Shown: positions 1 through 38,597 of the stretch, piece by piece
Layout: each line of letters begins with the position of its first letter
How positions within the stretch are numbered: the stretch's first letter is position 1
Virus record (IMG/VR): IMGVR_UViG_3300041809_003289
Location: 1 to 38,597 of that record
Length of the DNA: 38,597 bases
Reading direction: 5' to 3' (one strand)
Source: a virus
Notes under the pieces: generated by a model
Told to the model about the DNA's origin: nothing
Seen by the model: the letters and a program-made list of their open reading frames with translations, nothing else
The model's database searches: none
Program-made: the position numbers and the translations under genes

Positions 1-97
1 TGCCGCCAAACGGCGGCTACACAGGACGGTGTTTCGTCTCAAAGGGTGGGTGGTTTTGACCCGCGAAATAGTGGGTGGTTTTGCCCGCGAACTGACA
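1..97. mobile_element. Right end of an IS21-like insertion sequence (partial)
   Basis: Two tandem near-identical units, GTGGGTGGTTTTGACCCGCGAA and GTGGGTGGTTTTGCCCGCGAA read loosely (about 46-66 and 69-90), are followed by ACTGACA ending in CA at 97. Repeated internal boxes next to a terminal 5'-TG...CA-3' are the usual design of IS21-family ends. The Rep-like reading frame at 39-593 loses its expected continuation exactly here, as an insertion would cause. The transposase genes would lie left of the window, so the family call is inference. Confidence 0.4.
2..17. repeat. GC-rich inverted repeat at window edge
   Basis: GCCGCC-AAAC-GGCGGC can form a perfect 6-bp stem. It lies inside the region read as an IS end. 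It may be a terminator-like hairpin or a host palindromic repeat; there is no T tract. Confidence 0.4.
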
Positions 98-593
98 CTC
101 TTAACTCAATTTCAACCCGCACTATTTGCCGAGGCAGCTTGGCATGTTTCTTTTCTTTAACGTACATTTTGATTCGCATTGCTAGACCCCGCCATTCGAT
201 TGTATTGACCGTGTGGTGGTTGCGAATAACGATGAAGCTCTTTTTTACTTCTGGGTGGATACACGACTGGTGAGCAAACAAAAAGTCCTGGGGCGGATTG
301 GCGCGGAAATGCCACACAAGATCAACCCGCGTGAACCGTCTTGGCCCTTCGGCAGGGCGTGCCCACTCACTGATAATTTTATCGGCTCTGGCGAAAGCTT
401 GATCAATTTGCGCCTGCGAATCGATCAGTCTGCAATTATCACCAAAAAGCAGTCTTGGAAGCGAGACTTCAAACCATGTGAAGTGAGTGCCATTTGCGCC
501 AGCTCGCAAAGCCGAATTGTTGTCGAGGGTATATTTTCCCCTCCGAGAATCAAACATTTCCCATTCTTGCTCGTATCTAACCGTATCAATCAT
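39..593 (-). pseudogene. Rep protein resembling filamentous-phage gene II (G2P) N-terminus, C-terminally truncated
   Basis: The 184-residue frame has the order seen in phage replication proteins of the G2P/CRI type: a short basic-aromatic start, LPRLLFGDNCRL (the 'GHNxxG' region of the family), RVDLVWHF (the family's RiDxxy strand), a strand ending in RIKMYVKEKK (the 'KxYdK' region) and IVRVEIELR (the 'lRxExrl' strand). Family members are rolling-circle nickase-type initiators, usually 350-420 residues with the catalytic tyrosines further on. Here the frame runs into the IS-like repeat at position 97, and its last 18 or so residues are encoded by that repeat, so the gene is probably broken. 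It lies 62 bases downstream of the recombinase on the same strand. No ribosome binding site is evident. A plasmid-type Rep of the same fold is possible. Confidence 0.5.
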
Positions 594-655
594 GCTTGGT
601 TAGTGTGGACATTTTTGTCCTCTAAACAAGGTGTTACTTCTGTAGCCGCCCTTTT

Positions 656-1849
656 TCAATTCTCCTCAAGCGAAAGCGAACGGAGACCTTCAACGGCCTT
701 TTGAACCGGGGTCAAATCTTGATGGGTGTATCGAGTGTTCATCGCCACTGACGAATGGCCGGTCAGTTTCATTCGCACTTCTTGCGAAATGCCGTTGTTG
801 AAAAGGTTTGTGTTGAAACTGTGCCGTAGTGAGTGGAAGGACAGACAGTTGAATTTGCGCTTGCCTTTGCCTTGAATGTTTTTTGATTCGATTCCCGCCC
901 TCTTGATGATTCGCAGAAAGGTTTCGCTCAATCCGTGTTTGCCGCCGGTACCCCTTTCGGCAAGTTCCCCGCACAAATGTCTGTCAGCCAATTCGGACGA
1001 TTCGCAGTCGTTTAGGTTAATCAGGTCATTCAAGTGACTGAACAGGTCTATATGAATCGGCACGCGAACTTCCTTGCCCGTTTTCTGTTGCAAATAGACG
1101 ATGATGCCTTTTTTGTAATCCACATTGCTGAACTTCAGATTGACGCAATCGGAAAGCCGCGCCCCAGTGAAATAGCCCAGCAAAATCAATGTTTTCCAAT
1201 CATAAATGAACGATTCGGATTTTTCCTTCTTGAAAGTCCCCACAGCCTTGAGAATTTGAATCACTTGCTCATGGGTGAAAATTTCTCGTTCGGAAGAAAC
1301 ATTTTTCGGCAGTTCAATAGCCTTGACCGGATTTTTCAAAATGAGCATCAGGGCCTCGGCACGATTGAACGCTGTGCCCAATGTCTTTATGTCCACAATG
1401 GCTGTTTTCGGTGCCGCACCGTCCCTCAAGCGATTGTCTAAGAAGTTTTGAATGTGGGCGGGCGTCAGACCGTTAATCGGCATTTTTGCTTTGTCGGCTA
1501 GAGACAGCAAAAACAGCCTGACGGTGTTGCGGTAGCGTTCAATGGTTCCGGCTGCTGCGCCTCTGGTTTCTTTACCGTTCAACCAGTCGTTCAAATACTT
1601 TTCGACTGATGGCAACTGAATGGTGTCCCCGGTGGCCTTTTCGGAAAGCTCATTCAAAACTTTATGAATTTGAACGGCGGTCAAAATGCCTTGACGCGAC
1701 TTTTGTTCCAGCGCCTCCCACTCAATGGCAATCTGCATTGCCTTGTCTTTGTCCGTCTCCTTCGTGGAGCGTTTGACTTGTTTGCCTTCGCGGTTCGTGT
1801 AGCACGCGGTAAAAAAGCGCGACTGGGGGTGTTTTGTAAGGCTTGCCAT
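656..1849 (-). CDS. int: Tyrosine recombinase / integrase (left)
   Basis: This 397-residue site-specific recombinase of the tyrosine (phage integrase) family should catalyse recombination at the adjacent tRNA-Gly attachment site. The N-terminal 60 residues look like an arm-binding domain (YTNREGKQVKRST), residues 80-170 like a SAM-like core-binding domain (VEKYLNDWLNG...TIERYRNTVRLFL), and 195-375 like the catalytic domain. Catalytic residues can be placed: Arg231 (GARLSD), a beta-hairpin Lys near 256-259 (QQKTGKE), His339-x-x-Arg342 (FHSLRH), His365 (LTGHSS) and Tyr374 (NTRYTH). It is intact and of usual length. The start at 1849 is the first ATG of the frame and lies about 110 bases from the tRNA fragment; no Shine-Dalgarno is seen. 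The AT-rich palindrome between gene and att site is a likely control element. Confidence 0.9.
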   Translation of the reverse strand: MASLTKHPQSRFFTACYTNREGKQVKRSTKETDKDKAMQIAIEWEALEQKSRQGILTAVQIHKVLNELSEKATGDTIQLPSVEKYLNDWLNGKETRGAAAGTIERYRNTVRLFLLSLADKAKMPINGLTPAHIQNFLDNRLRDGAAPKTAIVDIKTLGTAFNRAEALMLILKNPVKAIELPKNVSSEREIFTHEQVIQILKAVGTFKKEKSESFIYDWKTLILLGYFTGARLSDCVNLKFSNVDYKKGIIVYLQQKTGKEVRVPIHIDLFSHLNDLINLNDCESSELADRHLCGELAERGTGGKHGLSETFLRIIKRAGIESKNIQGKGKRKFNCLSFHSLRHSFNTNLFNNGISQEVRMKLTGHSSVAMNTRYTHQDLTPVQKAVEGLRSLSLEEN

Positions 1850-1904
1850 ATCGTATATTCAGTGTTGATGTAATCATAAATGTAAGAATGCGAATTCCTA
1901 GCAA

Positions 1905-1924
1905 ATTATCGTATATATGATAAT
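1905..1924. promoter_or_regulatory. AT-rich palindrome upstream of int, candidate operator
   Basis: ATTATC-GTATATAT-GATAAT is an inverted repeat with perfect 6-base arms. On the minus strand it overlaps a weak sigma70-like promoter for the integrase (TTATGA, 18 bases, GATAAT). A related half, ATCGTATATT, recurs next to the int start codon at about 1850-1860. The sequence suggests a repressor site or a recombination-protein site; no regulator gene is visible. Confidence 0.4.
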
Positions 1925-1960
1925 ACGTTCATAAAAGGCCATGAATGTTGCCGTGTATTG

Positions 1961-1992
1961 AGACGAGGGTTCGATTCCCTTCACCCGCTCCA
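1961..1992 (+). other. att: Attachment-site core: 3' end of tRNA-Gly
   Basis: The segment contains a full T arm (GAGGG-TTCGATT-CCCTT), the 3' acceptor strand CACCCGC, discriminator T and encoded CCA. The acceptor implies a 5' strand GCGGGTG and, with U73, fits tRNA-Gly. The bases upstream do not form the D or anticodon arms, so this is a fragment and not a gene. A tRNA 3' end about 110 bases from an integrase start is the classic mark of an attP or attR core. No second copy is present in the window. Confidence 0.75.
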
Positions 1993-2147
1993 TTTCTCGA
2001 TGATACCCAACAAAATCAAGGCTTCAATGAATATTGACTGAAGGCAAAAACCGTCAACTGCTAACGCCCACTGCTAACAAGTTCGGGGAAATCCCCCCGT
2101 GTTTGCCCATTTCAACCATGCCGGAATCTGCCCGGAGGACCGACGTT

Positions 2148-2354
2148 TCAGGCGGCCAGCACCAGCGGTTCTACCGGGGGTTCTCCGAAGGTGATGAAGG
2201 GAGCGTAACGGGCGCACCAGAGCCTGACGAACCCGCGCTCCCGCTCGTTGCCGCCGGTCAATTCGTGCCGGCCGAATTTCAAGACCAGCCGGACGTTGCC
2301 GAACTGGCCAATGGTTTCATCCGGCGCCGCCGGTACGTAGCATGTTTTTCTCAT
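2148..2354 (-). CDS. Small hypothetical protein
   Basis: I do not recognise this 68-residue frame (starts MRKTCYVPAAPDETIGQFGN, ends EPPVEPLVLAA). It is preferred over the longer plus-strand frame across the same bases because its codons carry G or C at most third positions, as in the neighbouring genes, and its composition is normal. It has no membrane segment and no known motif. It stands alone on the minus strand between the att fragment and the virion genes, a place where phages often keep small regulatory or accessory genes. No clear ribosome binding site. The start could also lie at 2420, adding 22 residues. Confidence 0.4.
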   Translation of the reverse strand: MRKTCYVPAAPDETIGQFGNVRLVLKFGRHELTGGNERERGFVRLWCARYAPFITFGEPPVEPLVLAA

Positions 2355-2435
2355 GCCCGAAGTCTGGCAGGGGCGGTTGGACAAAGGCTGTCCAACCTGG
2401 AAAATTATTTTCCCGGTCAAAACTGGTCCAAACCG

Positions 2436-2482
2436 GCCCCTGGTTGCAGAAAGTGTAATCCTATATTAAGGGTAATATATTG
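2436..2482 (+). promoter_or_regulatory. Promoter-like motif A (first structural gene)
   Basis: The box GCCCCTGGTTGCA (2436-2448) is followed six bases later by GTAATCCTATATTAAGG, then GTAATATATTGACAT, all in an AT-rich patch of a GC-rich region. The same layout precedes 15327, where the 13-base box is identical, and variants precede 5030, 7838, 12631 and 22228. The start codon is at 2502. It may be a phage-specific late promoter. Confidence 0.5.
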
Positions 2483-2501
2483 ACATATTTCTTAAGCAAC
2501 G

Positions 2502-3146
2502 ATGAATGCATCCATCCTGACCTCCTCGGCCGCGCTGAACGGCCTGACGCCGCTGCGTTGGAACGCCTTTTCGCAGGCGGCCACCGGCAATTTCGCTCCG
2601 CTGGCGGTTTCCTTCATGCCGGCCCAGGTCACGGTGTTTGCCCAGCAAGGCGCCGGCAGGTATCCCTCTTTCGCCTACCAATTTAACGTTTACGCGGGGT
2701 CACCGCTGCCACCGTGGGTGCAGGCGGGCACGGGCGTTTTGGTCAACGCCAGCGTCACGGTCAACGGAAAGAGCATCAACCTTTCGAGCCATTACATTGT
2801 CAAGAACGCCGACCCGATGGGAAACTTTTTCGTCGTCAACGCGCCCTCCCCATCGGGCTCACGCGACGCGGGTGCATTCACGCAGCCGCTGGCGCAAACC
2901 AATCTGGACAACGGCGCCGCGGTGTCGCTGGTGATGCAGGCGCAAAAGGCCATGTTCGGGTGCAGCAACGGCTCGGTGGTGATCGCCCCCGTGGTGGACG
3001 CCGCGGGCAATGCCCCGGATGGGGAGACGATTACGGCGGGCCAGGCCGAATACGAAATCACGGCGCCGACCGGTTGCAAGTTCGATCTCGCCGACTGGCA
3101 GGTCCGAAGCGATAACGGCGGAACCCTCTTTGTGCGTTTTCTATGA
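2502..3146 (+). CDS. Phage structural protein, unknown role
   Basis: The 214-residue protein is rich in Ala, Gly, Ser, Thr, Val and Asn in beta-like alternation (e.g. VNASVTVNGKSINLSSHYIV), typical of virion decoration or fibre-associated proteins. It has no signal peptide and no membrane segment. It is the first gene of the plus-strand virion block, placed 20 bases after promoter-like motif A. Its stop overlaps the next start as ATGA at 3143-3146, indicating translational coupling to the S74-type fibre gene. I do not recognise a family; a head- or tail-surface role is inferred only from composition and position. Confidence 0.65.
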   Translation: MNASILTSSAALNGLTPLRWNAFSQAATGNFAPLAVSFMPAQVTVFAQQGAGRYPSFAYQFNVYAGSPLPPWVQAGTGVLVNASVTVNGKSINLSSHYIVKNADPMGNFFVVNAPSPSGSRDAGAFTQPLAQTNLDNGAAVSLVMQAQKAMFGCSNGSVVIAPVVDAAGNAPDGETITAGQAEYEITAPTGCKFDLADWQVRSDNGGTLFVRFL

Positions 3147-3877
3147 AAAAGCTGCTCATTCTTCTTTCATGCGTCCCCTCCCTGATTTTGGCCGATGGCG
3201 TGACCGGCGGCAACAATGCCAGTAGCAGCTACCCCAAGAACGGCATGTTCGACACCCTGAACGTGGGCAATGGAGCCGCCGCGATGGACGGCAGCGGCAA
3301 TTTAACATGCGCCACGATCTTCTCGGATTCGGGCCAGGTTAATTCGGATGGAAGCGGCGATTTTTACTGCGGGACGTTTTCAACCGCCAGCCAAACGTAT
3401 GTCGATAGATACGGGAATATGAACGTTGGCTGGAATTTGGCGGTTTCCGGCTATATTAGTGCGCAGGGAATCTCATATACCTCCGACCGGGCCAAAAAGG
3501 AGCTGATCCAGCCGCTGGCACCTTCCAATGCACTGGCGATGGCGCTGTCGTTGACCAATTATTCGTGGCAGTTTCGCGCGCAGACCAACTTGTTGGCAAA
3601 CGTCCGGGCGAACGCAGCCGGGTTGCGGGGCACCAATTTTGTGGCGCAAGTCATGCCCCCCTCCGGCCGTGAATTTGGGCCGATGGCCCAGGACTGGCAC
3701 GCCGTCACCGGCCTGGGCACTGGCAGCAACATTTCCACGACGGCGATGTCCGGGCTGCTGCTGGGCGCGGTACAGGGGCTGGCGGCGCAGAACGGCATTC
3801 TCACCAACAGCAGTGGCGCGGCGTTTCGCCTGGTCGTCAACGATCAAACCAACGGTTTCCTATTTGTTCCCCAATGA
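3143..3877 (+). CDS. Fibre-like protein with C-terminal S74 intramolecular chaperone domain and a signal peptide
   Basis: The 244-residue protein starts with a signal-peptide-like segment (MKKLLILLSC VPSLILADG; LLSC could also act as a weak lipobox). Residues 25-105 are short Gly/Asn/Ser-rich beta repeats (NVGNGAAAMDGSGNLT). From about 110 it matches the S74 self-cleaving chaperone of phage endosialidases and fibres: SDRAKKE with Ser114 and the following Lys as the expected catalytic pair, then FGPMAQDWH, the family's 'G.iAQe' segment. Such domains trimerise the fibre and are then released. A Sec signal on a phage fibre is odd: it may be a surface protein of the lysogen, or the hydrophobic start may serve another purpose. 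It overlaps both neighbours by 4 bases. Confidence 0.75.
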   Translation: MKKLLILLSCVPSLILADGVTGGNNASSSYPKNGMFDTLNVGNGAAAMDGSGNLTCATIFSDSGQVNSDGSGDFYCGTFSTASQTYVDRYGNMNVGWNLAVSGYISAQGISYTSDRAKKELIQPLAPSNALAMALSLTNYSWQFRAQTNLLANVRANAAGLRGTNFVAQVMPPSGREFGPMAQDWHAVTGLGTGSNISTTAMSGLLLGAVQGLAAQNGILTNSSGAAFRLVVNDQTNGFLFVPQ

Positions 3878-4134
3878 GCTTCAACGAAAAATCCAATTCC
3901 AACCGCTGGCGGTTCAGCAAGGAAATCACCCTGGGCGACCTGCTGCTGGCGGTGACCGTCGGGCTGCCGCTGGTCATTGCCGCGGTGCGGTTGAGCGACC
4001 GGGTCGAGGACCACGACCGGCGCCTTTCGGCCAGCGAAACCGCCATTGCCGAGCACGCCACGCGGCTATCCCGGCAGGACAGCGCGATTGCCGTCCTACA
4101 ATGGCAGGCCGAGCTTCGGCCTACGAAACCATGA
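3874..4134 (+). CDS. Small single-TM coiled-coil protein (lysis-type, spanin or holin candidate)
   Basis: The 86-residue protein has a charged N-terminus, one hydrophobic helix at about 21-43 (GDLLLAVTVGLPLVIAAVRL) and a heptad-like charged tail (RVEDHDRRLSASETAIAEHA) that should form a coiled coil. This layout fits inner-membrane spanin subunits and some small holin-associated phage proteins. It overlaps the fibre gene and the next holin-like gene by ATGA junctions, so the three are probably co-translated. The lysis role is inferred from topology and neighbours, with no diagnostic motif. Confidence 0.55.
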   Translation: MSFNEKSNSNRWRFSKEITLGDLLLAVTVGLPLVIAAVRLSDRVEDHDRRLSASETAIAEHATRLSRQDSAIAVLQWQAELRPTKP

Positions 4135-4424
4135 ACATGAATGCCTTTAACTGGAAAGCATGGCGCATCGGGTTGTTGCTCGTGGCGCTGACTTCTTTGC
4201 TGACGGCCGGAGCCGGCTTGGTGGACCCGCAGATGAGCTGGCGCGGATTCGTGGCGGTCTTCTGCTCCTCGCTGCTGACGAGTCTGCCACTGTATCTCTA
4301 CCGGCATCCCGTACCCGGCCTGAATGACAGCAGTGCCGCAAGCGCATTGGCCCCTGGCGGCTCGCCAGCAGATTTTGCGGGCACGGTGCCCGCGAAAAAC
4401 GAAACAACAAACACAAAATCATGA
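4131..4424 (+). CDS. Two-TM holin-like membrane protein
   Basis: The 97-residue protein has two predicted membrane helices at about 12-32 (IGLLLVALTSLLTAGAGLV) and 38-58 (GFVAVFCSSLLTSLPLYLY), followed by a polar tail. Size and topology fit class II holins, which open the inner membrane for the lysin. A second ATG at 4137 is possible. The tail (residues 68-90) is encoded by two palindromic repeat elements, giving SALAPGGSPA and a GC-rich hairpin region, so the C-terminus is probably an insertion that the membrane protein tolerates. Both ends overlap neighbours by ATGA. The holin call rests on context. Confidence 0.55.
   Translation: MNMNAFNWKAWRIGLLLVALTSLLTAGAGLVDPQMSWRGFVAVFCSSLLTSLPLYLYRHPVPGLNDSSAASALAPGGSPADFAGTVPAKNETTNTKS
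4334..4393 (+). repeat. Tandem palindromic elements (type 1 plus hairpin) in holin-like gene
   Basis: A degenerate GCCGCAAGCGC is followed by ATTGGCCC and CTGGCG-GCT-CGCCAG (4354-4368, perfect 6-bp stem). Nine bases on, GCGGGCA-CGG-TGCCCGC (4377-4393) forms a 7-bp stem. The first is a member of the dispersed GCT-loop family and encodes SALAPGGSPA. Confidence 0.7.
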
Positions 4425-5008
4425 GAATAAAATGGAAATTGGGCCTCGCCGCTCTGGCGCTGGCATTCACCTTCAACCTCAACGCCCAGAGTACTGACGC
4501 CGGTACCGGCAATGGCGCCGCAGGCGCAATGGCACCCGGCGGCTTGCCGGTGACCAACAGCATCCCCAACTTCATCAACCAGGTGGCGGTGTGGGGCACG
4601 TCGTTCAACACCAACTACAGTTGGAGCACCGTCACGGTGCAGATTGAAGACGGCTACAAACAGGCCACCGGCTCGGGAGCTTCCGATTACCTGCGCGTGC
4701 AGTATGACAAAGGCAATTGGAACGCTGGCGTCGAGGGCGAGTTCCTGGGGATTGGCTCGCAGTTCACGGCGGTGGAAGCCGAGACGGGTTACGCGCTGAT
4801 TTCAAAGTACGACTTCAAGATCGAAGCCAACGTGCTCGCCGGCTACGACCGTGGCGTCAAGTCGTTTGAAATCGAGCCGGAATTGAAGGCCACCAAAATG
4901 CTCACGGTCAACACCTACGCGACAGCGGGCATCTCGATGCCGTGGCTGGCAAAACGAACGTTTGATGGCACGCCCCAATTTCGGGTGGGCGCGGGTTTTA
5001 CATTCTAG
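4421..5008 (+). CDS. Exported outer-membrane beta-barrel protein
   Basis: The 195-residue protein has a clear Sec signal peptide (MRIKWKLGLAALALAFTFNLNAQ, cleavage after LNA). After a linker that carries a palindromic-element peptide (GAMAPGGLPV, residues 35-44) come alternating amphipathic strands (TVTVQIEDGYKQAT, YLRVQYDKGNWNAGVEGEFL, FKIEANVLAGYDRG), and it ends RVGAGFTF. A terminal Phe on a last amphipathic strand is the BamA-recognition signature of outer-membrane barrels. About 140 residues would allow eight strands. Phage-encoded barrels can alter receptors or exclude superinfecting phages, and a lysis-time role is also possible given its place between holin-like and lysin-like genes. 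Function is inferred, location is well supported. ATGA overlap with the upstream gene. Confidence 0.65.
   Translation: MRIKWKLGLAALALAFTFNLNAQSTDAGTGNGAAGAMAPGGLPVTNSIPNFINQVAVWGTSFNTNYSWSTVTVQIEDGYKQATGSGASDYLRVQYDKGNWNAGVEGEFLGIGSQFTAVEAETGYALISKYDFKIEANVLAGYDRGVKSFEIEPELKATKMLTVNTYATAGISMPWLAKRTFDGTPQFRVGAGFTF
4515..4551 (+). repeat. Palindromic element, type 1 (two hairpins)
   Basis: GCGCC-GCA-GGCGC, then AATGGCAC, then CCGGCG-GCT-TGCCGG (one G.T pair). It encodes GAAGAMAPGGLPV at the mature N-terminus of the barrel protein. Confidence 0.75.
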
Positions 5009-5009
5009 T

Positions 5010-5028
5010 GTAACCCTTATATAAGTAT
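5010..5028 (+). promoter_or_regulatory. Promoter-like motif B (lysin-terminase block)
   Basis: GTAACCCTTATATAAGTAT lies directly against the ATG at 5030, with CTTATATAAG a perfect palindrome. It starts two bases after the stop of the barrel gene. If TTATAT is a -10, the transcript would be nearly leaderless. GGTTTTACA upstream is a poor match to the GGTTG box of the other copies. Confidence 0.5.
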
Positions 5029-5029
5029 C

Positions 5030-5548
5030 ATGTTTCCGCAACCGGTCATTGCCCTCTGGACGGTCCATCCCGGCGATCTGCTGGGAGAACCCATCACGTT
5101 CCTGACCCATGGTCCCGTAACGCACGCCGGCTGGATTCGTTCCGATGGCAGGACGGTTGCGGAAGCTTATCTGCCCCGCGTGCGCCTGCGGCCCATGCTC
5201 GACCCGGAAAAGCCGCTGGTGCGCCTGTTCACTTTGGAAGGCATGACGCCTGAACTGGCGGCCCGGCTCGAGCGGTTTCTGGATCTGGCCACCGACCCCA
5301 AGTTCGCGGCGGAATACAGCGTCAAGGGGCTGTTTGGCTTCGAGTTAAACATTCCGCCGGCTGACGAGCAGCATGTCTTTTGCTCGGAATGGGTGACCCA
5401 GGGCATCCGCAAGGTGGCGCCACAATTATTGCCGCTGGTGCGGTGCGAGGACTATCAAGTCAGTCCACGGGATTTGCTGATCTCGCCCCGGCTGATCGAA
5501 ATCTCCTGGTCAATGGCCTCAGCCGGCACGGCTGCTTCGCTGAACTAA
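5030..5548 (+). CDS. Permuted NlpC/P60 (YiiX/LRAT-type) cysteine hydrolase, candidate lysin
   Basis: The 172-residue protein carries the pattern of circularly permuted papain-fold enzymes: PGDLLGEPITFLTHGPVTHAGW with His32 as the likely catalytic histidine, and HVFCSEWV with Cys118 as the nucleophile (compare 'HaGi...yCSelV' in YiiX-like proteins). Members act as peptidases or amidases on peptidoglycan or lipids. Following holin-like and spanin-like genes it is the best candidate for the lysin, although a virion or maturation role is possible. There is no signal peptide. The C-terminus (SMASAGTAASLN) is made by a type 2 palindromic element. It is placed right after promoter-like motif B, and the terminase gene starts three bases after its stop. 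Confidence 0.6.
   Translation: MFPQPVIALWTVHPGDLLGEPITFLTHGPVTHAGWIRSDGRTVAEAYLPRVRLRPMLDPEKPLVRLFTLEGMTPELAARLERFLDLATDPKFAAEYSVKGLFGFELNIPPADEQHVFCSEWVTQGIRKVAPQLLPLVRCEDYQVSPRDLLISPRLIEISWSMASAGTAASLN
5512..5534 (+). repeat. Palindromic element, type 2
   Basis: AATGGCCT then CAGCCG-GCA-CGGCTG (5520-5534), a perfect 6-bp stem with GCA loop. It encodes MASAGTA at the end of the lysin-like protein. Confidence 0.75.
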
Positions 5549-5550
5549 AC

Positions 5551-6201
5551 GTGGCGGAGGCGAAACTCACACCGTTGCAGGCCAATCAAGCGTTGCTGGT
5601 CGCCAACGGCGATTTTCACGCGGCCGCCGCCGCCGTTGGCGTCACCACCGAATGCCTGAAGGACACTTGCAAGCGGGATGCGGCGCTCAAGCGGCGCTGG
5701 CTGGATGCGCCGTTGGCCCCGCCGCCTTCCAGCCTCATCAACCGCCAGGATGATGTCGCCCTGACCGAAGCCCTTCAGCGCGAGGAAAACGAGCTGAGAA
5801 CCGGCATTGCCAGGCTCACCAAATCCGACCGGGCGCAACAACTGGCGGTGACGTGCCAGCAATTTCAGCGGCAGAATTTTGGCAAGGTCATGCAGATCAC
5901 CGGCGGGGGCATCACCAAGGCGTTTCTCGAAGCCTTGGAGGAAATCGAGAACATCACCGAACGCCTCAATAACCTGGATGTGAAGCCCGAGCAAATGCTG
6001 GCCTATGAATCCATCCTGCGCGAAGACCGGAGCCGGTTGCTGGACTTTGTTTTCAAGGCGGCCACCAAGGTGGATCAGGGCGCGCTCATCATGGCCAAGA
6101 TGCAGCGGTTGGCAGAGGGCGGCAGCCCTGGCGGCAAGGGCAGCAGCAAGCCTGGGTTTACACCCCTCAAACGAACCATTGAGGTTGACCCGGCTGCATG
6201 A
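5551..6201 (+). CDS. terS: Terminase small subunit (probable)
   Basis: A GTG at 5551, three bases after the upstream stop, gives 216 residues; the frame is open further upstream but that part overlaps the lysin-like gene. An N-terminal helix-turn-helix-like stretch (ANGDFHAAAAAVGVTTECLKDTC, about 15-37) fits DNA recognition by terminase small subunits, and a long helical C-terminal part (LEALEEIENITERLNNLDVK) could oligomerise. It overlaps the large terminase by ATGA, the usual gene order. The family call depends on that position more than on sequence. No palindromic element is seen inside. Confidence 0.65.
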   Translation: MAEAKLTPLQANQALLVANGDFHAAAAAVGVTTECLKDTCKRDAALKRRWLDAPLAPPPSSLINRQDDVALTEALQREENELRTGIARLTKSDRAQQLAVTCQQFQRQNFGKVMQITGGGITKAFLEALEEIENITERLNNLDVKPEQMLAYESILREDRSRLLDFVFKAATKVDQGALIMAKMQRLAEGGSPGGKGSSKPGFTPLKRTIEVDPAA

Positions 6202-7787
6202 GCAGCGCCTTGAGCAAGGCCGAAGTTGGTTTGCTGGCCGAATTTCTGGGAGACGAAATCGAGTCCGGCGACGTACCACCCGCGCCGCAGGCGCCATCGC
6301 AACCGGCAGCTTGCCGGTGGGTGCCGGATTTGAATCCGACGCAGATGGCGATCTTTAATGACCCGGCGGAAAACATCCTCGGACACGGGGAGAAAGGTTC
6401 GGGCAAAAGCATCGGGTTCGGACACAAGATCATCCGGCACGTTTACGAGAACGACAATGCCCTGGCGCTGGTGATTACACCCATGATTCGCACGGGCAAT
6501 GAAGGCATCGGCCACGACTTGGAAACCCTGATTTTGCCCGCTTGGAAGGAGGGGATTGACCTGGAATACACGCCCTGGCGGTTGGACCCCCTGACCAAGG
6601 ACCGGCACCGCTGGGTGCGCAACCGCTTTGGCGGCTGGTCAAAAATCCTGCTCATGTCGGTGCCGCACGCCAGCCAGGTCGAACAGCGCGTCAAAGGCCC
6701 GGCACCCAGCCTGGTCTATGTGGACGAAATAACGGAGTGCGACGGTGACAACTACTGGAAATTCACGGCCGCACAGCTTGGCCGCCGCCGCGGCATCTTG
6801 GGGCCGCAACAGTTCCTGGCCTCGTGCAACGCCAAAGGCCCCTCTCATTGGGTTTATCAGACGTTTTTCATCAATTGCGTTGACGAAAAAACCGGCCAGT
6901 GCGACCCGAAGTTTTCCGTTTACCATGTCCCGATTTCCGAGAATGTTCACCGGCTGCCGCCCGGCTATGTGGACCGGCTGCGTTCCCTGTTCAAGCATGA
7001 CCCGACCGAGTGGAAGCGGTTGATTGAGGGTGAATGGATCGACCAGCCGACCGGTGAAGGCATTTTCAAGGGGTACTACGTCGCGAACCTGCACCTGAAG
7101 GGTGATTTAATCAAGCGCACCGGGCTGGAACCCAAGCGCGGCTTTCCGATTTACGTCGGCTATGACATCGGCCAGGTCTGGCAGGGCGTGACCTTTTTGC
7201 AGTGCATCCCGACGGTCAACAAAACGGTGTGGATCATCTTTGACGAGTGTGACCATTTGAAGGAGCGGATTTTGTACAAGATGCTGGCCTGGGAAATCAT
7301 TGGCCGGATGCGTTACTGGCGCAAGCGGGTGTGTTATCCGTTCGCCTACTGTCACATCACTGATGAGAGCGCCATCAACCAGTGGCGGCCGGGCGGTGAG
7401 GGCGGCTATGACGCCTGGGAATTTGAACGGGAATTCAACAAGGTATTGGCCGAGTTCGCCCGGATCGGCTCGGACGGCCAGGTTGAACCCGCCCGGATGC
7501 TGGGTTGTCCCAAGGGTCCCGGCTCGGTGCCTGCCCGCGTCCGGCTGATCCAATCGAAGTTGTACCACGAGGAATTGTTCGTCTCGGCCCAATGCGAAAA
7601 CGCGGTCAACTGTTTCAATCATCTGGAATGCGACAAGGAAGATCCCACCAAACCGAAACGGTCCAAGTGGCTGCACAAGTTTGACAGTTTTAGTTATCCG
7701 ATCTTCAAGCTGGAAGTCGGCGGCGATCCGCGTTTGGTATTACCCACCGCCAGGGAAACATCAGTCCGTATCCTGCGAATGAAATAG
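6198..7787 (+). CDS. terL: Terminase large subunit
   Basis: The 529-residue packaging motor combines ATPase and nuclease. The ATPase half shows Walker A GEKGSGKS (64-71) and Walker B SLVYVDE (171-177, Asp176-Glu177). The nuclease half begins near IYVGYDIG (Asp323), with FDECDH and YCHITDES (Asp389) as further acidic metal-ligand candidates of the RNase H-like fold. It would cut concatemers and drive DNA into the prohead through the portal encoded downstream. Residues 26-42 (PPAPQAPSQPAACRWV) come from a palindromic element inserted in the N-terminal linker before the ATPase core. Length is normal. ATGA overlap with the small subunit. Confidence 0.9.
   Translation: MSSALSKAEVGLLAEFLGDEIESGDVPPAPQAPSQPAACRWVPDLNPTQMAIFNDPAENILGHGEKGSGKSIGFGHKIIRHVYENDNALALVITPMIRTGNEGIGHDLETLILPAWKEGIDLEYTPWRLDPLTKDRHRWVRNRFGGWSKILLMSVPHASQVEQRVKGPAPSLVYVDEITECDGDNYWKFTAAQLGRRRGILGPQQFLASCNAKGPSHWVYQTFFINCVDEKTGQCDPKFSVYHVPISENVHRLPPGYVDRLRSLFKHDPTEWKRLIEGEWIDQPTGEGIFKGYYVANLHLKGDLIKRTGLEPKRGFPIYVGYDIGQVWQGVTFLQCIPTVNKTVWIIFDECDHLKERILYKMLAWEIIGRMRYWRKRVCYPFAYCHITDESAINQWRPGGEGGYDAWEFEREFNKVLAEFARIGSDGQVEPARMLGCPKGPGSVPARVRLIQSKLYHEELFVSAQCENAVNCFNHLECDKEDPTKPKRSKWLHKFDSFSYPIFKLEVGGDPRLVLPTARETSVRILRMK
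6282..6318 (+). repeat. Palindromic element, type 1 (two hairpins)
   Basis: GCGCC-GCA-GGCGC is followed by CATCGCA and ACCGGCA-GCT-TGCCGGT, a perfect 7-bp stem. This is the one forward coding copy read in a different frame from the others (APQAPSQPAACR). Confidence 0.75.
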
Positions 7788-7796
7788 TGACGCTGG

Positions 7797-7834
7797 CCCT
7801 GGTTGAATTTATGTAAGCCTTATATGAGTATTAT
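7797..7834 (+). promoter_or_regulatory. Promoter-like motif C (portal block)
   Basis: CCCTGGTTGAA (7797-7807) is followed five bases later by GTAAGCCTTATATGAGTATT. The ATG is at 7838, so the leader would be very short. It has the same two-part layout as motifs A and D. Confidence 0.55.
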
Positions 7835-7837
7835 ACA

Positions 7838-8155
7838 ATGAGTGAAAATTTGGACCCAAAAGACAAGATCATCCTCGACACGACCGATTCGGACGAGATC
7901 AGCGACCATTTCAGCCGGTTGAGCCCCGGCGACGAGGTTTCCGGCACGTTCAAGGCCACGCTGGACGAGGCCGGGCAAAAGCTGGTCACGATGTCCATCA
8001 AGGAAATCAGCATCGAGGATGCCGCCGCCGTCACGATGGAAAAAGCCGGGGAAGAGGGCGGGGAGGAACCAGCCGCCGTGACGGTGACAAAGAACGAAAA
8101 CGGCACACCGGCCCAGGACGGCGCCGACGAAGTGCCTGAACCTCTCTTCCGATAG
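7838..8155 (+). CDS. Small acidic hypothetical protein
   Basis: The 105-residue protein is strongly acidic (e.g. MSENLDPKDKIILDTTDSDE, EKAGEEGGEE). It has a short beta-like middle (GDEVSGTFKATLDEAGQKLV) and a disordered C-terminal tail. I do not recognise a family. It sits between large terminase and portal, where phages often place small head-assembly or packaging helpers. It has no Shine-Dalgarno but follows promoter-like motif C directly. The stop lies at the outer edge of a palindromic element. Confidence 0.6.
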   Translation: MSENLDPKDKIILDTTDSDEISDHFSRLSPGDEVSGTFKATLDEAGQKLVTMSIKEISIEDAAAVTMEKAGEEGGEEPAAVTVTKNENGTPAQDGADEVPEPLFR

Positions 8156-8171
8156 GTCCTTGCGGACGGCC
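8155..8171 (-). repeat. 17-base inverted repeat, left copy (type 4 element)
   Basis: GGTCCTTGCGGACGGCC contains GTCC-TTGC-GGAC. It is the exact reverse complement of 8472-8488, so the pair flanks the 8172-8498 gene. Confidence 0.75.
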
Positions 8172-8498
8172 ATGATGAATGCTGATGACACATTGATTGC
8201 GCCACGGGTGTTTTCACACTACCGGCAAATGGGCGTCATGCCGGGCTGGAGCGCGGAACGCTTCATCAAGCTCTGCCACCTGGCCAATCGCACACCGGAG
8301 GAAGTCGGCGCGTTTGCGGCGTTGATGCCCGCCGAGACGCGGTACTGGATGCGGCGGGGACACTTTACACCGCCGGTCAGCCTCCACTTCGCCGCCATCG
8401 AATCGACCTTGCGGTCGGCCAATTACGGCGACCCCATCGAACCCGTTGTGCCGCTGGACTTCCTTCATATTGGCCGTCCGCAAGGACCCGTCCGCTAG
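8172..8498 (+). CDS. Hypothetical protein flanked by inverted repeats
   Basis: The start at 8172 (ATG, or 8175) is chosen because the frame upstream is inside a palindromic repeat; this gives 108 residues (MMNADDTLIAPRVFSHYRQM). The protein has an Arg/Trp-containing, helix-rich middle (WSAERFIKLCHLANRTPEEV) that could be a small DNA-binding or adaptor fold. The text 'RTPEEVGAFAALMPAETRYW' resembles nothing I can name. The last residues (HIGRPQGPVR) are encoded by the right repeat copy. Six bases separate it from the portal gene. Confidence 0.6.
   Translation: MMNADDTLIAPRVFSHYRQMGVMPGWSAERFIKLCHLANRTPEEVGAFAALMPAETRYWMRRGHFTPPVSLHFAAIESTLRSANYGDPIEPVVPLDFLHIGRPQGPVR
8472..8488 (+). repeat. 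17-base inverted repeat, right copy (type 4 element)
   Basis: GGCCGTCCGCAAGGACC, identical to the copy at 18715-18731 and the reverse complement of 8155-8171. Hairpin GTCC-GCAA-GGAC with a GNRA-type loop; it encodes GRPQGP. Confidence 0.8.
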
Positions 8499-8503
8499 GA
8501 CTT

Positions 8504-10927
8504 ATGATTGATTTCGACATCCTCGCTGAGTACGGCACCACGGACGAACGATTGCGGCAATTCTTCACCGCCGAGGAACCGACCACCGCGCAACAGGAGA
8601 AAATGACGCGGGAGGAACTGAGAGTGCGGCGGCGAGATGTAAAATTGCGCGCCAAGTTCCAGAAATGGATGCAGGCCATCCTATGGGAACACATCATCAA
8701 TTCGCTTCAGTCGCATTCCAAATACGCCGCCGTGGACATGGCATGGGACTCCTTCCCGGTCAATACGGCAGTCGTGCCCCTGATGCAGTTTGCCCAAGGG
8801 CGAATTGACAAGGCGCGGGCCGCCAAATGGCTGCGGGACACGCCCGATGGCGACAAATATGTCAAGGATGGCCCGGACGGCGAGTGTTCGATTGATCTGC
8901 CGAAATTCTTTGAGGTCAACATCAACCTGTTGCGCTCGATTTTGACCCGCCGCCGCGCCGCCCAAGTCGAAAAATATGACCGGCTCTGGCCCTATTTTAA
9001 ATATGAGCCCCGCGACCAGACCGAAGTGGGCAAGCTGCGGGCCGACATGGTCAGCCAGCGCATGGACATCATGGCCGACCAGTACGGCTACCGTCATTTC
9101 CAAAGCCAGGCGATTCTGCACATGCTCCTGTACGCCCGCAGCGTGGCCTTTCCACGCGCCTATTGGGAACGGGAAGTCAGTTTGGAGCGGGTGCCCGGCG
9201 ACGTGCCACGCGACGCCAAAGGCAAATTGCGCACCCAAACGCGAGTTTCCCGTGAGGGGTTGTCCTGGGTCCTGCCGCATCCCAGCCGCGTCTTTTACGA
9301 CAACAATTATCCGTTTACGGCATTGAACGAGGACAACGGCCCGGAATACGTCGGTTTCTGGGACGTGACGCGGTGGGGCGACGTGTCCAACAATGCGAAC
9401 TACTTTAATCGCAAGCAGGTCAGCTTCACCCAGGGTTTGTGTGATTTGTTCACGTCGTATTGGCCATTCTTCAACCAGTATTTTTCGACCATCATCCCAC
9501 CGACGCTCCCGGAACAGCCGGCTTATGCCACGGGCGCCAATGACATCAAGAACCGGGTGGGACTCTACACCGGCCAGATGGAACAGACCTCGGTGATCGT
9601 GTCGAACTTTTGGGTCAAGGTGCGTCCGCAAAATTGGGGTTGGGGCCGCTATCCGCATCCGGTCTGGGTCCATCTGAAGGTGGCCGGCGATGCCACCGTG
9701 GTGTATGCCAAAATCTGCCCCTCCTCGCCCGCCGCCGTGTTTTCCTACAACGAGAACGACGGCCGGATGTTCAATATTTCGATGGCGCACGAGCTGATGC
9801 CCTTCCAGGACCAGCTCACCAACCTGACCAGCCAGTTGCTGGAGACGATCAAGAAAGACCTGCTCAGCGTCGCCGTGCTCAACACGGACGTATTCCCCGA
9901 CGACGAAAAGGGGAAGAAAACACGGGCGGAATTCGAGGCTCTGCTTTCAGGGAAGGCCCAATACGCCACCATGCAAACCCTGGAGGTCAGCTTCCAGCAT
10001 TTGGCGCAATTGGGCATCAAGCCCGAGCAGGTCTTTACCGTGGTTCGGAGCACGCCGAACACCCAGATTGAGCAGATTTTCAAGGCCATCACCGAGTTGC
10101 TCAACATGGCCGACCGGCTGATGGTGATGTCGCAGCAGGAAGTCGGGCAGCAGATGTCCCACGAGGCCAGCGCCACCGAGTCGCACAACATCAGCAAGGC
10201 GACCGACTCCATCTATGATTTCATCTCCACCGGCTTGGACGAGGGCCGTTCGGCCATGAAACGCATCTGTTTTGAATCGCTGGTGGCCTGTGGCAGCGAC
10301 CAGGTGGAATTGACCGTGGCCAATCGTTATCCGCCCGGCGTCGTGAAACGCGCCGGGTTCACCGTCTCGGCCGACGCCTTCGCGGCTGGCAGCGGCTATT
10401 CGCGGATCACCGGCAACAAATCCTGCCTCGTGCATGATTACATCTTCACCTCACGGGATGGCGGCGACCGGCCCGTTGGGCAGCAGGCGGCGCAAGTACT
10501 GGTGCAGATGTTGCAAGCCATCGGCAGTTTGGAACAAAACATCCAGCAGGCCGTGGTGGGAGCGATGGGCAAAGAGAAGGTCTTTGAAATTCTCAACCAG
10601 ATTTTCCGCAGCATTGATGCCGGCGTGGACCTGAAACTGGAACTCAAGCCCGGTGAAAGCGACAACCTGCTGATTTCCCAGGACGAGCAGATCAAGCAGG
10701 GCCTGGCCCGGCTGGCGCAAATGGTCCAGCGCGACACCGCCGACATCACGCAGATCCACCAGGCGCTCAACGCCATCTTCGAGATCATCGGCAAGATGAA
10801 CCCGGCCGCCGGGCAACTCATCGCTGCCGAGCTGCAAAAGGCTGGCGGCAGTCCGCAAGGACAGCCAACCGGTGGCAATCCGCAAGGGCCGCCACCAGCA
10901 CAACCGCAAAATGTCACACTTAACTAA
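8504..10927 (+). CDS. Portal protein (podovirus type)
   Basis: The 807-residue protein, between terminase and scaffold/capsid genes, has the size and helix-rich mixed composition of large podovirus portals. The N-terminal part contains helices (LRVRRRDVKLRAKFQKWMQAI), the middle has a wing-like section (LSWVLPHPSRVFYDNNYPF) and the crown region is a Gln-rich amphipathic helix tract (about 640-790; LVQMLQAIGSLEQNIQQAVV). The dodecameric ring would form the DNA entry vertex and bind terminase and the adaptor. The C-terminal 30 residues (GGSPQGQPTGGNPQGPPPAQ) are made by two type 4 palindromic elements, probably a tolerated tail insertion. The next gene starts eight bases later. Confidence 0.8.
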   Translation: MIDFDILAEYGTTDERLRQFFTAEEPTTAQQEKMTREELRVRRRDVKLRAKFQKWMQAILWEHIINSLQSHSKYAAVDMAWDSFPVNTAVVPLMQFAQGRIDKARAAKWLRDTPDGDKYVKDGPDGECSIDLPKFFEVNINLLRSILTRRRAAQVEKYDRLWPYFKYEPRDQTEVGKLRADMVSQRMDIMADQYGYRHFQSQAILHMLLYARSVAFPRAYWEREVSLERVPGDVPRDAKGKLRTQTRVSREGLSWVLPHPSRVFYDNNYPFTALNEDNGPEYVGFWDVTRWGDVSNNANYFNRKQVSFTQGLCDLFTSYWPFFNQYFSTIIPPTLPEQPAYATGANDIKNRVGLYTGQMEQTSVIVSNFWVKVRPQNWGWGRYPHPVWVHLKVAGDATVVYAKICPSSPAAVFSYNENDGRMFNISMAHELMPFQDQLTNLTSQLLETIKKDLLSVAVLNTDVFPDDEKGKKTRAEFEALLSGKAQYATMQTLEVSFQHLAQLGIKPEQVFTVVRSTPNTQIEQIFKAITELLNMADRLMVMSQQEVGQQMSHEASATESHNISKATDSIYDFISTGLDEGRSAMKRICFESLVACGSDQVELTVANRYPPGVVKRAGFTVSADAFAAGSGYSRITGNKSCLVHDYIFTSRDGGDRPVGQQAAQVLVQMLQAIGSLEQNIQQAVVGAMGKEKVFEILNQIFRSIDAGVDLKLELKPGESDNLLISQDEQIKQGLARLAQMVQRDTADITQIHQALNAIFEIIGKMNPAAGQLIAAELQKAGGSPQGQPTGGNPQGPPPAQPQNVTLN
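10846..10896 (+). repeat. Two type 4 palindromic elements in portal tail
   Basis: GGC-A-GTCC-GCAA-GGAC-A-GCC (10846-10865) and GGTGGC...GCAA...GCCACC (10871-10896). They encode GGSPQGQ and GGNPQGP in the same frame. Confidence 0.7.
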
Positions 10928-10935
10928 CAGTAACT

Positions 10936-12492
10936 ATGCCTGAAACAAACATCCCACCAACTCCAGCAACGTCCACGCCCGCGCCCGCGCCCGCTCCGGC
11001 CGCGCCGCCGGCTGAATCCACCCCTCCCGCGCCAGCCGCTACGCCGCCTCCCGATCCTCCGGCCGAACCAGTGGCCGTGACGCAGTCACCTGACGACGGC
11101 GTGCATGATTTGTTGATGGCCAACATCCTGAGTTCGCTTCGGCCTGAAGCTGAACCGGAGGTGAAACCCGCGATGGAACCAACCGCGCCGGTTGAGGCCA
11201 ATGCGCCTGCGGCGCCACCCGCACCCGCGCCGGTTGCGGACGATGCGCCAGCGCCCGTTCCGCCCCCCGCGCAGCCAGTGGCCGCGACGCCGTCACAGAA
11301 GAAGAAAAAGGTCCGTTCCATCGGCAAAGGCCATGCGGTGGTTGAGAACACCCCGCCGGTGGTGGCCGTGACGCAGTCACTTTCCGAACCGCCACAGTCT
11401 CCGGCCCAATTGCCCATGCCGGCTCCGGCATTGACGGAAGATCAGCGGGATGAACTGGCCGAGGCCGCGGTCGCCGAACGGTTGTTTGGCGACCGTTACC
11501 AGGGCCACACGGCGGCGCTCAAGAAATGGTATCAGGATTTTGATGCGCGTGCGGCCGCCCTGCGGGCGCAGAACCCGAATGTCACCGAGGACGATGACGA
11601 ATATCAGGCGTTGCTGGCCAGCAAACCGGCCATCAAGCAGACCGATTACAAGAAGGTGGCCAAAACAATGGCCACCGAGGCGGCGGTGCAGGAAACCAAC
11701 CAGCGGTTGGCACCCAAGCTCGACAAGATCGAGATGGACGCCCGGCGGGCTGAAATTCTGCCCGGCGTGCAGGATTTCTCCCAACGGGTGTTTGCCCACG
11801 GCGTCCGCACCCTCATCGAGGGCGACCCAAATTCGCCGTTGCACGTGCCGTTGAAGATGGCGGTTGAAAAGGGCATCGAAGCCGCGAGCGACGAATATCC
11901 CGAGGAAGCGACCATCTTGCGCGAGGTCATGGATGCGCAAAAGAAGCGCGTTCATGAATTCCTGCTGCTCAAGAACCGGGCCACGGCCTTTAACCCGAAA
12001 AGCGCCACGCACCAGGAAATCGCCAATCTCATCAATGAGGAAGGCCAAAACATGCTGAATTACGGCGTCAAAAACGGCGCGCAGCATCTGGTCAAAGACG
12101 GGCGTCAATTCCTGCCGCGCGACCAGTTCATCGCCCTCTTGGGCGGCGACCAGGCCGAAGGCCGCACCTTCAACCCGGCGCAATGGACCACGCAACGGTA
12201 CTGGACGTTCACTGACACAGCCATCGTGGACATCATGGCCATCCGCGCCAAACGCGAGGCGGAAAATCGCATTACTTACGAGCGCGACCGCGCCGGCAAG
12301 CTCGGTTACGTGAAGGCCCCGAAAAAATCGGTTGCAACTCCGCAACCGGCGACGCCGCCGGCGGCCATTACTCCCCCCAAGGCCACTCCCTCTGCCGCAC
12401 CGGGCGCGGTCCGGCCGATCAGGCCGCCAGTCGTGGATAATTCACCCATTCCCGTCGCTACGGTGGCGTCCCATCTGAAAGTCACGAAATAG
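10936..12492 (+). CDS. Scaffold-like protein with Pro/Ala-rich N-terminus
   Basis: The 518-residue protein sits directly between portal and major capsid genes, the usual place of the scaffold. Residues 1-160 are low-complexity Pro/Ala (APAPAPAAPPAEST) with one basic patch (SQKKKKVRSIGKGH). Residues 160-440 are charged and helical (KLDKIEMDARRAEILPGVQD; EGQNMLNYGVKNGAQHLV), and the C-terminus is again Pro-rich ending HLKVTK; a basic C-terminal helix or tail often binds the capsid protein. No protease motif is seen. Two type 3 palindromic elements encode VAVTQS in the N-terminal low-complexity region. Confidence 0.65.
   Translation: MPETNIPPTPATSTPAPAPAPAAPPAESTPPAPAATPPPDPPAEPVAVTQSPDDGVHDLLMANILSSLRPEAEPEVKPAMEPTAPVEANAPAAPPAPAPVADDAPAPVPPPAQPVAATPSQKKKKVRSIGKGHAVVENTPPVVAVTQSLSEPPQSPAQLPMPAPALTEDQRDELAEAAVAERLFGDRYQGHTAALKKWYQDFDARAAALRAQNPNVTEDDDEYQALLASKPAIKQTDYKKVAKTMATEAAVQETNQRLAPKLDKIEMDARRAEILPGVQDFSQRVFAHGVRTLIEGDPNSPLHVPLKMAVEKGIEAASDEYPEEATILREVMDAQKKRVHEFLLLKNRATAFNPKSATHQEIANLINEEGQNMLNYGVKNGAQHLVKDGRQFLPRDQFIALLGGDQAEGRTFNPAQWTTQRYWTFTDTAIVDIMAIRAKREAENRITYERDRAGKLGYVKAPKKSVATPQPATPPAAITPPKATPSAAPGAVRPIRPPVVDNSPIPVATVASHLKVTK
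11071..11089 (+). repeat. Palindromic element, type 3
   Basis: GTGGCC then GTGAC-GCA-GTCAC, 5-bp stem with GCA loop, encoding VAVTQS. A degenerate relative (GTGGCCGCGACGCCGTCAC) lies at about 11278-11296. Confidence 0.7.
11362..11380 (+). repeat. Palindromic element, type 3
   Basis: GTGGCC then GTGAC-GCA-GTCAC, identical to the core at 11071-11089 and in the same reading frame (VAVTQS). Confidence 0.75.
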
Positions 12493-12542
12493 TGGCGCCC
12501 ACGCTGGTGGGTTGCGATTGGGCAAACCCTGGCGGATGCAAA

Positions 12543-12576
12543 CCGGCGCGGAGGAAAATGAAGCCTTTTGCGCCGG
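12543..12576 (+). terminator. Stem-loop upstream of the capsid gene, candidate terminator or mRNA-processing hairpin
   Basis: CCGGCGC (12543-12549) pairs with GCGCCGG (12570-12576), with an inner AGG/CCT helix in the loop. It lies between the scaffold-like stop and promoter-like motif E. There is no T run, so simple intrinsic termination is uncertain. Confidence 0.4.
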
Positions 12577-12596
12577 CATTCTTCCCGGCCCATAAA

Positions 12597-12618
12597 GTGA
12601 CACTAAAATAGGTATATC
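12597..12618 (+). promoter_or_regulatory. Promoter-like motif E (major capsid gene)
   Basis: GTGACACTAAAATAGGTATA is followed by CAATTTAAACATT and the ATG at 12631. It aligns with motif F (GTGA..CAC-TATAAT-AGGT). TAAAAT is the -10-like core. The leader is AT-rich with no Shine-Dalgarno. Confidence 0.5.
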
Positions 12619-12630
12619 AATTTAAACATT

Positions 12631-14631
12631 ATGAACATCCTGCATCTCCTGACCGCCGTATTTGTCGCCGAGGGCTGCGCCAAAGCCTTCCTGCTTTTGA
12701 AGACGGGCGCGGCGCTGGGCATCCTCAATACCCCGGCCGGCGCGTCGCAAGGCCCCAATACCAATCCCAACGGGTTCAACGCCACCAACTGCGACCCGCG
12801 TTTGATCGCGGTGGACGACGCCATGTCGCTCACCCGGGCCAACATCACCGGCTGGAACAAGTCCGACATCGAATCCACCATGTTCAAGGAAGTCGGCCTG
12901 GACAAGATCATCAGCCAGACCAAGGAAGCCCGCATGGCCGGCGCCCGCCAGCGGACCCTCTCCGACCTCCTGCTCTCGCGGCATACGCCCCTCAAGATCG
13001 GCGGCAACGTCTCCGGCCAGTCCATCATTCAGCCGTTCCGGCTGGTGCCACGCCGCAACCGGGTCAACCCCGGCTACTTCCGCGTTTCGGTTGGCGTGTC
13101 GCTGGCCAACTTCACCGCTCAGGGCGGAACGGCGGGAACCAACACCAGTTTCAGCGGCATTTTCAACGGCACGATCACGCTTAACGCGGCGGTCGGCGCC
13201 TGCTGGGTGATGACGGTCAACAACGGCAGTATTGATGCTGATTCCTCGCCGTTCGCCAAGTCCCCCAACAACGTCCTGAAGAATCCCGAAAAGTATTTTC
13301 TGCCGCGCCATACGGTCATCAGCGAATTTGTCAGCGCCACGGACGGCTCCAAGATCACCAGCCAGTTGCGCATCGTGGACTCGGCGCCCGGACCGGATGC
13401 CAACCAGGCCTACGTGCTGGTGGTCCCCAGCTACACCTTCAAGGGCGATTCCACGATTCCGGCGGGAACGCTGATTCCCAACGGCCAGACACCCGGGCAA
13501 TTCACCGGCGTGTTTGGCAACCTCAGCCTCGCCCAAAACGGCTGGTTTGAATCCGCCACCAACGCGGCCAAGGCCGCCGTGCAGCCGACGACCGGTATCG
13601 TGACCATCGGCGCCAATGCCGTCAGCGACTTCCAGCAATACGGCAACAGCCTGCCCGGCATCAATGACTACGGCCTGGTCGAATACTGGCCGCAGACGCA
13701 TCGCTGGGTGCACCAATACAACGATGAATATGTGCGCGCCCTGGAGGCCAGCACCACGAGCGAAGGTTTGAAGAAATTCCGGCTCCTGCCATTGGCCAAG
13801 CTCCGCGCCCAGCAGGAGAAAATGACGGATGATTTTAAATTCAACACCTTTTTCTTCGGGCAGGCCGAGAACGAGAACCAGACCACGAGCTTGTGGACCA
13901 ACCTGCCCTATGTCACCGACCCGGCCTGGGCGGCCTCCGGCCAGACGGGCACGCTGTTGATTGACTACAACACCCGCACGCTGGGCATCCGCACCCAGAT
14001 TGCCGCCTGCGGCAACGTCTATGACGCGCAAGGATCGCCGCTGGATCTCGATGCGCTGTTCGAGGCGGGCTACTACGTCAAACGCGAGCGCGAAGGCGAG
14101 TCGGACATTGAAGTCACCGATATCGACATCATGACCGATCAGCGGTTCACGCGCCCGCTCCTGCGGCAGTTGATGACGAAATATTACAAGGCCAAGTACG
14201 GTCTGGACAGCGTGACGATGTTCATGCAGTCGGGCAAAAAGATCGAGCACGAGGGCCAGGTGGTTTTCGAGTACGACAGCTATGAACTGCCCGATTACGG
14301 CTACACCCTGCACGTCTTCAGCAACCAGTATTTTGACGACAAGGTGGCGCAATTTCAGACCGGCCAGAAGTCGGCGGGCCGCGCCATCTGGATGATCGAC
14401 TGGTCGGACGTGGCGGTCAACGTCATCAAAAGCATGTCGGTCAACCGGACCAACAACCTCGTGTCGGATGTGTACAAGTTCGTCATGCAACAGAACGTCC
14501 AGCACATCCAGATGAACAGCTTCAAATTCGAGGTGGCCTTGGGCAACACCAACCGGCATCGCCTGATCGAAAACTATTCCGATGGCTGCGCCAAACTGAC
14601 CGTGCCCGGCTGCGACCTCTCCGCCCGGTGA
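12631..14631 (+). CDS. Major capsid protein (probable)
   Basis: The 666-residue protein follows portal and scaffold-like genes. A helical start (LLTAVFVAEGCAKAFLLLKTG) leads to an E-loop-like segment with RRNRVNPGYFRVSVGV and mixed alpha/beta parts, consistent with an HK97-type fold with a large insertion: residues 150-270 are beta-rich (TNTSFSGIFNGTITLNAAVG). The basic-acidic balance and the C-terminal helix-strand pattern (MSVNRTNNLVSDVYKFVMQQ) fit a shell protein. It is longer than most podovirus capsid proteins (350-450), so an inserted surface domain is likely. The TGA stop falls inside a palindromic element. The call depends on gene order; no direct motif exists for this family. Confidence 0.75.
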   Translation: MNILHLLTAVFVAEGCAKAFLLLKTGAALGILNTPAGASQGPNTNPNGFNATNCDPRLIAVDDAMSLTRANITGWNKSDIESTMFKEVGLDKIISQTKEARMAGARQRTLSDLLLSRHTPLKIGGNVSGQSIIQPFRLVPRRNRVNPGYFRVSVGVSLANFTAQGGTAGTNTSFSGIFNGTITLNAAVGACWVMTVNNGSIDADSSPFAKSPNNVLKNPEKYFLPRHTVISEFVSATDGSKITSQLRIVDSAPGPDANQAYVLVVPSYTFKGDSTIPAGTLIPNGQTPGQFTGVFGNLSLAQNGWFESATNAAKAAVQPTTGIVTIGANAVSDFQQYGNSLPGINDYGLVEYWPQTHRWVHQYNDEYVRALEASTTSEGLKKFRLLPLAKLRAQQEKMTDDFKFNTFFFGQAENENQTTSLWTNLPYVTDPAWAASGQTGTLLIDYNTRTLGIRTQIAACGNVYDAQGSPLDLDALFEAGYYVKREREGESDIEVTDIDIMTDQRFTRPLLRQLMTKYYKAKYGLDSVTMFMQSGKKIEHEGQVVFEYDSYELPDYGYTLHVFSNQYFDDKVAQFQTGQKSAGRAIWMIDWSDVAVNVIKSMSVNRTNNLVSDVYKFVMQQNVQHIQMNSFKFEVALGNTNRHRLIENYSDGCAKLTVPGCDLSAR

Positions 14632-14668
14632 GCCACCGGGGGCCAATTCCACCCGCTGAAGCGGGTGG
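14624..14668 (-). repeat. Composite palindromic element spanning the capsid stop codon
   Basis: Read on the minus strand: CCACCCGC-TTCA-GCGGGTGG (perfect 8-bp stem), AATTGGCC, CCCGGTG-GCT-CACCGGG (perfect 7-bp stem). The plus-strand TGA stop of the capsid gene is at 14629-14631, inside the second stem. It could also help to end transcription. Confidence 0.75.
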
Positions 14669-14696
14669 ACATTTGATCGCCCCGCGCCTTTAACCA

Positions 14697-15242
14697 ATGA
14701 CCACAACCATCCATATGAACACGAAAAAATTCCTTGTTATTACATTCCTGACGCTCGCGATTGCGACCATGGGCCATTCGCAAGGACTGTCCTATTACTA
14801 TGGGAAATACCTGCTGAACACGAACACGCTCATCGCCGGCCAGCTCCCGACGAACTTTGTGGCGGCCAACTACCATGTGACCGGACCATACGCTTCCACC
14901 AAGGGCATTACGGCGAACGACCCGAACGCGTCGGGTTACACGTTCCAACTGGTGACGGCGCAAATCAATACGAACAACGCGCCGCAATACGCGACCAACG
15001 TCGTCCTGACCTGTGTGCCGGTGCTGGACGATGAGAGCGCCGTGCTCAAATATCCGCTGGCAACCAATCAGGCGTTTCTGGTGACGAATCTCGCATCCGC
15101 CACGACCAATGCGTTTACCTCCCTGGTCTTTGTGCCGGCCGCCAACACGCTCGGCGCCAAACAATTCCAGGTCGTCAGCGCGTTTTACGGCGGCACCAAC
15201 CAAATCCGGCTCCTCTCGGCCCGCGTGGGCTTCTGGTACTAG
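14697..15242 (+). CDS. Exported hypothetical protein downstream of capsid gene
   Basis: The 181-residue frame contains a Sec signal peptide best read from the internal ATG at 14715 (MNTKKFLVITFLTLAIATMG, cleavage near GHSQ). The mature part is Thr/Asn-rich and beta-like (YATNVVLTCVPVLDDESAVL, FLVTNLASATTNAFTSLVFV) and ends VGFWY. I do not recognise a family. Its place after the capsid gene would suggest a head decoration protein, but the signal peptide points to export from the host cell. No Shine-Dalgarno is seen before either ATG. The stop codon abuts a type 1 palindromic element. Confidence 0.6.
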   Translation: MTTTIHMNTKKFLVITFLTLAIATMGHSQGLSYYYGKYLLNTNTLIAGQLPTNFVAANYHVTGPYASTKGITANDPNASGYTFQLVTAQINTNNAPQYATNVVLTCVPVLDDESAVLKYPLATNQAFLVTNLASATTNAFTSLVFVPAANTLGAKQFQVVSAFYGGTNQIRLLSARVGFWY

Positions 15243-15266
15243 CCGGCCGGCGAGCCGCCGGGGGCC
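15241..15266 (-). repeat. Palindromic element, type 1, at stop codon
   Basis: Minus strand: TGGCCCC then CCGGCG-GCT-CGCCGG (15247-15261, perfect 6-bp stem). It starts within the TAG stop of the exported protein gene. Confidence 0.75.
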
Positions 15267-15276
15267 ACTATTCAAA

Positions 15277-15316
15277 GCCCCTGGTTGCAATAACGTAACC
15301 CTTATATGAGTGTAAT
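15277..15316 (+). promoter_or_regulatory. Promoter-like motif D (adaptor-nozzle block)
   Basis: GCCCCTGGTTGCA (15277-15289, identical to motif A), five bases, then GTAACCCTTATATGAGTGTA. The start codon follows at 15327 after an AT-rich leader without Shine-Dalgarno. Confidence 0.55.
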
Positions 15317-15326
15317 CTATTAAGCT

Positions 15327-15758
15327 ATGACCAAGTACTATCATGCCACCAACTGCAACCGGACCATTGTCGCCGGCAAGTTCGCCGTCAATTTCACGCC
15401 CTATGAACACGTCGGGACGTGGATGGGGATCTATGCCAGCTCGAATCCCGCCGAAATTGAAGCCCTGGATGCTCTCGCCAAGACGCGGAAGATCGACGAA
15501 CTCACGGAGACCGAATACGCCGGCTGCCTTAAAAAAAAGCTGATGGCGACGGGCGATTACTCGGGTTCGCTGGCGGCCACCGCGCCGACGCCGGGGCAGG
15601 CGGCGGCTGCGCCTTCTGCCGCGCCCACCGCCGTTAAGCCGGCAGCGCCGGCAGGCATACTGGAACCCGCAGTGCCGGCGTCAGCGCCGCTGGCCACGGT
15701 GGCCGACGCCATCACGGCCGTCCCCGTGCAACCCAAGGCAACGGCCGAGGCCAAATAA
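15327..15758 (+). CDS. Small phage protein with Pro/Ala-rich tail
   Basis: The 143-residue protein has an ordered N-terminal half (residues 1-75: MTKYYHATNCNRTIVAGKFA, ...TWMGIYASSNPAEIEALDAL) and a disordered Ala/Pro tail (APTPGQAAAAPSAAPTAVKP). The first part resembles small head-completion or decoration proteins in style, but I cannot name a family. It begins the block that encodes adaptor and nozzle and is preceded by promoter-like motif D. The next gene starts three bases after its stop. Confidence 0.6.
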   Translation: MTKYYHATNCNRTIVAGKFAVNFTPYEHVGTWMGIYASSNPAEIEALDALAKTRKIDELTETEYAGCLKKKLMATGDYSGSLAATAPTPGQAAAAPSAAPTAVKPAAPAGILEPAVPASAPLATVADAITAVPVQPKATAEAK

Positions 15759-15761
15759 GCG

Positions 15762-16583
15762 ATGGCCCTGGACACCACCAACAAGTATTGGACCTGGCAG
15801 CAGTTCAACGCCAAGGTGGACGAACTGTGTCCGCTGGAATCCAAGCGCCTGTTCGGCCAGATGTGCGCAGCCAGCACAATGGCCCCAGCCGGCACGGCTG
15901 CCACGCCTCTCTGGAATTATAGTGATGGCAGTTCGGTCTATTACAGGGACCAAATCCGGCAGGCCGTTCTGGACTTGCAGAACTTCATCCCGGAATTCTG
16001 CAAGAACCACGAAACCATCTATTATCCGCAGGATTTCGCGGTGGACGGCATGGCCAGTGTCGGTGCGCTGCCGCCGATGGCCAAGGTCACGGATGCCTGG
16101 TACTACAGCGTGACCAAACAGCGCCGGGTGCCGGTCGTGGAAGCGGCGTGGGAACAGCGTTTCACTCTGGCGGCTCTCCATCCCCGACACATCAACTCCA
16201 ACAACTTCAATGGCACGGCGATTTGCCAGACAGCGGCCTCGCTGGAAATGATTGCCACTTTCAACGAAGTGGTTTCCACCACGGGGCAATATGTCGGAGT
16301 CATGGCGATCAGCCCCGGGCACGAGCGGTTTTATCTGCATCCGCGGATTGAAAACGAATGGGTCTTTTCCCTGTTTTGGAACGGGCACAAGCTAGATTTC
16401 CGGGATGCCGAACAGGTGCCCTTTGAAGAGGAAGCCGCGCAGGCCGTGGCGTTGTTCGTGCGCGCCGCCTTCCTTGGTTACGTCGAGCGCAATCTGGCCG
16501 ATGCCGCCCAAGTCACGCTGCAATACAACGCCAAACGCAGCAATCTTTATCTCCGCTGCAAATCCAAGGGGTTTCTCCCGTGA
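15762..16583 (+). CDS. Adaptor / head-to-tail connector-like protein
   Basis: The 273-residue protein has an N-terminal helical segment (WTWQQFNAKVDELCPLESKR), a central beta section (VTDAWYYSVTKQRRVPVVEA) and a C-terminal helical part (FEEEAAQAVALFVRAAFLGY) ending in a strand (YNAKRSNLYLRCKS). Position two genes upstream of the nozzle and after the capsid gene matches the T7 gp11 adaptor, which binds portal to nozzle; a phage of this type needs such a protein and no other gene fits better. Residues 38-46 (TMAPAGTAA) come from a type 2 palindromic element. The stop overlaps the next GTG start (GTGA). Confidence 0.5.
   Translation: MALDTTNKYWTWQQFNAKVDELCPLESKRLFGQMCAASTMAPAGTAATPLWNYSDGSSVYYRDQIRQAVLDLQNFIPEFCKNHETIYYPQDFAVDGMASVGALPPMAKVTDAWYYSVTKQRRVPVVEAAWEQRFTLAALHPRHINSNNFNGTAICQTAASLEMIATFNEVVSTTGQYVGVMAISPGHERFYLHPRIENEWVFSLFWNGHKLDFRDAEQVPFEEEAAQAVALFVRAAFLGYVERNLADAAQVTLQYNAKRSNLYLRCKSKGFLP
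15878..15900 (+). repeat. Palindromic element, type 2
   Basis: AATGGCCC then CAGCCG-GCA-CGGCTG (15886-15900), encoding MAPAGTA in the adaptor-like protein. Confidence 0.75.
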
Positions 16584-16984
16584 ACGATTGGAGCAATCAA
16601 TCCTATATTCCCTCCCAAGTGCCGGCACCCATTCCGCCGTGGGCGCGTCCGGTGCAATCGCCGATGGTCCAGACCTGTATCGGCGCCGACACCATTGATC
16701 TTGGGCCGGACGTGACCTATTTGAATCAGGTTCAACCCAGCGCTGACGGCAACCCGTACCCGTTGACGCTGCCCAACGGCAATTACCTGCGGCAAATGAA
16801 GCGCATCCTCGTGCTGGGTTCGAACATTCCCAACACGGCCGAGTTTCAACTGTTCGGGCAATTCGCCAACGCCAGCAGTTTTCTGTTCAACAACGCCGCC
16901 ACCGAGGCGGTGCTCGAATGGGATTCGACCTGCTGGCACCTGATCGGCGGATCGGCACAGCCATCTACTACCGCCGCCACCTAG
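16580..16984 (+). CDS. Small hypothetical virion-block protein
   Basis: The 134-residue protein starts at a GTG overlapping the upstream stop (GTGA). The N-terminal third is Pro-rich (SQVPAPIPPWARPVQSP). The rest alternates short strands (CIGADTIDLGPDVTYL; MKRILVLGSNIPNTAEFQLF; AVLEWDSTCWHLIGG) and looks like a small jelly-roll or beta-sandwich such as phage fibre and head-decoration modules; the WHLIGG ending is common in tail-fibre beta-domains. No family is named with confidence. Seventeen bases separate it from the next, exported, protein. Confidence 0.6.
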   Translation: MNDWSNQSYIPSQVPAPIPPWARPVQSPMVQTCIGADTIDLGPDVTYLNQVQPSADGNPYPLTLPNGNYLRQMKRILVLGSNIPNTAEFQLFGQFANASSFLFNNAATEAVLEWDSTCWHLIGGSAQPSTTAAT

Positions 16985-17001
16985 CGGTGGGGCCACCATT
17001 T

Positions 17002-18477
17002 ATGAAAAAATCCCTCATCAAATTATCCATCCTGACTATTGCCCTGGCCGGAGTGCTCCGGGCCAATGCCCAATTCATTGACGTTCATAATCCCGCCGCT
17101 CTGGGTTTGTACCGCGGCATTCCCTATCTGAGCACCTGGAGCCAGCGTTGGCTGACCAACGGCAATTCGGCCGGGGCCATCAAGTTTCTGATGGCGGACA
17201 CCAATGGTCCCGTGGCCCTTTGGAATTTCATTCAGCCCTTCGCCTCGCTGCAAAACACCAACGCCTTGACGGTGCAGCAGCAATCGGCGCTGGACCAGAT
17301 TGTTAGCGGGACCATCAACAACAGCCTCAATTTTCAGGGCAACAGCATCTACAACGCCTCGACCCTCGGCAGCCCCGAATGGGATGTGTCGGTCCCGGCG
17401 GTGGTCTCCATTAATGGCGGCACTTTATGGGGCGAATTTCACCCCGACGCCTGGGTGGAGACGGTCAATGGCTTTTACACTTTTGCCGGCAACTTGGTCG
17501 TCGGCAAAGGCGCAATGGCCACCGGGCTGGTCCCGTTTTACCTGCGGAATTTCACCACCGCCATCGTGGGGCTGCCCAATGCCACGCGCGCAAAAATCTT
17601 CGCTTATTCGGGCGGGGCGCTACAGCCCAACCCCTATTTTCCGTTTGGCGGGGTGGTAAACTTCTTCGTCGCCACCGATGTCAATTCCACTGATTGGAGC
17701 CTGTTCGTGACCTCGTTGACCCCCGACGGCGGGTTTTCCATCAACCTTTACTACACGACGGCAACGCTGCCGGCCAATTACATCTACGGCCGCAACCAGG
17801 ACCCGTCGCTGACAATGACGGCGACCGGATTGACGCCGCTATACGCCATCAAGATCAATACCAACAATGACCTGGCAATCTTTCCCGCGTCAACCTCCTC
17901 GTCGAACCTGATGGCGCAATCCGTCAATTTTTACGGAAACAGTTTCACGGCCAATGCCATGACCAGTTCCGTCTTTGCCGGCCCGCTCGTCGGGGATGCG
18001 AGCCATGCCACCGGCATCACGCCCGGCCAAGTCGGGGCGGTGTCCCTCGCCGACAGCACCTACCTGTCCATTCCCACCCTGGCCAATAACATCACCGCCA
18101 ATTCAACCGCCATTTCGGCGGTGCAAGCCAACACTTCCTTTCCGCTCAATTCGGCTCCGTTCCAAATCTACACCAATCCGATCACGCCCTATTATGTGCA
18201 GGGCGCCACGACCATCGCCGGGGCGCCCTATGTCAACACCTACGGTCGCCGGGGCTGGTTGTATGTCAATTATCAGCGGACCAACACGTTTAGCATCACC
18301 CTCTCCAACGTCACCACGTCCATGATGTTGTATTATTCCAACTCTGTCCCGGCCGGCCAGACATGCATCGGCAACGGCGTCATGGATATGCCCGCTTCGC
18401 CCGGCGACACCATCCAGATCTACGTCAACGCCATCACCAACTGCATCATCCTCCGCGCCTGGTCTGTGGGGATATGA
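17002..18477 (+). CDS. Large exported fibre-like protein
   Basis: The start at 17002 is taken because it opens a signal peptide (MKKSLIKLSILTIALAGVLR, cleavage after ANA); frames further upstream overlap the previous gene. The mature part of about 468 residues is Asn/Thr/Ser/Gly-rich and beta-like (NSLNFQGNSIYNASTLGSPE), with a fibre-type motif GPLVGDASHATGITPGQVGA (residues about 332-351) as seen in phage and verrucomicrobial adhesin-like fibres. The C-terminal 130 residues could be a receptor-binding head (RRGWLYVNYQRTNTFSITLS). A virion fibre with a Sec signal is unexpected. The next gene begins immediately after its stop. Confidence 0.65.
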   Translation: MKKSLIKLSILTIALAGVLRANAQFIDVHNPAALGLYRGIPYLSTWSQRWLTNGNSAGAIKFLMADTNGPVALWNFIQPFASLQNTNALTVQQQSALDQIVSGTINNSLNFQGNSIYNASTLGSPEWDVSVPAVVSINGGTLWGEFHPDAWVETVNGFYTFAGNLVVGKGAMATGLVPFYLRNFTTAIVGLPNATRAKIFAYSGGALQPNPYFPFGGVVNFFVATDVNSTDWSLFVTSLTPDGGFSINLYYTTATLPANYIYGRNQDPSLTMTATGLTPLYAIKINTNNDLAIFPASTSSSNLMAQSVNFYGNSFTANAMTSSVFAGPLVGDASHATGITPGQVGAVSLADSTYLSIPTLANNITANSTAISAVQANTSFPLNSAPFQIYTNPITPYYVQGATTIAGAPYVNTYGRRGWLYVNYQRTNTFSITLSNVTTSMMLYYSNSVPAGQTCIGNGVMDMPASPGDTIQIYVNAITNCIILRAWSVGI

Positions 18478-18493
18478 GTGCCGGGGCCGGCAC
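18478..18493 (+). repeat. GC-rich inverted repeat at a candidate GTG start
   Basis: GTGCCGGGGCCGGCAC pairs over 6-7 bases. It contains the possible GTG start of the nozzle gene, which is one reason to prefer the ATG at 18502. Confidence 0.5.
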
Positions 18494-18501
18494 GGGCGAT
18501 T

Positions 18502-20967
18502 ATGGCCAAACCCCTCAAACCGATTGAAATTCGTCCGGCTCAAGGCGGCAAACTGATGTGCAGTTTGTCCGCCGAGAGTCCGGGCCTGGCCAATTACAAG
18601 GTCAAGCGCGACGTTCGCCGGTTCTATGACCGGGAGATTCGCGCCGAGGGCCACGCCATGTTGTTCCTGAACCCGACCTTGCCGGTTGGCCTGCAAGGTA
18701 CGCCCGGTTCCGGTGGCCGTCCGCAAGGACCGATCACCGTGGTGGCGGAGGCCCGGCGCGGGGACGGCAAACGCGCCATTGTAGTGGGCAACCAGACGAC
18801 ATTGTGGGCCTGCGCCGCCACTGAGGAACCGGAATATGCCGACGATTATTTCGCCGCCGATTACACCGACACCAGCCTGGCGGGCTGGACGCAAATCGCC
18901 TCCGGCTTGTCGTCCAATGGCCGGCGTTGGGAGGCCGTGCAGGTCGGGGATTACCTGTGCCTGAACAATGCCGTGGACCTGCCTTTGACCTACCGGCCCG
19001 GCGATGCGGCCGCCCTGCCGATTTACGAACTACGCGAACAGGGCATTGCCAGCGTGGGCACCATCGCGGCGCACAACGGCAATTTGCTGGTGATGGATTT
19101 GTGGCAGATCAACAGCGACGCCTTCCTGAATCTCATGAACGCGACGGAGTCCGTCCTTCCAGCCAGCCAGGACGCCACCGGACTGTTGTCGGTGCCCGCG
19201 GCCACACTGTTTCCGGGTGTTACCCTTCAAGTCGGTCAAACACTGTTTTGGGACAACGGCGCCACCGCAAAGATCATTGCATTGACTGGCGGTAACATCG
19301 TGGCCAGCGTGCCTGGAATATTGGCCCCCACCGGCACGGTGGTCTATGCGGAAAACCAAACCGCTTACACTGCATTTACCGACCAAAGCCAGATGCAGCG
19401 ATTCCCCTGGCGGATATTGCCGAGCATGGAGGGCATGCCCCGGCGGTTTGGCGCAACCGTGCCGGTGGCGGCCAGTTTGGGAGAGACCCAACTGTCGTTT
19501 CAGTATCCCATCCGCTCGCTGCCGGAGTTGGTGCGATACAGTCTGGCGGGACAGTACCTGGGCACCTCCACTTTGACCGGCGGTCTGGTGGACATTCAGG
19601 TGACGTATGCCGGACCGCGCAGCGGGACCTTGAACACCAGTGTCATTGGCGTCGTCGGCGACATTACCATGTCCTGCCTGATTGCCGATCCGGTGGGCAA
19701 TGCGGTGACCTTCGACAACGGGCTGATGGAACCCAGCGATGCGGCCACCGGTTACGCGGGGACCTACGTTGACTTGGTGGACGATGGCAGCGCGATCATC
19801 AAGGCGCTGGCGATGCGCGATTACATTGTTATCTACAAGGAATCTCCGGTCACGTTCTTTGGCACCTTCACCGGCGACATCACCAATCCCTACAGTTTTC
19901 AACGCGTGCCCATCGCCAATCAAGGCGCCACGCTCTATTACCGGAACGTCATTATCGCCAGCGGCGGCGGCTATTACGGGAGCGCCCATATTTACGCGGG
20001 CCGGAATGCGTTTTACAAATTCGACATTTTCACCCAGACCCCGCAGGAAATCCCGGAATTGCAACCCGCCCAGGCGATTTTCTTTGAGCATGCCGCGAAC
20101 AATCCCGATGGCGCGTTTGCCGCCGAAAATCCCCTTACCCGGGAATGGGTTTTCGGCTGGTCGGCAGCGCCGACTGGCCAACTGTGTGCTTCGCAGGCGG
20201 AAGATACTGCACTTTGTTTTGATTATGCGTTTCACACCTGCCGCACGACGTCGGCGGATATTTCGGCGGCGTGCGACATCGAAAATCCGCTGGCTGACGG
20301 CGATTGGATGTTTTTGTTCGGGGACAGCACCGGCAGCATCCAGCGTTACGGTTTGGCCGGCGGGCAGCCGGTGATGCTGGATGCCACCATCACCGTTGCG
20401 GATGGTATTGCCACGGCTTCACAGCCCTGTTTCACGACCGCTCACATCGGCATGAGCCTCATCTTCAATTCGGGCGTGGTCGTTTCCATCACAAATTTTA
20501 TCAGCCCCACTCAGGTAACTATTTTGGGTTCAGTACCCGTTGGCCTTGCAGCCAATAGTGGCCCGGCGCAAGCAGTGCCGGCAATCTGGCATCGCAATGG
20601 ACAGCCTTACGATTCGGTAATCGAGACTGGGTTGGGCGACCTGGGCATGGCCGACTCTGAAAAGTTGGTGACTCGCTACGTGCCCGTGTGCGCGTCCAAA
20701 AACGCCTGGCAATCGCCATTGCCCATCCCCAACGCGCCGGTGAAGGTGGATTTCAAGTACGCCCTGAATCCCGCTGGCGAGCCGCCAGGGGCCATTGTGG
20801 CAATCAGCGCGATTGCAACCCAGCCGCATAATCTGCTGGAACCGACCTTCATTGGCTACTACGTCGGAGTCAACCTGACCGTCTCCGGCCTCAACAATCC
20901 TTTTGCCCTGGCGAATCAGATTTGGCAGGCGCAATCCATCGGCAGCCAGAGCGCAGGAAGGTTGTGA
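18502..20967 (+). CDS. Tail nozzle protein (T7 gp12-like)
   Basis: The 821-residue protein fits podovirus nozzle proteins (T7 gp12, 794 residues) in length, position and composition: long beta-rich propeller-like stretches with recurring segments such as VGDYLCLNNAVDLPLTYRPG, TIAAHNGNLLVMDLWQINSD and YIVIYKESPVTFFGTFTGDI, the last two being typical of the 'data-to-display' style of gp12-type sequences. It would form the hexameric tail end with the adaptor. ATG 18502 is preferred over GTG 18478, which lies in a palindrome. Three palindromic elements are inside (18715, 19328, 20774), all in apparent loops. The region preceding ends flush with the fibre gene. Confidence 0.7.
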   Translation: MAKPLKPIEIRPAQGGKLMCSLSAESPGLANYKVKRDVRRFYDREIRAEGHAMLFLNPTLPVGLQGTPGSGGRPQGPITVVAEARRGDGKRAIVVGNQTTLWACAATEEPEYADDYFAADYTDTSLAGWTQIASGLSSNGRRWEAVQVGDYLCLNNAVDLPLTYRPGDAAALPIYELREQGIASVGTIAAHNGNLLVMDLWQINSDAFLNLMNATESVLPASQDATGLLSVPAATLFPGVTLQVGQTLFWDNGATAKIIALTGGNIVASVPGILAPTGTVVYAENQTAYTAFTDQSQMQRFPWRILPSMEGMPRRFGATVPVAASLGETQLSFQYPIRSLPELVRYSLAGQYLGTSTLTGGLVDIQVTYAGPRSGTLNTSVIGVVGDITMSCLIADPVGNAVTFDNGLMEPSDAATGYAGTYVDLVDDGSAIIKALAMRDYIVIYKESPVTFFGTFTGDITNPYSFQRVPIANQGATLYYRNVIIASGGGYYGSAHIYAGRNAFYKFDIFTQTPQEIPELQPAQAIFFEHAANNPDGAFAAENPLTREWVFGWSAAPTGQLCASQAEDTALCFDYAFHTCRTTSADISAACDIENPLADGDWMFLFGDSTGSIQRYGLAGGQPVMLDATITVADGIATASQPCFTTAHIGMSLIFNSGVVVSITNFISPTQVTILGSVPVGLAANSGPAQAVPAIWHRNGQPYDSVIETGLGDLGMADSEKLVTRYVPVCASKNAWQSPLPIPNAPVKVDFKYALNPAGEPPGAIVAISAIATQPHNLLEPTFIGYYVGVNLTVSGLNNPFALANQIWQAQSIGSQSAGRL
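18715..18731 (+). repeat. Palindromic element, type 4
   Basis: GGCCGTCCGCAAGGACC, identical to 8472-8488; encodes GRPQGP in the nozzle protein. An outer GGTG/CACC pair extends the fold. Confidence 0.75.
19321..19342 (+). repeat. Palindromic element, type 2 (variant stem)
   Basis: TTGGCCC then CCACCG-GCA-CGGTGG (19328-19342). Compared with CAGCCG/CGGCTG both arms have changed together; it encodes LAPTGTV. Confidence 0.7.
20774..20816 (-). repeat. Composite palindromic element, reverse orientation
   Basis: Minus strand: GCAATC-GCGCT-GATTGC (6-bp stem), CACAATGGCCC, CTGGCG-GCT-CGCCAG. This is the same two-hairpin plan as at 14624-14668 with different stems. It encodes AGEPPGAIVAISAIA in the nozzle protein. 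Confidence 0.7.
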
Positions 20968-20993
20968 GTAACTGCGTTACGGTCACTATTTCT

Positions 20994-22154
20994 ATGAGCG
21001 CTCTTAAACCACAGGCCACAAGTACAAAGGCAACCGGCAGCTTGCCGGTCTGGCCACAGTTGAATTTGCCTGATATTTCAAGTGCCGGTTTGTCGCCGGC
21101 CAGCACCGCCGCTCTAACATCATGGCAACAGTCATTGCAGTCATGGTATGCACAGGTTCAGGGAGCGGTAAGCCAGCAACTCGCCGCTGTGAACCGTAAC
21201 GCTGCGGCGGCCAACACGGCGGCGACCGCCGCGCAAAGCACAGCGGATTCAGCGCAGGGCGCCGCCAACAATGCGCAGACCTCCGCCAATACCGCCAACG
21301 CCAACGCCCTGGCCGCTGTGGTAACCAGCGATTTGGAGGATGGCATCTTGAGTGCCGATGATGCCGGCCGCAAAAAGATGGCCGATCAATACCTTGTGGC
21401 CGCCAAGTGCGCCAACGGGACCTTTGCGCCCGACGATATTTCGAGAAAACCCTTTGCACCAGGCTTTGCGACCGCCGCAATGTTGCAGCCGGATGCCTAT
21501 TTTTATGGCTCCGCCTCAATGGCCTCAACCGGCACGGTTGTTGAGTTTGACCCGCCGCTGGCAAGCTATCCCAGTCCCTTCACCGGTTATTGGGACGGCC
21601 TGCTCATTGGATTCAGGGCTCCGGCAACCGTGGCCGCAGCCGGCACGGTTGACGCCGGCTACGGTCCGGTTGAGATTTATCGGGTGGATGGGACCTCCAT
21701 CCAAGCCGGGGACATTCAGGTCAACGAAATCGTTTATCTGGTTTTCAATTACAGTTTCAACAACGGCCAGGGCGGCTGGCAATTGTTGCAGGTCATTCCC
21801 CCACCACCGCCTGCCCGAACTGTCACGGCCATCGCGCTGCCAGCGGCAGGGGCAACCAGCCAGGCGGCGCACGGTTTGGGCGCGATGCCCTCGGCGGTGC
21901 GCGTCGTCGCGGTGTTGACGGCCAATGCCGGCGGATTGACCACCGGAATGGAAGTCTCCGTCGAAAGCTTGAGCGGCGCCAGTGTCAACACGGGCAGTCT
22001 TTCCACCATCACCTGTCCCCGGCCGCTGACCGTCTCGGTGGACGCTGTCAACGTGACCGTGCGCCGGGAAGGCGCCCACCTGTACCTCAACAATAACGGG
22101 ACGCTGGCGGACATTGTGGCCGGGTGCAGCTTGAAAGTTTATGCCGGATCTTAA
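20994..22154 (+). CDS. Tail-fibre-type protein with N-terminal coiled coil
   Basis: The ATG at 20994 gives 386 residues; the frame is open upstream but overlaps the nozzle gene. After a short Pro-rich start containing a palindromic-element peptide (ATGSLPV), residues 35-115 form a long Ala-rich coiled coil (QLAAVNRNAAAANTAATAAQ) typical of trimeric fibres. A beta-rich C-terminal part follows, with VRVVAVLTANAGGLTTGMEV and SVDAVNVTVRREGAHLYLNN. Position after the nozzle fits a fibre or a nozzle-attached spike. Three palindromic elements occur, two in the beta part (MASTGTV; VAAAGTV). Confidence 0.65.
   Translation: MSALKPQATSTKATGSLPVWPQLNLPDISSAGLSPASTAALTSWQQSLQSWYAQVQGAVSQQLAAVNRNAAAANTAATAAQSTADSAQGAANNAQTSANTANANALAAVVTSDLEDGILSADDAGRKKMADQYLVAAKCANGTFAPDDISRKPFAPGFATAAMLQPDAYFYGSASMASTGTVVEFDPPLASYPSPFTGYWDGLLIGFRAPATVAAAGTVDAGYGPVEIYRVDGTSIQAGDIQVNEIVYLVFNYSFNNGQGGWQLLQVIPPPPPARTVTAIALPAAGATSQAAHGLGAMPSAVRVVAVLTANAGGLTTGMEVSVESLSGASVNTGSLSTITCPRPLTVSVDAVNVTVRREGAHLYLNNNGTLADIVAGCSLKVYAGS
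21033..21049 (+). repeat. Palindromic element, GCT-loop hairpin
   Basis: ACCGGCA-GCT-TGCCGGT, perfect 7-bp stem, identical to 6302-6318; encodes TGSLPV. Confidence 0.75.
21519..21540 (+). repeat. Palindromic element, type 2 (variant stem)
   Basis: ATGGCCT then CAACCG-GCA-CGGTTG (21526-21540), a compensated variant of CAGCCG/CGGCTG; encodes MASTGTV. Confidence 0.75.
21631..21651 (+). repeat. Palindromic element, type 2 (degenerate)
   Basis: TGGCCG then CAGCCG-GCA-CGGTTG with one G.T pair (21637-21651); encodes VAAAGTV. Confidence 0.6.
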
Positions 22155-22160
22155 TAAATG

Positions 22161-22179
22161 GTGGCTGTGACGCAGTCGC
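22161..22179 (+). repeat. Palindromic element, type 3, intergenic
   Basis: GTGGCT then GTGAC-GCA-GTCGC (one G.T pair), just after the fibre stop and directly before the CTGGTTG box of motif F. Confidence 0.65.
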
Positions 22180-22223
22180 TGGTTGAATAAAGCGGCGAAG
22201 TGATACACTATAATAGGTGTAAC
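22178..22223 (+). promoter_or_regulatory. Promoter-like motif F (second fibre gene)
   Basis: GCTGGTTGAA (22178-22187) and then GTGATACACTATAATAGGTG, with a consensus TATAAT at 22209-22214. TTGAAT lies 20 bases upstream of it, long for sigma70. ATG at 22228, so a leader of only several bases. Confidence 0.55.
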
Positions 22224-22227
22224 ATAC

Positions 22228-24180
22228 ATGAGCAGCATTCCGCAATTTCCAACGCTGGTCACGCGCCAGGGCAAGGGCAGCCCGCTGACCAATGCCGAGG
22301 TGGACGCCAATTTCACCAATATCCGGCAGTATGCCCTGACACTGGCGAACATGGTCAGCGCCGCCGCCAGCGTGGCCGCCGACACCGGCACCCTCAACGC
22401 CTACGCCATCACCGTGGGGATGCCCCTGTCCCTCTATGCCAACGGCCAGATTTTCTTTGTCTATACCGAAAACACGAACACCGATGCCAGCACCATGAAC
22501 GTCAACGGGCTGGGGCCGGTGCCGGTGGTGAGCGGAGGCAACCCCATCCAGGCCGGCACCATCACCACCGGCTCGGTGTTTGCCGTCGTTTATCAAAATG
22601 GCCAGTTCATCCTGTTGACCGGCGGCGGCAGCGCGGCTTCCTCTGGCGGTAGTTTTTCCTTCACGTTTAGCGGTACAACGCTGTTTTCCTCCGGCAATCT
22701 GGCCGTGCCCGGCGTGGTGACGGACGGCAACGGCAACATCACGGGCGGTTCCAGTGTGACCGTGGCGCATGGGCTCGGCTCGGTTCCCAGCGAAGTGCGC
22801 GTTGTGCTGGCCAAAATCGCCTCCGACGCAACGGACGCGCTGGTTGAAATTGGCCAGTTCGTCTCCGCCGCCTCGTTCTCATTGTTGGACGGGACCACCA
22901 ACGATGTGCTGGCGCCCGCATTCACGACCGCCTATGACGCCTCTGAAGTCGTGATCACCCAGGCAGCGGGAATTCCTTCCTTGAACGGCATTGCGATCAC
23001 GCCGGCAAGCTGGAATTTGGTCGTGGCCGCCAGCCTGCAAAAGAACGTCAGCAGCATCGCCTTCCCCGACCTGACCTATCAAATCGCCCAGCCGGAAGGC
23101 GCGTTCAGCTACGGCAGCAACCTGTTCGTCTGGCAATACGGGGCGGCCCGAAAAAACGTCAACGGCCTGATTATCAACCTGGGAAACAACGACGTGACGG
23201 TGCTCTCCGCGCCCTCAGCGGGGATTCCGCTTAATCAAAACCACGCGGTCATCACGCGTCAGAGCGGATTGATTGAGGACTTTTTCACGTCGAACACGGG
23301 CACTTATGCCATTCCCGTCAGCAACCCGCTGCAAAACATCGTGCCCCAGGCGGCGCTCTACAATGCCGCCGGGGTTTATGGTTTGCAGGTCGCGGCCGCC
23401 ACGTCCTATGTCATTACCCAGGGCAGCAATGACCTTAAATACAGCTTGGACGGCTCCAATTACACCGCGCTAACCGCCGTGCCCATAACGGTCGCCACGG
23501 GCACCGCCAAGACGTTGTACTTGAAAGGCTCGGCCAATTCCGCAGTCACGGCCCAGGTGGCGCTTTCGGGCGGCGTGTGGCAACCGACACAGTTGATTGC
23601 CTCCACGACGTTGCTGGCCACCGGGCAATACCAATATTACTACAAGCCGGTGGCGATTTTGGAGGCCAGTGACGGCACGGTGTCAGCGGTTTATGTCGCG
23701 CCTTCCAACCAGTCCGCCGGCATTGCCATCTCCAATGTGCCGCTTTACAAGATCCCCGCCAGCGGCAGCCCCAGCGCCGTGACGCCGACCGGGGTCAACG
23801 CCGGGATTGATTTCACCTCGGCTGCAATCGCCAACAGCGCCACTTTCCGCAGCCTCCATCCGACCGGTTCCGGGGCCAAGGTTGTGTTTTTCCAATACAA
23901 CCCGTTCAAGCAGCGCATCTATGTGATGACGAATGAATCCAACCTGCTGCACATTTTCGACAATCTTTCCAGCGATGCCAGCATCGTGGACCTGTGGACC
24001 AATGCCAACCGGCTCTCGCTGCTGGCCTACGAAAAGACCATCGCGCTGGGTGGCAGCGGTGCCTGGGCCACCGGGGCCACCAACAACATGAGCATCGAGA
24101 TCAACCAGGGCAGCGGCCAGGAACAGGCCATCGCGTTCACCCTCGCCAATTCCGTGGTGCGCGTCCCCTGGCTGGAATAG
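22228..24180 (+). CDS. Tail fibre protein
   Basis: The 650-residue protein begins with a common fibre N-terminus: FPTLVTRQGKGSPLTNAEVD followed by ANFTNI (residues about 8-34), the 'LTnaEvDaNFtnl' segment found in many phage fibres. Next come beta-rich repeats (GLGPVPVVSGGNPIQAGTIT; FSFTFSGTTLFSSGNLAVPG), a middle domain, and a C-terminal part from about 480 (PVAILEASDGTVSAVYVAPS) that may bind the receptor. No S74 or other self-cleaving chaperone motif is seen. It is preceded by promoter-like motif F and followed by a degenerate palindromic element starting in its stop codon. Confidence 0.75.
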   Translation: MSSIPQFPTLVTRQGKGSPLTNAEVDANFTNIRQYALTLANMVSAAASVAADTGTLNAYAITVGMPLSLYANGQIFFVYTENTNTDASTMNVNGLGPVPVVSGGNPIQAGTITTGSVFAVVYQNGQFILLTGGGSAASSGGSFSFTFSGTTLFSSGNLAVPGVVTDGNGNITGGSSVTVAHGLGSVPSEVRVVLAKIASDATDALVEIGQFVSAASFSLLDGTTNDVLAPAFTTAYDASEVVITQAAGIPSLNGIAITPASWNLVVAASLQKNVSSIAFPDLTYQIAQPEGAFSYGSNLFVWQYGAARKNVNGLIINLGNNDVTVLSAPSAGIPLNQNHAVITRQSGLIEDFFTSNTGTYAIPVSNPLQNIVPQAALYNAAGVYGLQVAAATSYVITQGSNDLKYSLDGSNYTALTAVPITVATGTAKTLYLKGSANSAVTAQVALSGGVWQPTQLIASTTLLATGQYQYYYKPVAILEASDGTVSAVYVAPSNQSAGIAISNVPLYKIPASGSPSAVTPTGVNAGIDFTSAAIANSATFRSLHPTGSGAKVVFFQYNPFKQRIYVMTNESNLLHIFDNLSSDASIVDLWTNANRLSLLAYEKTIALGGSGAWATGATNNMSIEINQGSGQEQAIAFTLANSVVRVPWLE

Positions 24181-24196
24181 CCGGCAAGCTGTCAGC
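24180..24196 (-). repeat. Degenerate palindromic element at fibre stop codon
   Basis: GCCGGCA-AGC-TGTCAGC pairs with one mismatch and one G.T pair; it starts at the last base of the TAG stop. Confidence 0.45.
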
Positions 24197-24207
24197 GACA
24201 TAATTTT

Positions 24208-25275
24208 ATGCGAAATGTAAATGCAAAATGCTTCCGCGCCGAAGGCGCAATGGCCCCCGGTGGCTCACCGGTGAGCCAAAAATTTTTCATCACCGGTTTG
24301 CCCCGCAGCCGCACCGCCTGGCTGGCCAACCTGCTTTCCTACGGCGACAAATCCTTTTGCTTTCACGAAGCCGTCCGGCGGGCAACGGACTTGGAAGCGC
24401 AGTTCAAATTGTATGACAGTGTGACGCATGATTTGGTTGGCGATTCGTCCTGCGGTTTGTTGCTCAACTGGCAGGAAGTCTCCGCCCGATATCCTGACGC
24501 CAGGTGGGTGATTATCCGGCGCGATCCACAGCAAGTGCTTGAATCCAGCCGCCGTGCCTTTCCCTGGTTAAAGGTGACAGCAGACGCCATCCGCGACCTG
24601 GCCGGTCGTTTGCGTGAAGCCCGCAACGCGTTGCCGAATTTACTGTCCGTCGAGTTCGATGAGCTGGATGAGAAGGTGCCCGAAATTCTGGACCACATCG
24701 GGCTGCAAATAAATCCGCTGCGCCTCGGGCAGTGCCTTGAAAACAAAGTCGAGATTGCCGCGCACAAGGCTGTCGCTTCGCCCGCATGTCCTGATTCGCC
24801 CCTGCGGTTCAAAATGGTGGAGTTGATGAGGGACTATAAGCCCGGTCCCGGCAGCGCGGAGGTTTTGTCCGAACAATACCGCGCCCTGTTGCGTGAAATG
24901 TGCGGCAAACGTGAGGATGCCTATTGGTTTCTCAACGAACTCCTCAACGTCTGGCTGGTGTGGGACCATTTCCGGGACCACGACGTACAAAACCCGGCCG
25001 ATGTGGAGGCCGCCTTCACTTCGATGCTCCTGCACTGGCCCAACAATACGTTTGTGTGCGAGTGGGGCCGGTTCCTGACGCCCACCATCAGCGCCGCCAT
25101 TACCGCCAACAAGGCAGATGGCCAAGGCATTAAGGGGTGGGATGTCTATACCGAAATTCCGATGGCGGTGGCGACCGTCCTGGGCGGCCATGCATTGGCT
25201 GAGAAATACTCCAAACCCATCCGCGACCTGGTGGCGCAAATCAAGGCGGCGGACGACAGAGAGGACGTGGTATAA
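24208..25275 (+). CDS. Sulfotransferase-domain protein with C-terminal helical phage domain
   Basis: The 355-residue protein has both hallmarks of PAPS-dependent sulfotransferases: a 5'-phosphosulfate loop, FFITGLPRSRTAWLANLL (LPRSRTAWL at 31-39), and a 3'-phosphate-binding segment, WVIIRRDPQQVLESSRRA (Arg105, Ser113-114). Residues 1-24 are an extension made by a palindromic element (EGAMAPGGSPVSQ); the fold should begin at KFFITG. From about 200 the protein changes to a helical domain with YWFLNELLNVWLVWDHFRDH (Asp/His-rich 253-259), which resembles helical proteins of unknown role near phage tail genes. It could modify surface glycans or virion proteins; substrate unknown. It lies between a fibre and the first ejection protein and ends two bases before the next gene. 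Confidence 0.7.
   Translation: MRNVNAKCFRAEGAMAPGGSPVSQKFFITGLPRSRTAWLANLLSYGDKSFCFHEAVRRATDLEAQFKLYDSVTHDLVGDSSCGLLLNWQEVSARYPDARWVIIRRDPQQVLESSRRAFPWLKVTADAIRDLAGRLREARNALPNLLSVEFDELDEKVPEILDHIGLQINPLRLGQCLENKVEIAAHKAVASPACPDSPLRFKMVELMRDYKPGPGSAEVLSEQYRALLREMCGKREDAYWFLNELLNVWLVWDHFRDHDVQNPADVEAAFTSMLLHWPNNTFVCEWGRFLTPTISAAITANKADGQGIKGWDVYTEIPMAVATVLGGHALAEKYSKPIRDLVAQIKAADDREDVV
24236..24271 (+). repeat. Palindromic element, type 1 (two hairpins)
   Basis: GCGCC-GAA-GGCGC, AATGGCCC, then CCGGTG-GCT-CACCGG (24257-24271). Inserted after codon 9 of the sulfotransferase-domain gene, encoding EGAMAPGGSPV. Confidence 0.8.
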
Positions 25276-25277
25276 TC

Positions 25278-26435
25278 ATGGCGGTTGTTGCCGGACTGAT
25301 TACGGCGGGCGTGGTTGGCGCGGCGGGCGCGGCGGCGAGTGCTTATGGTGCCTCGGCCTCGGCCGATGCCCAGCAGCAGGCGGCCCAGACCGCCGCCAAC
25401 TCGCAGAATCAGGCCAACAAACTCAATTACCAGATGTATGAGGAGGCGCACGGCTCAACGGGCCATGCCGTGCTGCCGATCTACATGGGCAATTTCGAGC
25501 AGAACCTGGGCACCGACCTGACCAATGCCTACCAGCAGTCTTCGGTCCCGCTGACAACGTTTCAGGCGGCCACCGGCAAGCTCGCCCCGGCCGAACAAGG
25601 CGCCATTGACACCACCAACGGCATTTTCAACGGCGGCATCACCCGGACGATGCTGGCCAACAATGCGCCGGTGCAGGCGCAACGGCTGGTCCAAGCCAAC
25701 AACCAGGTCAATCTGGCGCGTTCGTCTTCACTCGATGCCTTGCACAAAACGCTCAATTCGATTGACGCCCAGCAGGCGGCCCGGGGTTATGTCGGCGATT
25801 CCTACGCCAACCGGCTCCTGCAATTTCAGGCCGGCAAAACCGGAGGCGATGCCGTGGCCTCGGCCATGAGCAATGTGGATGCTGCGCAACTGCAAAACAC
25901 GCAGGATGTCGCCAACATCAAGAACTATGGCAATGTGACCCTGCCGCTCCAAAACCTGAACACACCTTACACCCAGGCGCAGCAATCCGGTCAGTTCGCC
26001 TTTCTCCCGCAGGATGAATGGCTGCAAAGCATCAGCCAGCGAATGCAGCCGCTGAACATGCTGAAGATTGGTTACACCGGTCCGTTCCAATATCAGCCTC
26101 TGCCCACTCCCGGTCCGGGAGCGTATTCGGGCACCGCCAATGTGTTGTCGTCGCTGGGCGGAACCATGACCGGCAACAGCGGGGCGGCGCTCAATTATTA
26201 TCTCCAAAGCCAGCAGCAGCAGAATTTGCTCAACGCTATGCAAACAAACACCGCCAACACCGCAGCGATCACCAACTACGACATGATCGGCAATCCTCTG
26301 GCCGGCTATAACGCCAGTCTGGGTGCCGCAGCCGGTACGGGCCAGTTGGCCGCCGGCGGCGCGCCGGTGGATTGGTCCAGCGCGTTGAATTCTGGCAGCG
26401 ATGCCTTTGCCGGAATCACTCCCACCACCTTCTAA
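25278..26435 (+). CDS. Ejection protein A (T7 gp14-like internal virion protein)
   Basis: The 385-residue protein opens with a Gly/Ala-rich membrane-prone helix (LITAGVVGAAGAAASAYGAS, residues 7-26), followed by Gln/Ala-rich amphipathic helices (SADAQQQAAQTAANSQNQAN) and a disordered C-terminal half. This matches gp14-type inner-core proteins that are injected and form a channel in the outer membrane. It is the first of three such genes in the T7 order (14, 15, 16). GAGAGGA shortly upstream, within the end of the sulfotransferase gene, is a rare clear ribosome binding site in this block. Confidence 0.65.
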   Translation: MAVVAGLITAGVVGAAGAAASAYGASASADAQQQAAQTAANSQNQANKLNYQMYEEAHGSTGHAVLPIYMGNFEQNLGTDLTNAYQQSSVPLTTFQAATGKLAPAEQGAIDTTNGIFNGGITRTMLANNAPVQAQRLVQANNQVNLARSSSLDALHKTLNSIDAQQAARGYVGDSYANRLLQFQAGKTGGDAVASAMSNVDAAQLQNTQDVANIKNYGNVTLPLQNLNTPYTQAQQSGQFAFLPQDEWLQSISQRMQPLNMLKIGYTGPFQYQPLPTPGPGAYSGTANVLSSLGGTMTGNSGAALNYYLQSQQQQNLLNAMQTNTANTAAITNYDMIGNPLAGYNASLGAAAGTGQLAAGGAPVDWSSALNSGSDAFAGITPTTF

Positions 26436-26437
26436 TT

Positions 26438-28039
26438 ATGGCTGATCCCGTTGTCGCCCCGGCTGTCCGGGTTTTGGATTTTGGTTATCAAACACCAAGC
26501 CCCGTGGACTATGGGCGCCTTGCCCTGGCCCAAACCCAGCCGATGCAGGAGGCCGTCAACAATGCGATGGAGACGCACAAGCAGTTTCTCTTGAACCAGG
26601 TCCAGTTTCAGCACGAGAAGGAACTGAACAATTTGAACACCCAGAAGGCGTTTCAACTGGCGCAGTGGCAGCACGGCGCGCAAATCCAGCGCGAGCAGAT
26701 GCGGGATGAACGCATGATGCAGGTGGCCAAATTGCGGGCACAGGCACAACTGGATGCGCTCAAGGAAAAGGGCGCGCTGGATGACATCAAGGCCAAGCAC
26801 CAATACCTGGGCCGCATTGGCGGCGGTTCGCTGGCACGGCAGGATGGCGAGGCGGATGCGGCCTATGGTCAGCGGCTGGATGAGGCCATCAAGACGAAGA
26901 TGGCTTCCAACATCCAGACCGATTCCAAGGCGGCGTACAACATTCAAAAGCAAATCACCGCCTACAACAATTACTTGAACGACCCACGCGTGAGCAGCGC
27001 GGCGGCCAGTGAATTGCAGTCGGCCGCCGCCAATCCCGGCGTGCGCGCCCAGGCACAAAATCTGGTCGGGACCGGGTTCAACGCATGGCTGGATAAGGTG
27101 GCCGGTGACAAAGCTCCCATGATCCAGGATGCATTGCAAAAGGCCGGTCCCCAATACCGCGATGTGGTCCTGCAAAACGCCGGTTTGAAAGACGCCTTTG
27201 ACTCCTACCAGGGAGCGGCGCTGCAACAATCCGCTTACGCTTATTTGAAGGCGACGGGTTCGCCGGCTTCCAAACAGGTGGTCGCCGCCAACGAAAACCT
27301 GGGCATCTTGAAACAGCAGTTGCAGGACATCTCCATGATGCCTGGTGACAACGGACGGATGGTCCCCAAGTCGTGGTGGCCGGAAGTACAAAATGCCACG
27401 GATGAAATGACATTGCATGACCGGATGCTGGAGCAACATCTGCCGGTGGTTCAGCCTGCGCCAGGCGCCGCGCCCGCGAAAGTCACGCCCGCCACAAATC
27501 CTGCGGTGGCTCCAGTGACCTTGGGCGCAACGGCGGGCGGCAACCCCTTGCCGCAGCCCGTAACCTATGCCCCACCGGGCTATCAACGGGGTGATATTGC
27601 CAGCCTCTTTGCCGGGTATCCCGGCGGCAGATTGCCGGCTCCGAGCGGCAACGGTTCGTTTGTGCTGGATAAAAACCGCCAGGTGCAGTTCGTGGCAAAT
27701 CCCATTCCGATGCTGGCTCCGCCCGGGTCCGCGCCCAATGCGATGGGTGGAAGCATGTATGCCCCGCCACCCGCGATGACGCCCGAAGATCAGGCGTGGA
27801 TGTCGCGGGTTTTGTCTTCCCGTTTCTTCGCCCCCGCAACGAACGCGCCGCCTGTTCCAGCTCCGGCAGCCAATGTCATTTCGGCGCCGGCGTTGCCGGC
27901 ATTGCAGCCGGTGCCATCGGCGGTGAATGTGCCGGCTCCTATGCCATCGAATCCGGTGATTGCTCCGATGCCTGAAGACACCAATCCCTACGATCAGGCG
28001 TTGCAGATGATGCAGATGCGCAACCTGTACAGCCCATGA
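26438..28039 (+). CDS. Ejection protein B (T7 gp15-like internal virion protein)
   Basis: The ATG at 26438, two bases after the previous stop, gives 533 residues. Residues 25-130 form long charged helices (HKQFLLNQVQFQHEKELNNL; REQMRDERMMQVAKLRAQAQ), the middle is helical, and the C-terminal 180 residues are Pro/Ala-rich and disordered (ALPALQPVPSAVNVPAPMPS). Helical composition and position between gp14-like and the giant protein fit the gp15 part of an ejection channel. No enzymatic motif is seen. The assignment is by order and composition. Confidence 0.6.
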   Translation: MADPVVAPAVRVLDFGYQTPSPVDYGRLALAQTQPMQEAVNNAMETHKQFLLNQVQFQHEKELNNLNTQKAFQLAQWQHGAQIQREQMRDERMMQVAKLRAQAQLDALKEKGALDDIKAKHQYLGRIGGGSLARQDGEADAAYGQRLDEAIKTKMASNIQTDSKAAYNIQKQITAYNNYLNDPRVSSAAASELQSAAANPGVRAQAQNLVGTGFNAWLDKVAGDKAPMIQDALQKAGPQYRDVVLQNAGLKDAFDSYQGAALQQSAYAYLKATGSPASKQVVAANENLGILKQQLQDISMMPGDNGRMVPKSWWPEVQNATDEMTLHDRMLEQHLPVVQPAPGAAPAKVTPATNPAVAPVTLGATAGGNPLPQPVTYAPPGYQRGDIASLFAGYPGGRLPAPSGNGSFVLDKNRQVQFVANPIPMLAPPGSAPNAMGGSMYAPPPAMTPEDQAWMSRVLSSRFFAPATNAPPVPAPAANVISAPALPALQPVPSAVNVPAPMPSNPVIAPMPEDTNPYDQALQMMQMRNLYSP

Positions 28040-28040
28040 T

Positions 28041-31000
28041 ATGACCGAGGAAGATCTTCTCGCAGGCATCCCAACCGAACCGCCGGGCGGGTCCGATGAA
28101 AAACCACTGACGATGGATGACTTGCTGGCTGGCGTGCCCATCGCCAGCCAGGGCCAAACCGAATCCACCACCGCCACCAGGGCGGCTTTGCGCGCGGCGG
28201 GCGAGGGTTTGGGACCGGGAGCGGCGGCGGCGGCAGCGTTCACGCCAGGCGCGGAAACGGGCGCGGCGGTCGGCGCCATGATTCCCGTGCTGGGCGAAAC
28301 CGGCATCGGCGAGGCGGGTGGCGCCTTGATCGGCGGCGTCGTCAGTTCCGCCCTGGCGGCGGGCGGTGCGGCGTGGGCGCAGCATAAGGCTGCGCAGTTG
28401 ATCGCGCCGGAGACGACCAAAAAGTTTGACGAGCTTTCGGCAACCGATGCCGCACAACATCCAGTGGCGGGCGCCGTGGGGCGGATAGCTTCCGCGTTGC
28501 CAATGTTTGAGCTGGCCCCGTTTCAATCCGTCAAGGGCGTGGCGGCGCTCTGGAAGGCAGCCCGTGGTGTTGCGTTGGACGATGCGGAAAAGGAAGCGGC
28601 CAAGGCCACTACGGCGCAGGTCGGTTTGGGGACCGGCTCGGCAGTGGTTCAACCGTTGATGTTTGGCGAGAGCCCCACCAAACAGGGTATTGTTGAGGCG
28701 TTTATCCAATCGCTCATCTTGGGCGCTCCCCGGCACGAGATTTTCGGCAAGCCGCAAGTGGAGCAGGTCGCCAAAGAGGAAGCAGCGAGGGACGAACAGC
28801 AGGCCAATCCCAATCCGACCGAAAACCCGGAATCACTTTACCAAACACCGCAGCCGCCAGCCTTGACGCCGGACGAACGCGCCGCATTGAGCCAGCTCGC
28901 TTTCAAGGCGGCCACCGGCGCCAAGATCGAACCGGAGGATGCGCTGACCCACAGGTTGATGGTGGACAATGACGCGGCGCGCAAGGAGTTCAACGATCAA
29001 AAATCCGCGTGGGCTCAGGCATTGACCCATCAGGTGGCATCCGCCGCGTTTGGCGATGCCAAGAATGGCGAGGTCGAATTTGCCGGCGGCGAAATGCCCA
29101 ATCAAACGGGCTTTGAACATCCAGACAATACCTCTACTCCGGCAGAACTTGCGACCGAATCCGCGCCGGCACCGAAACCGCAGGATGTTTCCGAAACTGT
29201 TCTGCCCGCGGAAAATGCAGCCACTCCGGCGGAGGATACCAGCGTCACGCCAGTGGTTGGAAAACCGTGGGAAAAATTTCAGGGCGACCCGGAAACATTG
29301 CTCAATCTGGTTCACAACAGCGCCGCGCCAGTGGTGGAAAAGGGCGATGGCTCAGCGACGGCTGGTGTCAAGGCCGCCCAGCTCTATCGGGAAATTCGGC
29401 CCGGTGATGATCCGTTGTCGGCACCGGTCATGGATGCGCTGTTCAAGACGGCGCGGGCGGAAGGCGATTCGCGGCTGGCGTCACAGAAACGCATCGTCAT
29501 GCTTTCGCCCGATGGAACGCACGTCACCGTGTCCACGCCGGGCGAGGTGCAGCGCACGGCCCCGTCGGGTAAGAAGATTTGGGTCAAATCGGTAGCCAGC
29601 TATAATGAAATTGGGAAGATATCCAACCGGCCTTACAGCGATCTTTATCACGAGGGATGGAGACCGCTGGCTGCCATCAAGACCGATGAAACCGCCAAAA
29701 GCGAGGTCAAAACCTATTCGTTGCAACAGTGGAATGAAATTCGCGCACATATTGTGGATGAAGTGCAAAGCCGCTTGCATGATGCTCAAAGCGGAGTCGC
29801 CGAAATGCCGGAACAGGGTGCGACGGAAATTGTCGGCAGTGAGGATTTGGATGTCGGGCAGCGCGGGCATGTTGCCTCCACACCTAACGCACCGGTATTT
29901 TCGCCGGAACGGCAACCGCAGGTTATCGCTCTTGACCCATCTGACCTGGAACATTTGGTGTCGGTTATTGGAGAAGCCAAATGGAAGACTGATGAAGAAG
30001 CGAATGCTCACATCAATCGGACGCTAGCCAAAGCCAAGCCCGAAGTAGTACAACGATTGGTCACTCAACTTTCCCCTCGGGATGCAAATAGTAGCGACAT
30101 TGACATTGAAACCGGGTACAAAAGACTACAGCAGCATATCATAGACTCGTATGCCAAATCATCATCACCAGAAAGCCTTGCCGAAACACTCACGAAGTTT
30201 GGCAGAAATTCAAAGCACGCCGGAATGGAAGAAGTCAGCAGCGGCACTCCTGGCCAAGCACGGAATGAAGCCGATAATGACGCAAGACGAAGTGAGTCGC
30301 CTGCCGGGAGTGCTGGCGGACCAAGCGGCATTGCAGCGGGAGGCGGCGCAAATGCAGAAAGTAGCGCAGCAGAGCGTCCAACAGCCACCGAGTCTGGCGC
30401 AACCGGCGAACCTAAAGCCGCCGGAAAGTCTGGCGAATCCCCTGCCGCAGCAAATGCCGCCGGCATAGTGGCCAAGCCGCAGGCTTCGAAGATCGAAGTA
30501 GTCACGGTCCGGGATGGTTTGCCGCCCAAGGAGATTGACCGGCTGCACGCCATTGCCGAAAAGCTGGCCGAAGCTGAAGGGCATGAGGAACGCGAGCACA
30601 TCGAGGCGGAAGCGGAACATATTTTGACCGAAGGCATTCCGGTCAAAGTGGACGGCAGAGCCGCCCTGCTTTACGAAGGACAGATCCACACCAGCGACGG
30701 CAAGGCGTTGCCAGTGCCGGACGGATTATTGGACCGGGTGGCTCGTAATCGCACTTCGCAGGCTTCCGATGAGGTGGCACGCCTTGCACCAGCGAAAGCC
30801 AAAACGGCTGAGGTGGCCCAGGCCGCCGTGCGCGGCTTGCGGGCCTTGGGCGTACGCGTGGACGTCGCGATTGACGCGTTGGCCAGGCATTACGGCTCCG
30901 GCGAATACAAGGCGATTCTGAACGGCAAAGGCAACGCCACCGATGTCGTCACCTGGCATGTGGCCGACGCGCATGACCCGACCCCGGAAAATTTGGTCGC

Positions 31001-34000
31001 CCTCTTTCATGAGGCCGGCCATGCCGTTTTTGCCAGGCTGCCGCCTGAAGTGCAGGCCGCCGCATTGCGCGCCATCCGCAGGTTCACTGACGAGACGCTG
31101 GGCATCAGCGGGTTCAAAGAGGCGGTTGCTGCCAGTGTGCCTTTGCGTGAACGTCCCTGGGTGGAACAGGAAGGCCGCCTGGTCGAAAGCGTGGGCCGCA
31201 AGCTGGTCGAGCAAGGATTTAATCCGAATGACGCAGCCGGCTGGGCACAACGAATTTGGCGGGCCATCAGCGACGTGGCGCACGGGGTTTACCTCGCGCT
31301 GGCAAAGCTCGCGGGTTATCCGCCGAGCGATGAGCGGGCGCTCGCCTACTTTCAGCACCGGCTGCAAATGGCGTTGCGGGGTGAAAAGCCGATGACCCTG
31401 CTCAATTTTTTGGGCGGGCCGCGCCTGAAGCTCCCCGATTGGTCCGTAGCCGGGGTCGCCAATAGACGTTTTTCCGGCATCAATCCCGTCACCAATCCAC
31501 GGCGATATTTGGAAACCCGTGAAGGCGCACCGGTTGGCATCGCGGCCTTGAACGATTTCAAACAGGTCGGTTTGGACATCATTCACCAGTGGGACATTAC
31601 CGGCAATGTCGCCGGGCTGCCGGACGAACAGGTGGCCAGACAATTTCTCAAGCTTCCCGAAAGCGTGGGTGGTTCGGATATGTTTGTGAACGGTGCGACT
31701 CCCGCCAGCCTGGTTGCCGATGCCGCCAAACAGCACGGCGGTGGCGTGTCGCCACTGACCACTATCAAAGACCTTCAAAGTGATGTGGCCCGGCAACGCG
31801 CACAGGCTGTCACCCACCGGTTGCTGGCAGAAACCAAAGCAGTCATGGACGGCGCGGCATTGGAAGCCCACACGGAATGGAACCGCGGTGTTCACCAGTT
31901 GGAGCAGAACAACAATAAATTGGTCAGGCTGACCAAGGATTTTGTGGACGTGGATTACATGAGCGCCGTCAGCAAAAAGGCCATGGTGGACCTGATCGCC
32001 GACGAGGCCCGTGTCGTGCGCGGTGTGCGCGAATTCTCCGACCAGGAAGGCGCCATTGGACAGGTGTTGCGGCAACTCGATCAAACCATTCAGAAGGGGG
32101 ACCTGCCCGCGCCGTACAAGACGGCCCTCGATGAAGTATATCGTATCTTGGTTGATCCCCATGGTGGCGGTCCGCAAGGACTCAACTTCACGGAGATTTT
32201 GCATCACATCGGTACGATGGATATTGATTGGAAGATGCCGACCGGTGTTTTGAAGGAGGCATTACGTCAGCACTATCTTGCCAATCAAAGCCCCTATCTA
32301 AAACCGTTGCTGGGCGATAATGCGAAGTCACGGGCTTTGCTGGCGACGACGATCTCCTTTGCCAAATCCAACAGCCACATGGTGGACCTGCTGGCCCTGC
32401 GCGCCGACAAGAGCGATGAGCGGGCACAGGCCGGCAAGATGCTTCAGGATCTGCTTAATGCCAGCGAGCACAATCTCGGTGACTTGCGGCAGCGTGTGGT
32501 GGACACCTTCAAGAACCTGAAAATGCGGGACCGGATGTTGCGGATCGCCGACAAGATCGCCGAACTGCGAAAGAACAATTACGACCTGATGGCGGCCAAT
32601 GAGCGCAACAAGGCGATGGTGGATTTTCACAAGGATGCCTTCACTCCCCTGATGACGGACCGGATGAACGCCATCGAGAAAGACCTGGGCATTGTGATGA
32701 ACAATTTTGAGGTCTATCACGGCGCGCCGTTGTCGATCCCCACTGCCCGCGATGCCGCCCCGGACAAATTCGTCACGCGCCAGTTGAGTTTGCGCAGTGA
32801 CATCGGCAAGCGCGGCGAACGTCCGACGCCGACGCCGGAAGTGACCGGCTGGCTCAATGCCATGCGCGATTGGTTGGAGCATAAAGAAAACACCAAGTAC
32901 GGAGCCAAATACAATGAAGTGGCCGATGTAGTGGCCAAATTGGAAAGTCATTTCGTGGCGGACATGCATCTGAACTTGCAGGGTTCTGCGGCCACGCGGT
33001 TGTTGGGACCATTGCAGGAGAAGTGTAATCAGGCGGGCACACCTTCAGCCCGGCTGGCTGGCCAGGCTTTCAACCGTTATTCGTCATTGCTGCGCGCCAA
33101 AACCCGCGATGTGGTCCAGCGCGGCACAGCCTTTGCCGCGGCCTTGAACGATGCGCGTATGGCGGCGGGTTATCCGGCCGCCAGCGAAAAGACGTTTTGG
33201 GATAATGTCATCAGCCCGGCGTTGCACGATCTGGAACAGAACGGCGAACGCATTTGGGCTTCGGGCGCAACTCGTGAGGAGCGCATCAACCGGGCAGTGT
33301 CCCAGGCGCTGCAATACATGAACCAAAATGGCAAGTTGCCCGCCAGGGCTAACGTGGCGGTGGAAAAGATGTTGCGGCTGCATGTGGCCAACTGCGACTC
33401 GATGGTGACCAACGGGAAGGAGCTTGGCCTAAAGGTGCTCGATCAGGGCGGTGCGAGCCGCACGGGCCATGATTACCGGATTTACCGGAGCGTCTTGGGC
33501 GAAGCGCCAACCACGCTGCCCCGCGCCTTGACCGACATTGCGGCCAATTTTTACCGGGAGCACATGAGCGCCTGGGGCGGGACCAGTTTGAAGGCAAAGG
33601 AAGTGGCGCCCAGGTACCAGCAGGACCCGAATCAATTGCGGCAATTCCTGCAATCGCGGTTTACTCCCCAAGTGTGGGATTGGTTCATGCGTTCGCTGGC
33701 GTACAATGACCGGCCGCATTTCTACGCACCGAATGAAGGGGGGCTTGCGCCTCTTGCCACCAGGGAAAATGTCATCAATGCCTACGAGACGGCGCAGGGC
33801 GATGTCGTGCGGTTTGCGGAAAACCTCGCGGTGGCTCACGGCTTCAAACCGGATGGCGCATTCGTAGGTGAAACGCTCGACACCATCCAGAATTTTCACA
33901 ACCTGCTGCGCACGATGGCCGGCGATGAAGCCGAGGCCGTGCGCGGCGGCTCGCCCGCCCCCAAGCGTTACATCGTGGACGCCCGGCATGTGGAGGCCGC

Positions 34001-36311
34001 CCCCAAGGAATGGCTCACCTACCTGATGAGCGATCAGTACAATATGGAGCGCATCATCCACGGGCAGGCGTTTCAGGCGGCGTTTGGGCGCAACGGCGCG
34101 GGGATGGAGGCGAATCTCGCCACGGCGATCAACGAGCAGAGGCGGGCTGCGAGCACTCATGAAGCTTGGCGCGCCGCCATCCAGCAGGAGAATCCGGGTT
34201 TGACCGAAAAGAAGCTTCAGGCGCTCATCAAGGCCAAGTGTGATGCCGAAGGCGTCAGCTACACCGGTCTGCGCCAGGCGCGCCGCAACCTTTCTACCCT
34301 GAACGAAGTGTCGCAGCATTTCAGCAACCTCAAGGGGATGAACAATTCCGGGCGCATCCCCGAATTGTTGCCGTGGGCACGGCTGATGCGGACCATTGGC
34401 GGCTGGACCGTCAGCGGCGCCGGTACGGCTATCACCGCGCATAGCGTCTTTCTTGAGCAGCCGTCACGGCTCCTGGGCTTGAGTGGCCGTTCGGTGATAA
34501 TGACGGCGCGGTCTGTGGCCGACCTTGCGAAAGTGCTGGCCAATTCAATGCTGCAAGCCATGGGCCATCAGTGCATCTTTGAGGCCGACCGGATGCTGGC
34601 GGCCAATGAAGCGGGCTTGTTTGATCCGTTGAACAGCAACCAGCAACGTTTTGTTACGGCGTGGATGCACGCCAACGCGGCGTATCACGAATCTGGTGCA
34701 GTGGGCCGGGGCGTGGGACGCCTCGCCGATGTCGGCGGGGCTGCGCTGCAAACGGATCTGTTCGCGCCCGGCGCACGCGCCAAGGCGCTGGCACGGCAGG
34801 CCAATGGCCAGGCGGTGGCTCCGACCATCAAACCGCTCTCGCCGTTCCATTGGATTGCGGAGAGCCTGCAAATCTCGAACTTCATTACCTGGCAGCGGCA
34901 CATTGAGGGCTTGGTGGCGCAAGGCGCGAAATACCTGAAAGATCATCCCGAGCTGGCGGATGACAAAAACTTGAAGCTTACGCGCCAGATGGTTGGCGGC
35001 GGGTTTGGCGACCGGGAATTCCGCTTTCTCACGCAGCGCATGAACGATTTCGGGTTCAGCTTGGAACAACTCGTGCGCTCCGCCGTGAAGAACAAAGGCA
35101 GCGGCAAACCGATGTTGTCGGATGAAGTCAACAAGGCGATTCAACAGCTCACGCTGAACGAAATCACCTTGGAATCCTCGCTGACCAGCCGCATGCCGGT
35201 CCTGCAAACCAACGGGCTGGGCGTGGCCATGAATCCATTCCTGGGCTGGCCGCTGCAAAAGACCTATCAGGTGTTGCGGCAGTTGCGCGAGCCCAATGGC
35301 GAGGCCACGCGGAGGGCGTTTATTGGCGGGTTGGCCGCTTACGCGGCCATCCTGCCGCTTGGGATGGCGGCGGCATGGCTACGCAACAAGTTCGACGAGG
35401 ATGTGTTGGGCCGGAAACAGAACGTTTCGGACCTGGGGACGATTCACGATGTTCCATCGAGTATCATGACGGCCCTGGACAACGCCAGCCGCATCGGGAC
35501 GTTTGGGTTCATCGGCGAAGGCGCGAATTATTTCCTGAGCGATGACAACGTGCGGCCCTTGTCGCTGGACAGCCGGGTTTTCGTATTGAACACCATCGAG
35601 AATACCGCAAAGGCCATGCAGGCGTTGTATCATCAGACGGGACCGCAAATCATGGCCGGGAATCTTGAGGGCGCAGCGGCTTCGGCCACGGACTACCAGA
35701 CCGTGTTGCGGCCGCTGTTTCAAACCCTGGGCGGGAATGGCTTGCTGCAAAACTTGGGCGCACTGAATCATATTCTGGCGCTGGACGACGCGGAGGCGCG
35801 GGTGTCCAACCGCATCAGCGTGAACAATTATTTGCGCGTGGCGGGACGCGAGCTGAATCTGGATGTCCGGACGTTCGCGGGCATGATGCAAAACCAGTCA
35901 GCGCCCAATCCAATAAAGCTCTTTGTGGGGCAAATGGTACTGGCGGCCTACGCGAATAACCACGAAGCGTTTACCAAGGCGTTGAGAATGGCGCGGCAAC
36001 AGGCGGTCGCCGAAGGGCTGAAGCCGGAAGAGGCGATGAAAAAAGTGATTGCGATGTACGAAGCACAGAACCCCGTCAAGCTGGTGTTCAAATCACTGAC
36101 CGAATCGGAATATCAGCGCGTGCTGGCCCAATTGCCGGACAATGGCAAGCAATCTGTCAGCCAGGCGCTGCGGTTGTATCAGCATTACGGTGGGCAAATT
36201 GGCGCCAATGCGAGCTTGTTTAGCCGGAATAAAGCAGATGGTTTGGCTTCAACAATTGAAGACATGCGGCGCGGAGCAGTTGCCGGTGCAGCATGGCCAG
36301 CGGGCGCCTGA
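28041..36311 (+). CDS. Giant ejection-type polyvalent protein with zincin metallopeptidase motif
   Basis: This 2756-residue protein occupies the T7 gp16 position. Residues 1-40 contain a duplicated motif (EEDLLAGI, MDDLLAGV). Residues 55-115 are Gly/Ala-rich and membrane-prone (AAVGAMIPVLGETGIGEAGG). Two linker-separated domains follow (about 240-330, 390-560). Residues 700-810 are low-complexity and overlap another good reading frame. Residues 930-1080 carry a zincin: LVALFHEAGHAVF with HEAGH at 990-994 and a downstream Glu in RLVESVG as possible third ligand, as in 'large polyvalent proteins' of phages. The rest is mainly helical, with a membrane segment near 2426-2447 (FIGGLAAYAAILPLGMAAAW). 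No lytic transglycosylase motif is seen. Likely packaged, injected, and able to cleave a host or virion target; that is inference. Confidence 0.75.
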   Translation: MTEEDLLAGIPTEPPGGSDEKPLTMDDLLAGVPIASQGQTESTTATRAALRAAGEGLGPGAAAAAAFTPGAETGAAVGAMIPVLGETGIGEAGGALIGGVVSSALAAGGAAWAQHKAAQLIAPETTKKFDELSATDAAQHPVAGAVGRIASALPMFELAPFQSVKGVAALWKAARGVALDDAEKEAAKATTAQVGLGTGSAVVQPLMFGESPTKQGIVEAFIQSLILGAPRHEIFGKPQVEQVAKEEAARDEQQANPNPTENPESLYQTPQPPALTPDERAALSQLAFKAATGAKIEPEDALTHRLMVDNDAARKEFNDQKSAWAQALTHQVASAAFGDAKNGEVEFAGGEMPNQTGFEHPDNTSTPAELATESAPAPKPQDVSETVLPAENAATPAEDTSVTPVVGKPWEKFQGDPETLLNLVHNSAAPVVEKGDGSATAGVKAAQLYREIRPGDDPLSAPVMDALFKTARAEGDSRLASQKRIVMLSPDGTHVTVSTPGEVQRTAPSGKKIWVKSVASYNEIGKISNRPYSDLYHEGWRPLAAIKTDETAKSEVKTYSLQQWNEIRAHIVDEVQSRLHDAQSGVAEMPEQGATEIVGSEDLDVGQRGHVASTPNAPVFSPERQPQVIALDPSDLEHLVSVIGEAKWKTDEEANAHINRTLAKAKPEVVQRLVTQLSPRDANSSDIDIETGYKRLQQHIIDSYAKSSSPESLAETLTKFGRNSKHAGMEEVSSGTPGQARNEADNDARRSESPAGSAGGPSGIAAGGGANAESSAAERPTATESGATGEPKAAGKSGESPAAANAAGIVAKPQASKIEVVTVRDGLPPKEIDRLHAIAEKLAEAEGHEEREHIEAEAEHILTEGIPVKVDGRAALLYEGQIHTSDGKALPVPDGLLDRVARNRTSQASDEVARLAPAKAKTAEVAQAAVRGLRALGVRVDVAIDALARHYGSGEYKAILNGKGNATDVVTWHVADAHDPTPENLVALFHEAGHAVFARLPPEVQAAALRAIRRFTDETLGISGFKEAVAASVPLRERPWVEQEGRLVESVGRKLVEQGFNPNDAAGWAQRIWRAISDVAHGVYLALAKLAGYPPSDERALAYFQHRLQMALRGEKPMTLLNFLGGPRLKLPDWSVAGVANRRFSGINPVTNPRRYLETREGAPVGIAALNDFKQVGLDIIHQWDITGNVAGLPDEQVARQFLKLPESVGGSDMFVNGATPASLVADAAKQHGGGVSPLTTIKDLQSDVARQRAQAVTHRLLAETKAVMDGAALEAHTEWNRGVHQLEQNNNKLVRLTKDFVDVDYMSAVSKKAMVDLIADEARVVRGVREFSDQEGAIGQVLRQLDQTIQKGDLPAPYKTALDEVYRILVDPHGGGPQGLNFTEILHHIGTMDIDWKMPTGVLKEALRQHYLANQSPYLKPLLGDNAKSRALLATTISFAKSNSHMVDLLALRADKSDERAQAGKMLQDLLNASEHNLGDLRQRVVDTFKNLKMRDRMLRIADKIAELRKNNYDLMAANERNKAMVDFHKDAFTPLMTDRMNAIEKDLGIVMNNFEVYHGAPLSIPTARDAAPDKFVTRQLSLRSDIGKRGERPTPTPEVTGWLNAMRDWLEHKENTKYGAKYNEVADVVAKLESHFVADMHLNLQGSAATRLLGPLQEKCNQAGTPSARLAGQAFNRYSSLLRAKTRDVVQRGTAFAAALNDARMAAGYPAASEKTFWDNVISPALHDLEQNGERIWASGATREERINRAVSQALQYMNQNGKLPARANVAVEKMLRLHVANCDSMVTNGKELGLKVLDQGGASRTGHDYRIYRSVLGEAPTTLPRALTDIAANFYREHMSAWGGTSLKAKEVAPRYQQDPNQLRQFLQSRFTPQVWDWFMRSLAYNDRPHFYAPNEGGLAPLATRENVINAYETAQGDVVRFAENLAVAHGFKPDGAFVGETLDTIQNFHNLLRTMAGDEAEAVRGGSPAPKRYIVDARHVEAAPKEWLTYLMSDQYNMERIIHGQAFQAAFGRNGAGMEANLATAINEQRRAASTHEAWRAAIQQENPGLTEKKLQALIKAKCDAEGVSYTGLRQARRNLSTLNEVSQHFSNLKGMNNSGRIPELLPWARLMRTIGGWTVSGAGTAITAHSVFLEQPSRLLGLSGRSVIMTARSVADLAKVLANSMLQAMGHQCIFEADRMLAANEAGLFDPLNSNQQRFVTAWMHANAAYHESGAVGRGVGRLADVGGAALQTDLFAPGARAKALARQANGQAVAPTIKPLSPFHWIAESLQISNFITWQRHIEGLVAQGAKYLKDHPELADDKNLKLTRQMVGGGFGDREFRFLTQRMNDFGFSLEQLVRSAVKNKGSGKPMLSDEVNKAIQQLTLNEITLESSLTSRMPVLQTNGLGVAMNPFLGWPLQKTYQVLRQLREPNGEATRRAFIGGLAAYAAILPLGMAAAWLRNKFDEDVLGRKQNVSDLGTIHDVPSSIMTALDNASRIGTFGFIGEGANYFLSDDNVRPLSLDSRVFVLNTIENTAKAMQALYHQTGPQIMAGNLEGAAASATDYQTVLRPLFQTLGGNGLLQNLGALNHILALDDAEARVSNRISVNNYLRVAGRELNLDVRTFAGMMQNQSAPNPIKLFVGQMVLAAYANNHEAFTKALRMARQQAVAEGLKPEEAMKKVIAMYEAQNPVKLVFKSLTESEYQRVLAQLPDNGKQSVSQALRLYQHYGGQIGANASLFSRNKADGLASTIEDMRRGAVAGAAWPAGA
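30151..30468 (+). CDS. Embedded +1-frame reading frame inside the giant gene
   Basis: This 105-residue frame lies wholly inside the giant gene. From about residue 17 it reads like an ordinary phage protein (LAEIQSTPEWKKSAAALLAK, EVSRLPGVLADQAALQREAA, a Gln/Pro tail). Its third codon positions are richer in G/C than those of the main frame, which here is only Ala/Gly/Ser/Glu low complexity. Its TAG (30466-30468) shares a base with an in-frame GTG of the main frame (30468-30470), as in an ordinary gene junction. It may be a nested gene, or the end of an ancestral upstream gene whose frame was changed by an indel so that two genes became one. No ribosome binding site is seen. Confidence 0.4.
   Translation: MPNHHHQKALPKHSRSLAEIQSTPEWKKSAAALLAKHGMKPIMTQDEVSRLPGVLADQAALQREAAQMQKVAQQSVQQPPSLAQPANLKPPESLANPLPQQMPPA
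32164..32181 (+). repeat. Palindromic element, type 4
   Basis: GTGGCGGTCCGCAAGGAC with GTCC-GCAA-GGAC (32170-32181); encodes GGGPQGL in the giant protein. Confidence 0.6.
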
Positions 36312-36345
36312 ATTTAATGTCTGATCTCTGATGTACCCACGTCTT

Positions 36346-36360
36346 GCTTTGACCCAAAGC
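36346..36360. terminator. Weak bidirectional hairpin between convergent genes
   Basis: GCTTTG-ACC-CAAAGC, 6-bp stem, no T tract, between the giant gene (plus) and the minus-strand operon. It is the only structure in this 67-base gap. Confidence 0.3.
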
Positions 36361-36378
36361 CAAGATGAGAATCTGCAC

Positions 36379-36951
36379 TCAATCACCAGAATCCGGAGTG
36401 CATTCACTCCCACCACCACCGCTATCTGGACTGCACTGTGATGTGCATTTCTGACAGTCTGCAGCCTCGATATCGTAACTCCAATTGGAAGACAAAGACG
36501 GTCCGAAGAATTGGCGAGCTACCTCAAAGGTCGCAGCCAAGTGATTGACTTTGGGAGGGGGATCGCTGCTTCGACGCGGGGCATGATGAATAAAATGCCC
36601 AAAATATCTGTCGCAAAACTCCGCGTAATCGCGCGTAAACAACAAAAAGCTGTGCCAGCCTTTATCGATGATTTTGGTCGGGGCTAAAGTCCTCGCGTCC
36701 GTAGCGCCGGCAAGGTAGAGGAAACGAATCGTGTCACGGAATACCGGCTCTGCCTGCTCAACAGTCATGCCGTAGTCGCGAGCGATGCGCTCCACAATAT
36801 CGGGATTGGAATAAGCGAGCACCTCCCTGACTGATGCCGCGCCAGGACAGACGGATACTCCATGATCTGTGTGTTGCGTTTTCATGAAATTTTGGTTTGT
36901 CGTTCGTTGCTTGACTTCTCGGCGCCGTCTAGCCCGATGGTCAATCATCAT
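36379..36951 (-). CDS. GRDP-like protein of unknown function with Cys-rich tail
   Basis: The 190-residue frame has a core IIDKGWHSFLLFTRDYAEFC followed by DRYFGHFIHHAP (Trp99-His100, Cys113, His122-His123). This matches the 'WHtfil.t..Y..fC....g.fIHH.P' signature of bacterial glycine-rich-domain-containing (GRDP/DUF1399-like) small proteins. The tail is Cys/Gly-rich (CQKCTSQCSPDSGGGGSE). Conserved His and Cys suggest metal binding. The start is uncertain: ATG at 36951 overlaps the upstream stop, while ATG at 36885 removes a basic leader and gives 168 residues. It is the second gene of a two-gene operon. Biochemical role unknown. Confidence 0.6.
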   Translation of the reverse strand: MMIDHRARRRREVKQRTTNQNFMKTQHTDHGVSVCPGAASVREVLAYSNPDIVERIARDYGMTVEQAEPVFRDTIRFLYLAGATDARTLAPTKIIDKGWHSFLLFTRDYAEFCDRYFGHFIHHAPRRSSDPPPKVNHLAATFEVARQFFGPSLSSNWSYDIEAADCQKCTSQCSPDSGGGGSECTPDSGD

Positions 36952-37294
36952 GTTCTTGGTGATCGTCTCCTATCTTTTTGCATCTAGATGCCACGGCAAT
37001 ATATCCATCACCCAGCCGCCAAGATGTTTCGATATATTCGCCCGCCGACTCGGTTTTGCTAATCGGCTTGATTGTTTGAGTGCGTGACTTCGTGTGGGTT
37101 GTTTCAAGGAGAAACTCGCCTGGGGCGATTGGGAAATGCCGGTGAAGGAGAGAGATGCCGAATCGGTCCAGGGCATGGTGTTTCTTGAGCACGGCAGCCA
37201 ACTCGGCAAAAAGGGCGTCGTCATGCTCCGAACGCGGAGCAACTTCGTCAATGTGTTTTGGGGGTTCGAGTGTCGATTCCAGTATGACCTTCAT
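36941..37294 (-). CDS. Conserved hypothetical protein, partner of GRDP-like protein
   Basis: The 117-residue soluble protein has the stretch LAAVLKKHHALDRFGISLLH followed by RHFPIAPGEFLLE, a pattern I associate with small uncharacterised bacterial proteins ('lDRFGvtLLHrHFp...gE.l.E'), His-rich and without membrane segments. It is preceded by a clear ribosome binding site (AAGAGGA, four bases before ATG) and by a sigma70-like promoter. Its end overlaps the GRDP-like gene if that starts at 36951, implying translational coupling. Codon use is less GC-rich than in the virion genes. Between phage and integrase it sits where cargo genes are common. Function unknown. Confidence 0.6.
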   Translation of the reverse strand: MKVILESTLEPPKHIDEVAPRSEHDDALFAELAAVLKKHHALDRFGISLLHRHFPIAPGEFLLETTHTKSRTQTIKPISKTESAGEYIETSWRLGDGYIAVASRCKKIGDDHQEHDD

Positions 37295-37339
37295 GTGTCC
37301 TCTTTTGGTTTGGTTGTTTAGCTACTCCTACAATTCTGC

Positions 37340-37367
37340 ACACTATATTCAATTTCTCACTTGTCAA
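37340..37367 (-). promoter_or_regulatory. Sigma70-like promoter of the two-gene operon
   Basis: On the minus strand a perfect TTGACA (37362-37367) is followed by TATAGT at 14 bases or TAGTGT at 16 bases. The start codon of the 117-residue protein is about 45 bases downstream with a good ribosome binding site. This differs from the motif upstream of the virion genes. Confidence 0.55.
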
Positions 37368-37420
37368 GAATGTATTGCTAAAAAATAGCTTTTTGCCAAG
37401 CCCCAAGCCGAAAGGCAGCT

Positions 37421-38530
37421 TTAGTGAACATAGCCCTTTGTTGTCTTGCTGTTGGCGTGTCCCAACAGGGCTGCGATCTGCTCCATCGTTAAGGTCTCGG
37501 CCAGTTTGGCGGCCAGCGCCTTCTTGTCCATCTTGGCGAATGCGTGCGTGGCCTTGTAATGGCGCAACGAATGGAATGACCTGCCTTTGATGTTCAACCG
37601 TTCCAACAACCGCCCGAAATAGACCGACAGCGCCGAACGATGTTTGACATCCATGATCAGCGTCCGCTGTGCCGGAAACACGTAATCCGCATCAGTGACG
37701 GGAACCTCGGAGATGAGGTTGCGCAATTCCTCGCTGACCGACAGTTCAACGCGCCGGTTGGTCTTCCCGGTCCACACGACCATGTGGTCGGCCTCGGAGA
37801 AACTGCGCCATTCAAGCTGCGCAATGTCCGACAGCCGCAATCCCGTCTCCTTCCCAACTGACACGGCCACCAACCAGAACAATACATCCATCGGGTCCCG
37901 GAATAGTTCGTGTTTGCCGGTCTCGGTGCGTTTCCAATCCTTCCGCAATTCGGTGAGGAGCCGTTTGACTTCGTCCTCGGTAAATGGCTGTTTGTCCACG
38001 CCCTCCTTTTGAGCATGCGACATGACGCTGTAATCCACTTCAACGAGTTGGGACGGGTCGGAAACCGTCCAGCCCTGGTCGGCGCAAAAGCTGAAAAAGC
38101 TGCGCACCCCGGCCAGCGCCGCCAGGCGCGTGCCGCGTTTCCACGTCAGCTTGGGATTATTAATCCATTTGCCGATGTGTTGCGGCGTGATGGCCGAAGG
38201 CGGCAGGGATTCGGTCTTGGCCGCCTTCATCCAGTCCGAAACGGCCAGTTCGTGATTGCGGATGGTCTTGGCGGCCCGGCTGACCGATTTCAGTCCGCTA
38301 TATTTTTCGAGTGCCTTGAGGCAGGTTAAATTGCCGGCGAGGGCCTGGCCGATGGCTTTTCGGGTCAACCGACCGGCCTTGATGGAGCGATTGATCTGTT
38401 CGACACCGGATTCCGCCACGACCTTTTCGGCCTCGGCCTTGGTTTCGCAGCCGGTGGAAACCCACTTGGTCCTGCCGGCGGACTGGACCGGGGTATGATA
38501 GAAACCATCAATTCGTTTGAGAGTAGTCAT
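37421..38530 (-). CDS. int: Tyrosine recombinase / integrase (right)
   Basis: A second tyrosine recombinase of 369 residues, clearly different in sequence from the left one. The N-terminal 60 residues may bind arm sites (RTKWVSTGCETKAEAEKVVA), 65-175 look like the core-binding domain, and 180-369 are catalytic: Arg232 (TGLRLSD), Lys256 (WTGKTNRR), His320-x-x-Arg323 (FHSLRH), His358 (LLGHAN) and Tyr367, two residues from the C-terminus (GYVH). All five are present, so it should be active. Two GGTAAC repeats just upstream of the start (about 38532-38554) could be arm-type sites. No Shine-Dalgarno is seen. The att site would be expected just beyond the right edge of the window. Confidence 0.9.
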   Translation of the reverse strand: MTTLKRIDGFYHTPVQSAGRTKWVSTGCETKAEAEKVVAESGVEQINRSIKAGRLTRKAIGQALAGNLTCLKALEKYSGLKSVSRAAKTIRNHELAVSDWMKAAKTESLPPSAITPQHIGKWINNPKLTWKRGTRLAALAGVRSFFSFCADQGWTVSDPSQLVEVDYSVMSHAQKEGVDKQPFTEDEVKRLLTELRKDWKRTETGKHELFRDPMDVLFWLVAVSVGKETGLRLSDIAQLEWRSFSEADHMVVWTGKTNRRVELSVSEELRNLISEVPVTDADYVFPAQRTLIMDVKHRSALSVYFGRLLERLNIKGRSFHSLRHYKATHAFAKMDKKALAAKLAETLTMEQIAALLGHANSKTTKGYVH

Positions 38531-38597
38531 GGTAACGTTTTTCTGAGGGTAACACGGTTTGAAAGGGCGTAAAGCGGTTTCACAGCTTGCACCGGCG

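Follow-up and report, generated by a model that had tools for sequence, protein, structure and literature searches.

The stretch of DNA analysed here (the window), a virus record from IMG/VR, is 38,597 bases long and carries a terminase gene, an extended run of late genes on the + strand, an open reading frame (ORF) of 2,756 residues and one integrase gene near either end. Dispersed through it are small hairpins, each consisting of a TGGC(C) tag, or foot, a stem of 4–7 bp and a GCA, GCT or GCAA loop, about 18–22 nt in all (Table 1). The host of the phage is probably a member of the Limisphaerales (Verrucomicrobiota), because the hairpin family occurs there. We found no description of the TGGC(C) family in the open-licence literature, and an Rfam search of the hairpins gave no match over the gathering threshold.

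Table 1. Hairpin copies in the window (relaxed inventory), written as foot-arm-loop-arm.
Position	Strand	Element	Remark
4102..4122	+	TGGC-AGGCCGA-GCT-TCGGCCT	
4333..4368	+	GTGCCGCAAGCGC then ATTGGCCC-CTGGCG-GCT-CGCCAG	double element
4515..4550	+	GCGCC-GCA-GGCGC then AATGGCAC-CCGGCG-GCT-TGCCGG	double element; one G/T
5514..5534	+	TGGCCT-CAGCCG-GCA-CGGCTG	lengthens C-terminus of ORF 5030-5548 relative to G003
6282..6318	+	GCGCC-GCA-GGCGC / ACCGGCA-GCT-TGCCGGT	double; foot mutated to ATCGC; terminase N-terminal linker
8156..8172	-	TGGCC-GTCC-GCAA-GGAC	
8404..8421	-	TGGC-CGACC-GCAA-GGTCG	
8471..8487	+	TGGCC-GTCC-GCAA-GGAC	lengthens the C-terminus; not in relatives
10843..10862	+	GTCC-GCAA-GGAC	foot GGCGGCA; C-terminal tail of ORF 8504-10927
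11072..11089	+	TGGCC-GTGAC-GCA-GTCAC	
11179..11216	-	GGCGCCGCAGGCGC then ATTGGCC-TCAACCG-GCG-CGGTTGG	double element
11363..11380	+	TGGCC-GTGAC-GCA-GTCAC	
12345..12367	-	TGGCC-GCCGGCG-GCGT-CGCCGGT	variant loop, weaker
14624..14645	-	TGGCC-CCCGGTG-GCT-CACCGGG	
15247..15267	-	TGGCCC-CCGGCG-GCT-CGCCGG	
15880..15900	+	TGGCCC-CAGCCG-GCA-CGGCTG	within 18-aa insertion absent from G001-G003
16977..16995	-	TGGCC-CCACC-GCTA-GGTGG	variant loop
18714..18730	+	TGGCC-GTCC-GCAA-GGAC	net insertion of 3 aa
19322..19342	+	TGGCCC-CCACCG-GCA-CGGTGG	
19456..19474	-	TGGCCGCC-ACCG-GCA-CGGT	weak; peptide also in relatives
20160..20180	-	TGGCCA-GTCGGC-GCT-GCCGAC	within 9-aa insertion absent from G001-G003
20774..20794	-	TGGCCC-CTGGCG-GCT-CGCCAG	
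20968..20986	-	TGACC-GTAAC-GCA-GTTAC	foot mutated
21027..21049	+	AAGGCA-ACCGGCA-GCT-TGCCGGT	foot mutated
21520..21540	+	TGGCCT-CAACCG-GCA-CGGTTG	
21631..21651	+	TGGCCG-CAGCCG-GCA-CGGTTG	one G/T
22162..22179	+	TGGCT-GTGAC-GCA-GTCGC	one mismatch to GTGAC class
24236..24271	+	GCGCCGAAGGCGC then AATGGCCC-CCGGTG-GCT-CACCGG	double; N-terminus of sulfotransferase-like ORF 24208-25275
26347..26368	+	TGGCC-GCCGGCG-GCG-CGCCGGT	variant loop
30469..30486	+	TGGCC-AAGCC-GCA-GGCTT	
32165..32182	+	TGGC-GGTCC-GCAA-GGACT	added residues relative to G001, G003
33451..33469	-	TGGCCC-GTGCG-GCT-CGCAC	6-aa insertion; empty site in L014

The initial annotation had recognised the family as about 20 hairpins between 4334 and 32181; the family stands, but the relaxed inventory raises the number to about 32, a few of them weak, and widens the extent to 4102-33469. 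The leader it had given as (A)ATGGCC is present as a foot, but the real constant is TGGC(C) after A, T or G (the base 5′ of TGG is G in 7 of 22 window copies). Likewise, the loops described as fixed are mostly GCA, GCT or GCAA, but a small number are GCG, GCTA or GCGT; occurrence in both orientations and in unrelated genes is confirmed by the inventory. The distance from foot to loop is constant within each class, at 9 nt for GCAA and 10–12 nt for GCA and GCT. Five copies are double (4333, 4515, 6282, 11180 on the - strand, and 24236), about 38 nt long, with GCGCC-GCA-GGCGC or a near form followed by (A)TTGGCC or AATGGCC and then the main hairpin. As single-stranded DNA, the short GCAA and GTGAC classes are predicted to fold with only modest stability, a point against the explanation favoured below, though fold energy does not decide the matter for such short stems. 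No T tract lies 3′ of the stem in the contexts of the window copies, and that feature of intrinsic terminators is thus missing. The copy at 19456 may have arisen by chance, judging from its peptide, which is conserved in relatives.

A strict pattern (TGGC foot, 0–3 nt, perfect stem and GCA/GCT/GCAA loop) has 22 copies in the window; when synonymous codons are shuffled gene by gene, the number falls to 3.3 ± 1.1 (60 runs, maximum 7 copies), and therefore composition and encoded proteins both fail as an explanation. With other tetranucleotides as the foot, the real sequence yields 0–4 copies each. The excess also holds against dinucleotide shuffles, the comparison that the initial annotation had named as able to refute it: hairpins with an AGC/GCT triloop and 6 bp or more of stem number 11 versus 0.37 expected, and those with a GCA/TGC triloop and 5 bp or more number 12 versus 2.3.

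Four syntenic relatives of the window, totalling 163 kb, together hold one copy of the strict pattern versus 22 in the window. We regard the hairpins as insertions because the homologous proteins of these relatives lack the corresponding peptides; the converse case, the same peptides written in other codons, had been named at the outset as evidence against mobility and is not what the relatives show. In protein alignments with three syntenic relatives, the window has 18 extra residues at 15880, nine at 20160, six at 33451 and three at 18714, with junctions that are only approximate because the relatives' proteins are just 50–79% identical in amino acids. The empty counterpart of the 33451 insertion can be read in L014. 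Near-identical empty sites in host sequences, mostly metagenome bins, add to this backing for mobility: filled sites L186, L155 and L096 correspond to empty L097 and L230 (L186 and L097 are 95% identical over 93 nt), L162 and L193 to L205, and L188 to L246, while L183 has a filled and an empty site inside one contig. At the host sites the gain is foot plus hairpin alone, 18–21 nt in length, target duplication is absent and 2–6 nt are often replaced. One host genome, G076, has about 15 copies of NGTGGCCGTCCGCAAGGAC, each directly 5′ of a CTCYGCGCCTCYGCG repeat, with TTCTCCC-like sequence flanking one side and CTCYGCG the other; the same loci contain further copies of the CTCYGCGCCTCYGCG repeat without a hairpin.

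Pattern scans of viral contigs found G006 (15 copies in 40 kb), L054 (5 copies in 4 kb), G020 and others. Matches to GTGGCCGTCCGCAAGGAC in GTDB species genomes fall mainly in Limisphaerales / Verrucomicrobia subdivision 3, and lone matches elsewhere look like chance. The VAVRKD capsid peptide in L036/L047 yields an identical 17-mer, which is a chance database match. Within one order, 16 of 58 genomes were positive, with 0–28 copies per genome and none for reversed-pattern controls. The dense clusters in host genomes belong to prophages, recognised by their portal (E=1e-125), terminase and head genes: in G046, 11 copies lie in 15 kb of one contig beside portal, head and terminase genes, with 400 kb of another contig at background, and G044, G038 and G052 have similar clusters. 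Most phage and prophage copies are within predicted ORFs. The GCA and GCT classes are near background in the chromosomal stretches examined, and the GCAA class also occurs, patchily, in host chromosomes (mostly intergenic in G076), a comparison of classes that is biased because the collection query was the GCAA class. This host class reads GTGGCC in 138 of 144 distinct copies. The window and the hairpin-rich phages of other groups have almost no genes in common, which points to a trans-acting factor; a common phage gene as driver was rejected on the same ground.

The claim that both arms change together, so that the fold is kept, is supported in two ways. The first is a set that was not selected for complementarity at the positions scored: TGGCCGTNCGCAAGNAC occurs in eight GTDB genomes, with 1–20 copies each and none for the reversed pattern, and its free pair is complementary, as C-G or G-C, in 83 of 87 copies counted by eye. 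The second is an orthologous prophage capsid gene, with few orthologues from viral contigs but enough from the genome search, where a hairpin lies directly at the stop codon. Its arms pair throughout and come in six or more versions: CTAAC-TGC-GTTAG, GTAAC-TGC-GTTAC, CTGAC-TGC-GTCAG, GGCAC-TWGC-GTGCC (also with a TGGC loop), AGTGCG-TGC-CGCACT and CCCAG-TGC-CTGGG. The next bases are mostly GGCCA, the foot on the opposite strand. Change of the capsid stop codon from TAA to TGA is accompanied by a compensating change in the other arm, and the hairpin is missing from other relatives, including one with 91% protein identity.

Copies lie all on one strand in G052:C70 (10/10), G046:C87 (11/11), G044:C59 (6/6) and G038:C52 (6/6), and nearly so in G006 (14/15). 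The hairpin strand in most (pro)phages is usually opposite the main gene strand, in a comparison where several prophages are mutually related and genes were called by a simple script. Gene strands are mixed in G020, whose entry in the strand tally is rough, and the p-value of that tally carries no weight. The window is an exception among the (pro)phages, with 14 copies on + and 8 on - in the strict scan, which counts against the explanation that we favour below.

Genes for Y1 transposases (Y1_Tnp) are present in 20 of 20 hosts tested. The initial annotation had suggested a linked Y1 transposase of the RAYT/TnpA-REP type, and a search of 52 Y1_Tnp loci in 21 host genomes found none flanked by TGGCC hairpins, with just isolated matches at background level. 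Many of the host Y1/RAYT loci are flanked by paired hairpins of their own, whose tag is often ATAG or something close to it. A linked RAYT as driver was rejected, as none adjoins the family at these loci. The proposed analogy with REP/BIME elements is thus apt in anatomy and behaviour but wanting in the linked RAYT.

We call the family REP-like in the way it works because the anatomy fits TnpA-REP substrates, whose described form matches the TGGC(C) hairpins down to a tag 1–2 nt from the stem; subclass 2.5 combines this spacing with a short stem and a narrow foot-plus-stem sum (PMC6006769). The nearest published case is Opitutus terrae, with many intragenic copies, the most intragenic GTAG REPs among the genomes surveyed, and GTAG-20 elements that are mostly GTGG-tagged (PMC3733652). 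GTAG REPs and REPINs (SMAGs, O. terrae GTAG-20) resemble our family in pairing a small hairpin with a short tag that stays unpaired, in having subfamilies whose stem arms change in step, and in their scattered copies, in-frame gene insertions and presence in Verrucomicrobia. GTAG REPs are dispersed palindromes of 20–40 nt, and the TGGC(C) units, at 18–22 nt, sit at the small end. They are unlike GTAG REPs in having TGGC(C) as the constant part instead of a GTAG or GT[AG]G tag, in not flanking RAYT genes at the loci searched, and in being dense and mostly intragenic in (pro)phages instead of mostly extragenic, as the G076 host copies are. CGTC REPs, which include RPE-4, RPE-6 and dRS3, also have no known dedicated transposase and some intragenic copies, but differ in their CGTC tag, 8–9 bp stems, 4–5 nt loops and mainly head-head dimers. 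On the features tested, the family is outside both the GTAG and the CGTC families. RPE-1 of Rickettsia shares palindromic in-frame insertion into unrelated proteins and, compared by description, is longer and belongs to another host lineage. The subterminal hairpins of IS200/IS605 are similar in pairing a hairpin with a guide tetranucleotide, in strand bias, and in single-strand insertion (putative for our family) without target duplication; the TGGC(C) family differs in having neither a left/right end pair nor a transposon body.

We think it probable that the hairpins are tiny, non-autonomous units of mobile DNA, and that an enzyme acting in trans would insert them in folded, single-stranded form. 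They insert relative to empty sites without target duplication, often replacing a few nucleotides; each class has its own set distance from foot to loop, and pairing is kept as stems diverge. Their distribution is patchy and lineage-specific, with high density in (pro)phages and strand bias in most of them. The enzyme would read the tag, stem and loop of the folded strand, as TnpA-REP does REP, and would probably be single-strand-acting. Phage DNA, single-stranded in replication, would be a favoured target. Among Limisphaerales and some related Verrucomicrobia, the unit would copy itself into phages and prophages and, in its GCAA form, into the host chromosomes as well. More speculatively, the family could form a third class of tagged mini-mobile hairpins beside GTAG and CGTC, with phages as main reservoir and vehicle and a hairpin-reading host enzyme writing into phage single-stranded DNA as it replicates, a suggestion that we offer with considerable doubt. 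If true, phage proteins would gain new linkers and hairpins would be carried from host to host.

The family might instead be a GTAG-type REP whose tag degenerated to GTGG and which is moved by an ordinary RAYT, on the model of the GTGG-tagged GTAG-20 family reported from O. terrae. The GTGGCC of the host GCAA class, the mostly GTGG-tagged, often intragenic elements of O. terrae (PMC3733652), the tag spacing of subclass 2.5 (PMC6006769) and the Y1_Tnp genes in every host tested all suit this. G precedes TGG in so few window copies, and the constant part is TGGCC, not GTGG; many host RAYTs have hairpins of their own, and none of the 52 loci has ours. We consider this origin unlikely. Chance, through GC-rich codons of recurring peptides, would account for some database matches such as the capsid 17-mer, but is contradicted by the synonymous shuffles and by relatives without the peptides, and we give it almost no credence.

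Hairpins placed by selection, as protein-binding sites, hairpin promoters or antitermination signals in phage RNA or DNA, would account for the strong covariation, the constant strand in many (pro)phages and the copy that many prophages have on the stop codon of their capsid gene. Positions differ between syntenic relatives, four of which are nearly devoid of the pattern, hairpin-rich phages share hardly any genes, and host-chromosome copies lie inside other repeats; the missing T tract, the mixed orientations in the window and the absence of an Rfam match also argue against function, which we find distinctly improbable. Phage N4 virion RNA polymerase uses hairpin promoters, and an N4-like reading was set aside because the positions are within late genes and unconserved. 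Template-switch (quasi-palindrome) mutation with gene conversion, making and spreading palindromes without an enzyme, would produce perfect arms, many stem variants and the exchange of stems at an orthologous site whose foot and flank stay the same. It leaves unexplained why foot and loop do not vary, why identical stems (GTCC-GCAA-GGAC, GTGCG, GTGGC) turn up at unrelated loci and in unrelated phages, and why a single target repeat in G076 is used repeatedly, and we judge it very improbable.

REP-like repeats are known from chromosomes, where most of them lie between genes. A fold-keeping family that is dense in phages, lies within structural genes and has no adjoining transposase would extend REP-like mobility to phages and make it a contributor to phage protein change. 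The many pairs of empty and filled sites provide material for studying the movement of singlet hairpins, a question that REPs also pose. Under insertion by a trans-acting enzyme, the surviving copies would be those that, in frame, lengthen a linker or the end of a protein, or that widen a gap between genes. The window reading frames run uninterrupted across the hairpin copies; because frame is kept, the simple view is that they are translated along with the rest of the gene, and splicing or bypass was set aside. In hosts, a few hairpin copies shift the frame of a ubiD-like gene, and these look like damaged genes.

At the same position of a ubiD-like gene, the hairpin is found in several Verrucomicrobia bins, together with frame shifts. 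This place is filled at loci L186, L155 and L096 and empty at L097 and L230, and in L155 the gene looks to be fused to an adenosylhomocysteinase-like fragment. The host genome G076 has a dispersed CTCYGCGCCTCYGCG repeat with the leader TTCTCC, which has been used repeatedly as a target place for hairpin insertion (L271-L290). Many host Y1 transposase genes are flanked by paired hairpins of their own, which are of several types (L199-L210, L251-L270, L291-L310), for example ATAG-CCCGGCGT-TTTA-ACGCCGGG. The hairpins located 3′ of the capsid gene in prophages (L320-L349) differ wholly in stem sequence among close relatives while pairing is kept, and these are probable terminators.

Within the late-gene array of the window, a sulfotransferase-family ORF carries a double hairpin close to its N-terminus, and no homologue of this ORF was found among the syntenic relatives. 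The AT-rich intergenic motif GTAANCCTTATATRAGTRTNAT occurs three times in the window, compared to zero expected, and looks like a phage-specific promoter. The window also encodes two differing tyrosine integrases, close to opposite ends of the record.

Positions of additional window features
Feature	Window position	Location
Tyrosine integrase gene	656-1849	near one record end
GTAANCCTTATATRAGTRTNAT copy 1	5010-5031	just upstream of ORF at 5030
GTAANCCTTATATRAGTRTNAT copy 2	7813-7834	just upstream of ORF at 7838
GTAANCCTTATATRAGTRTNAT copy 3	15295-15316	just upstream of ORF at 15327
Sulfotransferase-family ORF	24208-25275	
Tyrosine integrase gene	37421-38530	near other record end
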